Assembly (NCBI GenBank): GCA_903826865.1
Contig: CAIKGD010000007.1
Location: 1-64,000 of the forward strand
Length of the DNA stretch: 64,000 bases
Direction: 5' to 3'
Source of the DNA: an uncultured Verrucomicrobiota bacterium
GTDB lineage: Bacteria > Verrucomicrobiota > Kiritimatiellia > Kiritimatiellales > Tichowtungiaceae
This document shows positions 1 to 64,000 of the stretch, one piece after another. The position numbers and the translations under genes are program-made. The notes beneath the pieces were generated by a model. It was not told where the DNA came from. It saw only the letters and a program-made list of their open reading frames with translations, and searched no databases. Every line of letters begins with the position of its first letter. Position 1 is the stretch's first letter.

Positions 1-1170
1 CTCAACGGCTATCCGCAGTGCGACGCGGAGGTGCAGGCGCTGGTTGCCGAACTGTGGGGTGATTGTGACGGTAAAACGGTCACAGAGCATCGCCTCGGCA
101 AGGGCAAAGTCGTCTGGGGACAGACGATGGCGCAGGTGATGGCCTCGTTGAACCTGAAGCCGGATTTTGAATATACGTCGGATAGCAAGGCTCAGCTGAT
201 CTTTATCCATCGCCGCACCGCGGAAGAGGAAATCTATTTCGTTTCCAGCCAGCGCGAACGGTTTGATGCGGCGGAGTGTACCTTCCGCGTCAGCGGCAAG
301 GTGCCGGAGTTCTGGCATCCGGATACCGGTGTGATCGAGCAAGCGCCGGTCTGGCGCGAAGAAAACGGACGCATTACCGTGCCGATGGAATTTGATCCGG
401 CAGGTTCGGTCTTTGTGGTTTTCCGTGAGAAAGCGGCCGGCGACCATGTGGTCTCGGCGGCGTTTTCAACAACCGGCCTGGCACTGACTTCCGGCACGAA
501 CGGTCAGGTAAAACTTCAGGCTTCCTCAGCGGGCTCGGTGGAATTGAAGACGGCCTCAGGCAAAGTGATCAAGGCGGCCATCGCGGACGTTCCGCCGCCG
601 GTTGAAATCGCCGGGCCGTGGAAACTGGACTTTCCGCCGAAGTGGGGTGCCCCGGCGACGGTCACGCTGGACAAGCTGATTTCGTGGACGGAGCATGCCG
701 ACCGCGGCGTGAAATATTTTTCCGGCACGGCCGCCTATACCAAAGATATTGATCTTCCGGCAGAACTGTTCGGCGACGGCAAATCGCTCCGGCTGGATCT
801 GGGCGCAGTGAAGAACATTGCCGAGGTTTTTGTGAACGGCAAGCCGCTGGGTATCCTGTGGAAGCCGCCGTTTTGCGTGGATATTACTGAGGCGGTCAAA
901 CCCGGTAAGAACAAACTCGAAATAAAGATCACCAACCTGTGGCCGAACCGGCTGATCGGCGACGAACAGCTGCCGCCGGACTGCGAGTGGAATGAGAGTA
1001 ATGCTCTCAAGAAGTGGCCGCAATGGATGCTGGACGGCAAGCCGAGTCCGGCGGGGCGGCTGACCTTTTCGACGTGGCACCACTGGAAGAAGGATGATGC
1101 GCTGCTGCCTTCCGGCCTGCTCGGCCCGGTCGTGGTGCAGCCGGCGGAAGTGAAAAAAATTGAACTGTGA
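1..1170 (+). CDS. GH106-like alpha-L-rhamnosidase, C-terminal part (5' end outside window)
   Basis: The reading frame is open from base 1, so this is the last 389 residues of a larger enzyme. It has a region with a carbohydrate-binding beta-sandwich look: a WKLDFPPKWG segment, then a galactose-binding-like stretch around 'LDLGAVKNIAEVFVNGKPLG' and 'NKLEIKITNLWPNRLIGD', and a tail with 'STWHHWKKDDALLPSGLLGPV'. This order is typical of the C-terminus of large GH106/GH2-like glycosidases acting on rhamnosides. The next gene, 43 bp downstream, is L-rhamnose isomerase, so the enzyme probably frees the L-rhamnose that the following genes degrade. The catalytic domain is not in view, so family assignment rests on the tail and the neighbours. 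Confidence 0.7.
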   Translation, partial: LNGYPQCDAEVQALVAELWGDCDGKTVTEHRLGKGKVVWGQTMAQVMASLNLKPDFEYTSDSKAQLIFIHRRTAEEEIYFVSSQRERFDAAECTFRVSGKVPEFWHPDTGVIEQAPVWREENGRITVPMEFDPAGSVFVVFREKAAGDHVVSAAFSTTGLALTSGTNGQVKLQASSAGSVELKTASGKVIKAAIADVPPPVEIAGPWKLDFPPKWGAPATVTLDKLISWTEHADRGVKYFSGTAAYTKDIDLPAELFGDGKSLRLDLGAVKNIAEVFVNGKPLGILWKPPFCVDITEAVKPGKNKLEIKITNLWPNRLIGDEQLPPDCEWNESNALKKWPQWMLDGKPSPAGRLTFSTWHHWKKDDALLPSGLLGPVVVQPAEVKKIEL

Positions 1171-1213
1171 TACGAAGTAACGGCAGATGGAGAAACAAAA
1201 AGAGGCAATTATA

Positions 1214-2470
1214 ATGAATATTGAAAAAGCATACAAAACGGCAAAAGAACAATACGCGGCCTTCGGTATTGATACCGATGCGGCCATTCAGAAAGCACTG
1301 AAACTGCCGATTTCTCTCCATTGCTGGCAGAGCGATGATGTGGCCGGTTTTGAAACCAAACCCGAGGGGCTTTCCGGCGGCGGCATTATGGCCACCGGCA
1401 ATTATCCCGGACGCGCCCGCAACGGCGAAGAAGCCCGTGCCGATATTGCCAAGGCAATGTCGCTGATTCCCGGCAAACAGCGCGTAAATGTCCATGCCTG
1501 CTATTCGGAAACGAAGAAATTTGTGGATCGCGATGAAATGGACGCTTCCTGTTTCAAAAAGTGGATGGACTGGGCTGAATCTCAGAAAATCTGTCTGGAC
1601 TTCAATCCGACCTTTTTCGCCCATCCAAAATCTCAGGACGGCTACACGTTATCGCATCAGGATGATGAAATCCGCGCCTTCTGGATTCGTCACGGCAAAG
1701 CCTGCCGCCGGATCGCCCAGGCGATGGCGGAAGCACAGGGATCGCCCTGCTATGTTAACTGGTGGACTCCGGACGGAAGCAAAGAAGTTCCGGTGGACTG
1801 CTGGGGCCCGCGTGCCCGAATGGCTGCTTCGTATGACACAATTATGAACGACAAATCCATTGACCGTAAGAAATGCGTGGATTTTATCGAAAGCAAGCTG
1901 TTCGGTATCGGCTCTGAATCCTACGTGGTCAGCTCGGCGGAATTCTGTTCAGACTATGCGATCAGCCGCAAAATGGGGCTCTGTCTGGATATGGGCCACT
2001 TTCATCCGACGGAAACAATCGACGGAAAAATTTCCAGTCATCTCACGTTCATGGACAGAATTCTGCTGCATGTCAGCCGTCCGGTTCGCTGGGATTCCGA
2101 CCATGTGGTGATCTTCAACGATGACCTGAAAAACATATTTCTCGAAATTCAGCGCGGTAAAGCGTGGGATCGCGTGGTGCTGGCGCTGGATTTCTTCGAT
2201 GCCTCCATCAACCGCATCGGCGCTTATGTCATCGGAACCCGTGCGGCGCGCAAAGGAATTCTCTGCGCGCTGCTCGATCCGACTAAGCCGCTTCAGAAAT
2301 ATGAAGCGGCCGGCAAGAACGCCCAGCGTCTGGCGATGATGGAAGAATTCAAATCCATGCCGTTCGGCGCGGTCTGGGATATGCTCTGTGAAAAAGCCGG
2401 TGTACCGGTCGGCATGGCCTGGGTCGCCGAAATGGAAAAATACGAAAGCAAAGTTCAGTCCGGACGGTAA
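1214..2470 (+). CDS. rhaA: L-rhamnose isomerase
   Basis: Converts L-rhamnose to L-rhamnulose in the cytoplasm. The 418-residue length and motifs match the E. coli RhaA type: 'LHCWQSDDVAGFE', 'GGGIMATGNYPGRARNGEE', 'DFNPTFFAHPKS', 'ESKLFGIGSESY', 'LCLDMGHFHPTE', 'LLHVSRPVRWDSDHVV' and 'LDFFDASINRIGAYVIGTRA', which carry the metal-binding Glu/Asp/His residues. The ATG at 1214 is preferred over one at 1187 because AGAGG lies 9 bp before it and family similarity starts there. It sits in a same-strand series rhamnosidase-rhaA-aldolase-rhaB, so an operon is likely. Confidence 0.96.
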   Translation: MNIEKAYKTAKEQYAAFGIDTDAAIQKALKLPISLHCWQSDDVAGFETKPEGLSGGGIMATGNYPGRARNGEEARADIAKAMSLIPGKQRVNVHACYSETKKFVDRDEMDASCFKKWMDWAESQKICLDFNPTFFAHPKSQDGYTLSHQDDEIRAFWIRHGKACRRIAQAMAEAQGSPCYVNWWTPDGSKEVPVDCWGPRARMAASYDTIMNDKSIDRKKCVDFIESKLFGIGSESYVVSSAEFCSDYAISRKMGLCLDMGHFHPTETIDGKISSHLTFMDRILLHVSRPVRWDSDHVVIFNDDLKNIFLEIQRGKAWDRVVLALDFFDASINRIGAYVIGTRAARKGILCALLDPTKPLQKYEAAGKNAQRLAMMEEFKSMPFGAVWDMLCEKAGVPVGMAWVAEMEKYESKVQSGR

Positions 2471-2555
2471 CGTCTTCGGTTCGTTACGGCTGTTTATAGA
2501 CCGGTATTTAAACCGCTTCGTGAAGTATTCCACATGGATTGATGTATAAAATTTT

Positions 2556-2581
2556 CCGTCCGCGTTCCAAACGCCGGACGG
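2556..2581 (+). other. GC-rich mRNA hairpin between rhaA and the aldolase gene
   Basis: CCGTCCGCGTT and AACGCCGGACGG pair around a CCA loop, with one bulged G. No T-run follows, so it does not look like an intrinsic terminator. It stands in the 137-bp gap 27 bp before the aldolase start codon and could be an mRNA processing or stability element that sets different expression of rhaA and the downstream genes. The role is inference. Confidence 0.45.
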
Positions 2582-2607
2582 GCTGTTATCACGTACAAGG
2601 AGAAACG

Positions 2608-3660
2608 ATGCAGGACTTGAAAACCATTGTTGAACTGTCGCACGAATTCGGAACCGCTGACTATGTGAAAGGCGGCGGCGGAAACACGTCGGTGAAGAAC
2701 GGCACCACACTGTGGGTGAAACCGTCCGGCACCACGCTGGCCGGGCTGACCGAAAAAACTTTTGTGGCGATGAACCGCGCGAAAATCAATGAGCTTTATA
2801 CGGTTGAGACGCCCAAAGCCGCCGCCGCCCGCGAGGAGCTGGTCAAAAATCTGATGGCCGCCGCCGTGGAAAACGACGCCGGACGCCCGTCCGTGGAAGC
2901 TCCGCTGCACAATGTCTTTGAAGCAAAGTTTGTAGTGCATACCCATCCGTGCGCCGTGAACGGGCTGACTTGTGCGAAGAACGGTGAACAGGCCTGCAAA
3001 AAGTTTTTCCCGGATGCGCTGTGGGTCGAATATATTGATCCCGGCTATACGCTTTGCATGGAAGTCCGTAAGCGCATTGAGGCGTATAAGACGGCTCACG
3101 GCAAAGAGCCCGCGCTGCTGGTGCTGAAAAACCACGGCATCTTTATCTCGGCGGACAGCGCCGGCGGAATCCGCGCGTTGTATGTCCGTGTAATGACCGC
3201 ACTGGATGCCGCGTACAAAAACGCGGGCGTTTCACAGGAATTGAAAACCGGCAAAGTGCCGGCAGATCCCGGTACCGAAGCAAATATCCGGTCGGTCTTC
3301 GGCGCGGATGCCGCATTCATCGCCTCATCCGGCCTCTTCGCCGTTACACCGGGGCCGATCACGCCCGATCATCTGGTGTATTCCAAAGCGTTCCCTTTCA
3401 CCAGTGAGCTGACTGCCGCAGCCGCAGCAAAATATAAAGCCGAACGCGGTTACGCGCCGAAGGTTGTTGTTGCAGGTCGCGGTGTTTATGGTATCGGTAC
3501 TTCGCAAAAAAATGCGGATCTGGCGCTTGAGCTGGCGCAGGACGGCGCACTGGTCATTCAGCTGGCCGAAGCCTTTGGCGGTATCGAGTATATGAGCGCT
3601 GCCGGCCGCGAATTTATTGAAAACTGGGAAGTGGAATCCTACCGGCAGAAGCAGGTGTAG
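2608..3660 (+). CDS. RhaD-like class II aldolase (putative rhamnulose-1-phosphate aldolase)
   Basis: Probably cleaves L-rhamnulose-1-phosphate to dihydroxyacetone phosphate and L-lactaldehyde. Residues 1-215 form a class II aldolase/adducin domain: 'GGGGNTSVK' near the start, the zinc-binding 'HTHP' motif near residue 112 and 'LKNHGIFI' near residue 173. The remaining ~130 residues are an extension absent from the 274-residue E. coli RhaD; the start of the bifunctional aldolase/dehydrogenase (RhaE type) has a similar arrangement, but the dehydrogenase domain is missing here. The ATG at 2608 follows AAGGAG; an upstream ATG at 2539 lacks this and would include the hairpin. It lies between rhaA and rhaB, which is the main support for the substrate. 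Confidence 0.8.
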   Translation: MQDLKTIVELSHEFGTADYVKGGGGNTSVKNGTTLWVKPSGTTLAGLTEKTFVAMNRAKINELYTVETPKAAAAREELVKNLMAAAVENDAGRPSVEAPLHNVFEAKFVVHTHPCAVNGLTCAKNGEQACKKFFPDALWVEYIDPGYTLCMEVRKRIEAYKTAHGKEPALLVLKNHGIFISADSAGGIRALYVRVMTALDAAYKNAGVSQELKTGKVPADPGTEANIRSVFGADAAFIASSGLFAVTPGPITPDHLVYSKAFPFTSELTAAAAAKYKAERGYAPKVVVAGRGVYGIGTSQKNADLALELAQDGALVIQLAEAFGGIEYMSAAGREFIENWEVESYRQKQV

Positions 3661-3676
3661 AAAGAAAAGGAGTCTT

Positions 3677-5137
3677 ATGGCCAAACATTATTTAGCTGTT
3701 GATCTGGGGGCCTCAAGCGGGCGCACCATTGTCGGAACGCTGGAAAAAGGAAAGCTTACACTCAAGGAGATGAACCGGTTCTGGAACGGGCCGACACAAA
3801 TCAACGGTACGCTCTACTGGGACTTCGTTCATCTCTTCCGCAATATTCAGGACGGAATTGCGCTGGCGAAAAAAGAATTCGGCGGCGGACTGGTTTCGAT
3901 GGGTATCGACACCTGGGGCGTTGACTTCGGTCTGGTTGACAAGCAGGGGAAACTGCTCGGCAATCCGGTCAACTACCGCGACTCGCGCACGGACGGGATG
4001 CCTGAAAAAGTTTTCGCCGCAGTCGGCAAAGAAACTGTATTCAAGCAGACCGGCATTCAGTTCATGCAGCTCAATACGCTGTATCAGCTTTATGCGCTGG
4101 CGCAGTCGGGCGACACTCAGTATTCGCAGGCGGACAAACTGCTGTTCGTTCCCGACCTGCTCAACTACTGGCTGACCGGAAAGATGGCGGCCAATCGCAC
4201 GTTTGCCAGCACGTCGCAGTTCTACAATCCGGTCGCCAAAGACTGGGCGTTTGATCTGCTCCGGAAACTGAATATCCGCACAGATCTGTTCGCCCCGTTT
4301 GCCGAATCCGGCACCGTGCTCGGTGATTATCAAGGGCTGCCGGTTGTCAATGTCGGCAGTCACGACACGGCCAGCGCCTTTGCCGCCGTGCCGGTTGTCG
4401 AAAGCGAGCAATGCGCCTTCCTCAGCTCGGGAACCTGGTCACTGCTCGGAACCGAACTGCCCGGACCGGTCATTAATGATGATGTGCTGGCCGCCAACTT
4501 CACCAACGAAGTCGGTGTCTGCGGCACCATCCGTTTCCTGAAAAATCTTTCCGGACTCTGGATCATGCAGGAAATCCGCCGCGTCTGGGCGGAGCAGGGC
4601 AATGATTACACCTGGGATGAAATGGCTGAAATGGCGATGCGCTCCACGCCGTTTGAATTTTTTATTAATCCCGGGGATGATGTTTTTCTGGCTCCCGGGG
4701 ATATGCCCGCGCGGATTCAGGACTATTGCGAACGCACCGGACAAAAGCGTCCGCAGGAGTGCGGCCAGATCGTGCGCGCGGCTTACGAAGGGCTCGCGCT
4801 GCTCTACGCCGACACCTATGATGCGTTGGAAAAACTCACCGGGAAAAAGATGGATGTTTTGCGGATTGTCGGCGGAGGCTGCCAGAACAAGGCGCTCAGT
4901 CCGTTCGCGGCCAGTGCCACCGGCCGCAAGGTTGTCACCGGTCCGATCGAAGCCACGGCCATCGGCAACCTCATTATGCAGATGCTGGCCATGGGCGATA
5001 TTGCATCGCTCGACGAAGGCCGGGAAATCATCCGCAACTCTTTTGCTCATGAGACAAAAACCTTTCATCCGCAGGATGCCGGGGCGTGGCAGAATGGCCT
5101 TGCCCAATGGCGTTCGATCGTGAATACAGGCGTATAG
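3677..5137 (+). CDS. rhaB: Rhamnulokinase
   Basis: FGGY-family sugar kinase that phosphorylates L-rhamnulose at O-1. The 486-residue protein starts with the ATPase phosphate-1 loop 'LAVDLGASSGRTIVG', has 'SMGIDTWGVDFGLVD' near residue 77, 'VGSHDTASAFAAVP' near 228, 'FLSSGTWSLLG' near 247 and the FGGY-C motif 'RIVGGGCQNKALSPFAASA' near 395. The ATG at 3677 follows AAAGGAG and lies 16 bp after the aldolase stop, so the genes are co-transcribed. It completes the isomerase-kinase-aldolase route. No lactaldehyde dehydrogenase or reductase and no sugar transporter is seen in the window. Confidence 0.96.
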   Translation: MAKHYLAVDLGASSGRTIVGTLEKGKLTLKEMNRFWNGPTQINGTLYWDFVHLFRNIQDGIALAKKEFGGGLVSMGIDTWGVDFGLVDKQGKLLGNPVNYRDSRTDGMPEKVFAAVGKETVFKQTGIQFMQLNTLYQLYALAQSGDTQYSQADKLLFVPDLLNYWLTGKMAANRTFASTSQFYNPVAKDWAFDLLRKLNIRTDLFAPFAESGTVLGDYQGLPVVNVGSHDTASAFAAVPVVESEQCAFLSSGTWSLLGTELPGPVINDDVLAANFTNEVGVCGTIRFLKNLSGLWIMQEIRRVWAEQGNDYTWDEMAEMAMRSTPFEFFINPGDDVFLAPGDMPARIQDYCERTGQKRPQECGQIVRAAYEGLALLYADTYDALEKLTGKKMDVLRIVGGGCQNKALSPFAASATGRKVVTGPIEATAIGNLIMQMLAMGDIASLDEGREIIRNSFAHETKTFHPQDAGAWQNGLAQWRSIVNTGV

Positions 5138-5230
5138 AGCAGGATAAGCCGAACGCGGATTTGAAATACGGCACTGAGCTGCCGCTGCGGGATTGCCGCT
5201 TTGCCTGATGGACGTCTGGGTCTGGCCGGA

Positions 5231-6304
5231 TTACAGGCTCTTAAGAGTTTCTTCGCAGATCACGCGGCCCATTTCTGAAGTCGAAGCCTTTTTGTATCCT
5301 TCGCGCCACAGGTCGGCCGTACGCAGACCTTGCGCCAGTGCGGCTTCGTAGCCCTTGCGGATGGCTGCGGCCGCTTTGGTTTCGCCGAGAAAATCCAGCA
5401 TCATCGAAGAGGACAGTATCATTGCAACCGGATTGGCTTTGCCCTGACCGGCGATGTCCGGTGCCGAACCGTGTACCGGCTCGAACAGACCGTATTTTGT
5501 GCCGAGGCTGGCGGAAGGCAACAGGCCGAGCGAACCGCCGAGCGTGGCCGTCGTGTCGGAAAGAATGTCGCCGAACAGATTACTGGTCAGGATGACATCG
5601 AACTGGCGCGGATTCAATACGACCTGCATCGTCGCGTTGTCGATGTAGAGGTGGTTGAGTTCGACGTCGGAGAATTCCGCGGCATGCAGCTGTTTGACGG
5701 TATCGCGCCAGAGGCGGGAGACATCCAGTACGTTGGCTTTGTCCACCGACGTCACCTTGTTGCGGCGTTTGCGGGCCCATTCAAAAGCTACGCGGGCGAC
5801 ACGTTCGATTTCCGGAACCGTATAGCGCATGGTGTTAAACGCTTCGAAGCCGTCGTTGCCGACCGGTTTGCCGAAATAGATGCCGCCGATCAGTTCGCGT
5901 ACGGTCAGCAGGTCAACACCGGATACCGCTTCCGGACGGAGCGGCGACGAGTCGGCCAGCGCCGCCGGAACGGAAACCGGGCGCAGATTGGCGAATACGC
6001 CGAGCTCTTTACGGATTTTCAGCAGACCGGACTCCGGACGCATCGCGCCGGTGTGGTGGTCCCACTTCGGTCCGCCCATCGCGCCCAGAAGAGTTGCATC
6101 GGAAAGTTTACAGGCGGCGATTACGGAATCGGGCATTGGATCGTTGTATTTGTCGATCGCGGCTCCACCGGCCGCCTGTTCGTTGTATTCAAACTTAAAA
6201 CCGAGCCGTGCGGACAGTGCGTCGAGCAGTTTAATGCTTTCCGCCATGACTTCCGCACCGATGCCGTCACCGGGCATTACAGTAATTTTATACGTTTTAG
6301 ACAT
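5231..6304 (-). CDS. leuB: 3-isopropylmalate dehydrogenase
   Basis: Oxidises and decarboxylates (2R,3S)-3-isopropylmalate in leucine synthesis, using NAD. The 357-residue protein has the family N-terminus 'KITVMPGDGIGAEV', the substrate-binding arginines in the 'ESGLLKIRKELGVFANLRPV' segment, 'VTSVDKANVLDVSRLW' with the catalytic Lys, 'LYIDNATMQ', and the metal/NAD region 'NLFGDILSDTTATLGGSLG'. It faces rhaB tail to tail across a 93-bp gap in which I see no clear terminator. No other leu genes are adjacent, so it stands alone. Confidence 0.95.
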   Translation of the reverse strand: MSKTYKITVMPGDGIGAEVMAESIKLLDALSARLGFKFEYNEQAAGGAAIDKYNDPMPDSVIAACKLSDATLLGAMGGPKWDHHTGAMRPESGLLKIRKELGVFANLRPVSVPAALADSSPLRPEAVSGVDLLTVRELIGGIYFGKPVGNDGFEAFNTMRYTVPEIERVARVAFEWARKRRNKVTSVDKANVLDVSRLWRDTVKQLHAAEFSDVELNHLYIDNATMQVVLNPRQFDVILTSNLFGDILSDTTATLGGSLGLLPSASLGTKYGLFEPVHGSAPDIAGQGKANPVAMILSSSMMLDFLGETKAAAAIRKGYEAALAQGLRTADLWREGYKKASTSEMGRVICEETLKSL

Positions 6305-6386
6305 GCCAACCTGCTTTCTTCCTTTAGAATCCCGGAAAATGAGACGGCGTTTTTAACACTCTGCCGCGGCCTTTGGAAATAGAAAT

Positions 6387-7160
6387 ATGGGAAAAGGACT
6401 GATCCTGTTTGATATCGACGGCACGCTGCTCCATGCACCGGGGGCGGGACGGACCGCTTTTGCGCAGGCCTTCAAAGAGGCGTTCGGTTGGAACCAGACT
6501 GTGGAACACATCAACTTTTACGGCGCGACAGACCTTAACGTCTTCCGCCAGATCTGCCGGGAACGGAACGTTGAGCCGACCGCTGACATGGAGAAAACCT
6601 TTTTTAACCGGCTGGCACCTGCGCTCGAAACCCGGCTGACCGTGTGCCCGCCGGTGCTTTTCCCGAACGTCGAAAACATTCTGAAAATGTTACATGACCC
6701 GCCCCGGCCGTCACTTTGTTCCGGTCACCCCTCCCGCGGAGGGGAGTTTTTAAAATCCCCTTCACGGGAGGGGTGCCCGAAGGGCGGGGTGGGTTGTGAT
6801 TGGAAACTCGGGATCGTCACCGGTAACATTGAAATCAACGCCTGGGCCAAATTGCGCCATGCGGGAATAGATCGTTATTTCAGTTTCGGCGGCTTCGGCT
6901 GTGCATACGCCGACCGTGCCGAAATAGCCCGGCATGCGCTGACGGCTTCCGGCACAGAAAACCCGGGGAAAGTTTTCCTGATCGGTGACACGCCGAGTGA
7001 CATTAACGCTGCCAAAGCCAACGGTTTTATATCCATTGCCGTTGCCACCGGCGGTTTCGATTTCCAGACTCTGGAAAAAGCGGGTGCAGATTTTGTCTTT
7101 CAAGATCTAACGGATATGGAGAGAGTGCTCTCCACTCTGGAGAGCGGAATGGTGGAATGA
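6387..7160 (+). CDS. HAD-family hydrolase (phosphoglycolate phosphatase/beta-PGM type) with in-frame insertion
   Basis: Haloacid dehalogenase-like phosphatase. Motif I is 'LFDIDGTLLHAPG' with the nucleophile Asp near residue 9, the cap follows, motif II is 'LGIVTGN' and motif III/IV is 'KVFLIGDTPSDINAAKANG'. The protein is 257 residues, but about 36 residues (near 103-138, rich in Pro, Gly, Ser and Arg) directly before motif II are encoded by a GC-rich palindromic element; without them it would have the usual ~220 residues. The frame is kept. Substrate unknown. It diverges from leuB, with 82 bp between the start codons. Confidence 0.85.
   Translation: MGKGLILFDIDGTLLHAPGAGRTAFAQAFKEAFGWNQTVEHINFYGATDLNVFRQICRERNVEPTADMEKTFFNRLAPALETRLTVCPPVLFPNVENILKMLHDPPRPSLCSGHPSRGGEFLKSPSREGCPKGGVGCDWKLGIVTGNIEINAWAKLRHAGIDRYFSFGGFGCAYADRAEIARHALTASGTENPGKVFLIGDTPSDINAAKANGFISIAVATGGFDFQTLEKAGADFVFQDLTDMERVLSTLESGMVE
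6697..6794. repeat. Palindromic repeat element inserted in the HAD gene
   Basis: About 98 bp with nested inverted repeats: CACCCCTCCCG (6726-6736) pairs perfectly with CGGGAGGGGTG (6765-6775), GGAGGGGA pairs loosely with TCCCCTTC inside, and outer ACCCGCCCC pairs with GGGCGGGGTGGGT. The centre is AT-rich (TTTTTAAAAT). It resembles the small dispersed palindromes (MITE or REP-like) of many genomes, and here it is read through in frame. Confidence 0.75.
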
Positions 7161-7295
7161 AGGAAAGTTGGAATATTGCTTATGAAAATAAACCGAACAG
7201 TTCAAAAAGGAAGCTTCTCAAATTCCATTATTCCTTTATTCCTTTATTCCATCATTCCAATCATCCTGTGCTCCTGCACAGAAAAGGAGGTTCCG

Positions 7296-7697
7296 ATGAA
7301 ACAGAGTTTCCCTGTTCAGAAAACTGACGCGGAGTGGAAAAAAGAACTGACGCCGGAGCAGTACCGCGTTTTGCGCGAAGCCGGAACCGAGCGGCCTTTC
7401 ACCGGAATCTATACCGACAACGACAAACCGGGCGTCTACCGCTGCGCAGCCTGCGGCGCGGAACTGTTCACTTCAGAGTCCAAATTTCATTCCGGCTGCG
7501 GCTGGCCGAGTTTTGATGCGGCGGCCAAAGCGGGAACTGTTGTACTTCGGTCTGACAACAGTATCGGAATGACCCGCACTGAAGTGGTCTGCGCCTCCTG
7601 CGGCGGACATCTCGGCCACCTCTTTGACGACGGCCCGACCGCTACCGGCATGCGCTACTGCATTAACTCCGCCGCGCTGGAGTTTAAAGAGAAGTAA
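7296..7697 (+). CDS. msrB: Peptide methionine-(R)-S-oxide reductase
   Basis: Reduces the R-epimer of methionine sulfoxide in proteins. It has the two zinc CxxC pairs ('CAACG' and 'CASCGG'), 'SGCGWPSF', '[10 protein letters not shown]' and the catalytic Cys in 'RYCINSAAL'. The ATG at 7296 follows a very strong AAAAGGAGG and gives a 133-residue cytosolic enzyme. The frame is also open upstream to ATGs at 7176/7182, giving a hydrophobic stretch that ends in 'IILCSC', which could be a lipoprotein signal. That stretch is made of ATTCC-rich tandem sequence, so I prefer the shorter form, but the secreted form cannot be excluded. Confidence 0.9.
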
Positions 7698-7790
7698 AGG
7701 CCTGAATCCGGGCGCAGCAAGAGGGGCGTTTTCCAAAAGCAATGAACGGAAGAAATGGAAAAAACCGCAAGGTGCAGTTATAGTGCATCG

Positions 7791-8204
7791 ATGAATATTT
7801 TTGAAAAAATCATAGCCCGCGAAATTCCGGCGACCATCGTCTATGAAGACGGGGACACGCTGGCTTTCATGGATATCGGTCCGATCATCAAGGGACACAC
7901 GCTGGTCATTCCGAAAACCTGCTACGATCCCGTCACTGAAACGCCTGATGAAGTCCTTGCCAAGCTGATGCTGGTTTGCAAACGCATTGCCGCCGCGCAG
8001 ATCAAGGGACTTGGTGCGGATGGCAGCAACATTATCCAGAACAACGGCTCAGCGGCCGGGCAGGTGGTGCCTCACATCCACTTTCATGTCATTCCGCGGT
8101 TTGAGGGCGACGGGCACCGCTGGAACTGGAACGCCAAAAAATACGACAGTCCTGCTGAAATGGAAAAGCTTGCCGCGAAAATACGCGAAGGACTGGCCGG
8201 ATGA
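7791..8204 (+). CDS. HIT-family nucleotide hydrolase
   Basis: Histidine-triad protein of the HinT/Fhit-like group, acting on adenosine phosphoramidates or dinucleoside polyphosphates. It begins 'MNIFEKIIAREIPATIVYED' and carries the triad 'VPHIHFHVIPR' near residue 100, preceded by 'NNGSAAGQ'. The ATG at 7791 matches the family N-terminus; an upstream ATG at 7755 would add 12 residues of unlikely sequence. It overlaps the next gene by ATGA, so the two are translationally coupled. Confidence 0.92.
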   Translation: MNIFEKIIAREIPATIVYEDGDTLAFMDIGPIIKGHTLVIPKTCYDPVTETPDEVLAKLMLVCKRIAAAQIKGLGADGSNIIQNNGSAAGQVVPHIHFHVIPRFEGDGHRWNWNAKKYDSPAEMEKLAAKIREGLAG

Positions 8205-8587
8205 AAAACCCGACTGCTGAAGAACTTTTACAGGGCATCTTGGCCCGTGACCCGCGCTACACCGTTGAGGCCTATGCCTTTGTTCGCGCCGGACTTGATT
8301 ATACTGTCCGCCGCCTCGAAAAACCGCGGCATGTCAGCGGGCAGGAACTGCTCGACGGCATTCGCGAATTTGCTTTAAGCGAATTCGGCCCGATGACTAA
8401 AACCGTTCTCAACGGGTGGGGAATTAAGCGAACCGAAGATGTCGGCGAAATTGTTTTTAATATGGTTGAGAACGGACTGCTTGGAAAAACTGAAAAAGAC
8501 AGCCGCGCCGATTTTGCCAACGGGTATGACTTTGACGAAGCCTTTCGCAAACCCTTCCGTCCTCGCGACGCAGGCAGGCTCAGCTGA
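8201..8587 (+). CDS. Minf_1886-type conserved protein of Verrucomicrobia/Planctomycetes
   Basis: 128-residue soluble protein without signal peptide or membrane segment. 'RDPRYTVEAYAFVRAGLDYT' and 'VSGQELLDGIREFALSEFGP' followed by 'VLNGWGIKRTEDVGEIVFNM' are characteristic of a family found mostly in PVC bacteria and often near HIT or housekeeping genes. Function unknown. It overlaps the HIT gene by 4 bp at the start and the convergent ferredoxin gene by 8 bp at the end, so there is no room for a terminator between these convergent genes. Confidence 0.85.
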   Translation: MKNPTAEELLQGILARDPRYTVEAYAFVRAGLDYTVRRLEKPRHVSGQELLDGIREFALSEFGPMTKTVLNGWGIKRTEDVGEIVFNMVENGLLGKTEKDSRADFANGYDFDEAFRKPFRPRDAGRLS

Positions 8588-8879
8588 CAAAATTCCCGGC
8601 GGTTTCCAGAATGACGTCGAGATCAGCTTCCGTAACGCCCGAGAACCAGACACCCTGCGGATGAAGCAGTACATTCGGCCCTTGCGCACAGAGGCCGAGA
8701 CAACCGGTTGTTGAAACCCGCACCTTGCCCTTCCAGCCGCGCGCGGTCACTGCCGCTTTCAGCTTATCCTTGAGAATATCGCCGCCCTTTGCGCCGCAAC
8801 CGGGATTCTCCGGATTATTCTCGCGCATATTTGCGCAGACAAAAATATGGCAGAGATAAGGCGTCTGTTGTTTTTTCAT
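8580..8879 (-). CDS. Thioredoxin-like (2Fe-2S) ferredoxin
   Basis: 99-residue protein like the small 2Fe-2S ferredoxins with a thioredoxin fold. The candidate cluster cysteines are in 'CHIFVCANMRE', 'NPGCGAKGG' and 'TTGCLGLCAQGP'. It probably carries electrons in the cytoplasm; partner unknown. The ATG at 8879 overlaps the TGA of the upstream MGMT gene (ATGA), so both are made from one mRNA. A longer start at 8915 would lie inside that gene. Confidence 0.85.
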   Translation of the reverse strand: MKKQQTPYLCHIFVCANMRENNPENPGCGAKGGDILKDKLKAAVTARGWKGKVRVSTTGCLGLCAQGPNVLLHPQGVWFSGVTEADLDVILETAGNFVS

Positions 8880-9310
8880 AATGCACCTTCCATTGTTAAA
8901 AGCAGAACTTTCCACGGCAGACCGCTGCCGAACCCGCCGGGTCCGTTTTTGGCTACCACACGGTGACAGGGAATAAAGACCGGCAGCGGATTCGCGCCGC
9001 AGGCTGAGCCGACGGCGCGCACGGCTTTCGGACGTCCGGCCGCTGCGGCGATTTCTCCGTAGGTACGTGTCTGTCCTCGCGGAATTTTCTTCAGCGCGCT
9101 CCAGACCGCCTGCTGAAATTCCGTGCCCGCAGGAATTCCAACGGTTGGAAATTCCCGCATCAAATTTTCCAAGGTTTGGAAACGCTCAATAGAGAAAGGC
9201 TTGCGCGGTGTTTTTCTAAGTGGCGGCAGATGCAGTGCAACGACTCTTCCGCTGTAATCCAGCGTCAGAGAGATCCTGCCCCACGTCGTTTTAATGTTAA
9301 CCGGGTTCAT
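8876..9310 (-). CDS. Methylated-DNA--protein-cysteine methyltransferase
   Basis: Suicide repair protein that removes O6-alkyl groups from guanine. The active site 'IPCHRVVAKNG' is near residue 110, and 'GEIAAAAGRPKAVRAVGSA' is the DNA-binding helix-turn-helix with its arginine finger. At 144 residues it is short, keeping only a minimal N-terminal domain, as in many Ogt-type proteins. First gene of a two-gene operon with the ferredoxin; no operator palindrome is seen upstream. Confidence 0.92.
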   Translation of the reverse strand: MNPVNIKTTWGRISLTLDYSGRVVALHLPPLRKTPRKPFSIERFQTLENLMREFPTVGIPAGTEFQQAVWSALKKIPRGQTRTYGEIAAAAGRPKAVRAVGSACGANPLPVFIPCHRVVAKNGPGGFGSGLPWKVLLLTMEGAL

Positions 9311-9387
9311 GATTCGGAAGCATACAGAAAACAGGAAGCATTCTCCATTAGAAATCGGACATTACGGACAATTCTGTCTGCCGATGA

Positions 9388-11751
9388 TCAAGGGTGCAGA
9401 ACCTCTCCCCACTTCCAGTTACGGACTTCCGGCATGTCCTGACCGTGCTCGTTGATGTACTGCTTATGCTCGACGAGTTTGTCTTCCATCCGTTTTTTCA
9501 GTTTTGCGCCTTTGACTCCCGGATGCCGCAGTCGGTGGATGACATCCATCACCAAGTGGAAGCGGTCGAGATCGTTGAGCACCGTCATGTCGAAGTAGGT
9601 GGTAATCGTTCCTTCTTCTTTGTAGCCGCGCACATGCAGGTTTTTATGGTTGGTGCGGCGATAGGTCAGCCGGTGCACCAGCCACGGATAGCCGTGAAAT
9701 GCGAAGACGATCGGTTTGTCTTTCGTGAACAGGGCATCGAAGTCGTCATCGCTCAGTCCGTGCGGGTGTTCAGCCTGCGGTTGCAACTTCATCAGATCGA
9801 CCACATTAATCACACGGACTTTCAGATCGGGCAGATGTTTCCGAAGTATGGAAACGGCGGCGATGGTTTCAAGCGTGGGTACGTCGCCGCAGCAGGCCAT
9901 TACCACGTCCGGCTCTATGTTTTGATCACAGCCGGCCCATTCCCAGATGCCGATTCCTTTGGTGCAATGCCCGACGGCCTTATCCATGGAGAGCCATTGC
10001 GGGGCCTGATATTTGCCGGCGATCACGACGTTGACGTAATGACGGCTTCTCAGACAATGATCCCAAACCGACAGCAGGCAGTTGGCGTCCGGCGGCAAGT
10101 ACACGCGCACAACCGATGCCTTCTTGTTCACGACGTGGTCGATGAAGCCGGGATCCTGATGGGTGAACCCGTTATGCGCCTGCTGCCAGACGTGCGAAGC
10201 GAGCAGGTAATTCAGTGAGGCGATCTTCCGCCGCCACGGCAATTCAGCGCTGACTTTCAGCCACTTGGCGTGCTGGTTAAACATCGAGTCAATGATGTGG
10301 ATGAACGCCTCGTAGCAGTTGAAGAGGCCATGCCGTCCGGTGAGCAGGTAGCCCTCGAGCCAGCCTTCACACTGATGCTCACTCAGCATTTCAACCACCC
10401 GGCCGTCAGTTTTTAGAAATTCATCGTCTGCCTGAGTCCGGGCGTCCCACTGCCGGTCGGTGACTTCGAAAACGGCGTTCAGCCGGTTGGACAGCGTTTC
10501 ATCGGGACCGAAAATCCGGAAGTTGCGCTGCTCTTTGTTGAGCTTGACCACATCGCGCAGGAACTCGCCCAGCTCGTGCGTATCGGCGGCCTGGACGGAG
10601 CCCGGCGACGGCACATCGACGGCATAATCTTTAAAGTCAGGCAGTTTCAGGTCTTGTAACAGCAGTCCGCCGTTCGCGTGCGGATTGGCACCCATCCGGC
10701 GCTCGCCTTGCGGCGCAAGCTCAGCCAGTTCGGGGAGAAGACGACCGCTCTGATCGAAGAGTTCTTCCGGTCTGTAACTTTTCATCCAGGTTTCAAGGAG
10801 CTTAAGATGACCGGGATGATCCGCATCCACCAGAACAGGAATCTGATGGGATCTGAAGGTGCCTTCGTTCGGCACACCATCGACTTCTTTCGGTCCCGTC
10901 CAACCTTTGGGAGACCGCAGGACAATCATCGGCCAGCGCGGCCGGTCAGCGGAATTATTTTTCCGCGCACAGCTTTGGATCTGCCGGATTTCTGTAACTG
11001 CTCTTTCTAAAACTTCGGCCATGAGTTTGTGCATAGTTTCTGGATCGTCGCCTTCCACGAAATACGGCGTCCAGCCATAGCCGCGGAAAAGCTGATCCAG
11101 CTCTTCGGGCTCGATGCGCGCGAGCACCGCCGGATTGGCGATCTTGTAACCGTTGAGGTGCAGGATTGGCAGCACGGCACCATCGGTGATCGGGTTGAGA
11201 AATTTATTGGAGTGCCAGGCCGTTGCCAGCGGACCGGTTTCTGCTTCGCCGTCGCCGACGACGCAAGCGACGATCAACGCCGGATTATCGAACGCAGCGC
11301 CAAAAGCATGACTGAGTGAATAGCCCAACTCGCCGCCTTCATGAATCGACCCCGGGCATTCCGGCGAAACATGGCTGGGGATCCCGCCGGGAAACGAAAA
11401 CTGCTTGAACAGCTTTTTCAGTCCCGCCTCGTCCTGTGTGATGTCCGGATAGACTTCGCTATATGTGCCTTCAAGGTAGGTATTGCCCACCAGTGCCGGC
11501 CCGCCGTGGCCGGGACCGGAAATATAGATCATATCGAGATCAAATTTTTTGATAACGCGGTTCAGGTGCACATAAATAAAATTCTGTCCCGGCGTCGTAC
11601 CCCAGTGTCCGAGCAGCAACGACTTCACGTGCGTCGGCTCCAGCGGCCTCCGAAGCAACGGATTGTCACGGAGATAGAGTTGCCCGACCGAGAGGTAGTT
11701 CGCCGCACGCCAGTAGGCGTCCATTTTACGGAGCAATTCCGGTGTGATCAT
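9388..11751 (-). CDS. xfp: Xylulose-5-phosphate/fructose-6-phosphate phosphoketolase
   Basis: Thiamine-diphosphate enzyme that splits xylulose-5-P or fructose-6-P with phosphate to acetyl phosphate plus glyceraldehyde-3-P or erythrose-4-P. At 787 residues it is full length. It has '[18 protein letters not shown]', '[19 protein letters not shown]', the ThDP motif '[20 protein letters not shown]' and the C-terminal '[19 protein letters not shown]'. Its promoter region is shared with the divergent GH1 gene and holds two copies of the palindromic operator; the one at 11813-11832 points at this gene. No acetate kinase or phosphotransacetylase is near. With transaldolase (25-26 kb, same operator class) it could form a carbon-conserving shunt. 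Confidence 0.96.
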
Positions 11752-11812
11752 TTCGACTCCCTGTGCTTTCCTTGGATTTGATTGCGAATTTACGTCAGGT
11801 GATAATTGCGCA

Positions 11813-11832
11813 CCATGGGGTGTAACCCTACT
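11813..11832 (-). promoter_or_regulatory. Operator palindrome 1 (toward phosphoketolase)
   Basis: Minus-strand AGTAGGGTTACACCCCATGG matches the 20-bp consensus GGTAGGGTTNNACCCCATAG. CGTAAA begins exactly 18 bp downstream and is a good -10. The start codon is 62 bp from the element. Confidence 0.8.
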
Positions 11833-11837
11833 GCGGG

Positions 11838-11857
11838 CTTAGGGTTACACCCTATAG
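11838..11857 (+). promoter_or_regulatory. Operator palindrome 2 (toward GH1/glycosyltransferase)
   Basis: CTTAGGGTTACACCCTATAG has perfect 6-bp arms TAGGGT/ACCCTA around TAC. It lies in inverted orientation 5 bp from operator 1, one for each divergent gene. A CGTAGA starts 13 bp downstream, closer than the usual 18, so the -10 here is uncertain. The GH1 start is 121 bp away. Confidence 0.75.
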
Positions 11858-11977
11858 CGAAAAACTGCCGCGTAGAACAACATACTAAGAAAGATAAGGA
11901 ATAAAGGAAATAACCATCAACAAACAACTGGATATCCGAAGACTTTTTCGGATACTCAGATACAGAAAATAATCCGT

Positions 11978-13357
11978 ATGGAGCACACCGCCTTATCCGA
12001 ATCCAAAGACAGTCTGAAATTCCCGGACAACTTTATCTGGGGCACGTCAACAGGCGGTCATCAAGTCGAAGGCGGCAACAAAAATTCCGACTGGTGGGTC
12101 TGGGAACTGAAGGGGCTGATCGAGGACAAAACCGTCTCCGGCCGCGCTATGGATTACTGGAACCGCCACGAAGAAGATCATGCCCTTATGGCAAAACTGA
12201 ATTACAAAGGGTTTCGCCTCGGTATTGAATGGGCCCGTGTTGAACCGCAGAAAGGCTGTTTCAATCGCGAGGTGATTGATCATTACCGGCGCATCCTTCA
12301 ATCCCTTCGCGACCACAAATTCACCATCTGTCTTACTCTGCACCACTGGGTAAAACCGAGCTGGGTCGCCGATCAGGGCGGCTGGATGAATCCTGATACG
12401 GTGAACGACTTTCTGAGATACGCGAAGTTTGTGATCGATGAACTCGGCTCATTTCCCGACTACTGGGTGACGCTCAACGAGCCGATGGTGCCGGCGATCA
12501 TGGGCAATTTTTTGGGGCGATTACCGCCGCACCGCCATTCGATCAAGGCGTATCGCTCCGTATCCAAAGCCTTTCTTCGCGCTCATGCAGAAACCTATCA
12601 CCTGATCCATTCCAGACATCCGCTGGCACCGGACGGGACGAAATCAAAGGTGGGGGTTGCTATGGCTTACCCATGGATTGAACCTTGGAATTCTCCGGGT
12701 CTTGCGGGCTGGTATGAGCGCATTGCCGCTTTTATTACCCGCCGGGCCGCCTTCGCAGGATGGGATTATACGATCCGAACAGGGAAGCCGCACTGGATCC
12801 ATGGCGGGCCGGCGGTTGCCGGTATTCAGGACACCTACGACTACTGCGGGATCAACTATTACATGCGGGTGTCATTGAAATACGACCGGCAAAGACACGG
12901 CCAGTACCGGATCGACAGCACCAAGGCGCCGCCGGGAATCGAGGTGACCCAGACGGGCTGGCAGATCTATCCGGAGGGCTTGTACCGCACGATCCATTCT
13001 GTATGGAAACGCTTCAGAAAACCGATCCTCATCACGGAAAACGGCATTGCAGACGATACCGACAAGCAACGCCCGCGCTACATGATCGAACATCTCGTAC
13101 AGATTCATCGGGCCATCCAGGAAGGCATCCCGATCCTCGGCTACTACCACTGGTCATTCCTCGATAATTTTGAATGGCAGTCCGGATTTGCTAAACGCTT
13201 CGGGCTGATCGCTGTTCAACACGACGATCCGGGTCTTCTGCGAGTGCCCCGCCCCAGCGCATACCTCTACTCCGAAATTGCACGCAAGAATGCGATAACA
13301 AAAGAAATGGTCGAGGCCCACGCCCCCGACCTCGTCGCGACGGTTTTTGGTGATTAA
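11978..13357 (+). CDS. GH1 family beta-glycosidase
   Basis: 459-residue retaining beta-glycosidase without a signal peptide. The N-terminus 'FIWGTSTGGHQVEGGN' is typical of family 1, the acid/base is in 'VTLNEPMVP' near residue 165, and the nucleophile is in 'PILITENGIADD' near residue 352; 'YYHWSFLDNFEWQSGF' near 387 forms the aglycone site. Sequence features such as 'LHHWVKPSW' recall plant/archaeal GH1 enzymes. It is followed after 12 bp by an MGDG-synthase-like glycosyltransferase, so the pair may remodel a glycolipid or store a beta-glucoside rather than digest cellobiose. The operator at 11838 serves this unit. Confidence 0.92.
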   Translation: MEHTALSESKDSLKFPDNFIWGTSTGGHQVEGGNKNSDWWVWELKGLIEDKTVSGRAMDYWNRHEEDHALMAKLNYKGFRLGIEWARVEPQKGCFNREVIDHYRRILQSLRDHKFTICLTLHHWVKPSWVADQGGWMNPDTVNDFLRYAKFVIDELGSFPDYWVTLNEPMVPAIMGNFLGRLPPHRHSIKAYRSVSKAFLRAHAETYHLIHSRHPLAPDGTKSKVGVAMAYPWIEPWNSPGLAGWYERIAAFITRRAAFAGWDYTIRTGKPHWIHGGPAVAGIQDTYDYCGINYYMRVSLKYDRQRHGQYRIDSTKAPPGIEVTQTGWQIYPEGLYRTIHSVWKRFRKPILITENGIADDTDKQRPRYMIEHLVQIHRAIQEGIPILGYYHWSFLDNFEWQSGFAKRFGLIAVQHDDPGLLRVPRPSAYLYSEIARKNAITKEMVEAHAPDLVATVFGD

Positions 13358-13369
13358 AAGGAGAACACA

Positions 13370-14569
13370 ATGATCAATAATCCTCCCCAGCAGCAGTCAA
13401 CAACTACCGATGCCATCTCGAGCATCCCCGAAAATCGACCTTCCAAAATTGTGATTTTATCGGCCAGCTCCGGCAGTGGACACACGCGCGCAGGCGAAGC
13501 GTTGGAAGCTGCCGCCGCAAACATGCCCGGCATTGCCTCGGTGAGGCACATCGACGTATTGGAATATGCTGCGCCCCTGTTCGGAGCGCTCTATTCGGAT
13601 TTGTACAAACAATTGGTCAGCAAGACTCCTTCGCTTTGGGGGTGGTGGTACGACAAAAGTGATACGCCGTGGAAGGGAGAAAATTTTCGCGTCGCCATGG
13701 AAAGCTTTCAGATGAAACCGCTCATCGAGTGCCTGCAGGCCGAAGATCCCGACATCACGATCTGCACGCACTTTCTGGCCTCTGATATCGTCTCCCACAT
13801 GCTGCAAAAAGAACAGCTGGTCACACGGCACGCCGTTGTTGTGACCGATTTGCACGTCCACGCCCTGTGGTTATGCCATCAGTTTGAACGCTATTTTGTT
13901 CCCACTGATGAGTCGGCCTATTACCTGCGTCAGATCGGGATTCCGGATGATCGCATCGCTGTTACAGGCATTCCTATTCATCCGATGTTCTCACAGCCCA
14001 TGGATCGGGAGGCGCTTCGGAAAAAATACGAAATCGATCTGTCCCTGCCGGTTGTTCTTCTATCCGCAGGAACCTTCGGCATGGAATCGAGCATCGAAGC
14101 CGTTCGAGCGCTCATGCATATGCAACAGCCCGCTCAAATCGTGGCCTTATGCGGAAGGAACGAGGATCTTCTAAAAGAAGTCGTGCTCATGGCGGAAGAA
14201 ATGCCGGCGCATTTGAAATTCAGAGCACTGCCTTATACCCCCGACATGCACGAATGGATGGCGATCTCCGATCTCTTTATCGGCAAGCCCGGCGGGCTTA
14301 CGTTTTCAGAAGCGATGGCGAGCGCCTTGCCCATGATTCTCTTGAACCCTATACCCGGACAGGAAGAGATCAATGCCTCAAGTATGCTTGAGCAGGGTGT
14401 GGCCGTGAGCCCGACAGATGTCGTCACACTTCCCTACAAAGCAGACCTGCTGTTGGGCGATCCGCAACACCTTGCCGGGATGAGAGACCGGCTGAAGCAA
14501 CTGGCACGACCTCGAGCAGCTTACACGATCCTCGATACGCTCCTTGGCATCCAGTCGGAGATTACTTGA
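13370..14569 (+). CDS. MGDG synthase-like GT28 glycosyltransferase
   Basis: 399 residues. 'KIVILSASSGSGHTRAGEAL' near residue 24 and the N-terminal layout match monogalactosyldiacylglycerol synthase/processive diacylglycerol glucosyltransferase; the donor-binding half has 'MEWMAISDLFIGKPGG'-like sequence ('SDLFIGKPGGLTFSEAMASA') near residue 303 and 'NPIPGQEEINAS' after it. It probably transfers hexose from a nucleotide sugar to diacylglycerol at the cytoplasmic membrane. AAAAGGAG stands before the ATG, 12 bp after the GH1 stop. A decayed copy of its last 18 codons lies at 14833-14889. It meets the small minus-strand gene with 17 bp between stops. Confidence 0.88.
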   Translation: MINNPPQQQSTTTDAISSIPENRPSKIVILSASSGSGHTRAGEALEAAAANMPGIASVRHIDVLEYAAPLFGALYSDLYKQLVSKTPSLWGWWYDKSDTPWKGENFRVAMESFQMKPLIECLQAEDPDITICTHFLASDIVSHMLQKEQLVTRHAVVVTDLHVHALWLCHQFERYFVPTDESAYYLRQIGIPDDRIAVTGIPIHPMFSQPMDREALRKKYEIDLSLPVVLLSAGTFGMESSIEAVRALMHMQQPAQIVALCGRNEDLLKEVVLMAEEMPAHLKFRALPYTPDMHEWMAISDLFIGKPGGLTFSEAMASALPMILLNPIPGQEEINASSMLEQGVAVSPTDVVTLPYKADLLLGDPQHLAGMRDRLKQLARPRAAYTILDTLLGIQSEIT

Positions 14570-14586
14570 GAATCGATACAAGTTCA

Positions 14587-14694
14587 TTACCGGCGAAGCA
14601 GCAAGACCACAACTACGATAACGAGAATGAGACCCAAACTGCTGCCGCCGATTAAGTATATGTTGGCCAACACAGGTGATAATAGCAGGTTCAT
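14587..14694 (-). CDS. 35-residue single-span membrane protein
   Basis: Small reading frame: short N-terminus, then 'GLILVIVVVVLLLRR' forming one membrane helix with an RR end on the cytoplasmic side. AAAGGACAG precedes the ATG at 14694. The operator at 14773-14792 lies 79 bp upstream and points at it, with CGTAAG 18 bp after the element, which strongly supports that it is a real gene. It resembles the small stress-induced hydrophobic peptides (DUF3309 or lmo0937-like) in general shape; I cannot place it in a family. Confidence 0.65.
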   Translation of the reverse strand: MNLLLSPVLANIYLIGGSSLGLILVIVVVVLLLRR

Positions 14695-14772
14695 ATCTGT
14701 CCTTTCATTTTCGATGGCAAGTCATTTGTCATCGTCTTATGTTGGAAGCTTACGCCAGGCGCCGAAGGTCTG

Positions 14773-14792
14773 CTATGGGGTTTAACCCTACC
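14773..14792 (-). promoter_or_regulatory. Operator palindrome 3 (toward the 35-residue membrane protein)
   Basis: Minus-strand GGTAGGGTTAAACCCCATAG is a perfect consensus match; CGTAAG follows after exactly 18 bp. No plus-strand gene would fit this orientation. Confidence 0.8.
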
Positions 14793-14832
14793 GCGACGGG
14801 CATCACCTGTGTGTCTGGACTCGATTCCATGC

Positions 14833-14889
14833 GCGGCCGCCTACACGATCATCGAGACTCTGCTTGGCATCCAGCCGGAGATTACTTGA
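14833..14889 (+). pseudogene. Remnant of the GT28 glycosyltransferase C-terminus
   Basis: Reads AAYTIIETLLGIQPEIT and stop, against RAAYTILDTLLGIQSEIT and stop at the end of the gene that finishes at 14569. No upstream coding part is left. It shows that the 3' end of the glycosyltransferase gene was once duplicated here. Confidence 0.75.
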
Positions 14890-15025
14890 ATGAAGATAAT
14901 AAGTGTAATCTCAAGCACTGACCGTTCTACGGCTATGCCCGGCAAATGTTTGAGTCGCAAACAATAAAAGCCGTCCAAGATCGTCTATAGGTGTAATCTG
15001 CGGTCTTTTAACGGGAGGATACGTC

Positions 15026-15259
15026 ATGCTGAAGAGATTCGGGTCGTTGCGGTTCTTTACTTATCGTGCGATTCCGTGGATTGCGCTGACTGCCACCGGC
15101 GGTTTGCGCGCCGTCCGAACGATCATCGAGTCACCATTTGCCGAGGAGCGCGGCAAGGTCTGGTATTTCGCCGGCCACGGTGCGGAGCGCAAGCTCCTGC
15201 ACAACACAGCGTGGATTTACAAAGGCACGCTGACAGCACCAGAGAAAGACAAATCATGA
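15026..15259 (+). pseudogene. Truncated copy of the propeller-like secreted protein (C-terminal end)
   Basis: A 77-codon open frame with a good start (GGGAGG before ATG) but its last ~50 residues are the tail of a much larger protein: 'GLRAVRTIIESPFAEERGKVW...HNTAWIYKGTLTAP' lines up with 'HGIRTVAPSPWEKGVYYFGG...SDTAWIYKGTLTPT' (end of the gene at 22160-23569) and 'VATRTIEVSPFPEDKGRVLY...HNTAWIYKGTLKE' (end of 20517-22163). The stop overlaps the next gene by ATGA, as in the rest of the block. So a propeller gene once headed this operon and lost its 5' part. The short hydrophobic N-terminus may still act as a leader that couples translation of the esterase. Confidence 0.75.
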
Positions 15260-16260
15260 AAACAATCATCACTGCAATCATCTGCCTCTCAGCCGTTCTT
15301 GCCTGCCGGACACTCTCTGCACAGGACAAGCCCCAGAGCGGCGATCACAGTTTTACTATCAAGGTCGGCGATCTCCAGCGCCACTACACCGTCCACATTC
15401 CGCCGCAGTACGACGGCAAGATGCCGGTGCCAGTTGTCGTCATGTTGCACGGCGGGGGCGGCACCGGCAAAGCCGCCGCCGAGGAAACCGGTTGGGACAC
15501 GAAGGCAGATAAAGGAGGATTCCTTGCCGTTTTCCCCGACGCGATGGCACGCGACCCCGGCAAGCCGGGCAGTTTCGCCCGCAACCCGCAGCTCTGGAAC
15601 GACGGCTCAGACCGGTTCTATCCCGGTCAGAACGCGCCTGACGACGTGGCTTTTCTCAACGCAATGCTCGACGACCTCGCCGCCCGGTTTGCCGTGGACA
15701 CGCGGCGCATCTATGTCACGGGTTTCTCGAACGGGGCCTCTATGTGCTTCCGGTTCGCCGCTGAGGCGTCGCAGCGTGTGGCCGCCATCGCCCCGGTTGC
15801 AGGCGCGTGCTGGCTGGAGAAGGTCACCTTGGAGCGCCCCGTGCCGATGTGCTACATCACCGGTACGGCCGACCCGCTCAACCTGATCGAAGGCGGCGTA
15901 CCGAAGCTCGCGACCGGTGCCAGCGACAAGATCCGCGCGAAACCAAAACCGCCCGTGCGCGACTCGATTCTGAAGTGGATCGGGGCCGTCGCCGCTCCCG
16001 CAAGGCCGCGAACCACGACGGAAGTGAACGGCGTTCGCATCGAAACCTACGGCGCTGACTGCGACAGCGCGGAGGTAGTCTATGTCACTGTCGAAGGACT
16101 CGGCCACACATGGGCCGGGGGCAAGAGCCTGCTGCCGGAGTTCATGGTCGGATCCGAATCAGACAAACTCAAGGCCACGGATATGATCTGGGAGTTTTTC
16201 CAAAAACATCCGATAAAACCGTTCGCCGCATCCAAACCGCAACCAACAGAGAAGCCATGA
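15256..16260 (+). CDS. Secreted PHB-depolymerase/feruloyl-esterase-like hydrolase (CE1-like)
   Basis: 334 residues with a signal peptide (about 1-23, ending 'TLSAQD'). Alpha/beta hydrolase of the LpqC/Esterase_phb type: oxyanion loop 'VVVMLHGGGGTGKAA', nucleophile Ser in 'VTGFSNGASMCFR' near residue 157, and catalytic His in 'EGLGHTWAGG' near residue 284. Such enzymes cut ester side groups (feruloyl, acetyl) of plant polysaccharides or short polyesters outside the cytoplasm. The C-terminus 'SKPQPTEKP' is nearly identical to that of the esterase ending at 20520. ATGA overlaps link it to both neighbours. Confidence 0.85.
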   Translation: MKTIITAIICLSAVLACRTLSAQDKPQSGDHSFTIKVGDLQRHYTVHIPPQYDGKMPVPVVVMLHGGGGTGKAAAEETGWDTKADKGGFLAVFPDAMARDPGKPGSFARNPQLWNDGSDRFYPGQNAPDDVAFLNAMLDDLAARFAVDTRRIYVTGFSNGASMCFRFAAEASQRVAAIAPVAGACWLEKVTLERPVPMCYITGTADPLNLIEGGVPKLATGASDKIRAKPKPPVRDSILKWIGAVAAPARPRTTTEVNGVRIETYGADCDSAEVVYVTVEGLGHTWAGGKSLLPEFMVGSESDKLKATDMIWEFFQKHPIKPFAASKPQPTEKP

Positions 16261-18551
16261 AAACAAAACCCCAACGATCCCTCGCTCTGCGGCTCCTCGT
16301 GCTTATCGCGTTCTGCGGCGGTTCATCTTTCGCCGCAGAAATGGTGGAGTCGCTCGACATCCGTTACGCGACGATGCCGGGCGTGGATCCGAATCTCCTC
16401 TCGCTCGACATTCACACACCGAAGGCCGCGAAGGCCGCGCCGGTGGTCATCTACGTGCATGGCGGGTATTGGAAGGCGGGCGACAAGAGCGAAATGGGAC
16501 GACTGCCGGAGTTCTTCTGTGGTCACGGATTTGTGCTCGTGAGCGTGAACTACCGTCTCGCGCCTGCGGCTAAGCATCCGGTGCTGATTCAGGACGTGGC
16601 GCGCTCCGTGGCGTGGGTGCATGACCACATTGCGGAGTATGGGGGCGACCCGGCGCAGATTTTTCTCACGGGACATTCGGCGGGCGCGCAACTCGTGGCG
16701 TTGCTCGGCACGGATGCGAAGCGTCTCGGCGAGCTTGGCAAGCCGCTCTCGATCCTGCGTGCCGTCATCCCGCTCGACTCAGCCGCCATGGACATCCGCG
16801 ACGTGGCGGCGAACGACCGCCGCCTGGACAGTCCCTATCGCACGGCCTTCGGCGATGAGCCTGCGGGCTGGGCCGATGCTTCGCCCATCGTCCATGCGGC
16901 AGGAGGGAAAGGATTGCCGCCGTTTCAAATCGTCGTGGCCTACGGTCCGGCCATCGCAAACAAGAAGGAGGGCGTGGACGAGTTTGCGGCGTTGTTGCGC
17001 AAAGGCGGCACACGCACCGAGGTCGTCGATGCGTCGTCCTTCCGCGAGCATCAATCGCTGATGACCGAGTTCGGTGCTGCGGATGACCCGGTGAGCGCGG
17101 CGGTGCTGGAGTTCATCGAATCCGTGCGTGCAGGCAAAGCCACCGCCGGTCTCGGCGGCGAGTGCGTGCTCAAAGCCGAAGGCAAGTCCGCCGAAGAAGC
17201 CGCGCGCAATCTCGAAGCCTACCGCACGCGCATCCTGATGAAGCAGTTCGATAAGAATGGCGACGGTCGCATCACGCGTGAGGAGATGAGCACGCAGACG
17301 TTTCTTTTCGGGCAGATGGATGCGAACAAAGATGGCCTCGTCACGACCGAAGAACTCGCCGCCTTTCATCAGCGCACGCAGCCAATTCAAAAGGCACCCG
17401 CCAAACCCGAATCACCTGCGAAAACGTCCGCCGACGCTTGGAAGCCCGACGACCAAGACATCGGCTCCGCCAGCGTCTCGTATCGCGACCCTGAGTTCCT
17501 GCAAAGCGGCGGACTCGTCACCTTTGCCGACCAGAACGGCAACGTGTGGGTCGGCGCGATGGATTTGCAGACCGGTCGTTTCGTGAAAGCCAACGGCGGC
17601 CGCGATCACCGGCTCGACGGCCCGATTTCCGAATGGTCGCGTTACTGCAACGGCCCCGAGTGGGGATTCGACGCGAACGGTTCGGCCATCTTTTACATCA
17701 AGGACAATGCGCAGGGCACCGGCCAGCTCTGGCGTGCGCAGCCGCCGTGGAACAAGCCGCTGATTACACAACTCACCCGCGACACGGACATCCATAACTG
17801 GATTTGCGAGCCGTCGGTGAACCCGACGTTGCCTTCGACGCGCGTCATCGTTTATCACGGCAAACCGCAGTCACAGGGCAACGTGGACGCGTGGCTTGAC
17901 GAGGACAAGCCTGACCGGTTGCAGCCGTTTACCGACCGGATGATCGTCGCGCGTTGGTGCTACAACACCAACCTTATCACCTTCGCGTATCGCGCACAAC
18001 CTGGACAGACCGAGCCGTCGCAGGTCACGCTGGTGGACACCGACACCGGCAAGTCCCGCATCATCACCGCGGACGAAGGCAACAAGATTGACCCGTGGCT
18101 CTGGCGGGCTCCCGAATTCGGAGGCGAAGTGTTGCTCTGCGCCAACATCGACAGCCATACTCTGGGAATCTACCGCGACGTGAACCACGACAGTAGCCCG
18201 TGGCAGCGCATCGCCACGCTCACGCTGCCGTCCGACGCGCCGCACCAGACGCTCAAATCCGTCGAGCCGGTCAACGGCGGGCGCGGTGCGTTTGGCCGCT
18301 CGTGGTTCACCGCACAAGCCGGTGACGACAAAGACAAAGACACCTCCATCTGGCTCCTTGGTTTCGACCCGAACGGCACGCACACCATCCGCCGCCTCGA
18401 CGACGGCGCGCAGACCGGAAAGCCCGCCCGCCGTCTCGACCCCGAAAGCTACATCGGCGAACGCGAGTTGTTTGTCTACTATACGCTCGTCGGCGACGGC
18501 TCATCCCAACTCCACCGTTGCCGCACAGCGATCACCAAGGAAAAACCATGA
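16257..18551 (+). CDS. Secreted fusion: alpha/beta hydrolase, EF-hand pair and WD/TolB-like propeller
   Basis: 764 residues with a signal peptide (about 1-24). Residues 35-290 are a BD-FAE/Abhydrolase_3-type esterase: 'VVIYVHGGYWKAGDKS', 'SVNYRLAPAAKHP', and nucleophile Ser in 'LTGHSAGAQLVALLG'. Residues ~320-370 are two calcium-binding EF-hands: 'DKNGDGRITREEM' and 'DANKDGLVTTEEL'. After a Pro/Lys-rich linker, residues 400-764 look like a beta-propeller with repeated 'LVTFADQNGNVWVGAMDLQ' and 'EWGFDANGSAIFYIKDN' style blades. The likely role is binding and de-esterification of a polymer at the cell surface, with calcium stabilising the linker. Its first ~40 codons are almost identical to those of the gene at 23566. 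Confidence 0.8.
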   Translation: MKTKPQRSLALRLLVLIAFCGGSSFAAEMVESLDIRYATMPGVDPNLLSLDIHTPKAAKAAPVVIYVHGGYWKAGDKSEMGRLPEFFCGHGFVLVSVNYRLAPAAKHPVLIQDVARSVAWVHDHIAEYGGDPAQIFLTGHSAGAQLVALLGTDAKRLGELGKPLSILRAVIPLDSAAMDIRDVAANDRRLDSPYRTAFGDEPAGWADASPIVHAAGGKGLPPFQIVVAYGPAIANKKEGVDEFAALLRKGGTRTEVVDASSFREHQSLMTEFGAADDPVSAAVLEFIESVRAGKATAGLGGECVLKAEGKSAEEAARNLEAYRTRILMKQFDKNGDGRITREEMSTQTFLFGQMDANKDGLVTTEELAAFHQRTQPIQKAPAKPESPAKTSADAWKPDDQDIGSASVSYRDPEFLQSGGLVTFADQNGNVWVGAMDLQTGRFVKANGGRDHRLDGPISEWSRYCNGPEWGFDANGSAIFYIKDNAQGTGQLWRAQPPWNKPLITQLTRDTDIHNWICEPSVNPTLPSTRVIVYHGKPQSQGNVDAWLDEDKPDRLQPFTDRMIVARWCYNTNLITFAYRAQPGQTEPSQVTLVDTDTGKSRIITADEGNKIDPWLWRAPEFGGEVLLCANIDSHTLGIYRDVNHDSSPWQRIATLTLPSDAPHQTLKSVEPVNGGRGAFGRSWFTAQAGDDKDKDTSIWLLGFDPNGTHTIRRLDDGAQTGKPARRLDPESYIGERELFVYYTLVGDGSSQLHRCRTAITKEKP

Positions 18552-19522
18552 AAACAACCAGCACCATTATCAGCCTGTCGGTCATTTTTGCCAGCATTAC
18601 TCTCTGGGCGCAGGAATCGCTCAAACCGCCCGCCGTTCCCACCGCGGAGACGCGGGCGAAGATTGAAGCGCAGCGGAAAAAAATCGCCGCGCTGCCAGTG
18701 CCGGTAGGTCTGGCGCGGCGCACGCTGAAGGTGGGTGAGGTCGAGCGCGAGTTTTTCATCCACATCCCCGAGACGTGCAAAGGCAAGGCCTCGCCCGTGG
18801 TGTTTGCCTTGCACGGCGGTTCGGCCAGCAGCGGGCTGGCGATGCACTTGAAAGTGGACTACACGCCGGTCGCCGATCGCGATGGCTTCGTGGTCGTGTA
18901 TCCCTCCGGCATCGAGGGCTGGAACAATGGCGTGAAGCACAAATACACCGGCGGTGTGAATACATCCGATGACATCGGGTTTTTCCGTGCGATGTTCGAC
19001 ACGCTCATTGCGGAGGGCGTGGCCGATGCGAAGCGCATTTACATCACTGGCGGCAGCAACGGCGGCGTGATGACCTACAAGTTACTCAGTGAAATGGCGG
19101 ATCGCATCGCCGGCGCTGGTGTCGTCGTGGCGACGCTGCCGGAAATCGTAAAAACCTGGCCGAAGCCCTCGCGCCCGGTGCCCATTCTCATCATGCTCGG
19201 CACGAATGATCCGATGATGCCGTGGGACGGCACACAAGGGCAGCAGTCGGCGCAGGCGACGATTGAGTATTGGAAAGCCATCAACGGCTGCACCGGCGAG
19301 AGCGTGAAGAAGGAATGCCCCGACAATGACCCGAACGACGGCTGCCGCGTCCACGCGCAGCGTTGGGAAGGCAAAGCCCCCGTCTTTTTTTACACGATGG
19401 AAGGCCACGGTCACGGCTGGCCGATGCAGAAAGGCCGCGATGAAACCGGCACCGGCCCGAAGACACGCGACATCTCCGCGCCGGAGGAGTTCTGGAAGTT
19501 TTTTCATAAGGAGAACCAATGA
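18548..19522 (+). CDS. Secreted CE1-like esterase
   Basis: 324 residues; signal peptide 'MKTTSTIISLSVIFASITLWAQ'-like, cleaved near residue 22. Alpha/beta hydrolase: 'VEREFFIHIPETCKGKA', oxyanion loop 'VVFALHGGSASSG', nucleophile in 'YITGGSNGGVMTYKLL' near residue 176, acid near 'MLGTNDPMMPWDG' and His in 'EGHGHGWPM'. Cysteines in 'INGCTG', 'KKECPDNDPNDGCR' suggest a disulfide-bonded loop, fitting export. It is distinct from its two CE1-like neighbours at about family level. ATGA overlaps on both sides. Confidence 0.83.
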   Translation: MKTTSTIISLSVIFASITLWAQESLKPPAVPTAETRAKIEAQRKKIAALPVPVGLARRTLKVGEVEREFFIHIPETCKGKASPVVFALHGGSASSGLAMHLKVDYTPVADRDGFVVVYPSGIEGWNNGVKHKYTGGVNTSDDIGFFRAMFDTLIAEGVADAKRIYITGGSNGGVMTYKLLSEMADRIAGAGVVVATLPEIVKTWPKPSRPVPILIMLGTNDPMMPWDGTQGQQSAQATIEYWKAINGCTGESVKKECPDNDPNDGCRVHAQRWEGKAPVFFYTMEGHGHGWPMQKGRDETGTGPKTRDISAPEEFWKFFHKENQ

Positions 19523-20520
19523 ACCCGACCAAGTTTCTTATTCCGGCCATAGCCCTTGCAACTTCGTTAACATTCGCTCAGCAGTCAGACCGAACTGGAA
19601 AGGGGGCGTTGGCGCCGGGCGAGCACACGCGAACGATTACCGTCGGTAATCTACAGCGCCGCTACCGGGTGCATGTGCCCAAGAAATATGATGCCGGTCA
19701 TCCTGCGCCGGTCATCGTGGTGTTCCACGGCGGCGGCGGGAACCCCGAGAGTATGATCCGCCTCACTGGCTTGAACACGAAGTCGGAAGAGGCCGGGTTC
19801 ATCGTCGTCTATCCGTATGGCAGCGGAGTGTTCGAAGACCATCTGCTCACTTTCAACGGCGGTGGTTGTTGCGGCTACGCCATGGAGAACGGGGTCGATG
19901 ATGTCGGCTTTACCCGTGCGTTGCTGGACGATTTGGCGAAGGTGGTGAACGTGGACACCAACCGCGTCTTCGCCACCGGTCTCTCCAACGGCGGCATCAT
20001 GGCCTACTACCTCGCCTCGGAGTTATCTGATCGCATCGCCGCCATCGCACCGGTCGGCGGACCATTGATGATGGACGCGTGCCGACCCAAGCGTCCTGTC
20101 TCTGTCATGCACTTTCACGGTACGGCGGATGAGTTCGCGCCATTCAATGGTGGCTTTGGAAAGAAATCGTTGGGCCGTAAGGGCGTGACCGACTTCAATT
20201 CGGTGGATCATTCCATCCAGAGCTGGGTGAAGGCAAACGGCTGCAAGACCGTGCCCGAAGTCGTCGCGTTACCCGACAAGGCCGACGACGGAATGCGCGT
20301 CACGCGCAAAACGTGGGGCGGCGGCAAGGACGGCTCCGAAGTCGTCCTGATCGAGATCGAAGGCGGCGGTCACACCTGGCCGGGTATGGATCCGCCGCTT
20401 GACATGCTTGGTAAGTCCACCAAGGACATCTCCGCCAACGACCTGATGTGGGAGTTTTTCCAAAAACACCCGTTGAAGCCGTCCTCCGCATCCAAACCGC
20501 AACCAACGGAGAAACCATGA
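19519..20520 (+). CDS. Secreted PHB-depolymerase-family esterase
   Basis: 333 residues, signal peptide about 1-20 ('ALATSLTFAQQ'). 'RRYRVHVPKKYDAGHPAPV', 'VVFHGGGGNPESM', nucleophile in 'FATGLSNGGIMAYYLA' near residue 155, acid region 'FHGTADEFAPFNGG' and His in 'EGGGHTWPGMD' near residue 287. The C-terminal ~30 residues ('WEFFQKHPLKPSSASKPQPT') match the esterase at 15256-16260, so the two genes have exchanged or inherited tails. The 'GGGCCGYAMENGVDD' loop is typical of this group. Confidence 0.86.
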   Translation: MNPTKFLIPAIALATSLTFAQQSDRTGKGALAPGEHTRTITVGNLQRRYRVHVPKKYDAGHPAPVIVVFHGGGGNPESMIRLTGLNTKSEEAGFIVVYPYGSGVFEDHLLTFNGGGCCGYAMENGVDDVGFTRALLDDLAKVVNVDTNRVFATGLSNGGIMAYYLASELSDRIAAIAPVGGPLMMDACRPKRPVSVMHFHGTADEFAPFNGGFGKKSLGRKGVTDFNSVDHSIQSWVKANGCKTVPEVVALPDKADDGMRVTRKTWGGGKDGSEVVLIEIEGGGHTWPGMDPPLDMLGKSTKDISANDLMWEFFQKHPLKPSSASKPQPTEKP

Positions 20521-22163
20521 AAAAAACAAGTACCATTATCAGCCTGTTAGCCGTTCTCGCCTGCCTCACTCTCACGGCGCAGGAACCGGCCAAGCCCGCC
20601 GCCGGCGGCCTCGCCGAACGCATTCAGCAGCTCGACAAAAACGGCGACGGAAAAATCAGTGCGGAGGAGTTTTCCGGTCCGCAGTTCAAACAGATGGATA
20701 AAGACGGTGACGGGTTCGTGACCTCTGCCGAAGCAAGCGAGTATTATCGCAGCCGCACGGCCCGCCAACCGGCACCCGTCACGCCTCCCGCCAATGTCGT
20801 TTTCCCGGAACATGTCAATGCGCCACCCGATCCCGCATCCGCCACGCTGCCAGTGTCGGCCAGCCGGGTTTTTACAGACCTCAGTTTTGCCCGCGATGCC
20901 CAACCGGGCACCAAGGATGATCGCGGGCAATGGATCAGCGGCACGGAAACCATGCGTTTCCTGTCACATCAGGGCAAACTGTTTGTCAGCACCGGTGTCT
21001 GGATGGACACGCCGTATTTCCAGAACAAAGGCGATCAGCCTTGGACCGGGCCGCAGATTCTGGTCAAGGAATCCGCCCAAGTTCCCTGGCGCGTGGACAT
21101 GAGTTTTCCGCAGGCCATCCGCGTAGATGCCATGACCTCCGCCACGTTCAGCACCGACGGCTCCGGTCGTAAACTGGATCCGCCCGTCACGTTGCTCATA
21201 GCCAGTCCTTCCTCGGAGAACACCGCCACGTGGACTCGCGACGACGCGACCGGGAAATGGACCGAAAGCCTTGCTCAAGGAGGACTGCGCGGCGGATTGC
21301 GCTCCTTTTGCACGCATGTGGATGCGGTAACCAAAGTGCAGCATTTGTTTGGCGGCTCGACTAAATCCGGCTGCATCTTCCGGGCGGACTATGATGCCGC
21401 CGTGCCGGGCAAAATCCGGTGGCATGACGAGCCGGAACTTTCCGGCACCGGGCGCGTGATGTGCATGGCCGAGGCCAACGGTGTGCTCTACGCGGCCTGC
21501 GGCATCCATAGCGAAGAACCGTTGTCCGGAGGGTTGTTCCGCCGGGTAGATGGCGACAAACCGCGTTGGGAGCTGGTCTGGCGCTGGCCTCACCTTATCA
21601 AAGAGCGCGGCGATGAAACGGAAATCCTGCGCGGCTTGACCGCCATTCCCGATCCTCAAGGTGGCGGGCGTCAAGTGCTGCTGGGCACCTGTAACTATCC
21701 GGGTGTGGTGTATCGGATTGATCCGAACCGGAATTACGCAGTCACGACCGAGTTGGACATCCGGGCCTATTTTGCGAAAGCCTTTGGCGCGTCCACGTTG
21801 CAGGGTCCATGCCTGAGCGCCTACAACAACTTTTTGCCGGTGACCGACCCGGAAACCGGGGAGCAAGTTCACCTGCTCGGACTCTGGATCAATCATCCTG
21901 CCGGACGCGGGACGGCAGAAGAAGGCAGCGCGTGGTATCTCATCCGCCATGCCGATGGCACCTACGGGCATGGTCGTGTCTTCGACCCGACACTGCCGAA
22001 ACCAAATCCACCTCGCGGCCTCGTGGCCACGCGGACCATCGAAGTCTCGCCTTTTCCGGAAGACAAAGGCCGGGTCTTGTATTTTGGCGGCTTTGATTGT
22101 GCCAACATCGAAAGCCACAACACCGCGTGGATATACAAGGGCACACTGAAGGAGAGACTATGA
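20517..22163 (+). CDS. Secreted EF-hand plus propeller-like protein
   Basis: 548 residues with signal peptide (about 1-23). Residues ~33-80 hold two EF-hands: 'DKNGDGKISAEEF' and 'DKDGDGFVTSAEAS'. The rest is a beta-rich domain that starts 'GTETMRFLSHQGKLFVSTGV' and ends 'HNTAWIYKGTLKERL'; the same landmarks occur in the next gene and in the remnant at 15026-15259. I do not recognise an enzyme motif. It probably binds a carbohydrate or ester substrate together with the neighbouring esterases. Confidence 0.72.
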   Translation: MKKTSTIISLLAVLACLTLTAQEPAKPAAGGLAERIQQLDKNGDGKISAEEFSGPQFKQMDKDGDGFVTSAEASEYYRSRTARQPAPVTPPANVVFPEHVNAPPDPASATLPVSASRVFTDLSFARDAQPGTKDDRGQWISGTETMRFLSHQGKLFVSTGVWMDTPYFQNKGDQPWTGPQILVKESAQVPWRVDMSFPQAIRVDAMTSATFSTDGSGRKLDPPVTLLIASPSSENTATWTRDDATGKWTESLAQGGLRGGLRSFCTHVDAVTKVQHLFGGSTKSGCIFRADYDAAVPGKIRWHDEPELSGTGRVMCMAEANGVLYAACGIHSEEPLSGGLFRRVDGDKPRWELVWRWPHLIKERGDETEILRGLTAIPDPQGGGRQVLLGTCNYPGVVYRIDPNRNYAVTTELDIRAYFAKAFGASTLQGPCLSAYNNFLPVTDPETGEQVHLLGLWINHPAGRGTAEEGSAWYLIRHADGTYGHGRVFDPTLPKPNPPRGLVATRTIEVSPFPEDKGRVLYFGGFDCANIESHNTAWIYKGTLKERL

Positions 22164-23569
22164 ACCGGATTCCGTTGACGTTGGCTGTGAGTGTTCTGCT
22201 CGGACTTGCCGCGGGCGCTGTTCGTGCCGAGGTGGATTGGTTCAACTTCAAGGCCGACTACATCGCCGGGTCGAAGGACCCGAACGGCCAGATGCGGCGC
22301 GGGACGGAAGTGATGCGGTTGATGGCGCACGACGGCAAGCTTTACGCCGCGCTCGGCATCTTCATGCAGAACTACTCCGATGGCCCGCTCACCGGCGCGC
22401 AAATCCTTCGCAAGGACACGCCCGACGGCCCTTGGTTCGTCGAGAAAACGTTCGGTCCCGACTATCTGCGCGTGGATAATTTCTGCGAGGCCACGTTCAC
22501 GCAGGACAAGGACGGTAATAAACTCTCGTCACCGGTGACGCTGTTCGTGGCGGGGCTTTATGCCGTTTACAAACGCAACACCGGCCACCCCAGCCCTGCG
22601 GCGGTCGCGGTTTACAACAACCAGCCCGGCGACTGGACGACCGTGCAAATCGCCGCGCCGCCGATGGGACCATCGAATCCGATGTTCGCCTCCGCGGCCT
22701 ACATGCGCGTTTATGAGGACACCGTCAGCAAGCGCCAGTATCTGCTCGTGTTCACCTACTGGGGCGCGGTTTACAAGATGGCCTACGACCCTGCCGCGCC
22801 GGGCAAGCTCGTCGTCGTGGGCGGCAACGAAATGGAACCGTTCGACCCCGGCCGCTCGCTGAGTTCCTGCATCGTGGATGGCGTGCTCTACTCGGCGTGG
22901 GGCTACAGCAACCGTGGCGACAACGATCAAGATGGCGGTCTCTACCGGCGCGTGGACGGCGAGAAACCGCAGTGGGAGAAAAAGTATGACTGGTATCGCG
23001 GCGAACCCGCGCCCTACGAGAAGATCATGCGCGGCCTCACCACGCTGACGAACACCGCCAGCGGCGAGCCGGAGATTCTCTGTGCCATCGAGGATCCGCC
23101 CGAGCCCGTCGTGCGCCGACTGCGCCCGCGCGACAAGTTCAGCGCCGTTGACGAAATCAACTACCGCGAGTTCTTTACCGGCATCTTCGGCGCCGCGCCG
23201 AATCCGCGCAGCATGAACGCCGCCGCCATCAACGGCTTCGAGCCGGTCACCATCCCCGGCACGACCAACACCGTGCGCCTCGTCACCACCTACACGATTC
23301 ATCCGAAAAGCCCCGCCGCCGGCTACAACGGTGCCTACTACCTGATCCGTTTCGACGACGCCACCTACGACTGGGGCAAGGTCGCCGATCCCAACCATCT
23401 CAAAGACGGCGTCGAACTCCACGGCATCCGCACCGTCGCGCCGTCACCGTGGGAGAAAGGCGTTTACTATTTCGGTGGATACGCCGCGCAGGAGAAGAAC
23501 AAGTCCGACACCGCGTGGATTTACAAAGGCACGCTGACACCAACACCTAAACAGGAATCCAAACCATGA
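22160..23569 (+). CDS. Secreted propeller-like protein, paralogue of the preceding gene
   Basis: 469 residues, signal peptide about 1-24 ('LGLAAGAVRAEVD'). 'GTEVMRLMAHDGKLYAALGI' and 'SDTAWIYKGTLTP' pair it with the preceding protein, but it has no EF-hands. Internal aromatic and Asp/Gly-rich blades ('YSAWGYSNRGDNDQDGGLYR', 'EKGVYYFGGYAAQ') fit a propeller. Function unknown. ATGA overlaps to both neighbours. Confidence 0.72.
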   Translation: MNRIPLTLAVSVLLGLAAGAVRAEVDWFNFKADYIAGSKDPNGQMRRGTEVMRLMAHDGKLYAALGIFMQNYSDGPLTGAQILRKDTPDGPWFVEKTFGPDYLRVDNFCEATFTQDKDGNKLSSPVTLFVAGLYAVYKRNTGHPSPAAVAVYNNQPGDWTTVQIAAPPMGPSNPMFASAAYMRVYEDTVSKRQYLLVFTYWGAVYKMAYDPAAPGKLVVVGGNEMEPFDPGRSLSSCIVDGVLYSAWGYSNRGDNDQDGGLYRRVDGEKPQWEKKYDWYRGEPAPYEKIMRGLTTLTNTASGEPEILCAIEDPPEPVVRRLRPRDKFSAVDEINYREFFTGIFGAAPNPRSMNAAAINGFEPVTIPGTTNTVRLVTTYTIHPKSPAAGYNGAYYLIRFDDATYDWGKVADPNHLKDGVELHGIRTVAPSPWEKGVYYFGGYAAQEKNKSDTAWIYKGTLTPTPKQESKP

Positions 23570-24576
23570 AAACAAAACCCCAACGATCCCTCGCTTCGCT
23601 GCTCATCGCACTGCTCGCGTTCTGCGGCGGTTCATCCTTCGCCGCAGAAATGGTGAAGTCACTCGACATCCGCTACACAAACACGCCGGGAGTGGAGGCG
23701 AAGTCGCAATCGCTCGACGTGTATTCCCCGAAGGACGCAAAGAACGCTCCCGTACTAATCTTCATCCACGGTGGCGGCTGGCGGAGAGGCGACAAGTCGA
23801 ATCCCGGCGTCGGCGAGCAACCGGCGGCGCACTTCAATAAGCACGGATTTGTTTTCGTCAGCATCAACTACCGTCTCACGCCTGAGGGCCAGCATCCTGC
23901 GAATATTCAGGACGTGGCGAAGGCGGTGGCGTGGGTGCATGACCACATTGCCGAATACGGCGGCGACCCCGCGCAAATCAATATTATGGGGCACTCGGCG
24001 GGCGCGCACCTTACCGCGCTCATCGCGACGGACGAGACGCGCTTAAAAGCGGAAGGGAAGTCTCTTAGTATCTTGAAGCGCGCCATCCTGCTCGACACTG
24101 CCGCGTATGACATCCCGCGCTTCTTGAAGGAGTTCGCCGAAGGCAGGGAGGGAACGGGAATGCGCCTGCTTTACACGAATGCGTTTGGCGACACCGAAGA
24201 GCAGTGGCGTGATGCCTCGCCGCAGGCGCATGTGGCACCGGGGAAAAACATCCCGCCGATGCTGCTCTTCTTCACCGGCTCGCGCATGGCCGCCAACACA
24301 CTCGCACCCGCGCTGGCTGCCGCGCTCACGCAAGCGGGTTCGCCATCGCGTGCCGTGGACACCATCACGCTGGAGCACAATGAAATCGGGCAGAAAGCGG
24401 CGGATGAAACTCATCCACTCGGACAGCTCGTGTTACAATTTCTCCAAGGCGCGGATGTGACAACGTTTCCCGACAAACTCGGCACGGCATCTCAATCTGT
24501 ACATGCTCCAGCCGGTGATTACTTGAAAGGCAGCAACACAAGCCCGATTGCCACCAGAGAGATGCCGACCCATTGA
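23566..24576 (+). CDS. Secreted BD-FAE-like alpha/beta hydrolase with altered C-terminus
   Basis: 336 residues with signal peptide 1-26. 'VLIFIHGGGWRRGDKSNPGV', 'SINYRLTPEGQHPANIQDVA' and 'IMGHSAGAHLTALIATDE' (nucleophile Ser near residue 144) show a feruloyl-esterase/acetylhydrolase-type enzyme; 'DETHPLGQLVLQFL' may hold the catalytic His. The signal peptide and following codons are nearly identical in DNA to the fusion gene at 16257, yet the EF-hand and propeller parts are missing here. The last ~19 codons run antisense into the EamA-like gene, so the original 3' end was probably lost where this block joined the older sequence. Confidence 0.8.
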   Translation: MKTKPQRSLASLLIALLAFCGGSSFAAEMVKSLDIRYTNTPGVEAKSQSLDVYSPKDAKNAPVLIFIHGGGWRRGDKSNPGVGEQPAAHFNKHGFVFVSINYRLTPEGQHPANIQDVAKAVAWVHDHIAEYGGDPAQINIMGHSAGAHLTALIATDETRLKAEGKSLSILKRAILLDTAAYDIPRFLKEFAEGREGTGMRLLYTNAFGDTEEQWRDASPQAHVAPGKNIPPMLLFFTGSRMAANTLAPALAAALTQAGSPSRAVDTITLEHNEIGQKAADETHPLGQLVLQFLQGADVTTFPDKLGTASQSVHAPAGDYLKGSNTSPIATREMPTH

Positions 24577-24851
24577 ACCGGGGTAAGGGGTTGTTTGAAA
24601 ACCAGCATGGAGGCCAGCTGCAAAGCACAAAAAGCGCCACCCAGACACACGGCGAAGATCAGATTTGGGTTTGAATTCCGTAGCGCCAGCGTCAGTGAAA
24701 TCGAGACGCCCAACCCCGCGCAATTTCCCAGAATGAAATACAGGAGCGCCATCCGCCCTGTATGCTGCGCCGCCACGCGAAAGAGAAGCCCCGACCCGAC
24801 ACTGGCCAGAATGTAGCCCGCCACAGCGGCTACGGTATAAATCAGTTGCAT
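24519..24851 (-). CDS. Small EamA/SMR-like membrane transporter
   Basis: 110 residues with four hydrophobic segments: 'LIYTVAAVAGYILASVGSGL', 'LLYFILGNCAGLGVSISLTL', 'LIFAVCLGGAFCALQLASML' and 'WVGISLVAIGLVLLP'. The layout and the 'QPLTPVQWVGISLVAIGL' end are those of half-size EamA/SMR-type exporters, which work as dimers. The ATG at 24851 is chosen because it starts the first membrane segment. Convergent with the last esterase gene and overlapping it by 58 bp. No operator palindrome upstream; substrate unknown. Confidence 0.72.
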   Translation of the reverse strand: MQLIYTVAAVAGYILASVGSGLLFRVAAQHTGRMALLYFILGNCAGLGVSISLTLALRNSNPNLIFAVCLGGAFCALQLASMLVFKQPLTPVQWVGISLVAIGLVLLPFK

Positions 24852-24970
24852 ACGTTTTTCCTTTTGCGAAGCGTCAACAAATACCGTCATCTGCCCGGTA
24901 GCGAAAATCAAGTGCGGCACTCTGCCCTTTTCCTTTTGGAAAAACCATCCATTAAAGGCTGAGCACCATC

Positions 24971-24990
24971 ATGCCGCCTGAAGGCGGAAC
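24971..24990. repeat. Short palindrome CCGCCTGAAGGCGG, similar to one over the transaldolase stop
   Basis: CCGCC-TGAA-GGCGG forms a 5-bp-stem hairpin in the gap between the EamA-like gene and tal. A close variant, CCGCCTTCAAGCGG, overlaps the end of tal (about 25027-25040). They could be transcription end signals or a dispersed repeat family; no T-run is present. Confidence 0.4.
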
Positions 24991-25032
24991 TACATGCCTT
25001 TTCATCGAACGTGAAGGTTCGTAACACCGCCT

Positions 25033-26139
25033 TCAAGCGGCTTGTGAAACCTTCCGGGACAAGGCGTCCATCAGCATATCGAACGGCTTGTTGAATTTTG
25101 TGACCCCTTCGTTTTCCAGCTGTTGCGTTATTTTGTCGATATCGATTCCAAGTTCCGGCAGCCGCTTCAACAGGCGTGCGGCGGTGCCGGCATCTTTTTC
25201 GAGCCGGGCTTCCGGATGGCCGTGATCGTGGTAGGCGATGAGCGTTTCGAGTGGAACCGTATTAACCGTATCCGGTCCGATGAGCGCCTCAATATATTTC
25301 ACGTCGCTGTACTCCGGATTCTTGGTGCCGGTGCTGGCCCAAAGCAGACGCTGGCCGCGAGCGCCTATTTTAAGCAAATGCTGGAACCGAGCCGCGCCGA
25401 AGATTTCTTTGTAGATTTGATAGGCCAGCTTCGCGCTGGCGACTGCGATTTGTCCGCGTGCTTTTTCCGCAAGGTCTCCGCTTTGCTTTTCCAGCAGAGG
25501 ATCAATCAGCGAATCGATACGACTCACAAAAAAACTGGCGACCGAGGACACGTGGTTTACAGGCTTCCCTTGAGCCGCCCGCGCCTCAAGGCCTGCGATG
25601 TAGGCTTCCACCACCTGCCGGTAACGCGGCAACCCGAAGATCAAGGTCACATTGACGTTGATGCCTTCGCTGATCAGTTGCTGGATGGCGGGCAGTCCTT
25701 CACCCGTGGCAGGAACTTTGATCAAAACGTTGGGCCTATTCAGTGCGCGCCACAACCGGCGGGCTTCGTCTATCGTTCCAGCAGTGTCGTGTGCCAGATG
25801 AGGATTCACTTCGAGGCTGACATACCCGTCGATGCCGCCGGTATTTTCATAAATCGGACGGAACACGTCGGCGGCGCTTTGCACGTCGTGCTGACTGAGC
25901 GCTTCATAGATTGCCTGAGCATTTTTTTTCTCAAGAATCAGCGCCTGAATCTCGGTGTCGTAATCATGGCTTTCGACAATCGCCTTTTCAAAGATCGCCG
26001 GATTTGAAGTCATTCCCCGCAGTCCATCATCCTCAATCAGACGCTTGAGTTTGCCGCTGCCGATCAAGTCCCGCCGGATATAGTCCAGCCAGATGGACTG
26101 GCCGAGCATCCCCAGTTGAATCAACGCATTGGGTTTCAT
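25033..26139 (-). CDS. tal: Transaldolase
   Basis: Transfers a dihydroxyacetone unit between sedoheptulose-7-P and glyceraldehyde-3-P. 368 residues, the long bacterial type: 'QSIWLDYIRRDLIGSGKL', 'LRGMTSNPAIFEKAI', 'SLEVNPHLAHDT', Schiff-base Lys in 'PNVLIKVPATGEGLPAI' near residue 142, 'INVNVTLIFGLPRYRQV' and 'RLLWASTGTKNPEYSDVKYI'. It is the likely last gene of a unit driven by operator 4 (27093), behind two small membrane/surface genes, with a 122-bp gap upstream. With phosphoketolase it ties the regulon to pentose-phosphate carbon flow. Confidence 0.95.
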   Translation of the reverse strand: MKPNALIQLGMLGQSIWLDYIRRDLIGSGKLKRLIEDDGLRGMTSNPAIFEKAIVESHDYDTEIQALILEKKNAQAIYEALSQHDVQSAADVFRPIYENTGGIDGYVSLEVNPHLAHDTAGTIDEARRLWRALNRPNVLIKVPATGEGLPAIQQLISEGINVNVTLIFGLPRYRQVVEAYIAGLEARAAQGKPVNHVSSVASFFVSRIDSLIDPLLEKQSGDLAEKARGQIAVASAKLAYQIYKEIFGAARFQHLLKIGARGQRLLWASTGTKNPEYSDVKYIEALIGPDTVNTVPLETLIAYHDHGHPEARLEKDAGTAARLLKRLPELGIDIDKITQQLENEGVTKFNKPFDMLMDALSRKVSQAA

Positions 26140-26261
26140 TTTTTCCTCGCGATCCGGATCGTTCAGGCCTTCGCTGCATTTACATACAACTTGCAGGCTG
26201 CAGCAAAAGTTAAAAACCGGTCGCAGAGAAACCCCGGCGGCCGGCGTTCTGCTCGCGGCGA

Positions 26262-26813
26262 CTAGAAGCGCCAGTTGACGAAAATCATTGCGGGAGCCAG
26301 CTCGTCAGGCAGGTTGGTGAACCATTCGTTGTTTGGAATAATGTTCACCAGTCCGACCTGCACTCCGGCTTCCGCCGTTTCCGCATAGTTGACCAGTCCG
26401 AGCTGAAGCCCTGACAGATGACCGGCGTAGTTCACCATGCCGAGCTGCAACCCGGTCATGGTGCCGCCAGTATAGTTCATCGCACTGACCAGCAGACCGA
26501 AAAACGGGCCGCCCTGCCAGCCGGAGAAATCCTGTTTCGTATAGTTGATCAGCCCCCACTGAAGTCCCTTGTAGTTATCCGCGTAGTTCAGGATACCCGC
26601 GCTCAATCCGGCGCTTTGGCCGATCATGCCGTTGACCAGCCCGATGGCCAGCGAGGTCTGCTGATTTTCGCCCCAGATGCTGAGGGTCAAGCCTTCGATT
26701 GTTTCGCTCCGGTCATAGATGGCGATGTCCGGAGTAAGACTGAGGTTGAACGGGCGGGCTCCGGCCCCGTTTGCGATTATAACAGTTGCTATTAATGCCA
26801 GTACTCTTTTCAT
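26262..26813 (-). CDS. Exported repeat protein of LA_2272 surface type
   Basis: 183 residues, signal peptide about 1-19. The mature part is a chain of ~20-residue repeats with a G-L-Q-x-G-x-x-N-Y core ('GLQWGLINYT', 'GLQLGMVNYA', 'GLQLGLVNYA', 'GVQVGLVNII'), as in the leptospiral LA_2272-like surface repeat family. It ends in aromatic 'FVNWRF', which resembles the C-terminal signal of outer-membrane proteins. It probably lies in the outer membrane; function unknown. 24 bp downstream of the small membrane gene 26838-27026, likely the same operon. Confidence 0.75.
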   Translation of the reverse strand: MKRVLALIATVIIANGAGARPFNLSLTPDIAIYDRSETIEGLTLSIWGENQQTSLAIGLVNGMIGQSAGLSAGILNYADNYKGLQWGLINYTKQDFSGWQGGPFFGLLVSAMNYTGGTMTGLQLGMVNYAGHLSGLQLGLVNYAETAEAGVQVGLVNIIPNNEWFTNLPDELAPAMIFVNWRF

Positions 26814-26837
26814 GGGTTGCTGCTCCTTCTTGCCGGA

Positions 26838-27026
26838 TTATCGCACACGGATGCTGTTGATGCTGCCGATGACGCCAAACGTCTGAAGCAGCCACAAAAC
26901 CAGAACTAACACCACAACGATGTTGAGGATGTTTTTGACCGGCCCGGCCATCGGGATATAGGTATTAATTGCCCACAGCGCGACGCCGGCGACGACCAGT
27001 ATAATGACGATGTTAATGAGCGGCAT
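26838..27026 (-). CDS. Thivi_2564-type small membrane protein
   Basis: 62 residues, two membrane helices: 'IVIILVVAGVALWAINTYIP' and 'ILNIVVVLVLVLWLLQTFGV', joined by 'MAGPVKNI'. This pattern is typical of the small Thivi_2564-type proteins often found in stress gene clusters. AAAGGAG precedes the ATG. First gene after operator 4, 67 bp from it. Confidence 0.8.
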   Translation of the reverse strand: MPLINIVIILVVAGVALWAINTYIPMAGPVKNILNIVVVLVLVLWLLQTFGVIGSINSIRVR

Positions 27027-27092
27027 ACAATCTCCTTTTGTTTAACGTATCCCCTTACCAGAGACACACTACGCGCCTGAGTGATTTCCGGC

Positions 27093-27112
27093 TATGGGGT
27101 GAAACCCTACCG
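27093..27112 (-). promoter_or_regulatory. Operator palindrome 4 (toward small membrane protein, repeat protein and tal)
   Basis: GGTAGGGTTTCACCCCATAG on the minus strand, perfect match; CGTAGT starts 18 bp downstream. To its other side, 27113-27197 is a non-coding stretch with irregular ATGAA and AAGCCT tandem sequence. Confidence 0.85.
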
Positions 27113-27197
27113 GGAGAGAAAGATGAATTATGAACGATGAAAGATGAAAATGGAACCGGGCCGGAGGAAGGCCGCCATAAAGCCTCAAGCCCAAAGC

Positions 27198-28697
27198 CTA
27201 TGGCCTAAAGCCTTCTTCCCGCACTTGCTGTTCGCAGATCTTGCGAAAGTGATAGCCGTAGATGGCAAGGGTGATGGCGTCGGGGAGCCTTCGGGGATAG
27301 CGGAGCTGCGTCCAAAGCAGAAGTTTCCAGTAATGGATGCGCTCTTTACCCACGATGCCGAGCCGGTAAAACGAAAGTATGAGTGCGCGAATATGAGCGA
27401 ATCGGATATTTCTCCGCATTCGCGGAGGCTTGTATTCGCGGAGGAAAGTCCGGATGCGCTGGTAGTAGGGTGCCGGAGAATAAATGTAATCCAGAATCCG
27501 TTTATAACCTTCTCTCAGGAGATCCATACTCATGGCCGGAATGATATTGGTTGTTCCGTCAACATTGTTGCCTGAGGATTCCGAGCAAAGGCGGCCTTCC
27601 TTCTCCATACGTGCGTAGAGCCGTGTTCCGGCGGGAGCCTGCAGCAGGCCGACCATGGCCGTCACAATTCCGCTTTTCTGGATAAAATCAATCTGCCGCT
27701 GGAAGATGGATGGTTGATCGCGGTCGAAGCCGACAATGAATCCGCCCTGCACCTGAAGCCCGGCCCGCTGGATACGTTTCACGTCTTCGACGAGGTCACG
27801 GTTCCCGTTCTGAACTTTGCTGCACTCGGCCAGACAATTTTCATCCGGAGTCTCGATACCGATGAAGACCTTGGTAAATCCGGACGCAACCATCAGGCTC
27901 ATTAATGGTTCGTCATCGGCCAGATTGATGGAGGCTTCGGTGCAGAAGAACACGTTGCCCGGTTTATCCTTCCTCCACGCGATCAAGGCAGGCAGAAGAT
28001 CGGTCTTCAAAAACATTTTGTTTCCGATGAAATTATCATCGACGAAAAAAACTTCGCTGCGCCAGCCCAAAGCATACAGGCGATCCAGTTCGGCGATGAT
28101 CTGCGCCGAGGTCTTCATGCGTACCCGGTGGCCGAGCAGGGCAGTGATGTTGCAGAAATCGCAATTGAACGGGCATCCGCGCGAAAATTGGATGCCCATT
28201 GAAGCATAGCGTTTAAGATTCAGCAGATCCCAGCGGGGAACGGGTGTTTGCCGCAAATCCGCAAACTGATCAGATGCGTAGCTCCGTTTCGCGCGGCCTT
28301 GCGCCAGATCATCAAGGAACTGCGGGAGTGTGAGTTCCGCCTCGTTCAAGATGAAATGATCCACATCTGCAAACAGTTCGTGTTCGGTGTTGAACAACGG
28401 CCCGCCCGCAACGACGCGCAATCCCGCCGCCTTGCACCGCGCGACGATCTGCTGCGATGATTCACGCTGGATGACCATGGCGCTGATGAGGGCGCACTCC
28501 GCCCATGCCAGATCTTTGTCCGTCAAACTTCGTACATTGGTATCCACGAGACGTACCGGCCACTCCGGCGGCAGCATTGCTGCAACGGTCAGCAAGCCCA
28601 GCGGCGGCAGCGAGGAGCGCTTGCCGATGAACTCCAGCGCGTGCTTAAAGCTCCAGAATGTGTCCGGAAACTCAGGGTAAATCAGAAGAATATTCAT
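27198..28697 (-). CDS. B12-binding-domain radical SAM protein
   Basis: 499 residues. The N-terminal ~140 residues are a cobalamin-binding-like Rossmann domain ('MNILLIYPEFPDTFWSFKH', 'VRLVDTNVRSL', 'VVAGGPLF'). The radical SAM domain has its cluster motif 'FSRGCPFNCDFCNITALLG' near residue 172 (CxxxCxxC), and the C-terminus ('LREGYKRILDYIYSPAPYYQ') is DUF4070-like. Members methylate or rearrange lipids such as hopanoids, or unknown substrates; the substrate here is unknown. Operator 5 lies only 34 bp upstream, which predicts an almost leaderless mRNA. Confidence 0.88.
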   Translation of the reverse strand: MNILLIYPEFPDTFWSFKHALEFIGKRSSLPPLGLLTVAAMLPPEWPVRLVDTNVRSLTDKDLAWAECALISAMVIQRESSQQIVARCKAAGLRVVAGGPLFNTEHELFADVDHFILNEAELTLPQFLDDLAQGRAKRSYASDQFADLRQTPVPRWDLLNLKRYASMGIQFSRGCPFNCDFCNITALLGHRVRMKTSAQIIAELDRLYALGWRSEVFFVDDNFIGNKMFLKTDLLPALIAWRKDKPGNVFFCTEASINLADDEPLMSLMVASGFTKVFIGIETPDENCLAECSKVQNGNRDLVEDVKRIQRAGLQVQGGFIVGFDRDQPSIFQRQIDFIQKSGIVTAMVGLLQAPAGTRLYARMEKEGRLCSESSGNNVDGTTNIIPAMSMDLLREGYKRILDYIYSPAPYYQRIRTFLREYKPPRMRRNIRFAHIRALILSFYRLGIVGKERIHYWKLLLWTQLRYPRRLPDAITLAIYGYHFRKICEQQVREEGFRP

Positions 28698-28730
28698 GAT
28701 TTTCAGGATAGGAGATCACCGGCCAAAATT

Positions 28731-28750
28731 ACATAGGGTGAAACCCTACC
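28731..28750 (-). promoter_or_regulatory. Operator palindrome 5 (toward radical SAM gene)
   Basis: Minus-strand GGTAGGGTTTCACCCTATGT has perfect 6-bp arms TAGGGT/ACCCTA. A weak -10 (CCTATC) starts 18 bp downstream. It is the copy closest to a start codon. Confidence 0.75.
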
Positions 28751-28761
28751 GCATCACAGCA

Positions 28762-30756
28762 TTACGGCCTGCTTTTGACGTCCGGCTGATTCGTAACCGG
28801 AAGTTCCGGGCGGGCGGCCCACTCAGTCCAGCCGGCGTCGTACCAGCGGACATTCGGATAGCCCAGTAGGCGTTTCAGTATGAAGTAGGTTTGACTCGCC
28901 TGATGCCCGGTGCGGCAGTGCACGATAACCTCCGTACCTTCGGATGGAATTATCTGACGATAAGCTGCGGCCAAAACTTCGGTCGGCTTGAATAAAACGA
29001 CCTTACTTGCGTTTGTAACCACATCTTCGGTGAAGGGCCGATTAATGGCACCCGGAATATGTCCGGCCCGGGCTTCGTCTGATTTGTTTCCCGTGTAGAA
29101 GTCAGCCGGGCGTACGTCAATAATCACGGTGCCGGACTTTCCGAGTGCGGCGGCCACGGTGTGGAAATCCACCGTGAAGTTGTCGGCATCTTTTTTCTCC
29201 GGGTATATCGACTTGGAATTGGCGGGCAACGCGGCGTTTGCGGGCCGGCCTTCCTGCGCCCACTTGGCGTATCCGCCGTTCATGACGGCGTAATTCAGGT
29301 GACCCATCCGTTCAAAGGCCATGCCGGCCAGCGTGGTGTCGTATAACTTTTCACCGGACACGATGACGACGGTGTCAGCGGGCTGCAATCCCAGCAACGA
29401 GAACTGGGCGGCGAGCATCGGCGGCGGAAGGAGCATCGACGGCATGCCCCCGATGTTACCGCGAAGGCTCTCTACGTTGAGACTGAGAGAGCCCGGTATG
29501 TGAGCGGTGTTGTATTCCGGCTGAGGCCGCAGGTCGATGATCTTGAGTCCCGGCGTTCCGAGCATGGACTCAAGCTGATCAGTTTCGACAGCTCGAGGTA
29601 TGGAGGCGTTTGTTGTCGCAGTGACTGCGCCGATTTTTGAAGAAACGGCAGTTGCGGCGAAGAAGGCGCGCCAGGCGTTGACCCGCGCGGCGGCCTCTGC
29701 CGTCAACGGCTCCGGTCGCAGCGAGACAGGTTTTAAACAACGATCACGGAAGCCTTGCAGGCCGTCTGTGAGCAGGTAGACATTGCTGAAGCTCTGTCGC
29801 TGAAGCGAGTCACGGGCCTGGGCGGGATGGGTCATTCCATTGGAATATAGAACAATCAGGCCTTTGTTTTTATTCGGTTGAAGAGTCTCCGCCAATCGGG
29901 CCAGCGGAACGTTAATGGCACTGTGGAGGTGGAAGGTGTTAAATTCGGAAGCCGGACGCACATCCACAACCACGAGATCCGGTTCGCCGGCCATCAGGCG
30001 GTCGGCGAGCTCTTCGGGCTCAATATGATCCTTCGCGTTTTCTACGCCCTCCATCAGCACCGTCTCATTGATGCCCGTTACCGTGGCGGGTGTCAGAACA
30101 AACAAGCCGGCCGCCAGAGTCACCAGCGCCATGCTGAAAACCTTCAGAAACGGCGAGCCCAGATAGGGAGCGTGCCCCGTACGTTTTTTTTCGACCCACT
30201 CCGACAGCCAGAAGGCTGTCACAGCCGTCAGCGTGAACGCGAGGATAAATCCATTGCGCGACATGCCGGCGGCGGCATAAACCATTTGCACGCCCCGGTC
30301 GCCTGCCGTGTACAGCGACCGGATCACAGGAAAGAGTTCATTGAACAGAATGCTTCCGCCGATCGTGCCAAGCAGGAATACGAGGGCATCAATCCGTCCG
30401 GCCGCGAGACCGGCTGCCGCCGTGCCGGGGCACCAGGCTCCCATGACAAACCCGACACCGAACAGCAGTCCGCCCGCGATTTGGGCACCGTAAATGGTGG
30501 GCATGAGGAATATCTGATCGAGCTGAATCCAGCCGAACCCAATCATATACGAGAGACCCAGCATGGCGGTGATGAGAGCGGTAAACATTACTTTCACAAC
30601 CGTCATATCGGTGAAATAGAAGACGCCGGCCAGGCGGCGCGAACTGCTGAACCCGGCCCGCTCGAGCGCGAAGCCGAATCCGGAACCGATCAGCAAAGCG
30701 AGAAATAAGGCTGCGGGAGTACCGAGCGTATCAAGGCTGTAAAAAGTGTTAATCAT
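28762..30756 (-). CDS. YeeE/YedE-type transporter fused to three rhodanese domains
   Basis: 664 residues. Residues 1-235 hold several membrane helices with the YeeE/YedE signature 'GFALERAGFSSSRRLAGVFY' and 'GVGFVMGAWCPGTAAAGLAA', a sulfur-compound transporter core. Three rhodanese modules follow: about 245-345 and 390-500, in which the catalytic Cys position is Ser ('VLYSNGM', 'VIVSGEK'), and about 520-655 with an intact 'VIVHCRTGHQASQ'. It probably imports a sulfur species (thiosulfate or sulfide-like) and passes it to the active rhodanese. Overlaps the YeeE half-gene upstream by 8 bp. Last gene of the sulfur unit. Confidence 0.85.
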   Translation of the reverse strand: MINTFYSLDTLGTPAALFLALLIGSGFGFALERAGFSSSRRLAGVFYFTDMTVVKVMFTALITAMLGLSYMIGFGWIQLDQIFLMPTIYGAQIAGGLLFGVGFVMGAWCPGTAAAGLAAGRIDALVFLLGTIGGSILFNELFPVIRSLYTAGDRGVQMVYAAAGMSRNGFILAFTLTAVTAFWLSEWVEKKRTGHAPYLGSPFLKVFSMALVTLAAGLFVLTPATVTGINETVLMEGVENAKDHIEPEELADRLMAGEPDLVVVDVRPASEFNTFHLHSAINVPLARLAETLQPNKNKGLIVLYSNGMTHPAQARDSLQRQSFSNVYLLTDGLQGFRDRCLKPVSLRPEPLTAEAAARVNAWRAFFAATAVSSKIGAVTATTNASIPRAVETDQLESMLGTPGLKIIDLRPQPEYNTAHIPGSLSLNVESLRGNIGGMPSMLLPPPMLAAQFSLLGLQPADTVVIVSGEKLYDTTLAGMAFERMGHLNYAVMNGGYAKWAQEGRPANAALPANSKSIYPEKKDADNFTVDFHTVAAALGKSGTVIIDVRPADFYTGNKSDEARAGHIPGAINRPFTEDVVTNASKVVLFKPTEVLAAAYRQIIPSEGTEVIVHCRTGHQASQTYFILKRLLGYPNVRWYDAGWTEWAARPELPVTNQPDVKSRP

Positions 30757-31279
30757 GCCACTGCCTCCTTACAAACCAGGCCGCGGCATAACCGCCGGCA
30801 AAGAGACACACCATAAATACGAGACTGCCGGTGAGCAGCAGTGCGCCGCCGCTCAAGGCCTGGCCGGAGGTGCAGCCTTGGGCGAGACGACTGGCAAAGC
30901 CGACGATTGTGCCGCCTGCAAGGGCGTATATAAGCCGGCGGCTTACTGATGCCGAGGATCCTCGTTCGACCTGAATACGCACGCGTTTCGCCAGCAGCGC
31001 CGAGAACAGTGCACCGATGAAAGTGCCTGCGAACATGAACACGAGATAGTAATTCAGCGGATGGGCTCCCCATTTGCCGAAGTATTCGCTGCCCAGTGTG
31101 TGAGGTGTCGAAACGCACATGGAAAGCGAAGCGCCGATGCGTGCGATGCCGCCCGATGCGCCCAGCCCTGCGCCGAGGATTACAAATGAAGCCAGAAGCA
31201 CCAGCCCAAGCAGAACCCCGGCAAGATAGGGATTCGCGTAGGGTTTAGGTTCATGATGATTGCCGGTTTTGGTTTCCAT
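30749..31279 (-). CDS. YeeE/YedE half-size sulfur transporter subunit
   Basis: 176 residues, four to five hydrophobic segments, with 'GASGGIARIGASLSMCVST' and the family motif 'GFASRLAQGCTSGQALSGGA'. The conserved cysteines of these motifs are thought to relay thiosulfate or persulfide. It pairs with the N-terminal half of the next gene, as in two-gene YeeE/YedE systems. The ATG at 31279 is chosen; a GTG at 31288 overlaps the stop of the gene before, so translation is coupled either way. Confidence 0.85.
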   Translation of the reverse strand: METKTGNHHEPKPYANPYLAGVLLGLVLLASFVILGAGLGASGGIARIGASLSMCVSTPHTLGSEYFGKWGAHPLNYYLVFMFAGTFIGALFSALLAKRVRIQVERGSSASVSRRLIYALAGGTIVGFASRLAQGCTSGQALSGGALLLTGSLVFMVCLFAGGYAAAWFVRRQWHD

Positions 31280-31281
31280 AC

Positions 31282-33300
31282 TCAGCACCCCGCGCTTTTC
31301 TTTTTAGGTGTTTCAGGAACTGCCGATGCCGGTGCGGCAGACTTCGCGGGCGATGGCGCAGCAGCGGCCGGTTTGACTGTAGGATTCAAGGCTGGTGATG
31401 GCGGAAGAGGTGCAGGGGAGTCGTTCCAGTAGGCTTCCAGTCCGCCGTAAAGTACTTTGATCGGCCGTCCGGTTTTCTGAGAGAGAATGCCGCCCGCAGC
31501 CATCGCCAGCGAGCCGTCGCGATCCACGATGATTAAAGGAGCCGCACCGGTTAGATAAGCCGGATTGGCAATCAAGTCCGCGATGTCCGCATTGATTGAG
31601 CCGGGCAGACTGAAGTCCGCATATTGTGCCGGCGGACGCACATCGATCATTTCAAAGGTTCCGGGAATATCCATCATCATGCGTTTGAGTTCTGCCGCGG
31701 CCAGCCGTTCCGGGAGTTTGACAGCCCGCACGGCAGGGGTCGTCGAATCATGCGCGCTTGCGCTCAGGGTGGGCAGGCCGTCAGCAATCCACGCCTCGCT
31801 GCCGCCTTCCATGTTGAGGACGTTCGTGAAACCCATCTTCTGAAGCACCGCCGCTCCCATACTTGAACGATAGGCGGAGTTGCAGACGGTGAGAACCGGC
31901 ATGTCTTTGGAAAGGCGTTTACCGTCGGCGAACAATTTGTTCAACGGCATATTCAGCACGTTGCCGATGCGCAAGCCCATCCATTCAGTTGGCAGACGTA
32001 CATCTACGATGATCGGGGCCGTGCCGGTCTGCATCTGCTGATAGAGATCCTTGGGGTGCACCATTTTAACGTACCGGACAGGCAGGCCGGCCTGTTTCCA
32101 ACCGTCCAGACCGCCCTGCAGAAAACCTGCCGGCGCATCATATCCGATGCGTTTCAGGCGGAAGGCGGCTTCCTGAACTTCGCCATCCGATCCGATTAAC
32201 ACAAAGGGATCGCCCCACGGAATCATGATGCCGGTCCAGGTTTCGAAGCGTCCGCGAATGCCTATGTTAATCGCATCGGCAGGATGGCCGGCGGCAAAGG
32301 GTTTGGTGTCGCGTGCATCCACAAGCCACGCTCCTTTATGTGCCAGAGCGGCGACCTCTGCCGGTGCAAGCGCTGATGGCGCGGTTTTTTCCCAATCTAC
32401 GAGCGGCGGGCCGTCGTGGTTCATCTTCGCATTGTGTTTGAAGTACTGAGGCGCGTCGGGAAGCCCGTCGATTACGGCCATGATGTAGGAAGGCAGATCC
32501 TGATGTTGCAGATAGGTGTTTTCTTTCCGCTGCTCGCCGATGGTGGAAACGGGCTTATCGCTCAGGTGCGCGCCGCAGAGCGAGCCCGCTCCGTGAGCCG
32601 GGAAGAACCGCGTGTCATCGGGCAGTCTGGACAACTTATCCTTCCACGAATGATAGCCCATTTCCGCCAGCCCGGCGGCGCTCATGCCGTCGCCCATCAG
32701 GTCGGGCCGTCCGACACTGCCGATGAACAGGGTGTCGCCGGTAAGAACGAATGCAGGATTCATTTCCGCGGCCGGATGATAGACGTAGAGGCAGGTGCCG
32801 TCGGGGGTGTGTCCCGGAGTGGTCACGACGACCGCGCGTACCGTGCCGAAGGTGATGGCATCCCCGTCCTTGACGGGCTTGTGCGGGTAGCCGGCCTTGG
32901 TGGCCTCGTTGGCAATGATCTCTGCGCCGGCGGCCTTGGCTAATTCCATGTGTCCCGCCACGAAATCAGCATGCGAGTGGGTGAGATAGACTCTGGTTAT
33001 TTTTAATCCCAGTTTCTGCGCATCGGTCAGGTAGCGGCCGATGTCGCGGGCCGGATCAACGATCATGGCTTCTCCGCCGCTGCCGATCAGATAGGAATAG
33101 TGCGAAAGGACGCCCAGATTGTATTGCCTGAACACGAAGTCAGCGGACTTTTGTTCGGTCTCTTTAACCAATTGGACATTGGCTGCTTCGTCGCTGTGTG
33201 CCAGCGCCTCCGTGTCACCCGGCAGACCGGCCGCCTTCGCCGAAGCGGCTGCGAGCAGTATCCCCATCCGTAAACATTCGACCAAACCGAATCTTTTCAT
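31282..33300 (-). CDS. Exported metallo-beta-lactamase-fold (persulfide dioxygenase-like) protein with rhodanese domains
   Basis: 672 residues with a likely signal peptide (1-24, 'LLAAASAKAAG'). Residues 50-300 are an ETHE1/Blh-like metallo-hydrolase: 'VYLTHSHADFVAGHMELAK', 'VVTTPGHTPDGTCLYVYH', 'FVLTGDTLFIGSVGRPDL' and 'RFFPAHGAGSLCGAHL' supply the metal ligands. Three rhodanese modules follow (~325-415, 425-520, 545-635); the middle one has the active 'VLTVCNSAYRSSMGAAV', the first and third seem to lack the Cys. The Pro/Ala/Lys tail ends in 'KKKSAGC'. It likely oxidises or transfers persulfide sulfur in the periplasm. GGAGTC precedes the ATG at 33300. Confidence 0.86.
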   Translation of the reverse strand: MKRFGLVECLRMGILLAAASAKAAGLPGDTEALAHSDEAANVQLVKETEQKSADFVFRQYNLGVLSHYSYLIGSGGEAMIVDPARDIGRYLTDAQKLGLKITRVYLTHSHADFVAGHMELAKAAGAEIIANEATKAGYPHKPVKDGDAITFGTVRAVVVTTPGHTPDGTCLYVYHPAAEMNPAFVLTGDTLFIGSVGRPDLMGDGMSAAGLAEMGYHSWKDKLSRLPDDTRFFPAHGAGSLCGAHLSDKPVSTIGEQRKENTYLQHQDLPSYIMAVIDGLPDAPQYFKHNAKMNHDGPPLVDWEKTAPSALAPAEVAALAHKGAWLVDARDTKPFAAGHPADAINIGIRGRFETWTGIMIPWGDPFVLIGSDGEVQEAAFRLKRIGYDAPAGFLQGGLDGWKQAGLPVRYVKMVHPKDLYQQMQTGTAPIIVDVRLPTEWMGLRIGNVLNMPLNKLFADGKRLSKDMPVLTVCNSAYRSSMGAAVLQKMGFTNVLNMEGGSEAWIADGLPTLSASAHDSTTPAVRAVKLPERLAAAELKRMMMDIPGTFEMIDVRPPAQYADFSLPGSINADIADLIANPAYLTGAAPLIIVDRDGSLAMAAGGILSQKTGRPIKVLYGGLEAYWNDSPAPLPPSPALNPTVKPAAAAPSPAKSAAPASAVPETPKKKSAGC

Positions 33301-33401
33301 GGTAAGACTCCTTTTCCAGTGCTTATGCCATCTGTTTTTCTGTATGCGTGCCTTCGTCATCGCTAAAGTATATCGGGGTTGCTTTTGCATGTCCACGCTG
33401 A

Positions 33402-35927
33402 TCATCTCGACAGGCCTTCAGGGAGTTCCAGTACGGCACGCACCTTGCGGGCAAGATCGTCGCGCGTGAAAGGTTTGGCGATAAAAGCCGTGTTCTGCTC
33501 CAGCAGGCCGCGATCAGCAATCACGTCCGCCGTATAGCCGGACATGAACAGCACCTTGATGTCCGGTTTGGTTGCGCGGATCAGATCGGCCAGTTTCCGT
33601 CCGTTCATTCCGGGCATGACCACGTCGGTCAGCAGCAGATGAATGTCACCGGGGTGACGGCTGGATAATTCAAGGGCTTCTTTAGGGGTGCCCGCCAGCA
33701 GAACGTTGTATCCGAGGTCGTCCAGAAACAATTTATAAACGCCCATCAGGGACGGTTCATCCTCTACCAGCAGAACCGTTTCGCCTTTTGCTGCGGGCAC
33801 TTCTTCGAGTGCGCCGGGGCCGGCAGATTGAACAGCCTCTGCCGCAACCTGCGGCAGATAGATCCTGAACGTTGTTCCGATGCCCGGTTCGCTGTACGTG
33901 TAGATGAAGCCATGGTTCTGTTTGACAATGCCGTATACAGTGGCCAGCCCTAACCCGATGCCCCCGCCCACTTCCTTGGTGGTGAAGAACGGTTCGAATA
34001 TATGCGCCAGCGTCTCTTTGTCCATGCCGCGGCCATCGTCGCTGACCGCCAGAAACACGTATTCGCCGGGAACGGCTTCCGCGTGTCTGGAGCAGTAGTT
34101 TGCATCGATGGTGACATTGCCTGTCTCCAGCGTGACTTTGCCGGGACCTTTGATGGCGTCCCGCGCATTGAGGCACAGATTGGCGAGTATCTGGTCAATC
34201 TGGGACGGGTCGATTTTCACCGGATGCAGGTCGAGGCCGGGCATCCAGACCAGGTGGATGTTTTCGCCAATGAGCCGTCTGAGCATATTGAGCATGCCGG
34301 ATAAGGCCTCGTTGAGATCCAGAACTTCCGGTTTGATGTCCTGCTTGCGGGCGAAAGCCAGCAGCTGCCGGGTCAGCCCGGCGGAGCGTTCAGCGGCCTT
34401 TTGGATTTCCTTCAGATTGGTATAGAGCGGTTGAGACTTAGCGGTCTGTTCCAAAGCGATGGCCGTATAGCCGAGAATCACCCCCAGCATATTATTGAAA
34501 TCATGCGCCACGCCGCCAGCCAGTCGTCCGACCGATTCCATCTTCTGCGCCTGCCGGAATTGGGCTTCCATTTGACGTTGTTCGGTGATGTCCACATACG
34601 TTCCGAGCACGCCGCTGATCGCCCCGTTTGAATCGCGCAGAGGCATCTTGCTCGTAAGCAGCGTGCGGGTATTTTCTGCGGGAGTCGTCTGGGGTTCTTC
34701 CCGGTTAAAAATCGTGTCACCGCTCTCAATGATCTGCATATCCGCGTTGCGATACATTTCCGCCTGCTCACGCCAGCTCATCTGATAATCATCTTTCCCG
34801 ATGACATCCTTCGGACCGGCGAAGCCCGCATCCCGTGCGAAGGCCGCGTTACAGCCCAGAAAAACGAGATTCTTATCTTTCCAGAACACCCGTACCGGAA
34901 TCGCATTCATGATTCCTTCGAGAATCTGCTGTGATGCGCGCAACGCCTCTTCCGCCGTTTTACGCATCATAGCTTGACCGATGTGCGATGCAATTTCTTC
35001 CAGTATTTGAACGGTTTCGAGCGTGAAACAGCCTTTGCGCCGGGCATTGAGCTGAATCAAGCCGACATATCTGTCCTTGGTTCTGATGGGAACCAGCGCT
35101 ACGGAGGCATAGCCCTGATGAATGCATTCGTTGCGCGGGTGCAGTCGCGGATCTTCACCGGCCGGAATATCCAGCAGGGGTATGGAATTGTTCGTCCAGA
35201 AACTGCCTCCCGGAGTAAAGAGCGGATTGGACGGATCGGTCTTGCCGCAAAGCACCAGCCCGCAGGTACATTCCAGACAGATCGTGCCGTCTTCATCCCG
35301 GCAGACTCCGCCATCCGCGCTGCGCCCGGACAGTGAATTTTCCGTATGCAGAAAAATTTCCGGGAACCCTTCCTGAACGAAATACGGGAAGTCCTCTCCG
35401 TTTTGCAGACGAATGCCTGCGGCATCGACTCCGGTTCGCCGCTTCAATACGGCGAGGACTTTCTGAATGGAGTTCTGAATGTCTTCCGAACCGTTGAGGA
35501 TTTGCAGAATTTCCCGGCTCATTTCCCGGTACTTATCGATCCGCTTGTGCTCCGTAATGTCGCGGATGTTGCACTGGATAACCTTCTTGTTATTCACCAG
35601 ATAGACATTGCTGACGAACTCCACGTCAACCCGCCGCCCGTCGGCGGTTTCCAGCGGCTTGTCTTCGTAGCGGATATATTCTTTTTTCTGCAACTCTGCA
35701 AAGTGATCCTGATTGGCGACGATGTCCTTGAAGAACCCCAGATCCCAGACCGCCTTTCCGACAAAGTTTTCATACGGGAACCCCAGCAAATTGATCAAGA
35801 ACAGATTCACATCCACCACGATTCCGGTTTCGGCATCGAGGATCAGAATACCGTCCTTCGCCGTCTCGAACAGCCGCCGGTAGCGAAGTTCCGAGGCAGC
35901 CAGCGCATTATCCGTGTTGTCATCCAT
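33402..35927 (-). CDS. Hybrid sensor histidine kinase (PAS-GAF-PAS-kinase-receiver)
   Basis: 841 residues, cytoplasmic. PAS (~15-135, 'RYRRLFETAKDGILILDAET'), a GAF domain with a cysteine-rich segment 'DGTICLECTCGLVLCGKTDP' that may sense redox or a metal, a second PAS ('IPVRVFWKDKNLVFLGCNAA'), a HisKA/HATPase core with phospho-His in 'GGVAHDFNNMLGVILGY', and a C-terminal receiver with Asp in 'LLLTDVVMPGMNG'. No DNA-binding domain. The ATG at 35927 is preferred because operator 6 predicts transcription to start near 35939, after the upstream ATG at 35954. The sulfur genes follow 102 bp downstream, so the kinase may sense a sulfur or redox signal for them. Confidence 0.88.
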   Translation of the reverse strand: MDDNTDNALAASELRYRRLFETAKDGILILDAETGIVVDVNLFLINLLGFPYENFVGKAVWDLGFFKDIVANQDHFAELQKKEYIRYEDKPLETADGRRVDVEFVSNVYLVNNKKVIQCNIRDITEHKRIDKYREMSREILQILNGSEDIQNSIQKVLAVLKRRTGVDAAGIRLQNGEDFPYFVQEGFPEIFLHTENSLSGRSADGGVCRDEDGTICLECTCGLVLCGKTDPSNPLFTPGGSFWTNNSIPLLDIPAGEDPRLHPRNECIHQGYASVALVPIRTKDRYVGLIQLNARRKGCFTLETVQILEEIASHIGQAMMRKTAEEALRASQQILEGIMNAIPVRVFWKDKNLVFLGCNAAFARDAGFAGPKDVIGKDDYQMSWREQAEMYRNADMQIIESGDTIFNREEPQTTPAENTRTLLTSKMPLRDSNGAISGVLGTYVDITEQRQMEAQFRQAQKMESVGRLAGGVAHDFNNMLGVILGYTAIALEQTAKSQPLYTNLKEIQKAAERSAGLTRQLLAFARKQDIKPEVLDLNEALSGMLNMLRRLIGENIHLVWMPGLDLHPVKIDPSQIDQILANLCLNARDAIKGPGKVTLETGNVTIDANYCSRHAEAVPGEYVFLAVSDDGRGMDKETLAHIFEPFFTTKEVGGGIGLGLATVYGIVKQNHGFIYTYSEPGIGTTFRIYLPQVAAEAVQSAGPGALEEVPAAKGETVLLVEDEPSLMGVYKLFLDDLGYNVLLAGTPKEALELSSRHPGDIHLLLTDVVMPGMNGRKLADLIRATKPDIKVLFMSGYTADVIADRGLLEQNTAFIAKPFTRDDLARKVRAVLELPEGLSR

Positions 35928-35968
35928 GGTTCTCACAGGGCGACGGTAGCGCAACAGAATATCTGCTC

Positions 35969-35988
35969 CTATGGGGTAAAACCCTACC
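35969..35988 (-). promoter_or_regulatory. Operator palindrome 6 (toward PAS-GAF kinase and sulfur genes)
   Basis: Minus-strand GGTAGGGTTTTACCCCATAG, perfect match. The -10 (CGCTAC) starts 17 bp downstream, preceded by GTTG as in copies 7, 11 and 12. Start codon 42 bp away. Confidence 0.8.
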
Positions 35989-36080
35989 GGCAGGAGACAC
36001 TGATGATATATATTTGCCTTGTTTGCCTTATTGAATTATAAAACAGCCGGTTTGCAGGCAGTCAACGGAAAGGAACCTGT

Positions 36081-36719
36081 ATGAAAATTATAAGGCTGGC
36101 AGCAGCCGTCGTTTGTTGTGCATCAATCACTTTCGCTGAAACAACCCTTGAGCTGCTCAAACAGCGGGCGGAAGCCGGTGACGCGACCGCACAAACCTTC
36201 CTCGGTATGGCTTATCACCATGGCTATGGAGTTGTGCGGGATCAGGAATCGGCGAAGCAGTGGTTTTCCCGTGCGGCCGATCAGGGCGATGCTTTTGCTG
36301 CGAAACAGCGTGATTATTCCGCAGGGCTGCGGGCGATGTCGCCGGAAAACATCCAAAAGAAAATCGAACAGGCCTCGTCGGCAGCATTTGAAGGCTGGGT
36401 TGCTTTGGATGAACTGGTCTCCAGCCGCGACCGGTATATCGGGAAAGTTATAGAATTGAATTTTTCGGCCGTTCCGGTGACCGGCGGATCGCCGGTTGGA
36501 ACTTTGTATATGTATATTCGAGAGCCGCAGGCTGACAGAGATGCTTCGGTCGACAGGCTTTATTTATGCGGCGAGGGGGCATTAAACTGGAAACTTGGAA
36601 TTGATAAAAAATCTTACAGCTCATCGAGTTCAGTTTGCGCGCTGGTTGAAAAAGACGGGTTGATTGCGCTCGGCGTTCATCACCGGACAACCGAAAGCGG
36701 CAACGAATATAAGTGGTAA
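36081..36719 (+). CDS. Exported Sel1-repeat protein
   Basis: 212 residues with signal peptide 1-19 ('AVVCCASITFAE'). Residues ~22-75 form one and a half Sel1-like repeats ('AEAGDATAQTFLGMAYHHGY', 'QESAKQWFSRAADQGDAFA'), a protein-binding fold. The C-terminal 130 residues ('RYIGKVIELNFSAVPVTGGS') have no motif I recognise. GGAAAGGAA precedes the ATG. It stands alone on the plus strand among minus-strand regulon units and has no operator pointing at it. Confidence 0.75.
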   Translation: MKIIRLAAAVVCCASITFAETTLELLKQRAEAGDATAQTFLGMAYHHGYGVVRDQESAKQWFSRAADQGDAFAAKQRDYSAGLRAMSPENIQKKIEQASSAAFEGWVALDELVSSRDRYIGKVIELNFSAVPVTGGSPVGTLYMYIREPQADRDASVDRLYLCGEGALNWKLGIDKKSYSSSSSVCALVEKDGLIALGVHHRTTESGNEYKW

Positions 36720-36791
36720 CCTGCTGTACCAAAGCAACCGCCGTCGAACTGCGATTAGATTGCGGGAAACTTCGGAAACAATTCCGGTTCT

Positions 36792-38528
36792 CTATTTCCG
36801 GCGGTTATCCTTTCCTCTGTAGTCTCCCTTTTCGTCGGCGGGTTGTCCCGGCGGACCTTTTTGAAAGAAGCCTTGTTTGCCCGAATTGCCGGTAACGGGA
36901 GATGCCGGAATCTGTATCCGCTCCGCTTGGCGCGTTTGAGTTTCACGGGGCGGGGTGAATGTTGTTTCCCGATGGGAATTCGGTGACGACACCGTGCTTC
37001 CGCCCGTTCCGGCCGGCCGGAACGGTTGCTTGAGCTGGGTTGTTGGCATCACAGTTTCCCTGTGTTCTTCGACCGGCTGGATTGTCCGCCGGTATTCGCT
37101 CGGCGGTGTCACGGAAGGTTTGCGTTCCTTGATCGGTTGAACGGTCTGCCTATGCTCAGGTGCAGGTATTACTGAGGGCTTGTGCTCCCCGGTCGGCTGG
37201 ATGACTTGTCTGCGCTCGGTTGCTGGCATTACCGCGGGTTTGTGCTCTCCGCCCGGGTGCCCGGTTCTGTCGATGCCTGTTGCTGGTGCTTCCCAATGAG
37301 CCCGTTCCTCACGGAATGTACGCACATCGACTGCCTGTTTGGATATCTTCTGCCGCGCACCGGTGTCGATCTGCTCAAATTTCATTGAGGCCTTTTGGCG
37401 GGTGACGGCAATTCCTATGGGCTGTGCCACCTGAAAAGCCCGGCGCTGCGGTTCAGGCAGTCTGGATAATCGGGATTCCTGTTCACGAAAGGTGTGTGCC
37501 GGCCGGAGGTTTATATCGGCGCGTCGGCGATTATAGTCGTCCCGTTCGCGCGCTTCCCATCGCGGTTCGGAGCGCTGGTGCCGCCAGCGGTCGTGTTCAT
37601 AGACCGGGTCATACCAGATGTGGCGCCGCCGGCTTTCAAACCACGGAAAAATGCCGATGCGCAGATAGGCGTCATCGTAGTAATCACCGAAATAGTAGTG
37701 GCTGTAACGCGGATATGCGAACAGGCTGACGCGCAATAGCCCCACGTCAATGACGACATTGGGGGAAAAGGTGAAAGCTGTCCGGCGATAAACCGAACCC
37801 GGAAAATAAACAGGTGCAAACAGTACGCCCCGGCGGTCCAGCGAGTAATCCCAATGCCCCTCGGCAAAGATGTATCCTCGCGGTGTCATGACATAATGAG
37901 CCGGCACCCAAACCCAGTCCGGCTTTGCCGCCAGCCAGTAGCCGGCCCGCCGGACATACTGCCCGTGAATCCAGTACATGCAGGGCGGCACCCAGATCGT
38001 GTCCGGGGAAGTCTGGATTCCGGCCGGTTCTAAATCCTCGATAGCAGGCGGAGCCGGCAGGTATTCAATATTCTGAACGCCGGCAGGTGCCCAGTAACCG
38101 GCCACCCACTCCCAGCCTCCGGGCGTCTGCGCCCAGTATCCGGGAACCCAGGACATTTTCGGCGGAGCCGCCCGCCAGCAGGCGCTGACCCAGATGTAGC
38201 CGGTTCTGTCCGCATCCCACGACCAGTAACCCGGGATCCAGATATATTGCGACCCTTGGGGTCTCTCTGCCGGCGGGATTTCCTCGATGTTGGGCGGCGG
38301 CTGCTGAGGCGCGACTAAGCCGGTCTGGAGTTGCATGTTCACAGGCTCGGCAAAAGCTTCATGCACCGGGCCGCGGCTCAGAACTTCGGGCTGCTCCTGG
38401 GCCGGTACCGCCGGCGGCGTGTATGAACCGGTGCCGGCAGCATCCTGTGCTGCCAGATGACCGCCTGATGATAGTACGGCGACAAGCGCAATGGCCCGGA
38501 TTACAGGACGTGAACGGTGTGAATTCAT
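36792..38528 (-). CDS. Exported YXWGXW/WXXGXW-repeat protein with Pro-rich tail
   Basis: 578 residues; signal peptide about 1-26. The N-terminal part contains 4-5 short aromatic repeats of the YXWGXW/BcpO type ('YIWIPGYWSWDADRTGYIWV', 'SWVPGYWAQTPGGWEWVAGY', 'WVPAHYVMTPRGYIFAEGHW'). A Tyr/Arg-rich middle follows, then four Pro/Glu/His/Lys repeats like 'GEHKPAVMP', 'GEHKPSVIP', 'KERKPSVTP'. Such proteins are thought to lie in the periplasm or on the surface; the tail may bind peptidoglycan or polymers. It follows the small lipoprotein gene by 55 bp, likely one operon under operator 7. Confidence 0.8.
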   Translation of the reverse strand: MNSHRSRPVIRAIALVAVLSSGGHLAAQDAAGTGSYTPPAVPAQEQPEVLSRGPVHEAFAEPVNMQLQTGLVAPQQPPPNIEEIPPAERPQGSQYIWIPGYWSWDADRTGYIWVSACWRAAPPKMSWVPGYWAQTPGGWEWVAGYWAPAGVQNIEYLPAPPAIEDLEPAGIQTSPDTIWVPPCMYWIHGQYVRRAGYWLAAKPDWVWVPAHYVMTPRGYIFAEGHWDYSLDRRGVLFAPVYFPGSVYRRTAFTFSPNVVIDVGLLRVSLFAYPRYSHYYFGDYYDDAYLRIGIFPWFESRRRHIWYDPVYEHDRWRHQRSEPRWEARERDDYNRRRADINLRPAHTFREQESRLSRLPEPQRRAFQVAQPIGIAVTRQKASMKFEQIDTGARQKISKQAVDVRTFREERAHWEAPATGIDRTGHPGGEHKPAVMPATERRQVIQPTGEHKPSVIPAPEHRQTVQPIKERKPSVTPPSEYRRTIQPVEEHRETVMPTTQLKQPFRPAGTGGSTVSSPNSHRETTFTPPRETQTRQAERIQIPASPVTGNSGKQGFFQKGPPGQPADEKGDYRGKDNRRK

Positions 38529-38583
38529 AATCTACTCTCCATGAGTTAAATATTTTGTTTGTCTGATACGGTTGCTCAGAACT

Positions 38584-38892
38584 CTATCTTCGCTGGTGCC
38601 CGGGGTTTCGGCCTCCGTCACGGCCGTCCCTGAATCTGACCTCTCTCGGATAGTGGTCTCTTGGCAGGTCTATCCAGGGGCCGCCTCTTGCGTGCGAGTA
38701 GGCCCAGCCGCCATCCCGGTAGTAATAGTGATATCCGCCATGGTCGTAGTAGGGTTCTTCACCCAGCACCACAATCGGGGGAAGAAGCGGCACGAAGGTC
38801 ACACCCTGACCTCGGGGTCCGGGAGTCATCACGCATCCCGCGAGCATAAACGGTACAAATAATCCAACCCATACAGCTATCTTCGCTCTCAT
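38584..38892 (-). CDS. Small aromatic-rich lipoprotein
   Basis: 102 residues. Lipobox 'FMLAGC' at residues 13-18 predicts lipidation. The mature part has 'YDHGGYHYYYRDGGWAYSHA' followed by Arg/Asp/Gly-rich sequence, similar in character to the neighbouring WXXGXW protein. The ATG at 38892 starts the signal peptide; the frame extends upstream, but the predicted transcription start is near 38935. Operator 7 lies 74 bp upstream. Confidence 0.75.
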   Translation of the reverse strand: MRAKIAVWVGLFVPFMLAGCVMTPGPRGQGVTFVPLLPPIVVLGEEPYYDHGGYHYYYRDGGWAYSHARGGPWIDLPRDHYPREVRFRDGRDGGRNPGHQRR

Positions 38893-38965
38893 ATCGGTTA
38901 ATCCTTTCCTGCCTTCGGTATTCTGCACTGTGCCGGAACAGATTATGCAACGGAAGATACCGCGA

Positions 38966-38985
38966 CTATGGGGTATAACCCTACC
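38966..38985 (-). promoter_or_regulatory. Operator palindrome 7 (toward lipoprotein and WXXGXW genes)
   Basis: Minus-strand GGTAGGGTTATACCCCATAG, perfect. CATAAT, a near-consensus -10, starts exactly 18 bp downstream and is preceded by GTTG. Confidence 0.85.
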
Positions 38986-39074
38986 GGATGGAATATTATT
39001 CTGAAGCAGTGCATTGTGCAACCGCCCGGAACGGGCCGGACTCCTTCAGCATCCGGTACGTTGATTCTTTAAAT

Positions 39075-40226
39075 TCAGCCCTGTTCTGTGAGGAGTACGG
39101 CTTCCAGATATCCGGTAGACTTATCACCTTTGACCAGCCGCATCTCGCCGCCAAAAGCAGCGATGATTTGGTGAGCCACAACCGGAGCCAGTCCCAACGA
39201 TTCGGCAGACGATGCGGATCGCACCTGGGATTCGATGTCAAAAAAGTTAACGACCTGCTCAGCTGAAAGTGACAAGGCATCAACATGAATCCGCATACGA
39301 AGATCTCGCTCCTCGGCAGTTACTGTCACATGTGCCGTGTGGGTATTTTTGGAAAACGCGGCGGCCAGAAGAATCATCGTTTTCAAGGCTTTCTTTAGTA
39401 ACGGGTGATAACCGTTAAGGGGAAATGTTTTCAGAGCAGCCGGCTGTTCAATTTGAATCTGCATTTCCGGGAAGGATATTATAACCTCTGTGATAAGATC
39501 CGGAAAAGATGTGGACATCCCGTTTTCCGAGGTTAGGTTCTCCATGTCGGCAATCATCGTTGCGTCATCAATCAAATTTTGTAAACGTAAAGCACTTTGA
39601 CTGAACATATCAACGGCCTGTGTGCGATGTTCGGAGTCAGGACAAAGGGCTAAAAGCAGATTGCCGATACCTAGGACGCCGTTAGCAGGAGTGCGAATCT
39701 CATGAGAGATCATGCGCATAAAATTATTTTTGAGCCCGCCTAATTCCTGCAGCCGGTCATACGCCTTGGTCAGTTCACGGGTTCGCTTCGCCACCAGCCG
39801 CTCCAGATTTTCATTTTGATCGCTGAGCTGGCGCTGCAGAAAATACAATTTCAAGTGGGTCTCCACGCGTGCATGAACTTCTTCGAACTGAAACGGTTTG
39901 GTTACATAGTCAACGCCGCCGGCGGAAAATGCCTTCACTTTGTCCATGGTGTCCGTCAGGGCGCTGATGAAAAGGACGGGGATTTCCTTGAATGCTTCAT
40001 CTGCCTTGAGATGTTCGCACACCTCGTAACCGTTCATTTCCGGCATGTTGATATCGAGCAGAATCAGGTCGGGTTTTTCGTTCCGAACCGCCTGAATAGC
40101 CAGTTTCCCGCTTGGAACCGGCCGGACCTTGTATCCGCTTTCCTTCAGCATTTCGGTGAGTAAGTTGAGATTGGCCGGCGTATCATCAACAACGAGGATA
40201 TTGGATATGGGTGGAATCGGTTTCAT
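39075..40226 (-). CDS. Receiver-histidine kinase hybrid
   Basis: 383 residues. N-terminal receiver with phospho-acceptor Asp in 'DLILLDINMPEMNGYEVCEH' near residue 57, a coiled coil ('LSDQNENLERLVAKRTREL'), HisKA with 'FMRMISHEIRTPANGVLGIG' near residue 175, and a HATPase in which the usual N, G1 and G2 boxes are poorly conserved ('SLGLAPVVAHQIIAAFGGEM'). It may act as a phosphorelay member or phosphatase rather than an active kinase. It follows the large CHASE3 kinase by 1 bp, so both are made together. Confidence 0.85.
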   Translation of the reverse strand: MKPIPPISNILVVDDTPANLNLLTEMLKESGYKVRPVPSGKLAIQAVRNEKPDLILLDINMPEMNGYEVCEHLKADEAFKEIPVLFISALTDTMDKVKAFSAGGVDYVTKPFQFEEVHARVETHLKLYFLQRQLSDQNENLERLVAKRTRELTKAYDRLQELGGLKNNFMRMISHEIRTPANGVLGIGNLLLALCPDSEHRTQAVDMFSQSALRLQNLIDDATMIADMENLTSENGMSTSFPDLITEVIISFPEMQIQIEQPAALKTFPLNGYHPLLKKALKTMILLAAAFSKNTHTAHVTVTAEERDLRMRIHVDALSLSAEQVVNFFDIESQVRSASSAESLGLAPVVAHQIIAAFGGEMRLVKGDKSTGYLEAVLLTEQG

Positions 40227-40227
40227 T

Positions 40228-43200
40228 TCAGCTCCTTGTTCTGTTTGTCATCTCCAGCAGCTTCTGATATTCGAAATTTTCAGCGAGACTCCTCAGCTGT
40301 CCGGCAACAGAGACATCGTGTTTTTCAATCTGATGAATCAGCTTTAACATCCGGTCGAGATCGGCGGAGATCGTGGCATCATGTAACTGATGGATGAGCG
40401 TTTCCGGCAAAGCCGCCGTTTTTTCTTTTAACACGGCATCCGCGTCATCCGGTTCAGGCGTGAGCGCTGAAGATTCATCGGCATAAACATATTCAATGGC
40501 CAGCAGCGCCTTGATTTTTTCAAGCAGAACCTCCTCGCGGAACGGCTTGCCGAGAAAATCGTCTGCACCGATTCCCAAGGCCTCTTTACGATCCTCCGCA
40601 AAAGCGCTGGCCGTTACGCTGATGATCTTGACCTTTTCTCCGCCGGCACTTGCCCGGATGCGTTTGATCGCCTCATAGCCATCCATTACCGGCATACGGG
40701 TATCCATAAGAATGATATGCGGCTGCCACTTTTCAAATTCCTGAACAGCCTGTTCACCGTTTACGGCTTCCCGGGGTTCAAAACCGAGTCTTTCCAGCAT
40801 CTGGGAAAGCAAGGCCCGGTTGTCCTCTTTATCATCGGCAATCAGCACCCGGATTATCTGCTGTCCGGGCCGGAGTCCCGTCACATGGCGGGGCGTTTCC
40901 TTTTTTCTCATCGTACCTTTGCGGCCTTCCTCAATATTAATTTCGAACCGGAAAATACTGCCTTTGCCAGGCTGGCTGTGGACGATCATGTCGCCGCCCA
41001 TCAAGCGGACGAATTCCCTGCTGATGGCAAGACCAAGACCCGTTCCCATTTGAATCTTCTTGCCGCTATCGGTTTGTTCGAACGGGCGGAACAGTTTTTT
41101 GATTTCGTCTCCGGCAATGCCCATGCCTGTGTCTTCAACCTCTGCCATCAGCCGCAAGGCTGTTCCGGTTCTGGTCTTAATACCGACCCGGACGGAAATA
41201 CCGCCGTTCCGGGTGAACTTGATGGCATTGCCGATCAGATTGATAAATACCTGGCGCAATTTGTTCTCATCACCAATGACACAATCGGGCAGGACACCCA
41301 CACGGTTCACGAGACAGCGCAGATTCTTTTCATCTGCACGCATCCGGAACATCATTGAAAGATCATCCAGCATGCCGTTCAGATCAAAAGCCGCCTGGTT
41401 CAAGGATGAACGGCCCGCCTCGATCTTGGAGATTTCCAGAATGTCATTGATGAGCGCCAGCAGATGCTCTCCGCTGCGGTTGATGGTCTGCAGGTGTTTT
41501 GTCTGCACCGGTGTTAATCCCGGATCCCGCATCATCAACTGGGAAAATCCCAGGATGGCATTCATCGGGGTGCGGATTTCATGCGACATGCTTGCCAGAA
41601 ATGCGCTCTTTGCCCGGTTGGCGATCTCTGCAGATTCCTTGGCCTTTTCCAGCTCGACGGTTTTTTCCTGTAACACCTGATCCAGACATTTGCGTTCAGT
41701 GATATCGCGTGCCGCGGCGAACACACCCTGCAGCTTCCGGTCCCGGTCGTAGAAGGTGGTTGCATTGTATGACACCGCCGTTTCTTTGCCGTCTCTGGCC
41801 TGCACGGTCAGCTCGTAGTTGGTGACCTTCTTATCACTCAGCGCCAGCTTGATGCTTTTTTCAGCCCGTTCCGGATCGGTGAAATAATTTTTAAACGGTG
41901 CACCGATCAGCTCGTCGCGCGTGCTTCCGGTGAGTATTTCCATTTGTTTGTTGGTGTCGGTGATGATGCCGGACGGGTCGGTGGTCATCAGCGCGTCGAT
42001 GTTGGATTCAAACAGGGAGCGTGTATAAAACTGATGATCGCGCAGGCGTTGCGCGAGCTGCTGCTGATTTGCTTCGATCTCTTTGCGCACGGTGTTATCA
42101 GTGCCGATCAGCAGGTAGCCGATAATCGTATTTTGAGCGTCGCGCAGCGCCGTGACCGATACGACCGCCGGGAAACGGCTGCCGTCCTTGCGGATGTAGG
42201 TCAGTTCGTAAATGTCCTCGATTCCGCGGGCGGCTTTGAACACCAGAGCTTCGAAGCCCGGGGTGATCGGTGTGGCGAGCTCAATGCTCAGTGTCGTGGC
42301 GCGCGCTATCAGTTCCTGCGGGTCGGAAATATCGGCGGGGCTGATCTTGTTCATCACATCGGCGGCGGCATAGCCCAGCATGCGTTCAGCGCCGACGTTG
42401 AAAATCTGAATGACACCTTTTGCATCCGTGGCGATGCTTGAGAAGTTGGCGCTGTTGAAAATGGCGCTTTGTAAAGCGCCGGCTTTGATCAAAGCTTCTT
42501 CCGCCAGCTTGCGGGCGCTGTTGTCGGTGCCGATCAGCAGGTAGCCGATAATCGTATTTTGAGCGTCGCGCAGCGCTGTGACCGATACAACCGCCGGGAA
42601 GCGGCTGCCGTCCTTGCGGATGTAGGTCAGTTCGTAAATGTCCTCGATTCCGCGGGCGGCTTTGAACACCAGAGCTTCGAAGCCCGGGGTGATCGGTGTG
42701 GAGAGTTCGGCGCTTAACGCTTTGGCGCGTGCGATGACTTCCTGCGGGTCGGAAATGTCGGCCGGTGTAATCTTGTTCATCACGTCGGCGGCCGCGTAGC
42801 CCAGCATGCGTTCGGCACCGACGTTGAAAATCTGAATGACGCCTTTCGCATCCGTGGCGATGCTTGAGAAATTGGCGCTGTTGAAAATGGCGCTCTGCAA
42901 AGCTCCGGCCTTGAGCAGTGCCGCTTCCGCCTGTTTACGTGCAGAAATGTCCCGTAAAATTCCGGTGAAGTGACGCTGACCGCCCAGCCACATCTCAGTA
43001 ACCGCTATTTCCAGCTGAAACAAACTGCCATTCTTGCGGCGGCCCGCGACCTCTCTTCCGAGACCGGCAGCACGCGACTCATCACTCGCACTGTAATATT
43101 CGATGGATTCATTGCGCTGATCCCGGTTGAATTCGGGTATCAGCAGACTTAAGTTTTTCCCGATGAGTTCTGCGGCGGTATAGCCGAACATCTGTCCGGC

Positions 43201-44409
43201 GGCCGGGTTGACGGTTTCGACCATGCCGTTGCTGGCCTGAAGAGTAATGATGCCGTCCGCCACGGAATTCAAAATCGTCTGAATTAACGCTGCACTGTCG
43301 CGGCCTGCCTGCTGTGTTGCATATTCCTCGGTAACATCGCGGAACACCAGCACGGCACCAATCACCTGACCGTCGCGGTTGTGAATCGGTGCGCAACTGT
43401 CGGCGATGGCGCACTCCTTGCCGTCGCGTGCAACCAGTATGGTGTGGTTGGCCAGGCCATGGATTGTGCCGCGGGCCAGAGTTTCCTTTACCGGGATCTC
43501 GGCGGACTGCCGGGTTTCCTGATTGATGATATGGAAAATCTCATCCACCGGGCGGCCGGTGGCGTCTGCCTGTGTCCAGCCCGTGAGCTGTTCGGCTACA
43601 GGGTTCAGAAGGGTCACCCGTCCTTCGGCGTCGGTGGCGATCACCCCGTCGCCGATGGAATGGAGCGTAACGGCGAGTTTTTCCTCGCTGACCTGCGCGA
43701 TGACGTTGGCCTGTTGCAACTGACGGCTCGTCTCCTGTTGAATCTCGAGCGCGTGTTGTGTTTCGAGATAAACCAGATTTCTGATCTGCTGCTGCGATTC
43801 CCGGTAGATCAGCCATACGAACGAAAGCATAAGAATCAGAGCAAGCAGGCTGGCGGCAGCGATGAGCATAAACAGATAACGCATTTTAGATTGAAATGCC
43901 GCGTCGTGCTGTGCCAGCGCGGCTTCTTCTATCTGAACGAAACCGCGCATCTCAGCGCGAATAGAATCCATCAGCCGCTTGCCTTTGCCGGTGCTTACAA
44001 CCGCCAGTACGGTCGGCAGGTCATGGTTGCGTCGCGATTCAATGACTTGTGCCATTTCAGCCAGTTTGGCGGCCATTAATGGAGCCAGCGCGTCCAGATG
44101 CTCATGGGCTGCACGGATTGAGGTGCTTTGACTCAATTCTTCCAGATTGCCGCGGATGTTGTCGCGTACCGCCAGATAAGGCTCCAGAAAAGTCTCATCG
44201 CCGGTGAGCGCATAACCGCGCTGACTGGTCTCGGCATCTCGCAATGCAGACAGGAAGGCATCCGCAAGGTGTATCACATCGTAGGTATGCTTCCGCGCGG
44301 CGGCCGCTTTCCCTATTTCGCCGAAAACCTGAAATGATGCCGCCACCGTGTAAGCAACCAGCAGAGCCGTTACAGCCAGCGGAATAATAATTTTATGAGC
44401 AGCTTTCAT
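40228..44409 (-). CDS. Large membrane hybrid histidine kinase (CHASE3, multi-PAS, receiver, HPt-like end)
   Basis: 1393 residues. Two membrane helices (~5-25 and ~180-200) flank a periplasmic CHASE3-type sensor. Then come about five PAS domains (~240-880), two of which are nearly identical (see repeat at 42105-42915), HisKA with 'FLASMSHEIRTPMNAILGFS', HATPase with 'GTGLGLAISREFVRLMGG', and a receiver with Asp in 'PHIILMDTRMPVMDGYEAIK'. The last ~80 residues contain 'LIHQIEKHDVSVAGQL' and look like a degenerate HPt domain. No DNA-binding output. The ATG at 44409 (GGGAAATC before it) is preferred over 44451. Operator 8 lies 82 bp upstream. Confidence 0.87.
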   Translation of the reverse strand: MKAAHKIIIPLAVTALLVAYTVAASFQVFGEIGKAAAARKHTYDVIHLADAFLSALRDAETSQRGYALTGDETFLEPYLAVRDNIRGNLEELSQSTSIRAAHEHLDALAPLMAAKLAEMAQVIESRRNHDLPTVLAVVSTGKGKRLMDSIRAEMRGFVQIEEAALAQHDAAFQSKMRYLFMLIAAASLLALILMLSFVWLIYRESQQQIRNLVYLETQHALEIQQETSRQLQQANVIAQVSEEKLAVTLHSIGDGVIATDAEGRVTLLNPVAEQLTGWTQADATGRPVDEIFHIINQETRQSAEIPVKETLARGTIHGLANHTILVARDGKECAIADSCAPIHNRDGQVIGAVLVFRDVTEEYATQQAGRDSAALIQTILNSVADGIITLQASNGMVETVNPAAGQMFGYTAAELIGKNLSLLIPEFNRDQRNESIEYYSASDESRAAGLGREVAGRRKNGSLFQLEIAVTEMWLGGQRHFTGILRDISARKQAEAALLKAGALQSAIFNSANFSSIATDAKGVIQIFNVGAERMLGYAAADVMNKITPADISDPQEVIARAKALSAELSTPITPGFEALVFKAARGIEDIYELTYIRKDGSRFPAVVSVTALRDAQNTIIGYLLIGTDNSARKLAEEALIKAGALQSAIFNSANFSSIATDAKGVIQIFNVGAERMLGYAAADVMNKISPADISDPQELIARATTLSIELATPITPGFEALVFKAARGIEDIYELTYIRKDGSRFPAVVSVTALRDAQNTIIGYLLIGTDNTVRKEIEANQQQLAQRLRDHQFYTRSLFESNIDALMTTDPSGIITDTNKQMEILTGSTRDELIGAPFKNYFTDPERAEKSIKLALSDKKVTNYELTVQARDGKETAVSYNATTFYDRDRKLQGVFAAARDITERKCLDQVLQEKTVELEKAKESAEIANRAKSAFLASMSHEIRTPMNAILGFSQLMMRDPGLTPVQTKHLQTINRSGEHLLALINDILEISKIEAGRSSLNQAAFDLNGMLDDLSMMFRMRADEKNLRCLVNRVGVLPDCVIGDENKLRQVFINLIGNAIKFTRNGGISVRVGIKTRTGTALRLMAEVEDTGMGIAGDEIKKLFRPFEQTDSGKKIQMGTGLGLAISREFVRLMGGDMIVHSQPGKGSIFRFEINIEEGRKGTMRKKETPRHVTGLRPGQQIIRVLIADDKEDNRALLSQMLERLGFEPREAVNGEQAVQEFEKWQPHIILMDTRMPVMDGYEAIKRIRASAGGEKVKIISVTASAFAEDRKEALGIGADDFLGKPFREEVLLEKIKALLAIEYVYADESSALTPEPDDADAVLKEKTAALPETLIHQLHDATISADLDRMLKLIHQIEKHDVSVAGQLRSLAENFEYQKLLEMTNRTRS
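42105..42915. repeat. Tandem duplication of a PAS domain (426-bp unit) in the CHASE3 kinase gene
   Basis: Two head-to-tail copies with a period of 426 bp (142 codons), for example 'GATAATCGTATTTTGAGCGT' at 42121 and 42547. The encoded PAS modules differ at only about ten residues (T/S, V/L, KALSAELS versus TTLSIELA), so the duplication is recent. Confidence 0.85.
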
Positions 44410-44490
44410 AGGTGATTTCCCGTCTACCTTCCTGTTTGCGGCATTCCGCAACGCTATAGCGATACGCTACGCCGGGCGGCAGTGCCGGCG

Positions 44491-44510
44491 CGATGGGGTA
44501 AAACCCTACC
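44491..44510 (-). promoter_or_regulatory. Operator palindrome 8 (toward CHASE3 kinase)
   Basis: Minus-strand GGTAGGGTTTTACCCCATCG; CGTAGC starts 19 bp downstream. It abuts the cbpM remnant at 44511 just as operator 11 abuts the real cbpM end, so operator and remnant were probably copied together. Confidence 0.8.
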
Positions 44511-44720
44511 CCGGTTGCGCAAAAAGCGCAGTTTGGCGCGCGCTTGACGAGGCTTGGGCAGACCTTTCCCTCGCAGACGGAATTCCCGTTCGTCTGTATC
44601 CCGGGCGGAATTTTCACCTGCAAGGTCTGATCCGTGGCCTGCCCTGTGAGCGGATCAGTGCGTTGCAGTTTGATTTTGCGCATCGAGCCGTGCAGGGCTT
44701 CGGTTATCCGTTCCGTACTT
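44505..44720 (-). pseudogene. Decayed cbpA-cbpM 3' copy
   Basis: Reading along the minus strand, '[20 protein letters not shown]' and '[11 protein letters not shown]' match CbpA (gene at 58988-59968). A 231-bp in-frame deletion follows, then, out of frame, DNA like the CbpA segment for '[14 protein letters not shown]', then the last codons of CbpM (RAKLRFLRNR against [11 protein letters not shown]) and at once the operator. The deletion joins two copies of CCGGGCGGAATTTT, which in the intact gene lie at 59169 and 59400 and encode KIPPG twice. Confidence 0.8.
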
Positions 44721-44852
44721 TCGGGATTTTTAACCCAGCCGAAAATGACGGGGTGCAAGCCATGAAAACCAGCAATAATTTCTGCCCGGTTCTTTTTGAC
44801 CTGCATTCATGCGAGCGTTCGCAATCTCCCCGCTCTTGTTCTTAAGTTCGGG

Positions 44853-44999
44853 TTACTTTTTGGTCTTTTCTGTAAGACCCTTCTTTCCTCCGGTCATCGA
44901 ACCCTGACCGCAGCAGTTGCCCTTACCCTTACCCGCACCTTTACCATGACCGTCTTTCGGCCCCTGACCTTTTGGTCCGGTTCCATCTTTGTTTGGCAT
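44853..44999 (-). CDS. Small Gly/Lys-rich DUF5320-like protein
   Basis: 48 residues: 'MPNKDGTGPKGQGPKDGHGK', then Gly/Lys repeats, 'NCCGQG' and a Lys-rich end. The MPxxDGTGPxGxGP start is typical of DUF5320-like small proteins, which often accompany metal or sulfur-related genes. GGAGAAAGGTG precedes the ATG. Operator 9 lies 108 bp upstream and points at it. The Cys pair could bind a metal. It is too short for usual gene finders. Confidence 0.7.
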   Translation of the reverse strand: MPNKDGTGPKGQGPKDGHGKGAGKGKGNCCGQGSMTGGKKGLTEKTKK

Positions 45000-45106
45000 A
45001 TTAATCACCTTTCTCCTGCTGGCGGACGATGGCGACTGCTGATTTGCCGCCGCGCCCTGATCCGCCCTGTTGCTGCATGCACTATGCGGCTGCGGACTCT
45101 GGAAAA

Positions 45107-45126
45107 GTATGGGGTGAAACCCTACC
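45107..45126 (-). promoter_or_regulatory. Operator palindrome 9 (toward DUF5320-like protein)
   Basis: Minus-strand GGTAGGGTTTCACCCCATAC; a CGCATAG stands 18 bp downstream (GCATAG at 19). Confidence 0.75.
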
Positions 45127-45156
45127 GCAGGCGGGGTAGCACGATGAAAATGAACG

Positions 45157-45318
45157 ATGGGAATCAGCCTGCGACAGCTTGCCGGAAAACGCTACACGCC
45201 CCGCGAAAGGTTTATGGCACCGCTTCCGGTCATCGAGGAAGCCATTGAGCTGATTATCTCCGGTAAAATCGTTGATTATGTTTACGACGAAGAGTTGAAG
45301 TTAACCCGCGAAAAATAA
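45157..45318 (+). CDS. Possible small protein, 53 residues
   Basis: Open frame starting 'MGISLRQLAGKRYTPRERFM' and ending 'LIISGKIVDYVYDEELKLTR' plus 'EK'. The charged helical end looks protein-like, but no good ribosome-binding site is seen (only GAAAATGAACG) and there is no operator for it. It could also be the 3' remnant of a longer gene. Function unknown. Confidence 0.3.
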   Translation: MGISLRQLAGKRYTPRERFMAPLPVIEEAIELIISGKIVDYVYDEELKLTREK

Positions 45319-45344
45319 CCCGCCGCCGGTCACCGGAGATTCGG

Positions 45345-48300
45345 TCAGCGGAGTTTCATTTCAACGGCATGCTCCTGACGATCATCCCGCAGAGGAATGG
45401 TCTTCCCGGACAGGACTTGTCCGTCGAGAGAGTGCAGGGGTTCATCCGTTGAATCAGCGGCAATCCGGGTAATGGTGATGTGATAAACCGTTTGCCGGTA
45501 GCGGTAGTGAATTTTGTAAGTTGTCCACGTTTTCGGCATATTCGGTGAAAGGCGCAACTGATCGCCCTCCAGATTCACGCCCAGCAGAGTTTCGATCAGC
45601 AGCCGGTACATCCAGCCCGCTGAGCCGGTATACCAGGTCCATCCGCCCCGTCCCGAGTGCGGCGCAACCGCATAGACGTCTGCCGCGACGACATACGGTT
45701 CCACTTTGTAGGCGGCGATTTGTCCGGGAGTTCCGCCGTGATGAACGGGATTGATCATATTGAACAATTCCCATGCGCGGTCGCTGTCGCCCATTTGCGC
45801 GAAAGCCATGGCGGTCCAAATTGCACCGTGAGTATATTGACCGCCATTCTCACGCACGCCGGGAATGTATCCCTTGATGTAGCCGGGATTGAGCGAAGAT
45901 TTGTCGAAAGGCGGATCAAGCACTTGAATCAGTCCGGCGGCGCGGCGAACCAGCCGCTGATCGACGGCCTGCATCGCCTGTCGCGAGCGGACCGGATCTC
46001 CGGCACCGCTGAGTACCGACCAGCTCTGCGGCAGGGAATCAATCTGGCATTCCGGATTGGTCTGAGAGCCGAGCGGTTCACCGCTGTCGAAATAGGCGCG
46101 GCGATACCATTGGCCGTCCCATGCGTGCTGCTCGATGTTTTTTTGCAGTTGCTGCGCCTGAGTGACGCACCGGTCAGCAAAAGGAATATCCCGGCGCGAA
46201 CGCGCCAGTTCAGCAAACCGGATGAGCACGTCGTACAGAAAGAAAGCCAGCCAGACACTTTCTCCGCGTCCCCGGTTGCCGACCCGGTTCATGCCGTCAT
46301 TCCAGTCGCCGCAGCCGATCAGCGGCAGACCGTGTTCGCCGAAGTTAAGGCCGCGTTCGATAGAGCGCACGCAATGCTGGTAAAGCGTGGCAGACTCCTC
46401 GGCGCGGTTCGGCAGATCATAGTACGCTTCCTCCTCCGGTTTGACCGGACGGGCTTCCAGAAAAGGAATTTTTTCGTCGAGCACGCCGGTGTCGGCGACA
46501 CACGCAACGTACCGGCAGGTCACGTAAGGCAGCCACAGGAAGTCGTCGGAAAAATGAGTCCGCACGCCGCGTCCCGCCGGCGGATGCCACCAATGCTGCA
46601 CATCGCCTTCGCGGAATTGATGCGTGGCGGCGCGGAGCAGATGCTCGCGGGTCAGCGCCGGTTCAGCATGCACCAGTGCCATTACATCCTGCAACTGATC
46701 GCGGAATCCGTAAGCGCCGCCGGATTGATAAAATCCGGTCCGGCCCCAGAGCCGGCAGCTCAAGGTCTGATACAGCAGCCAGCCGTTCGCCAGTACATTT
46801 ACGGCGGGATCAGGCGTATCGACGTTCACCGCGCCGAGCGTCCGGTTCCAATAAGCCCAGACCGCTTCGAGCGTGAGGCGTCCGGCATCCGCAAGGCGGA
46901 AGCGCTGGATCAGATTCTGCACTTCGCCCGCATTACGTCCGACTCCGAGGCGGAAAACGGTTTCGTGCTCCTGTCCCTCCGTCAGGTTGAAGGCAACCTG
47001 CATCGCGCCGCACGGATCCAGCCCGGCCCCGACTTTGCCGGAAAGGCGTGCGCGCTTCAGCGCTGCCGGTTGAGACAGGTTTCCGTTCCGGCCGATAAAC
47101 TCTTTCCGGTCACCGGTCAGCGTACGCGCTGCATCGTTCACGTCGAGGAACACGATGCGTCCCGGGAACTCGGTATTGACATAATTGCGTGCCAGCAAGG
47201 CGCCGGTCTTGAGATCCACTTCGGTTTGCACGTGCAGCAGGGTATTATGCCGCAGATCGCCCAGCACCCATTCACAGTAACCGGTGAGCGACACGCGACG
47301 CGGACGGCCCGAGACGTTGCGCACCTTTAAAACCATGCATTTCACCGGCGCGTCCATCGCCACATAAACCCACAGCTCGGAAGCGATGCCGTTTTCCGTA
47401 TGCTCGAACACGGTGTACCCGAAGCCGTGGCGAATCACATAGGGCGTTGCACCGCGCGCGGGCAGCGGCGTCGGCGACCAGAACTGTCCGGTCTGGTCAT
47501 CGCGGATATAGAAAGCCTCTCCCGTGGTGTCCTGTACGGGATCATTACTCCAGGGCGTCAGCCGGAATTCATGGGCGTTTTCAACCCAGGTGTACGCCGA
47601 GCCGCTTTCGGAAATCACCGTTCCAAAATACGGATTGGCCAGCACATTAACCCAGGGAGCCGGTGTCATCTGGCCGGGTTGAAGGGTGATGATATATTCG
47701 TGGCCGTCACGAGTAAAACCGCCGAGGCCGTTCTGAAAGATCAAATCCTTCGGAGAGAGCGGAGCGGGCAAAGTTATCAGTTTGGAGCGGGTGATGGGCA
47801 GAGCCGGGATAACAGACTCCAAAATACGGCGGTGTTCAAGTTGTTCGGTCAGAGAGCCTTTCTCGTCGTCGAAAACAAGCCGCGCCGCAGATTGCAGCAG
47901 TACGCGGTCATCGTTTGGAATTTGTTCGAGGCGGCGGACAAAGATGCCGCCCGGCCTGTCCAGCATTTGCGCTTCAATTCCCGACGCAATCAAACTGGTG
48001 ATCCGGTCGTGCAGAGACTGGTGATAAACCGAAACGTCTTCGTTCAGAATCACCAGCTCGACGGTCAACCCCTTCATGCGCCAGTACGAATGAGCCCGGA
48101 TGAGCTGCCGGACAATTTCGATCTTTTCCAGGTCGCTGATATTGAGCAGGACAATCGGCACGTCGCCCGAAATGCCGTAACTCCAAAGACCGCTTTGGCC
48201 GCGCCGGTTGCTGCGCAATACGCCGGCACCGGCCCGGCGGGCGGGATCGGCATAAATCAACGCACCGGCCAGACGGCCGTAGAGTTGCGCTTCCGCCTCC

Positions 48301-51300
48301 GTGGCGTTGAGCTGGTGCAGTGTAACCTGACTGTGAGTCCACGCCAGATCGAAAGCGCGATCCGCCATGCGGGAGCTTTGATATTTTTCTACATACGCCA
48401 GCGCGGCTTCCCGGGTTTCGGTCACGCCCAGAACCAGATCGATGACGGCGGTTCCGTGGGGCGGCAAAAAAATCGTGCGTCGCAATGAAATGACAGGATC
48501 GAGCACGGAACCGACGGTATTGGATAAAGGCGACAGGCTTTGCATGGCGGCCGGGTTGACTAGGGTACCGCCGCGTCCGACGAACCGGGAACGGTCGGTC
48601 TCGCAGGAAATTTCTCCCTGCCCTTCGCTTTGTCCCGCCATTACATGCAACAGCCACGGCGGCCTTTCTTCCTCGGAGCGGGCGCGGCGGGTACAGAGAA
48701 TTGCAGAAGAGGTTTGCGCGAATTCGGTTTGTACGAAGAGATTACTGAAAGCGGGGTGCGACGCGTCCGCCGCCGGAACCGCAAGCACCACTTCCGCATA
48801 ACTGGTTAACTCAATAACGCGGGCGGCCGGCGTGCAATTGGTGACGGTGATACGCCGCAGTTCCACATCGTCTTCCGGCGATACGCTGATCTCGGTGTGA
48901 ATTTCGAGTCCGGCATGGCGCTGCCGGAACTCGGCCCGTGCCTGGGTGAAAATGGCTTCGTAGCCCTTCGTCGCGCGCAGGGTCGGCTGATACGCAGTGG
49001 ACCAGAATTCTCCTGTGTCCATATCGCGCACATAAACAAAAGTTCCCCAGCAGTCACGGGTGGCATCTTCCCGCCAGCGGGTGACAGCCAGATCGCGCCA
49101 GCGGCTGTAACCGCCGCCCGCACTGCTGATGGCGACATGATAGCGGCCATTGGACAGCAGATGAACTTCCGGTACCGTCGTCGTCGGATCGGTGAAAACA
49201 CGCATCACACTTTCGTCAGAAAGCGTCAGCGAAGTTTCCGGCGCCGAATCTTCGGCAAACACACTTGCGGCAGTTTTGGGCACACGCTCCTGCAGCAGTA
49301 AATCCGCCGCCTTGAGCTGCGGACAAGCCATGAAGCGCCGTTGCATGGGGTGGTTCTGCAGCAGATCAGCCAGTGCCAGCAGGCTCATCCCTTGATGATG
49401 CGCCATAAATGACCGGATGGTGACGCTGGTTTCGTCCGGGGGCAGACGCGACGGCGTGTAATCCACCGCTTCGTAGAAACCATAGGTGCCTGCGCGTCCG
49501 TCGGCCGCCAGGCGTTGCAGGTTTAAGCACGCTTCCTGCGGCGCAACCAGCAAAGCCATTGCCGAGGCGTATGGAGCAATCACCAGATCCTCGGCCAATC
49601 CGCGCTTCAAACCAAGACCCGGCACACCGAAGGCGCGGTATTGGTAGTTCAGGTGAACGTCGGTCCGGTTGTAGCCGGATTCGGAAATGCCCCAGGGCAC
49701 GCCGCACAATTTTCCATACGCAATTTGCTGTTTCACAGCCGCTTTGCAGGTGTGATCGAGCAGCGTGTGGTCATAGTTGGGCATAACCAGCAGCGGCATC
49801 AGATATTCGAACATAGAGCCGCTCCAGGAAATCAGGATCGGTTCGCCGCGCGCCGCGACAAGCAGCCGGCCCATTGAAAACCAGTGCTCCTGCGGCACCT
49901 GCCCTGAAGCGATGGCGACGTAACTGCACAGGCGCGCTTCGGAGGCCAGCAGGTCATAGAAACTGGTGTCGCACCGGCGCTCCGTAACGTTGAACCCGGT
50001 GCAAAACAAATCTCTCGCCGGGTCGAGCAGAAACGTAAAGTCCATTGCGGCCAGTTCGTCACATTGTAAGGCCAGAGTTTCCAGAACCAGCAGGCGCTGG
50101 CGGGCATGGTCGCCGGCTTCACGTAAACAGCGTGCGAGTTCAGGCTCTGTGATCAGCGAACCGGATGTTTGTTCAAGGGTCGTGACTTCCCGCAAGGAGG
50201 GCGTTTGGTTGAGCTGAATAAGCTTCTCCTCAAGTTTCGGGGCCGGTAAAGCCAGCCACGGCGCGAGGAAGAGCATGTCCGACAGTTGCTCCTCACAATT
50301 CTGCTTCAGCGTTTGTGCCCACGTTTTGAGTTCTTTTTCTCCGTTCGCCAGCGATTCCAAAATCAAGGCCGCCCGGTTTGACGCCTTTGCCAGCAACGTA
50401 AACGACTCGCGCAGGCTGGAAGGCACCTGTGCCAATTCGGCGTCAAGTTTGTCCAGCTCGCTGTTTTTGCGGGCCGACTCTTTGAGAATTCTTACGGTGT
50501 CGCGCAGACCGGAAAAAACCTGCGGCGTGAAAACCGGTTCATCGGCCAGTTCCCTCAGTCCGGAGCCGAGCGTCAGCAAATGCCCCGCGAGGTTGCCGCT
50601 GTCCACGCTGGACACATACAGGGGGAGAAGCGGTTTGAGCGTACGGGTTTCATACCAATTATAAAAATGGCTGCGATACCGCTCGAGCCGCAGCATGGTG
50701 GCGAAAGCATCCTGTGTGCGCCGGATTAAGCCGCCCGTTGAAAGATATCCGAAATCGCGGGCGGCCAGATTGGCGAGCAACGCCAGACCCATATTCGTCG
50801 GCGAGGTCCGTGAAGCGGTCACCGGCACGGGAACTTCCTGAAAATTATCCGGCGGCAGCCAGTTTTCCTGCGCGGTAACGAAGGTCTCAAAAAAATACCA
50901 CGTCTTGCGGGCGGTGCGGTTCAGAAAGTTCACCTGCTCTGCCGTCAAATCCGGCGTTGCAGATTCAAGCGGCTGGCTGATCCACCAGGCGATCCACGGA
51001 GACGCCAGCCAGAGGCCGATGAACGGCAGGGCCGAAGAGAGCTGGTCCGGCTGTCTGAAGGCCAGATAAAAACCGGCTGCCAGCGCGATGGCCGGCGCAA
51101 TCCGCATCGTGGCATAAAAGCCGGCGAGGTCTGCGCGCTTGGCTCCTTCGGAATCACCCGACGGCTGCCATTGGAGAAGTCGTTTGTGAGTGATCAGCAG
51201 CCGCAGCAGCGTCTTTCCAATGGCATCCAGACTGATGAAGGTGTCGTAGGGCAGAAAAGCCAAAGTGAGAAATATCTGTCCGAGCTGGCGTCCGCCAGCC

Positions 51301-53957
51301 CCGGCTTCTTCCCTCAGGTGCATCGCCCACGGCAGGTCAGCCGGTTTGCGAAGCAGATTAACCAGTGCCGACAACAATCCCGGAAGCGTGATGATGGCGA
51401 GAACCAGCAGTGCCCCGAAACCGCCGGATTCAGGCAGGAGCATCCAGAAGCCCAGCATAAGGAGGAGAAGCGCAACAGGGACCAGACTGCGCCGCAGGTT
51501 GTCAAAAATCTTCCACTGGGACAGGGCGGAAAGCGGATTGGCAATGCGCCGGGCGTCGGAACCGGGAACCCGCGGAAGGAGCCATTGCGTAATCTGCCAG
51601 TCGCCGCGAATCCAGCGGTGGCGCCGGTCAACATCCACGTTGTAGCGCGACGGATATTCTTCGTAAAATTCCACATCACTGACGAGGGCCGAGCGGGCAT
51701 GACACGCCTCCAGCAGGTCGTGGCTGAGAACGGTATTCTCCGGGAAGCGCCCGGCGGTAGCCCGCTGGAAGGCATCCACATCGTAAATTCCTTTTCCGAT
51801 AAATGAACCTTCCTGAAAAACGTCCTGATACACGTCGGAAACCGCCCGCGTGTACGGATCGATGCCTGAGTCGCCGGAGAAAAGCCGGACGAACCAGGAG
51901 CGCCGGGCGCCCGGCAGACTCACGCCGACGCGCGGCTGCAGAATGCTGTACCCTTCCGAGACGACGCCGCGCACAGCATCGAACTCCGGACGGTTCAACG
52001 GATGTGCCATCGTTCCGACGAGCTGACGGGCGGCATCGCGCGGAAGCTGGGTATCGGTGTCGAGCGTGATGATGTACTTGATGGACGGCAGGATGGCTGT
52101 ATCCCCTGTGATTCCTGAAAAGCATTCACGGGAACCGCCGCGCAGCAGAGCATTGAACTCCATGAGCTTTCCCCGCTTGCGTTCGTAACCCATCCATAAG
52201 CCTTCCGCGGCGTTCCATCGGCGGGGACGGTGAAACAGGAAAAAGAGATTTTGTGCGCCGGATAAATATTTGCGGTTTAACATTTCGATGCCGGCCTGAG
52301 CCCGTTGCAGCAGTCGTTCATCTTCCGGCAGAAGCTCATTCGGTGCGTCGCGGAAATCCGTCAGCAAGGCAAAGTGAAGGTTCGGATCCCGATTCGCGAG
52401 ATAATGGATCTCCAGGGCTTCGATAAGACGGTCAACACCTCCCGGACTCGTGAGCATGGTGGGAACGACCACCATGGTGCGGCAATCCGACGCAATGCCG
52501 GATGAAAAATCAAGGCGCGGAAGCAGGCGGGGTTTAACCAGCAGCGCGGACAGCCAGTTCATTAATGCCACAGCCAGTTGGCTGGCGCAAAGGAGGAAAA
52601 CAAGGGTGAAGAAAACGAGTTTCCATCCCCGCACTTCGAAACTCCAGGCCTGTGCTGTAAGCCCGGCCGTCACGAGAATGGTAAGCATCCCTATGCCGCC
52701 CGCATAAAACGTCAGCGGGAAACGATGGATGCTTCGTTCTATGGCGGTCCGCCACGGCCACCGCACATGAACCATGCGCTCCAGCACGAGCCGGCCTTTA
52801 TCAATCAGATAAAAACCGACATGAGCGGTGCGGTCTTGATGCCCTTTCTGCCGGGCGCTGTCTGCGGCCAGCCGGATGGCGCGCTGCGCGACTTCCGTTT
52901 CGGTGAGCTGACTGTACCGGGCAAAAATCTCGACCGAATGGCGGTAACGATCGCGGGTCTGGAAATTCATGTCGTTATACACATCGGCCGGGTCGGAGCG
53001 TAACGTCTCTTCGACCAGACTCAGAGTTTCCACAAACTCCTTCCAATCCATAGCGCTCAGAAACCGGAGACTGGCAATACTGTGGCTGACAGAAACCTGA
53101 TCTGCCGCCTGATTCTGGCTCTCAATCTGGATGAGCTGTTCAATGGACAGCCCTTGCCCGGCGAGCCGTTGTTCGAGCCAGCTGCGTGCAAGGTGCAATA
53201 CCGGACTGTGTTGCGATAAACGCTGACAGAATTCCGCGACGAACGAACTGGAAAGAGGAATATCCGATTTCGCCATGTCCGCCACCACCACCACGAGCTG
53301 GGACGGGTTCTTTTCCGCCATGTCCTGCAACCGGTCCACCCATAAATCCGCCAGGTCGAGATCGTTCCGGGCGCCGGTCAGCCGGGTGGTGACGCGCTGG
53401 AGATTTTCAATCAGCCCCAGACGAAGCATAATCGGAATGGCCCATAACTCGCCCAGCTTCAACGGCTCCACGGTTTGATAAGCGGCGATGAAAGCGCTGA
53501 GCGGCTCTGCATCAATCTGTGCATCCACATGCGAGATCAATTCGAGCACAATGTCGTAAACGCGCGGCAGTCCGGCGGAAGAACCGTTCACCAAACGGGG
53601 CAGTTCGCGGCTGTAACCTCTTGGCAGGTGCCGTCTGGCCAGTTGAATCTGCTCTTCAATCAAATAGAAATTGTCGAGCAGCCATTCGGCGGCAGGTGTA
53701 ATGCGCCGGCCCGGATTTTCGTCAAGAGTTGTGCCGTTAAAGTCTCTCAGGATGCTTTCGTTTTGAACCAGCCGGGCAAGCAGACAGTTGGAGCCCTTCC
53801 GGGTGACAACTTGATGGCGGGCGGCGAGAGCTTTGGCATGGCGGGCCAATTGTTCGACACTGAACAACTCGGCACGCAACGGCGGTTCACTCACACGAGG
53901 GCACAACCGTTTTTTCCACGCCGTCCAGATTTGCCTGCGCAACGAAAGAGTCTGCAT
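45345..53957 (-). CDS. Cyclic beta-1,2-glucan synthase-like giant glycosyltransferase (NdvB/Cgs type)
   Basis: 2870 residues, the normal size of the family. Membrane helices near residues 440-500 and 830-1000 frame a GT84 domain with 'YIITLDTDTQLPRDAARQLV' near 630 and 'VDRRHRWIRGDWQITQWL' near 779. Then come two GH94/glucoamylase-like parts; the C-terminal phosphorylase-type domain has the catalytic Asp in 'GLPLIGCGDWNDGMNRVGNR' near 2552. It makes and trims beta-1,2-glucan at the inner membrane, exported to the periplasm for osmotic and envelope protection. The ATG at 53957 is preferred over 53981; both are weakly led. It follows a lipoprotein gene by 107 bp, under operator 10. Confidence 0.93.
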   Translation of the reverse strand: MQTLSLRRQIWTAWKKRLCPRVSEPPLRAELFSVEQLARHAKALAARHQVVTRKGSNCLLARLVQNESILRDFNGTTLDENPGRRITPAAEWLLDNFYLIEEQIQLARRHLPRGYSRELPRLVNGSSAGLPRVYDIVLELISHVDAQIDAEPLSAFIAAYQTVEPLKLGELWAIPIMLRLGLIENLQRVTTRLTGARNDLDLADLWVDRLQDMAEKNPSQLVVVVADMAKSDIPLSSSFVAEFCQRLSQHSPVLHLARSWLEQRLAGQGLSIEQLIQIESQNQAADQVSVSHSIASLRFLSAMDWKEFVETLSLVEETLRSDPADVYNDMNFQTRDRYRHSVEIFARYSQLTETEVAQRAIRLAADSARQKGHQDRTAHVGFYLIDKGRLVLERMVHVRWPWRTAIERSIHRFPLTFYAGGIGMLTILVTAGLTAQAWSFEVRGWKLVFFTLVFLLCASQLAVALMNWLSALLVKPRLLPRLDFSSGIASDCRTMVVVPTMLTSPGGVDRLIEALEIHYLANRDPNLHFALLTDFRDAPNELLPEDERLLQRAQAGIEMLNRKYLSGAQNLFFLFHRPRRWNAAEGLWMGYERKRGKLMEFNALLRGGSRECFSGITGDTAILPSIKYIITLDTDTQLPRDAARQLVGTMAHPLNRPEFDAVRGVVSEGYSILQPRVGVSLPGARRSWFVRLFSGDSGIDPYTRAVSDVYQDVFQEGSFIGKGIYDVDAFQRATAGRFPENTVLSHDLLEACHARSALVSDVEFYEEYPSRYNVDVDRRHRWIRGDWQITQWLLPRVPGSDARRIANPLSALSQWKIFDNLRRSLVPVALLLLMLGFWMLLPESGGFGALLVLAIITLPGLLSALVNLLRKPADLPWAMHLREEAGAGGRQLGQIFLTLAFLPYDTFISLDAIGKTLLRLLITHKRLLQWQPSGDSEGAKRADLAGFYATMRIAPAIALAAGFYLAFRQPDQLSSALPFIGLWLASPWIAWWISQPLESATPDLTAEQVNFLNRTARKTWYFFETFVTAQENWLPPDNFQEVPVPVTASRTSPTNMGLALLANLAARDFGYLSTGGLIRRTQDAFATMLRLERYRSHFYNWYETRTLKPLLPLYVSSVDSGNLAGHLLTLGSGLRELADEPVFTPQVFSGLRDTVRILKESARKNSELDKLDAELAQVPSSLRESFTLLAKASNRAALILESLANGEKELKTWAQTLKQNCEEQLSDMLFLAPWLALPAPKLEEKLIQLNQTPSLREVTTLEQTSGSLITEPELARCLREAGDHARQRLLVLETLALQCDELAAMDFTFLLDPARDLFCTGFNVTERRCDTSFYDLLASEARLCSYVAIASGQVPQEHWFSMGRLLVAARGEPILISWSGSMFEYLMPLLVMPNYDHTLLDHTCKAAVKQQIAYGKLCGVPWGISESGYNRTDVHLNYQYRAFGVPGLGLKRGLAEDLVIAPYASAMALLVAPQEACLNLQRLAADGRAGTYGFYEAVDYTPSRLPPDETSVTIRSFMAHHQGMSLLALADLLQNHPMQRRFMACPQLKAADLLLQERVPKTAASVFAEDSAPETSLTLSDESVMRVFTDPTTTVPEVHLLSNGRYHVAISSAGGGYSRWRDLAVTRWREDATRDCWGTFVYVRDMDTGEFWSTAYQPTLRATKGYEAIFTQARAEFRQRHAGLEIHTEISVSPEDDVELRRITVTNCTPAARVIELTSYAEVVLAVPAADASHPAFSNLFVQTEFAQTSSAILCTRRARSEEERPPWLLHVMAGQSEGQGEISCETDRSRFVGRGGTLVNPAAMQSLSPLSNTVGSVLDPVISLRRTIFLPPHGTAVIDLVLGVTETREAALAYVEKYQSSRMADRAFDLAWTHSQVTLHQLNATEAEAQLYGRLAGALIYADPARRAGAGVLRSNRRGQSGLWSYGISGDVPIVLLNISDLEKIEIVRQLIRAHSYWRMKGLTVELVILNEDVSVYHQSLHDRITSLIASGIEAQMLDRPGGIFVRRLEQIPNDDRVLLQSAARLVFDDEKGSLTEQLEHRRILESVIPALPITRSKLITLPAPLSPKDLIFQNGLGGFTRDGHEYIITLQPGQMTPAPWVNVLANPYFGTVISESGSAYTWVENAHEFRLTPWSNDPVQDTTGEAFYIRDDQTGQFWSPTPLPARGATPYVIRHGFGYTVFEHTENGIASELWVYVAMDAPVKCMVLKVRNVSGRPRRVSLTGYCEWVLGDLRHNTLLHVQTEVDLKTGALLARNYVNTEFPGRIVFLDVNDAARTLTGDRKEFIGRNGNLSQPAALKRARLSGKVGAGLDPCGAMQVAFNLTEGQEHETVFRLGVGRNAGEVQNLIQRFRLADAGRLTLEAVWAYWNRTLGAVNVDTPDPAVNVLANGWLLYQTLSCRLWGRTGFYQSGGAYGFRDQLQDVMALVHAEPALTREHLLRAATHQFREGDVQHWWHPPAGRGVRTHFSDDFLWLPYVTCRYVACVADTGVLDEKIPFLEARPVKPEEEAYYDLPNRAEESATLYQHCVRSIERGLNFGEHGLPLIGCGDWNDGMNRVGNRGRGESVWLAFFLYDVLIRFAELARSRRDIPFADRCVTQAQQLQKNIEQHAWDGQWYRRAYFDSGEPLGSQTNPECQIDSLPQSWSVLSGAGDPVRSRQAMQAVDQRLVRRAAGLIQVLDPPFDKSSLNPGYIKGYIPGVRENGGQYTHGAIWTAMAFAQMGDSDRAWELFNMINPVHHGGTPGQIAAYKVEPYVVAADVYAVAPHSGRGGWTWYTGSAGWMYRLLIETLLGVNLEGDQLRLSPNMPKTWTTYKIHYRYRQTVYHITITRIAADSTDEPLHSLDGQVLSGKTIPLRDDRQEHAVEMKLR

Positions 53958-54064
53958 GTTATTCTTACTTTCCGTCCGCAACTTCTGCCGTTAACCCCTC
54001 AAAGGCGATGCGGGGGAAAAGAAGAAGTCTGGCGACATACGGCATAGACACCGGGATGTCACGG

Positions 54065-54328
54065 CTACTCCTGCATTTCCGCACCGGTTTTTTCCATTGC
54101 GGAGCCGGCTTTCTTCAGCGATTCGCCGGTTTTTTCAATCATCTTTCCCGTAAACTCCTTAGTCGCTTCCGCCGCTGTTTTTGTCGCTTCCACAGTTTTT
54201 TTCGCAGCCGTATCCAGCGTTGCGCCGGTTTCCTTCCCGACTTCAGCGGCTGTTGGCGGGTTGTCACAGCCGGTCAAAAACACGACGCCAAACACCGCCG
54301 CAATCCCTGTAAGTTTGATTCTATTCAT
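54065..54328 (-). CDS. Small LEA-like lipoprotein
   Basis: 87 residues. Signal and lipobox 'VVFLTGC' (Cys near residue 21). The mature part is Ala/Lys/Thr/Glu-rich with 11-residue-like repeats ('TAAKKTVEATKTAAEATKEF', 'KTGESLKKAGSAMEKTGAEM'), predicting an amphipathic helix like LEA or entericidin-like stress lipoproteins. Operator 10 is 53 bp upstream. It precedes the glucan synthase gene and may be in one operon with it. Confidence 0.75.
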   Translation of the reverse strand: MNRIKLTGIAAVFGVVFLTGCDNPPTAAEVGKETGATLDTAAKKTVEATKTAAEATKEFTGKMIEKTGESLKKAGSAMEKTGAEMQE

Positions 54329-54380
54329 TTATATACATTCCTTCACTATCTTCAGCATAGGTGACAGGGCAGGCAAACCT

Positions 54381-54400
54381 CCATGGGGTGAAACCCTACC
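54381..54400 (-). promoter_or_regulatory. Operator palindrome 10 (toward lipoprotein and glucan synthase)
   Basis: Minus-strand GGTAGGGTTTCACCCCATGG. The -10 is less clear: CCTATG starts 19 bp downstream. It lies 10 bp after the end of the PPK2 gene. Confidence 0.75.
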
Positions 54401-54410
54401 TTGCGAGGCG

Positions 54411-55280
54411 TCAGAGTTGTTTACGGATAAGTTCCAATTCCTGCCTGCGTTTGGCAGTGGTCTTTGGATTGTCCATTTTTAAATCTTCGAGCACATCCAG
54501 GATGACTTGTGCGACGATCAGCCGGGCATTGTCTTTGTCATCGGCGGGAACAACATACCACGGCGTATGACGTGTGCTTGTTGCATTCAGGCAGTTTTCG
54601 TAGGCTTTCATGTACTCTTTCCAGAGTTTCCGCTCTTCCACGTCCGCCTGACTGAATTTCCAGTTTTTATCCGGCTCATCGATGCGGGCGAGGAAGCGTT
54701 TTTTCTGTTCGTTTTTTGACAGGTGCAGGAAGAATTTGACGATCCGGGTGCCGTTGCGGTGGAGATGCTCCTCTAAATCCAGAATGGAGCGATAGCGCTC
54801 TTCCCAAATGGTTTTCTCATTCAGCAGCTCCGGCGGGAGTCCCTGACTGCGGAGAATTTCCGGATGGACGCGGACGATGAGCACCTCCTCGTAATAGGAG
54901 CGGTTGAAAACACCGATCCGTCCGCGCGCCGGCAGACAGCGCGTCGTGCGCCAAAGGAAGTCGTGCTGCAGTTCTTCTGCGCCCGGATGCTTGAAGCTGT
55001 AGACTTCGCAGCCCTGCGGATTAATGCCGGACAGTACGTGACGGATGATGCCATCTTTGCCGGCGGCATCCATGGCCTGAAAGATCAGCAGCAGCGCGTA
55101 ACGGTTGGACGCGTAGTGAACGCGCTGCAGATCGCTCAGTTTTTCAACCTGAGTTTCCAGCAGTTTTTTGTACTCCTGCTTCGACCCGTAAAAAGGGTCT
55201 ATCTGCGTCGGCAACTTACTGAGTTTGATTTTCTCTCCGGGCTTCACGCGGAAATCTTTTGAGTGGATTTTCATTTTCAT
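54411..55280 (-). CDS. Polyphosphate kinase 2 family protein
   Basis: Transfers phosphate between polyphosphate and nucleotides. 289 residues: Walker A '[20 protein letters not shown]' near residue 60, lid '[20 protein letters not shown]' and Walker B-like '[14 protein letters not shown]' near 130, and '[20 protein letters not shown]' after. This is the one-domain PPK2 type with 'polyphosphate--nucleotide phosphotransferase' signature. The ATG at 55280 begins before the conserved start; an ATG at 55274 is also possible. It sits between a CheB-like gene (53 bp upstream) and operator 10. Confidence 0.92.
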
Positions 55281-55332
55281 TCTTTCTGCGGCGTGGCGAT
55301 GAGCACGCACACCATCATTTAATTCAGCACTT

Positions 55333-56028
55333 TTACTCAGTTCTGGACACCTCATGTGCAATTCGCACGATTTCATGAGCGATATCCTCAGGAGAAAGAA
55401 TCAGATCAATACAACCGCTTGCGATAGCGCTCTCCGGCATATCGGGCTGTCCGGCGGTGTCGGGCTTCTGTGCGATAGTAATGCCGCCCGCTTCTTTTAT
55501 ACCGCATAGTGCTGCCGCGCCGTCGCCATCATAGCCGGAGACAATGACCGCGATCAGTTTTCCGTCCCAATGCTTCGTCAGAGAACGCATGAAAACCGTG
55601 ATCACGTCGGGCCAACCTCTGGGTTTTGATATCGGCTTTAGACGGAACTCTCCATTGAGGACGTGCAAGTCGCGCTTTTCGGGAATGATGAATACATGGT
55701 CGGGCTCGATGTCTAATTTTTCCGTGATCAATTCAACCGGCATCTTTGTGTAGTGCGGGAGAATTTCGTGGAGCGTAGTGGCTACGGTTCTCAGGTGATT
55801 AACGATGACGATAGCCACGCCCATATCGGCTGGCAGATGCTGCAGCAACCGGATATAGGCGTCGAGACCGCCAGCCGACCCGCCTACGCAAACCACAGGA
55901 AAGTTCTTTGCATGACGCCGGGACTTCATTTTGGATTGCTCCGCTTCCAGTTGCTGATTTTTTGCCCGGGTTATGCGTCTATGTTGAGGATTAGTTCCGG
56001 GCTCAGTGTCTCTGCTTTCATGCTTCAT
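55333..56028 (-). CDS. CheB-type methylesterase without receiver domain
   Basis: 231 residues. The catalytic Ser is in '[14 protein letters not shown]', His in 'IVIVNHLRT' and Asp in '[13 protein letters not shown]', so the CheB esterase core is intact while the N-terminal receiver of classical CheB is absent. No chemoreceptor or other che gene is in the window; stand-alone CheB proteins in stress clusters may demethylate another target. GGAAGG precedes the ATG at 56028. It lies 58 bp after the alpha/beta hydrolase gene. Confidence 0.85.
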
Positions 56029-56086
56029 TTGCCTTCCTGTATTCGCCGCATCCCCAGCTCGGCAAAATTCACCGCCCGTGATATCC

Positions 56087-56911
56087 TCACGTCTTAAGGA
56101 ACGCCAGCAGATCGGCGTTGAGTTGATTCCGGTGGGTATACGCAAGGCCGTGGGGCGCGCCGGGGTAAATTTTCAGGGTCGCGGCCTTAACCAGTTTTGA
56201 TGAGCGAAGCGCTGCAGCACCGATCGGCACAATCTGGTCGTCGTCGCCGTGAACGATCAGCGTCGGCACGTCGAACTTTTCGAGGTCTTCTGTAAAATCT
56301 GTTTCGGAAAATGCTTTGATGCAGTCGAAGGTATTCTTGGCACCGGCCTGCATTCCCTGAAGCCAGAACGAGTCAATCATGCCCTGCGAAACTTTGGCGC
56401 CGGGCCGGTTCGCACCGAAAAAAGGACCGCTGGCGATATCTTTGTAGAACTGCGAGCGGTCGGCGGTAGAGCCATGACGGATTTCGTCGAACTTCTCAAT
56501 CGGCAGGCCGCCGGGATTGGCCGCCGTTTTCAGCATCAGCGGCGGAACGGCGGAAATCAGTGCGGCTCCGGCTAACCGCTTTGTTCCGTGGCGGCCGATG
56601 TAGCGGGTCACTTCGCCGCCGCCTGCAGAAAAGCCGACCAGAACAGCGCCCCTCAGGGCGAGCGTTTCGATAAGCTCCGCGAGATCGTCGGCATAGGTGT
56701 CCATGTCGTTGCCGCTCCAGGGCTGGCTCGACCGGCCGTGTCCGCGGCGGTCGTGGGCAATGCAACGATAGTCGTTAGAGGCCAGAAACAGCATCTGCGC
56801 TTCCCAGCTGTCTGAGTTTAGGGGCCAGCCATGGCTGAATACCACAGGCTGTCCCGCGCCCCAGTCCTTGTAAAAAATCTTTGCACCGTCTTGAGTCGTA
56901 ATCGTGCTCAT
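56087..56911 (-). CDS. Non-haem chloroperoxidase-like alpha/beta hydrolase
   Basis: 274 residues. '[20 protein letters not shown]' holds the oxyanion segment, the nucleophile Ser is in '[20 protein letters not shown]' near residue 96, the acid in '[14 protein letters not shown]' and the His in '[13 protein letters not shown]' near 255. Sequence is typical of cofactor-free perhydrolases/esterases, which can make peracids; the natural substrate is unknown. Cytosolic. Same-strand neighbours suggest a long unit from sodA to PPK2. Confidence 0.88.
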
Positions 56912-56974
56912 GGGTGGTCTCCTTTGTTTTTGCCGATTGGTTGATAGAATGATTCCCTCCTGTACGGATTCATA

Positions 56975-57139
56975 TCAGATTGCCCTAGACAGCAATGTTC
57001 CGAGGACCATACCAATGATGGTGCTTATCCACGGGTTGGACGTGATCGGACAGGCTCCGGAAGAGCACCCGATGAATCGGTATACTGCGTAACCGAGAAG
57101 ACCGCCGACGACTGCCCCGATAATCAAGCGAACGCTCAT
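56975..57139 (-). CDS. DUF6132-type small membrane protein
   Basis: 54 residues: two membrane helices, 'LIIGAVVGGLLGYAVYRF' and 'WISTIIGMVLGTLLSRA', joined by 'IGCSSGACPITSNP'. The CSSGxCPITSNP loop is the family hallmark; its two cysteines may bind sulfur or metal, and relatives occur near rhodanese/YeeE genes. AAAGGAG precedes the ATG at 57139; the longer frame to 57223 would overlap the gene before. The sulfur module at 28.7-33.3 kb makes a link plausible. Confidence 0.8.
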   Translation of the reverse strand: MSVRLIIGAVVGGLLGYAVYRFIGCSSGACPITSNPWISTIIGMVLGTLLSRAI

Positions 57140-57219
57140 GATGCGAACTCCTTTGTTCCTGCCGTTAGGCGCAGCCTCGCACGGCAAGGGGAAGATACTA
57201 AGAAGAACCCGTTCAAATT

Positions 57220-57843
57220 TCAAAAATCGTCGCCCTTCAGATCGATGAAGAGGATACCTGCGAGTAAGTCCATCGCTTCCAGCGGCTCGACGCCAACGCT
57301 GACACCCACAATGACCGCCTGGGCTTCGGCACCGATCTCCATCGGGCCATAGTACGGGCGCTTCGCGGCCTGCTCTTCGCCTTCCTTGGTGGGCGCGAGC
57401 GCCGGACCGGAGTTGTCCTCAAGGCCGAACGGCAAGGATACTTCCGGTTTGCCGCGCGGGCCAGGCACGCCGACATAGGCCGTGCTATGACCGCCGACAA
57501 AAACGGTGACAATCGAGGTGACGCGCGCGCCCACGGAAATTCCGGGGCCTAAACGCACGCGGGCACGCACGATATCCAACACGTCAAAAATGCGGTTGGG
57601 AATATACATGAGGATCGGATGCTTTCTCGGCGTTTCGTCGGTCTGCGACCTTTGCGTCACGGTCCTTTGCGTTGTGGTCGTATACGTCTTCCGGTCTGTC
57701 GGCGTCGTTTGTGTCGTCTGCGTCGTCTGCGTCGTCACCGATTGATCCGACGAAGCGGAGTCCGCAAACGTCGGCTGCGCCGCGCCTCCGGCCAGGAGCC
57801 CGAGCGTCAACCACATGGCATTGATTTCTTTGATCTTGTTCAT
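57220..57843 (-). CDS. Exported protein with Thr/Gln-rich segment
   Basis: 207 residues; AAAGGAG precedes the ATG. Signal peptide about 1-27. Residues ~33-70 are a low-complexity Thr/Gln/Arg stretch with TTQ repeats, then a compact domain with 'RVRLGPGISVGARVTSIVTV' and 'AVIVGVSVGVEPLEAMDLLA', beta-rich and Gly/Val-rich. I do not recognise it. It lies between sodA (36 bp) and the DUF6132 gene. Confidence 0.7.
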   Translation of the reverse strand: MNKIKEINAMWLTLGLLAGGAAQPTFADSASSDQSVTTQTTQTTQTTPTDRKTYTTTTQRTVTQRSQTDETPRKHPILMYIPNRIFDVLDIVRARVRLGPGISVGARVTSIVTVFVGGHSTAYVGVPGPRGKPEVSLPFGLEDNSGPALAPTKEGEEQAAKRPYYGPMEIGAEAQAVIVGVSVGVEPLEAMDLLAGILFIDLKGDDF

Positions 57844-57879
57844 CTGTTCTCCTTTCGTCCGCTCGTTGCGGACAGTGCT

Positions 57880-58569
57880 TTATTTCAACTGCGCCGCTGC
57901 AAATTCCCAGTCCGCCAGATGATCAATGAAGGCTTCGACGAAATCTTTGCGGCGATTCTGATAGTCCAGATAATAGGCGTGCTCCCAGACGTCGCACGTC
58001 AAGAGCGCATTTTGACCGTGTGCGATCGGTGTATCGGCATTCGACGTTTTGACGATCTTCAACGCGTCGCCGTCCTGTACAAGCCAGACCCACCCGCTGC
58101 CGAACTGCGCGACGGCGGCAGCCGTGAAAGCCTCTTTAAATTTATCGAAGCCGCCGAACGATGTTTCGATCATCTTCAGCAGCCTGCCGGCAGGCTTTCC
58201 GCCTTCGCCCGGCTTCATGCTCTTCCAGAAAAAAGTATGGTTCCAGACCTGCGCCGCATTATTGAAAACGGCAGTTTTGTCCGGCAGGCCTGCGCTTTCC
58301 AAAATAACTTTCTCCAGCGTCTGTCCTGAGGCCCACGGTGTTCCTGCGACCAGCTTGTTCAGATTGTCCACATAGGCCTGATGATGTTTGCTGTAGTGGA
58401 AACTCATCGTCCGGGCCGACAGGTAAGGCTCCAGAGCATTCTGAGCGTAGGGCAGCGACAGCAGCGCGAACGCGGGTGCCGGCGGCTCCGCCTTTGCGGC
58501 GACAGCCATGCCCACCAAAGGGGCCAGAAACCAAACAGCCGACCAACTTTCACCGATGTACGCATTCAT
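57880..58569 (-). CDS. Exported Fe/Mn superoxide dismutase
   Basis: Turns superoxide into peroxide and oxygen. 229 residues with a likely signal peptide (to about residue 28), so it should act in the periplasm. Metal ligands: His in 'MSFHYSKHHQAYVDNL', His in 'VWNHTFFWKSM', and Asp and His in 'LLTCDVWEHAYYLDYQNRR'; 'GSGWVWLV' is the usual core. The ATG at 58569 is 66 bp from operator 11. First gene of a unit that may run through DUF6132, hydrolase, CheB and PPK2 genes. Confidence 0.93.
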   Translation of the reverse strand: MNAYIGESWSAVWFLAPLVGMAVAAKAEPPAPAFALLSLPYAQNALEPYLSARTMSFHYSKHHQAYVDNLNKLVAGTPWASGQTLEKVILESAGLPDKTAVFNNAAQVWNHTFFWKSMKPGEGGKPAGRLLKMIETSFGGFDKFKEAFTAAAVAQFGSGWVWLVQDGDALKIVKTSNADTPIAHGQNALLTCDVWEHAYYLDYQNRRKDFVEAFIDHLADWEFAAAQLK

Positions 58570-58634
58570 CTTCGTTCTCCTGTTGTTATGTTTCGTATAA
58601 CCATACGCATGTTGCACAACGGGCCGATTTTTTG

Positions 58635-58654
58635 CAGTGGGGTATAACCCTACC
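58635..58654 (-). promoter_or_regulatory. Operator palindrome 11 (toward sodA), overlapping the cbpM stop codon
   Basis: Minus-strand GGTAGGGTTATACCCCACTG. The TAG at its start is the stop codon of cbpM, so the operator is partly coding. TGCAAC, preceded by GTTG, starts 18 bp downstream and is a weak -10. Confidence 0.8.
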
Positions 58655-58991
58655 TCCGGCTGCGCAAAAAACGCACTTCGGCCCGCAGGCGCTCCACCTC
58701 TTTGATCAGATCGAACAGGGTTTTGATCCAGACCAGATCAAGGCCTTGAACAGTTCGCATGTACTCGATCCGCCGCACGGCATGAACAGCTTCTTCCGTG
58801 AATTCCATCATTCCATCCGGCGACGCAAAGACAGGTTGTACAAGACCGGCGCGGCAGTAAATCAGAATGGAGCGGCGGGGGACGCCGGCAAGACGGGCGG
58901 CTGCATCGAGACTGTAAAGCACATCGGGGCCGGGCAGAAAAACCTCAATGGAAAGGCGCTCCGGGCTGTCAGGAACATCTTGATTTTTCAT
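58650..58991 (-). CDS. cbpM: Chaperone modulator CbpM-like MerR-type protein
   Basis: 113 residues. '[20 protein letters not shown]' is a MerR-like helix-turn-helix, followed by 'CRAGLVQP' and a C-terminal coiled coil ('[20 protein letters not shown]'). In E. coli CbpM binds and restrains the J-domain protein CbpA; the position right after cbpA with an ATGA overlap says the same here. DNA binding is possible but not needed for that role. A decayed copy of its end lies at 44505-44546. Confidence 0.85.
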
Positions 58992-59968
58992 GAGATTTTC
59001 CTCGGGTTGAACGTGGATTTCGCGGCCAGCTTTTCCCACAGGACTTTTTCTTCCGGTGTAACCTGCGCCGGGACCTGAATGGATACGGCGGCGTGAAGGT
59101 CGCCGCGCTGCTTATTGATGCTTGGCAGACCTTTTCCGCGCAGACGGAATTTCCGTTCGTCCGTTGTTCCGGGCGGAATTTTAAGAGACGCTGTTCCATC
59201 CAGAGTCGGTATGCCGACGGTGGCTCCCAGCACGGCTTCCCACGGAGAGAGCTCCAAATCATAAAACAGGTCGGCATCCTTCACGCGGAAATCGGGATGC
59301 CGGGCGAACTTAACCCGCAAATACAGGTTGCCCGGATTGCCGCCGCCCGCACCTTCCCCTCCTTGACCCGCGAGGCGGATAAGCTGCGCTTCGCGGACGC
59401 CGGGCGGAATTTTCACCTGCAAGGTCTGATCCGCGGTCTGCCCTGTGCGCGGATCAGTGCGTTGCAGTTGTATTTTGCGCATCGAGCCGTGCAGGACTTC
59501 CGTAAGCGTAACCAGAATATCGCCTTCAATATCCTGTCCGTTCCTTGCGACGGATCCGCCGCGCATTCCGGACTCCGTCGCCTGGCCGAAACCGCCGGAC
59601 GGGCGTCCGCGACTGCCGAAGAACTGCTCGAAGAAATCGCTGAAGCCCGTACCTTCAAAATGGTAGTCAGACCCTTCGCCGGAATCTCTGCCGAATCCCC
59701 CGTATGCACCGCCCGGCTGCGAAGCCTGCCGTTCGGGATGATCCCGGTTTTCGACCAGCTCATCATACTTCCGCCGCTTATCCGGGTCGCTGAGGACTTC
59801 GTTGGCCTCGTTGACTTCCTTGAACTTCACTTCGCCGGTGACTTTGTCTTTTGTAGTATCGGGATGATATTTGCCCGCCAGTTTGCGGAAGGCCTTCTTG
59901 ATTTCAGCATCGCTTGCATTTCGTGCCACACCGAGGACGGCGTAGTAGTCCTTGAATTCAACCGGCAT
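58988..59968 (-). CDS. cbpA: DnaJ-class co-chaperone CbpA
   Basis: 326 residues. J-domain 1-70 with '[13 protein letters not shown]' (HPD present), a Gly/Phe-rich stretch ('[20 protein letters not shown]'), and two C-terminal substrate-binding barrels with the paired 'LQVKIPPG' and '[20 protein letters not shown]'. There is no zinc finger, so it is CbpA-type rather than DnaJ. It stimulates DnaK ATPase, but no dnaK is in the window. It overlaps grpE by 11 bp and cbpM by 4 bp. Confidence 0.95.
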
Positions 59969-60488
59969 GACGGACTCCGGGAGAATGATTCAGAACATTT
60001 ACAACGACCTTGGCCGGACGGAAGATCTGATCGCCGAGGCTGTAGCCGCGATGCGTAACTTCAAGAATGATTTGATCGGGCTGGTGCGGATCATGCCGCG
60101 CACAAACCGCCTCGTGACGGTGAGGATTGAAAGGCAGGCCGATGTCCTCGACGGGCTCAATACCGTGGCGGCGGAGCAACTGAGCCAGCTGTTGCAGCGT
60201 TATAGCCACACCTTGATGAAGGGGTGTAGAAGCCGGAGAGTGCTCGGCAGCCAGAGCGAGCTCGAGATTGTCGAGCACCGGCAGCAAGTCGCGGATGAAG
60301 GCTTCTTTTTCCGCCGCAGCGGCCAGTCCGGAGTCCCGCCGGGTGCGTTTCTTGAAATTTTCGAAGTCGGCGGCGAGCCTCAGATAATGATCCTTCTGTT
60401 CAGCCAGCTCCTCACGGAGAACGACAGAATCATCTGCCGCTGCGGGCTCGTGCGCATCGTCTGCCGGGTCTGGAAGATCGGACTGCAT
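59958..60488 (-). CDS. grpE: GrpE nucleotide exchange factor
   Basis: 176 residues. A long helix ('[20 protein letters not shown]') leads into 'NFKKRTRRD', then '[17 protein letters not shown]', '[20 protein letters not shown]' and '[20 protein letters not shown]', the GrpE hallmark. It releases ADP from DnaK. The ATG at 60488 has AAAGGGAG; a start at 60518 adds ten residues without a site. This GrpE is coded with cbpA-cbpM, so it may be a second, stress-specific GrpE. Confidence 0.93.
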
Positions 60489-60541
60489 GTACTCCCTTTC
60501 ATTGACATTTTGCGGCATCCGTTTTCCCGCTCATAGCGCTG

Positions 60542-60940
60542 CTATTTTGTTTGGTTTTTCGCCCGGGTCACTTCTTCCAGCATTTTTGCGGCACCGGATT
60601 TTTCCATCCACGTTTTTTCATTCATAGCCGTGCGGAGCATGGCGCAGCCGCAGACGGCATAGGCCGTTCCCAGACATACTCCGAGGAGCGCCTTCGCTTT
60701 CACGGTCCAGGGCAGCAGGATGAACAGTCCCGCATGAAACAGCAGTACGCCAAGGCAGACGAGGCCGATCATGAACACTGTCCGTATCAGACTGATGGCC
60801 GATAACCGGGCCATTTGCACACCGTGCAAATAGGACTTCGCGGCCTCGATCCTGAGCAGTTGAATGGACAGATGCCGGTAGTTGGCCAGCACCTTGACGG
60901 CGAGAGCCGACACAATTCCCCTGAACAGACACCTAATCAT
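60542..60940 (-). CDS. YqjE-like inner-membrane protein
   Basis: 132 residues with two hydrophobic spans ('VFMIGLVCLGVLLFHAGLFI', 'AKALLGVCLGTAYAVCGCAM') and charged ends. It follows the YqjD/DUF883-like gene by 23 bp, the order found for yqjD-yqjE in enterobacteria. Function not known; probably anchors or regulates a membrane complex under stress. The ATG at 60940 is chosen; the longer frame to 61036 would overlap the gene before. Confidence 0.7.
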   Translation of the reverse strand: MIRCLFRGIVSALAVKVLANYRHLSIQLLRIEAAKSYLHGVQMARLSAISLIRTVFMIGLVCLGVLLFHAGLFILLPWTVKAKALLGVCLGTAYAVCGCAMLRTAMNEKTWMEKSGAAKMLEEVTRAKNQTK

Positions 60941-60963
60941 AAAGCGGCCTGACGGATGAAGTT

Positions 60964-61311
60964 TTACTTGCGATCCCGGCCGAGAACATAGCCGAGCAGC
61001 AAACCGACGACTGCCGTACCGCCGATGTAAGGCCATGGATTGCGGTGGACACTTTCGTCCACTTCGCCAGCCAGTTCCCGGGCTTTCTCGACACCGACTT
61101 CCTTGGCATGAGCGGCGGCTTCGACGGCATGTTTTCTGGCATCGGACAGTGATCGGACAAGACCGCTTTCAGTCTCTATGATCGCGTTTCGCAGATGCAT
61201 GTATTTGTCTGACATGACGCTCTTTAACTCGTCTTTCTTCTGCTTCGCCGCCTCTTCAAGAAGCTTCAACGCTTCCGCGATATTCTCACTGCTTGTTTTT
61301 GTAGTTTCCAT
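60964..61311 (-). CDS. YqjD/ElaB-like DUF883 protein
   Basis: 115 residues: a long Lys/Glu/Ala helix (~1-88, coiled coil) and a C-terminal membrane anchor 'IGGTAVVGLLLGYVLGRDRK' led by 'HRNPWPY'. This is the ElaB/YqjD/DUF883 layout; in E. coli these proteins hold ribosomes at the inner membrane in stationary phase. It is the second gene after the BON protein (100 bp) and the first of a grpE-proximal run. Confidence 0.85.
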   Translation of the reverse strand: METTKTSSENIAEALKLLEEAAKQKKDELKSVMSDKYMHLRNAIIETESGLVRSLSDARKHAVEAAAHAKEVGVEKARELAGEVDESVHRNPWPYIGGTAVVGLLLGYVLGRDRK

Positions 61312-61411
61312 GATAACTCTTTCTGCTTTTGCGCACCTTGTTGCTGTTAACCGGGCTGGGTTTTACTTCCGGCCGGTGCAGGAAGGCACCGGCCGGTAAC
61401 AATCCTGCCGA

Positions 61412-62191
61412 TTACTTGGTCTTCGGTACTTCGACTGTCATTTCATTCATCACGCTGGTTACGCCCTGAATGTCGGTGACAAGCTTGGTGACCAGAGACT
61501 TTTCAGCTGCGGTCTTGGCAATACCGGTCAATGTGACCGTGCCGTCCCGCGTTTCGACTTTTGTGCTGATCGAGCTGGTAGAACGATGGGTCAACAGCGC
61601 TGTCTTAACCTGAGCCGTGACGGAGGCATCATCCATTTTTTCGCCCGCTGTGCGTTCCGCCATGACCGGCATCACCGCTACGGTCATCTCATTCTTCACT
61701 TCTTTTACGCCTTCGATATCTTTGGCGTATTCGGCAGTCAGTTCTTTCTGAGCGACGCCCGAAGCTTCACCCTTCAAGGTCACGATTCCGTCTTTCACTT
61801 CGACGACAGTTTTGCTGCCGTTAACGTTGCGATGGAACAGCAGGGCGAGTTTTACTTTTCGGCCGATCCACATATCCGCGTTTTCGGCGGCGGCTTCGGC
61901 TTTGGTCGCCAGTTTATTATCAACACGAACGACGCCGGGCAGACTGGTTACAGTTTCCTGCGCCAGAGTCTTGTGGGATTCTTCGGCTACAGTCCCTGTC
62001 AATGTGACGAGACCGTTTTTGGCTTCGGTTTTGATGGAATCATTCATCAGATACGTCTTGTAGACGTAGGTCTTCTTGAACGACGACTCGATTTTATCAT
62101 CCGTCTCGGATGCGCGCAGCGGTGCGCCGGTGAAAAATACAGCAGCCGCAGCCGCTGCAAACGCTAAACGATACATTACTTTCAGTTTCAT
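61412..62191 (-). CDS. Exported three-BON-domain protein
   Basis: 259 residues; signal peptide about 1-29 ('AAVFFTGAPLRASE'). Three BON domains (~32-100, ~108-175, ~185-255), each with a 'V-x-D/T-G-x-V-T-L-x-G' core: 'KNGLVTLTGTVAEES', 'KDGIVTLKGEASGVA', 'RDGTVTLTGIAKTAA'. BON proteins (OsmY, Kbp type) lie in the periplasm, bind membranes and are induced by osmotic or envelope stress. The ATG at 62191 begins the signal peptide. Operator 12 is 152 bp upstream, so a ~120-nt leader is predicted. Confidence 0.9.
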   Translation of the reverse strand: MKLKVMYRLAFAAAAAAVFFTGAPLRASETDDKIESSFKKTYVYKTYLMNDSIKTEAKNGLVTLTGTVAEESHKTLAQETVTSLPGVVRVDNKLATKAEAAAENADMWIGRKVKLALLFHRNVNGSKTVVEVKDGIVTLKGEASGVAQKELTAEYAKDIEGVKEVKNEMTVAVMPVMAERTAGEKMDDASVTAQVKTALLTHRSTSSISTKVETRDGTVTLTGIAKTAAEKSLVTKLVTDIQGVTSVMNEMTVEVPKTK

Positions 62192-62342
62192 TCTTGTTTC
62201 CTTGTTTTTGGTTGTTGCGGGGAATTCCCCATGTTGATGGAACAGGTCGAACGCATGCTTTTTACTTCGCGGCACCTCCCTTCCGGTGTTGAATCCAATC
62301 TGTTTCTACTGTGGTGAGACTACGCAACGAGCCGGCGGCTTG

Positions 62343-62362
62343 CTATGGGGTGTAACCCTACC
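62343..62362 (-). promoter_or_regulatory. Operator palindrome 12 (toward BON protein and chaperone unit)
   Basis: Minus-strand GGTAGGGTTACACCCCATAG, perfect. CGTAGT at 62319-62324 starts exactly 18 bp downstream and is preceded by GTTG. The leader that follows carries no gene. Confidence 0.85.
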
Positions 62363-62440
62363 GGAGAGGGAACAGAACTTTGAACTGTGAAGCCTGAATC
62401 CGGACGCTGGACACTTCCCGTTTGCCGGGCTCGTCCTTGA

Positions 62441-63007
62441 TTACCAGGGGAGTTCTCCGCCTTCAGCGATGGTTACCACTCTGAAAAACATTGGCACGCC
62501 GAAGAAATTTGTAACGGTTGCTGCGGTGTGAATATTCGTCTGGCAGATCCATTGATCCGACCAGACTCCGTTTGCGGCAGTGGCCTGTTCGACGTAATAG
62601 ACAAGGCCGGTGTTGCCGCTGTTCGTCCAGCAGATAAATCCGTTTACAATCTTCGACGGTATTACACCCGTCACGGTATAGTTCACCGCCGGTGTGTTTG
62701 TGGTTTGCCCTGTAACGCAGCTGATCCGGAAGAACCGGGGAAGGGCGGCGTAAAACATGCCATTGGATTGCGAGAACGGGACAAGGGGTTTATACCAGGA
62801 ATTTGTCCAGCCGCCTGCGCTGAGCGTTGAACGCCACTCGACGGCGCACGAATAGTCGGAGACGGTTCCCGTCGGTGACAGCGTGAAGCCCAGCCGTCCG
62901 GACGGCATGTCCAGATTTTCAATGCGGACTTGCTGGCCTGAACAGGCGAGCGCCGCCACAAGAGTTGTGGCGGCGATTGTCAGCGAAATGGTGCGAATAC
63001 TTTTCAT
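62441..63007 (-). CDS. Exported protein with C-terminal GGELPW
   Basis: 188 residues, signal peptide about 1-24. Two similar beta-rich repeats seem present: each ends in a segment like 'AALPRFFRISC' and 'FGVPMFFRVVT'. The C-terminus 'GGELPW' resembles the ends of the two proteins upstream ('GGEMPF', 'NGELWF'). Four Cys suggest disulfides. I do not recognise the family; the 'PMFFRV' segment is a sort often seen in secreted proteins of this phylum. Last gene of a three-gene run. Confidence 0.7.
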   Translation of the reverse strand: MKSIRTISLTIAATTLVAALACSGQQVRIENLDMPSGRLGFTLSPTGTVSDYSCAVEWRSTLSAGGWTNSWYKPLVPFSQSNGMFYAALPRFFRISCVTGQTTNTPAVNYTVTGVIPSKIVNGFICWTNSGNTGLVYYVEQATAANGVWSDQWICQTNIHTAATVTNFFGVPMFFRVVTIAEGGELPW

Positions 63008-63050
63008 GCAACTCCCGGCATTACTCCGCGAAGATCAATCCGGTGCGGAA

Positions 63051-63500
63051 TCAGAACGGCATTTCTCCGCCGTCATTGCTGCTGTCCGTGCCGCTGCTTG
63101 TGCCGCTGCTGCCTGACGAACTTCTGCCTTCCCAGTCACGATGGCGGTGATCATCGTCGTTGTTGGATGCATCAATAATAAAGAACAGCACCCCGGCGAC
63201 AGCCGCTTCACCCAGCAAAACTTTTCCTGTCCGGCCCGGCACGCTGGCCCAGGCATTGTAGTTCAGCCAGGAAAGAGATCCGCCTTCTGCAATGGGATTT
63301 TTCCAGCGCGACGGCCTGAACATGGCCGTAAGATCAGACCATGAGCTGAAGTTTTGCTGCACGCCGACACTGCCGCCCGAGGGTGTGGCCTGAACAAAAA
63401 CCTCCGGCGCACTGCCGACCGTTTCTGCCTGTGTTGTGCAAACTCCAACGACCAGCAAACACAATCCTGATACGATCACCAACTTACTTGAACTGTTCAC
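63051..63500 (-). CDS. Exported protein with C-terminal GGEMPF
   Basis: 149 residues. Signal peptide about 1-25. Near residue 92 a hydrophobic helix ('VLLGEAAVAGVLFFIIDA') precedes a charged 'NNDDDHRHRDWEGR' and a Ser/Gly-rich linker before the C-terminal 'NDGGEMPF'. Linker plus short aromatic tail looks like an exposed tag. Unrecognised. 20 bp from the gene before, 43 bp to the gene after. Confidence 0.7.
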   Translation of the reverse strand: MNSSSKLVIVSGLCLLVVGVCTTQAETVGSAPEVFVQATPSGGSVGVQQNFSSWSDLTAMFRPSRWKNPIAEGGSLSWLNYNAWASVPGRTGKVLLGEAAVAGVLFFIIDASNNDDDHRHRDWEGRSSSGSSGTSSGTDSSNDGGEMPF

Positions 63501-63520
63501 CTTGCACGCTCCCTTCTATG

Positions 63521-64000
63521 TTAGAACCAGAGTTCTCCGTTTATTCCGGCGATTCCTGCCGTACCCCTGGACTGCGGCGGGGTTCCGCTTTGTTCGATGG
63601 TCTGTAAAGTCTGATGGATGGCTGCTTGCAGAACCGGATCGCCGGCTGCCTGCTCCAGATTGGCAAGCACCGTTTGTGTCCGCTGGCTTGGCTGGTTTGC
63701 AAGTGCCTCCGCGGCAGCGATGCGCACGGCTGATGGAACGGCCGGATTGACCGCCGCCCGAATCAGAACTTCCTGACCGTAGGAGGAACCCACAGTCGCC
63801 AGCGCAGCGCGGCAGACCGGGGCGATGTCTTCCGTCGAGGACGCCGTTTCTAAAAGGGCGGTGCAGGCGGCACTGCTGCCCACATGAGCCAGACCGCGAG
63901 CCGCCGAGGTCTGGATTTCCGTTGTTTTTCCGGTCTCAATCAAATTTCGCAGTATGGCGGCCTGCTCCGGATCGCTGGCTCTTGCCAGCAGTTCCGCGCA
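63521..64000 (-). CDS. HEAT-repeat protein, C-terminal part (5' end outside window)
   Basis: The frame is open to base 64000, giving the last 159 residues. Helical repeats with 'AARGLAHVGSSAACTALLET', 'CRAALATVGSSYGQEVLIRA' and 'VRIAAAEALANQPSQRTQTV' fit HEAT/armadillo-like scaffolds. A Pro/Gly-rich end leads to 'NGELWF'. It is probably an exported scaffold, like its two downstream neighbours, but the N-terminus is not visible. Confidence 0.75.
   Translation of the reverse strand, partial: CAELLARASDPEQAAILRNLIETGKTTEIQTSAARGLAHVGSSAACTALLETASSTEDIAPVCRAALATVGSSYGQEVLIRAAVNPAVPSAVRIAAAEALANQPSQRTQTVLANLEQAAGDPVLQAAIHQTLQTIEQSGTPPQSRGTAGIAGINGELWF

Follow-up and report, generated by a model that had tools for sequence, protein, structure and literature searches.

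A repeated intergenic palindrome in a Kiritimatiellales genome as the likely operator of a NarL/FixJ-type two-component system

What is the role of a short palindrome that recurs in front of gene after gene in one part of a bacterial genome? The question was raised by a 64,000-nucleotide stretch of DNA from an uncultured Kiritimatiellales bacterium (the window), in which a sequence-only reading had noted a 20-mer palindrome repeated 12 times and had proposed that it marks a regulon.

Intergenic sites confined to one stretch of the genome

We found all 12 repeats in the window as TAGGGTTNNACCC[C/T]A, eleven on the minus strand and the one at 11840 on the plus strand, and all of them lie between genes. 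The 20-mer starts given earlier were exact for 11 of the 12 copies and off by 1 bp for the one at 27093. As had been claimed, the sites point at the first genes of units. They are listed below by their 15-bp core, together with the sites located past the window's end on the same contig, for which a single position is given.

11816..11830, minus strand: site facing the phosphoketolase gene (9388-11751)
11840..11854, plus strand: site facing the GH1/MGDG-type glycosyltransferase unit (11978-14569)
14776..14790, minus strand: site facing the ORF of a 35-aa membrane peptide (14587-14694)
27095..27109, minus strand: site facing the ORF of a 62-aa membrane protein (26838-27026) and 26262-26813
28734..28748, minus strand: site facing the radical SAM/DUF4070 gene (27198-28697)
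35972..35986, minus strand: site facing the PAS/GAF hybrid kinase gene (33402-35927), then MBL, rhodanese, and sulfur-transport genes
38969..38983, minus strand: site facing a 102-aa lipoprotein-like ORF (38584-38892) and 36792-38528
44494..44508, minus strand: site facing the CHASE3-PAS hybrid kinase gene (40228-44409) and the receiver-HisKA gene (39075-40226)
45110..45124, minus strand: site facing a 48-aa Gly/Lys-rich ORF (44853-44999)
54384..54398, minus strand: site facing a small lipoprotein gene (54065-54328), then the GH94 glucan synthase-type gene (45345-53981)
58638..58652, minus strand: site facing the Fe/Mn superoxide dismutase gene (57880-58569)
62346..62360, minus strand: site facing the BON-domain gene (61412-62191), with GrpE/DnaJ genes farther downstream
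67765: site past the window's end
67822: site of a second form (see below) past the window's end, facing an ice-binding-like gene
74197: site past the window's end, heading a DUF5670 peptide gene

With up to two mismatches allowed, the window gave 26 strand-matches, made up of the 12 sites read on either strand and two others; 100 shuffles of the window averaged 1.85 (sd 1.42) and never exceeded 7. The genome assembly, 98% complete, has 2,644,415 bp in 88 contigs. In it, TAGGGTTNNACCCYA has 14 exact copies, namely, the 12 of the window and those at 67765 and 74197; all fall within 11,816 to 74,211 of the window's contig. The reversed pattern, taken as a control, has no exact match anywhere in the 2.64 Mb. 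At up to two mismatches genome-wide, 22 of the 50 rows were outside the exact sites versus 30 for the reversed control, and the sole off-site place with a single mismatch was C11:33791. Since near matches outside the sites are fewer than in the control and the best of them still carries one mismatch, the sites are nearly all-or-none and confined to one stretch. A search for weaker copies over 120 kb of the contig, using a 21-bp consensus with at most four mismatches (or five plus a -10), returned the 14 known main-form places and no others.

None of the 15 sites (14 of the main form and one of the second form) overlaps a gene in our gene list, in a region (11.75 to 74.3 kb) where the non-coding share is 7.7%; the repeat thus does not occur at an equal rate inside genes, a case that the sequence-only reading had set against its own proposal. 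The distance from the end of a site to the start codon is 36 to 154 bp and varies with the start chosen; taking TTG at 35954 as the start would shorten it to 17 bp. The palindrome is indeed a dyad, but the symmetry of the main form is imperfect, with arms TAGGGT and ACCCCA separated by a 3-bp spacer, and a conserved GG 5' of the core and T-R-G-C 3' of it fall outside the symmetry. At 11840, the arms are fully symmetric.

A site had been described before nearly every unit. This holds for most units, but four runs lack one: the esterase block, where our gene list confirms the absence reported earlier, the transaldolase gene (25033), a PPK2/CheB/hydrolase run (54411-56911) that sits upstream of the site at 54384, and a DnaJ/GrpE run (58988-61311). 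It is possible that some of these site-less units receive read-through from a neighbor. The GC content is 0.54 to 0.59 along the stretch, except for the esterase block (0.61). A tRNA-Ala at contig position 77406 was considered as the boundary of a mobile island and rejected, no long repeat of the tRNA being found near the other end.

A candidate two-component switch and its association with the sites

We consider it likely that the repeat is the operator of a NarL/FixJ-type two-component system encoded in the same island, which would act by class II activation of the units headed by the sites. The two genes concerned are as follows.

69085-69771 of the contig, minus strand: response regulator with receiver and GerE domains (Pfam Response_reg, GerE), 5 kb past the window
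69768-71174 of the contig, minus strand: PAS/HisKA_3 kinase (HisKA_3 and HATPase_c), its gene overlapping the regulator gene

The probable regulator and the units at 67765, 67822, and 74197 are outside the window covered by the sequence-only reading, to which the second form and the promoter layout described below are also additions. About 5 bp upstream of the kinase gene, on the same strand, is a CheB-CheR-PAS gene, and about 140 bp farther upstream is the DUF5670 peptide gene. The kinase and regulator genes are probably in one operon behind the site at 74197, and this site may head the unit encoding the two-component switch.

The regulator has the only recognized DNA-binding domain among 50 ORFs of the island region scanned with Pfam and no other close homologue in the genome, the next one having 29% identity. 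Its residues D14, D59, and K109 are invariant in 29 aligned sequences, with the phospho-acceptor residues conserved, and the nearest solved structures are VraR, DesR, NarL, and DevR. No NCBIfam response-regulator equivalog scored above its curated cutoff among the matches listed (25 of 92 families), the best of those listed being MctR with 195 bits versus a cutoff of 300. The domains, the conserved residues, the adjoining HisKA_3 kinase, and a dyad at an activator position are those of a NarL/FixJ-type regulator, and it is very probably this two-component switch that reads the site.

We looked for sites around the best 80 of 574 relatives of the regulator (1.13 Mb together), which by record title are mostly from Verrucomicrobiota, Kiritimatiellota, and Lentisphaerota, with a few Omnitrophota and single rows from Fibrobacterota, Acidobacteriota, and Bdellovibrionota. 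The main form occurs in 55 copies around these relatives, versus a mean of 0.3 and a best of 5 for 59 permuted half-sites. A second form, TGGGGT-N4-ACCCCA, which is fully symmetric, surfaced in a search for repeated palindromes in 49 regulator loci lacking the main form; it has 34 copies around the best 80 of 574 relatives, versus at most one for 14 other half-site orderings. CCGGCA, another frequent 6-bp palindrome (18 copies), was rejected as an alternative operator, all copies coming from a single locus. In the same 80 of 574 loci, TAGGGT/ACCCCA was counted 53 times with a spacer of 3, 8 times with a spacer of 4, and once with a spacer of 0, and TGGGGT/ACCCCA was counted 4 times with a spacer of 3 and 34 times with a spacer of 4; spacers besides 3 and 4 are nearly absent. 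The own genome contains exactly one exact copy of the second form, at 67822, with a -10 at the main-form offset. That one island holds both forms suggests that a single regulator reads both. No clean split was seen between site form and the residue following EKHR in the regulator.

Either form is present in 43 of these best 80 of 574 loci and neither in 37; for the 59 loci of at least 10 kb, the numbers are 34 and 25. One locus in which regulator and sites occur together is that of the cultured Haloferula sp. BvORR071, the record of which carries no MAG label. Both forms are spread over the regulator tree, on which the 25 site-less loci of at least 10 kb are clustered (14 changes versus 20.6 when shuffled, 0/500 as low), so part of the regulator family may read some other site. 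A site on the same strand is found less than 4.5 kb upstream of the regulator gene in 18 of the best 80 of 574 loci. First genes behind the sites were picked mechanically, some picks clearly not being genes, and second-form sites were kept only if the side read had a -10; 74 of the 90 distinct picks were scanned, the 16 from the own genome being left out. Among the families listed for these 74 (25 of 81) were HATPase_c (10), HisKA_3 (9), receiver (8), BON (5), GerE (4), ice-binding (3), and CheB, DUF3309, and DUF5670 (2 each), and BON, ice-binding-like, CheB, DUF5670, and kinase genes are also present in the own island.

Of 288 genomes of the phylum, 41 have a close orthologue of the regulator (E < 1e-60) and 12 a distant one (about 1e-45 to 1e-55), the cut at 1e-60 having been chosen after the gap was visible. 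The main form, TAGGGTNNNACCCCA, was present in 29/41 genomes with a close orthologue (144 copies), in 6/12 with a distant one (13 copies), and in 15/235 with none (25 copies). A Fisher test of 29/41 versus 15/235 gave 5.7e-19, a value that overstates the independence of the counts since the genomes are related; with close and distant orthologues pooled, the comparison is 35/53 versus 15/235. The reversed control, counted by hand, gave 56 sites, of which 14 were in genomes with a close orthologue, 1 in a genome with a distant one, and 41 in genomes with none, and as the control thus exceeds the 25 main-form copies there, the regulator-less genomes are at background. The main form is absent from 12 of the 41 genomes with a close orthologue. 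Among 58 near relatives, it was found in 5/5 genomes with a close orthologue and no sites were found in 3/3 genomes with a distant one only, and sites without a close orthologue were found in five (G004, 5 sites; G049, 2; G024, G044, and G051, 1 each). Sites occur in 4 of the 14 genomes of the same genus, showing that the system is patchy. Genome-wide, the second form marks the regulator less well, the tie between them being weak: by hand count it is present in 13/41, 2/12, and 19/235 genomes with a close, distant, or no match, respectively, and 21 copies are found in G053, a genome with no match to the regulator.

Could another transcription factor read an operator with this same promoter layout, the NarL-type regulator merely traveling in the island? 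Ten of the 50 scanned ORFs of the island region have no Pfam match and could hide a DNA-binding protein, several sites are present without a detected close orthologue in G004, G049, and G164 (the last with 4 sites and no orthologue detected), and the 37 site-less loci among the best 80 of 574 point the same way. This reading is nevertheless unlikely in view of the association of site and regulator in the 288 genomes, their proximity in the best 80 of 574 loci from several phyla, and the several loci in which a site precedes a kinase or regulator gene; moreover, the exceptions G004 and G049 are drafts of 290 and 240 contigs.

Promoter layout downstream of the sites

We aligned 72 main-form reads: 56 came from relatives and 16 from the own genome, whose two symmetric sites were each read on both strands. 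A -10 is found at a fixed place after the core, with A at 78% and the final T at 75%, and from +19 on no column besides these two exceeds 0.42 bits in the 72 aligned reads. TAnnnT lies at offsets 22 to 24 after the site in 35 of 64 distinct sites (mean of 1.9 and maximum of 6 at other offsets) and in 10 of 12 sites of the own genome, placing the -10 about 23 bp downstream of the site. With the last T of the -10 set as -7, the start point inferred in this way puts the dyad center at about -43, directly followed by a poor -35 (T-R-G-C-R-A). Such a location of the dyad is, judged from the promoter letters, that of a class II activator. The proposal of a regulon therefore gains support from sites that are intergenic, face genes, lie in one island, keep a fixed distance to the -10, and are linked across genomes to one response-regulator family.

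The fixed distance to the -10, and the fixed orientation of the asymmetric form toward it, would also suit a promoter element of an alternative sigma factor in place of an activator site. We hold this to be very unlikely, as the block is a dyad that admits spacers of both 3 and 4, as its second form is fully symmetric, and as the -10 retains A2 and T6 as in sigma-70 promoters. A regulator bound to a dyad that abuts the -35 could block the polymerase and thus act as a repressor, but the -35 is poor and a dyad center near -43 is the usual place of an activator, repressor sites more often covering the -35 to +1 region, which makes repression highly improbable. Many copies of a short intergenic palindrome could also be a REP- or MITE-type repeat with no regulatory role, an idea that we practically dismiss for a repeat that in its own genome is found in one island only, faces genes, is tied to a -10, and has a flank without conservation beyond the promoter.

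The proposed regulon and its known counterparts

We propose that activation by the NarL/FixJ-type regulator of the island proceeds as follows. The PAS/HisKA_3 kinase would phosphorylate the regulator, which would bind as a dimer to TAGGGT-N3-ACCCCA or TGGGGT-N4-ACCCCA at about -43 and recruit a sigma-70-type RNA polymerase where the promoter's -35 is poor. The units placed under its control by the fifteen sites would include those for phosphoketolase, superoxide dismutase, BON, the GH94 glucan synthase-type protein, small membrane proteins, and the ice-binding-like protein. Two further sensor-kinase units would be among them too, as would the unit of the kinase and regulator, creating a positive feedback. 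Two hybrid sensor kinases (33402-35927 and 40228-44409) head site-led units, and we speculate that their induction may widen the range of signals sensed. The gene content (phosphoketolase, superoxide dismutase, BON, chaperone, glucan synthase-type, and ice-binding-like genes) is suggestive of a role in stress or stationary phase.

A broader view, to which we give an even chance, is that of a general stress (dormancy-like) program of PVC and neighboring phyla. A single ancient two-component system of the NarL type would govern it through a dedicated operator with two spacers, 3 bp going with the left arm TAGGGT and 4 bp with TGGGGT. The system would then be a functional counterpart of DosR/OsdR, represented here by one self-regulating 62-kb island. 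For a stress-type regulon of Kiritimatiellota, Verrucomicrobiota, and neighboring groups, the analysis supplies an operator defined by its sequence, a list of genes, and a candidate for the regulator. Many small proteins whose role is unknown (DUF5670, DUF3309, BON, ice-binding-like) would belong to a single response. In the open-licence literature searched, we found neither a matching operator, in agreement with the sequence-only reading, nor a fitting regulon of these phyla, and the operator-regulator pairing appears undescribed.

Two known systems are close in kind. For the two-component regulator OsdR/OsdK of Streptomyces coelicolor, the passages on its operator and targets give a 16-nt palindromic consensus, AGGGCCGATCGGCCCT, count osdR among OsdR's own targets, and place stress genes around the regulator genes (PMC5069765). 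This consensus has GGG-N8-CCC, as does the second form here (TGGG-N8-CCCA), and a two-component response regulator, a palindromic site, stress genes nearby, and autoregulation (predicted here) are further points in common with those passages (PMC5069765). In contrast, the inner operator letters differ, and the main form here, with its 3-bp spacer and asymmetric arm, is outside the GGG-N8-CCC frame of the consensus given there (PMC5069765). The host phylum differs as well, and the likeness is drawn from the operator and the description.

DevR/DosR of Mycobacterium tuberculosis is described as an autoregulated member of the NarL subfamily whose targets may have one, two, or more boxes; the promoters analyzed in that account commonly have the -35 overlapped by the box closest to the start point (PMC3029386). 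A NarL-type regulator, a site by the -35, and probably autoregulation are found here too, whereas most units here have one site, unlike the one, two, or more reported for DevR targets (PMC3029386). Moreover, among solved structures, our regulator scores nearer to VraR, DesR, and NarL than to DevR. DosS and DosT are GAF haem sensors, unlike the kinase here, which has a PAS domain. A large contiguous island of stress-type genes, as here, is also known from the low-oxygen-activated (lxa) locus of Burkholderia cenocepacia. We keep the present system apart from the DosR/OsdR family on three grounds: the inner letters of the operator are not the same, the arms of the main form are 3 bp apart, and other regulators are nearer to ours than DevR is. 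By analogy, it is a regulon of a known kind, working like OsdR/OsdK and DevR/DosR.

Gene content of the operator island and its edge

Four features of the contig are considered here (L015 is the locus around the bacterium's own regulator):

15076-24576, + strand: esterase block, seven ORFs
28762-33405: sulfur-gene run, located downstream of the hybrid kinase whose operator is at 35972
71179-73851 (L015:11179-13851): CheB-CheR-PAS fusion, flanked by the DUF5670 peptide on one side and the kinase-regulator pair on the other
77406-77481 (L015:17406-17481): tRNA-Ala, shortly past the last operator

Several ORFs of the esterase block are alpha/beta-hydrolase- or esterase-like, and two have EF-hand matches. 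The block sits inside the island, lacks the operator, and has a higher GC content, at 0.61; it looks like an insertion. We searched the opposite end of the island for a long repeat of the tRNA-Ala and found none. In the sulfur-gene run, one sulfur-transport protein carries rhodanese domains; a second sulfur-transport piece and a fusion of metallo-beta-lactamase with rhodanese are also encoded there.

Operators and regulator relatives in other genomes

At related loci, too, CheB-type first genes lie behind operator sites. The second operator form, TGGGGT-N4-ACCCCA, occurs 21 times on contig 1 of G053, a genome without a regulator match, and these copies are apparently that genome's own repeat. 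Regulator relatives also come from single drafts of Fibrobacterota, Bdellovibrionota, and Acidobacteriota (L144, L141, and L143). The Fibrobacterota locus carries three sites of the main form; two of these precede the regulator, at distances of 91 and 114 bp.

Follow-up and report, generated by a model that had tools for sequence, protein, structure and literature searches.

Promoter capture through tandem duplication or illegitimate recombination has precedents, for which the section of PMC11111574 that deals with them cites Anderson and Roth 1978, Matus-Garcia et al. 2012 and Oren et al. 2014. The locus described here resembles the cases outlined in that section in that part of an upstream gene has been duplicated and lies beside a promoter, with short repeats at the joints; unlike them, the gene concerned, coding for a CHASE3-multiPAS hybrid histidine kinase, seems to have owned its promoter beforehand, and no silent gene has visibly been switched on. 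The duplicated piece corresponds to the CbpA-CbpM pair (PMC4063869), in which the gene for a DnaJ-like CbpA is followed directly by that for a MerR-like CbpM, but differs from that pair in being a non-coding leftover that carries two deletions and frameshifts. Finally, the promoter recalls those of NarL/FixJ-type regulons (HisKA_3 kinase plus LuxR-type regulator), with an imperfect inverted repeat, TAGGGTnnnACCCCA, upstream of the -10 and with the kinase and regulator genes sharing an island with the sites, the binding of the regulator being a prediction in our case.

The window, i.e., the whole stretch of 64,000 nucleotides analysed, contains 11 operators when two mismatches are admitted, against 0.5 expected. 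With one mismatch allowed, the operator pattern GGTAGGGTTNNACCCC was found at 13 sites, in a single orientation and all within C7:11.8-74.2 kb; outside C7, a search of the 2.64 Mb assembly retrieved one weak site, on C27. Most operators have a TAnnnT -10 at 24-25 nt past ACCCC. The kinase gene (nt 40228-44409, minus strand; Pfam CHASE3, PAS, HisKA, HATPase_c and Response_reg) is preceded on the same strand by operator 8 (GGTAGGGTTTTACCCC, nt 44495-44510), identified by pattern match, and by a putative -10 (TAGCGT, nt 44464-44469), located 25 nt after ACCCC in the alignment of operator contexts. Intact copies of cbpA (nt 58988-59968, DnaJ and DnaJ_C domains) and cbpM (nt 58650-59018, MerR_1 domain) are also on the minus strand, as are operator 11 (GGTAGGGTTATACCCC, nt 58639-58654), which includes the cbpM stop codon TAG, and, downstream of it, a Fe/Mn superoxide dismutase (SOD) gene (nt 57880-58569, Sod_Fe_N and Sod_Fe_C).

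BLASTN comparison of nt 44400-45150 with nt 58500-60000 returned three blocks in the same order and on the same strand, corresponding to a decayed cbpA middle and C-terminus and to the last ~10 cbpM codons (nt 44704-44511, minus strand). The middle part of cbpA (nt 44601-44704) matches nt 59400-59503 with 93% identity over 104 bp (E 9e-42), the C-terminal part, which is frameshifted (nt 44537-44614), matches nt 59104-59182 with 84% over 80 columns with gaps, and the operator together with the cbpM 3' end (nt 44494-44541) matches nt 58638-58686 with 86%. The cbpM remnant (nt 44511-44541) abuts operator 8 and shares 26 of its 31 nucleotides with nt 58656-58686; when this tail was searched without the operator, over the whole window and on both strands, its best match was indeed the one adjoining operator 11, the runner-up reaching 20/31. 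A chance similarity to cbpA-cbpM is ruled out by this result and by the E value of the middle block. Three ordered blocks at 84-93% identity represent the collinearity with an intact paralogue by which a pseudogene is recognised, and operator 8 is flanked by the remnant as operator 11 is by the intact cbpM end. The preliminary description had reported at nt 44505-44720 a copy of the cbpA end and the last cbpM codons, running directly into operator 8 with the same order and spacing as the intact genes. The copy and its direct run into the operator are confirmed by the three blocks, with the extent corrected to nt 44511-44704; the order also holds, as does the distance from the cbpM tail to the operator, which differs by 1 nt between remnant and intact copy, while the cbpA-to-cbpM spacing does not, 231 and ~417 bp having been lost.

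The first of these losses can be read from the 14-bp direct repeat CCGGGCGGAATTTT, present twice in intact cbpA, at nt 59169 and 59400, and once in the remnant (nt 44601-44614), where the 231 bp between the two copies are missing. A single repeat at the joint, together with the missing stretch, is the signature of a direct-repeat deletion. The second deletion, marked by a GCG-rich joint, took away the end of cbpA together with the greater part of cbpM, and the remnant carries further 1-nt indels. One of them, a deletion, leaves the cbpM stop out of frame (CGG GGT AGG); thus, the TAG that the preliminary description had placed within the operator of both copies is the real cbpM stop in the intact copy only. 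The coding capacity has been lost through the two internal deletions and the frameshifting indels, with no complete domain left. Reconstruction of the deletions indicates that the original copy began at or before cbpA codon ~155 and extended as far as the cbpM end.

The two sides of operators 8 and 11 behave differently when compared separately. Both upstream sides carry the cbpM tail and, as the preliminary description had anticipated, the similarity reaches the operator and does not stop well before it. It ends there, with none onward to the kinase or to SOD: the gene-side halves agree in register at 10/44 positions (p=0.64, chance level), so that the copied segment is without the kinase promoter. 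In comparisons covering 30-44 nt and one genome each, with the genomes picked after looking, each gene side was found to resemble the promoter of the same gene elsewhere. In particular, the gene side of operator 8 matches the CHASE3 kinase promoter of G143, which belongs to a different family, in 23/44 positions (p=2e-4), or in 21/30, where the next of the window's operators reaches 14/30; the gene side of operator 11 matches in register the SOD promoter of G203 at 25/44 (0/20,000 shuffles as good), the two promoters having an unusual -10 region, TTGkGCArCATG, at equal positions of the alignment. Orthologous genes of relatives are preceded by the same promoters. This agreement with the own gene's promoter elsewhere suggests that the operator-kinase and operator-SOD promoters probably predate the cbpM junction. 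On these alignments, it would be simplest to suppose that each promoter arrived together with its gene and that attachment of the cbpM tail took place at the operator twice, or once with a later exchange. In this view, the operator looks more like the seam left by a short-homology recombination than like its cargo. A crossover inside the operator and an operator-carrying copy later overwritten are indistinguishable, because the operators are constrained.

We therefore favour, with a probability of roughly 0.6, an origin of the remnant as a second cbpA-cbpM copy placed against the kinase's own, older operator-promoter, joined at the operator and later decayed. The two older promoters, operator-kinase and operator-SOD, would already have belonged to one regulon, and the cbpM 3' end would have been linked to both by recombination within the ~16-bp operator or at its border, the operator being itself a directly repeated sequence in the island; we infer this crossover and the order of events. 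The second copy, so abutting the kinase's operator-promoter with at least the extent reconstructed above, would then have decayed through short-repeat deletions and frameshifts, and expression of the kinase would probably be driven from operator 8 by the NarL-type regulator of the island, acting with a -10 of the sigma-70 type. Taken by itself, such an event is a commonplace partial duplication followed by decay. It left a readable scar at the operator of a regulon, where an apparent spread of operators can be checked by comparing the operator's two sides separately. A broader idea, which we regard as speculative and rather improbable, is that operators double as recombination joints, with operons cut and rejoined at the ~16-bp repeat and promoter-bounded cassettes shuffled under the same regulator; if true, the gene order of stress islands of this sort could change with regulation kept.

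The two cbpA-cbpM copies flank a 14-kb SOD-to-NdvB segment as direct repeats, an arrangement expected from tandem duplication as well as from integration by a single crossover. By either route, for example, the direction of the event may have been the reverse, with cbpA-cbpM initially in front of operator 8 and its kinase; the intact SOD-side copy would then be the newer one, and the old copy would have decayed. We consider this possible, although unlikely. In G143 and G200, belonging to two other families, cbpA-cbpM shares its strand with the kinase and precedes it by 0.7-2.7 kb, thus indicating that the neighbourhood is old and that the pair may have resided in front of the kinase first; nevertheless, other genes intervene between cbpM and the kinase in both, namely a glycogen phosphorylase-like gene in G143, and a hydrolase fragment and small genes in G200, whose kinase is without the CHASE3 end. 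The age of the remnant speaks on both sides. Using six outgroup genomes, 8 differences were polarised as changes in the remnant and 6 as changes in the intact gene, the others being undecided. Being ancestral at 6 of the 14 polarisable differences, the remnant was not copied recently from the gene in its present form, which favours the reverse direction; the polarisation is, on the other hand, nearly symmetric and points to a similar divergence time for the two copies. The SOD gene of G203, moreover, also has its own operator, against a reverse direction.

Less likely again is that the SOD site was the source of a copied cbpA-cbpM-operator segment which carried the operator to the kinase, thus enlarging the regulon, as implied by the original proposal that one event seemed to have placed a ready promoter before the kinase. 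The cbpM/operator junction, common to both copies with the 1-nt difference, would agree with it. Indeed, cbpM homologues at 56-69% identity adjoin cbpA in six other genomes, and in these six the cbpM stop was not found within an operator, an arrangement seen only here; related genomes were checked for the same junction, as the preliminary description had advised, and it was not found in any having cbpM, including the only 5 other genomes of the class with this gene. The copy from the SOD site is contradicted by the gene-side halves, which do not match, by the likeness of operator 8 to the G143 kinase promoter, and by the kinase homologues of four other genomes (G143, G319, L048 and L050), which have the operator upstream and no cbpM end at it, and which would speak against a kinase that lacked this promoter before the event. 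Operator 8 as a plain copy of operator 11 was rejected as the main reading owing to the differing gene-side halves, and the sequence evidence as a whole suggests that the duplication did not supply the kinase with its promoter. That the two copies were acquired separately from related donors, with no duplication in this genome, is very improbable, for although both copies have derived changes, and the lack of cbpM and kinase in same-genus genomes indicates that the island was probably acquired, the identity of the best remnant block is 93% with the cbpA of this genome vs 75-78% with the nearest other genomes, and the operator junction is common to both copies.

The remnant DNA had no match in the other 13 genomes of the genus, no other genome searched from the genus and order had cbpM, and no other genome searched from the genus had the kinase; no state before, after or intermediate to the event was seen among the genomes searched, and plasmid records gave no match. 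Literature searches on CHASE3/cbpM regulons returned nothing directly relevant, and no bacterial regulon was among the matches listed for the operator sequence. SOD is preceded by an operator in G203 and G602, with no cbpM end at it in either. An operator was counted within 500 bp upstream of 4/10 kinase homologues vs 1/29 SOD homologues (p=0.011), and the kinase was on this basis considered as an old member of the regulon and SOD as a new one; this view was dropped, G203 having an operator before its SOD pair, which consists of two tandem genes behind a single operator (L161 11802-13056).

As for the regulator, a HisKA_3 histidine kinase and a NarL-type response regulator are encoded in the same island at C7:69085-71174 (L029 9085-11174), the regulator gene (C7:69091-69759, Response_reg plus GerE) being located just beyond the window, and they are the probable master pair of the operator regulon. 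In the set of relatives, close regulator homologues (E below 1e-70) were found in 4/5 genomes with the exact operator, this one included among the five, vs 1/53 others (p=6e-5), and the lone exception, G050, having the regulator and no exact operator, showed an operator when the pattern was loosened. In L048 and L050, the operator and the CHASE3 kinase follow directly on the regulator gene. This co-occurrence and adjacency indicate the NarL-type regulator as the predicted ligand of the operator and as the likely cognate of the operator 8/11 regulon.

Operator 11 and the operator at C7:74198 share 34 bp at 94% (nt 58626-58659 and L029 14185-14218, the latter corresponding to C7:74185-74218), spacer CTGCAAAAAATC included, and on the gene side they agree at 28/44 positions, which makes this operator at least as close to operator 11 as the SOD promoter of G203. 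For copying of a promoter inside the island, this pair makes a stronger case than operators 8 and 11 do, and other parts of the island may have seen some promoter copying. A partial alpha/beta-hydrolase copy (82% at nucleotide level; L116 9481-9774 and 1308-1616) lies between cbpM and the kinase in G200, occupying the same slot as the remnant of the window, where partial duplications may recur. A short orphan reading frame on the plus strand (MGISLRQLAGKRYTPRERFMAPLPVIEEAIELIISGKIVDYVYDEELKLTREK, nt 45159-45319) faces operator 9 and is possibly another remnant. The same island codes for an Ice-binding-like plus Calx-beta protein (L029 4714-7230). Finally, the run of PAS domains in the CHASE3 kinase gene contains a tandem 434-bp repeat (nt 42083-42942), 89% identical and spaced 426 bp, and a similar internal repeat, 94% identical, occurs in the G143 kinase.
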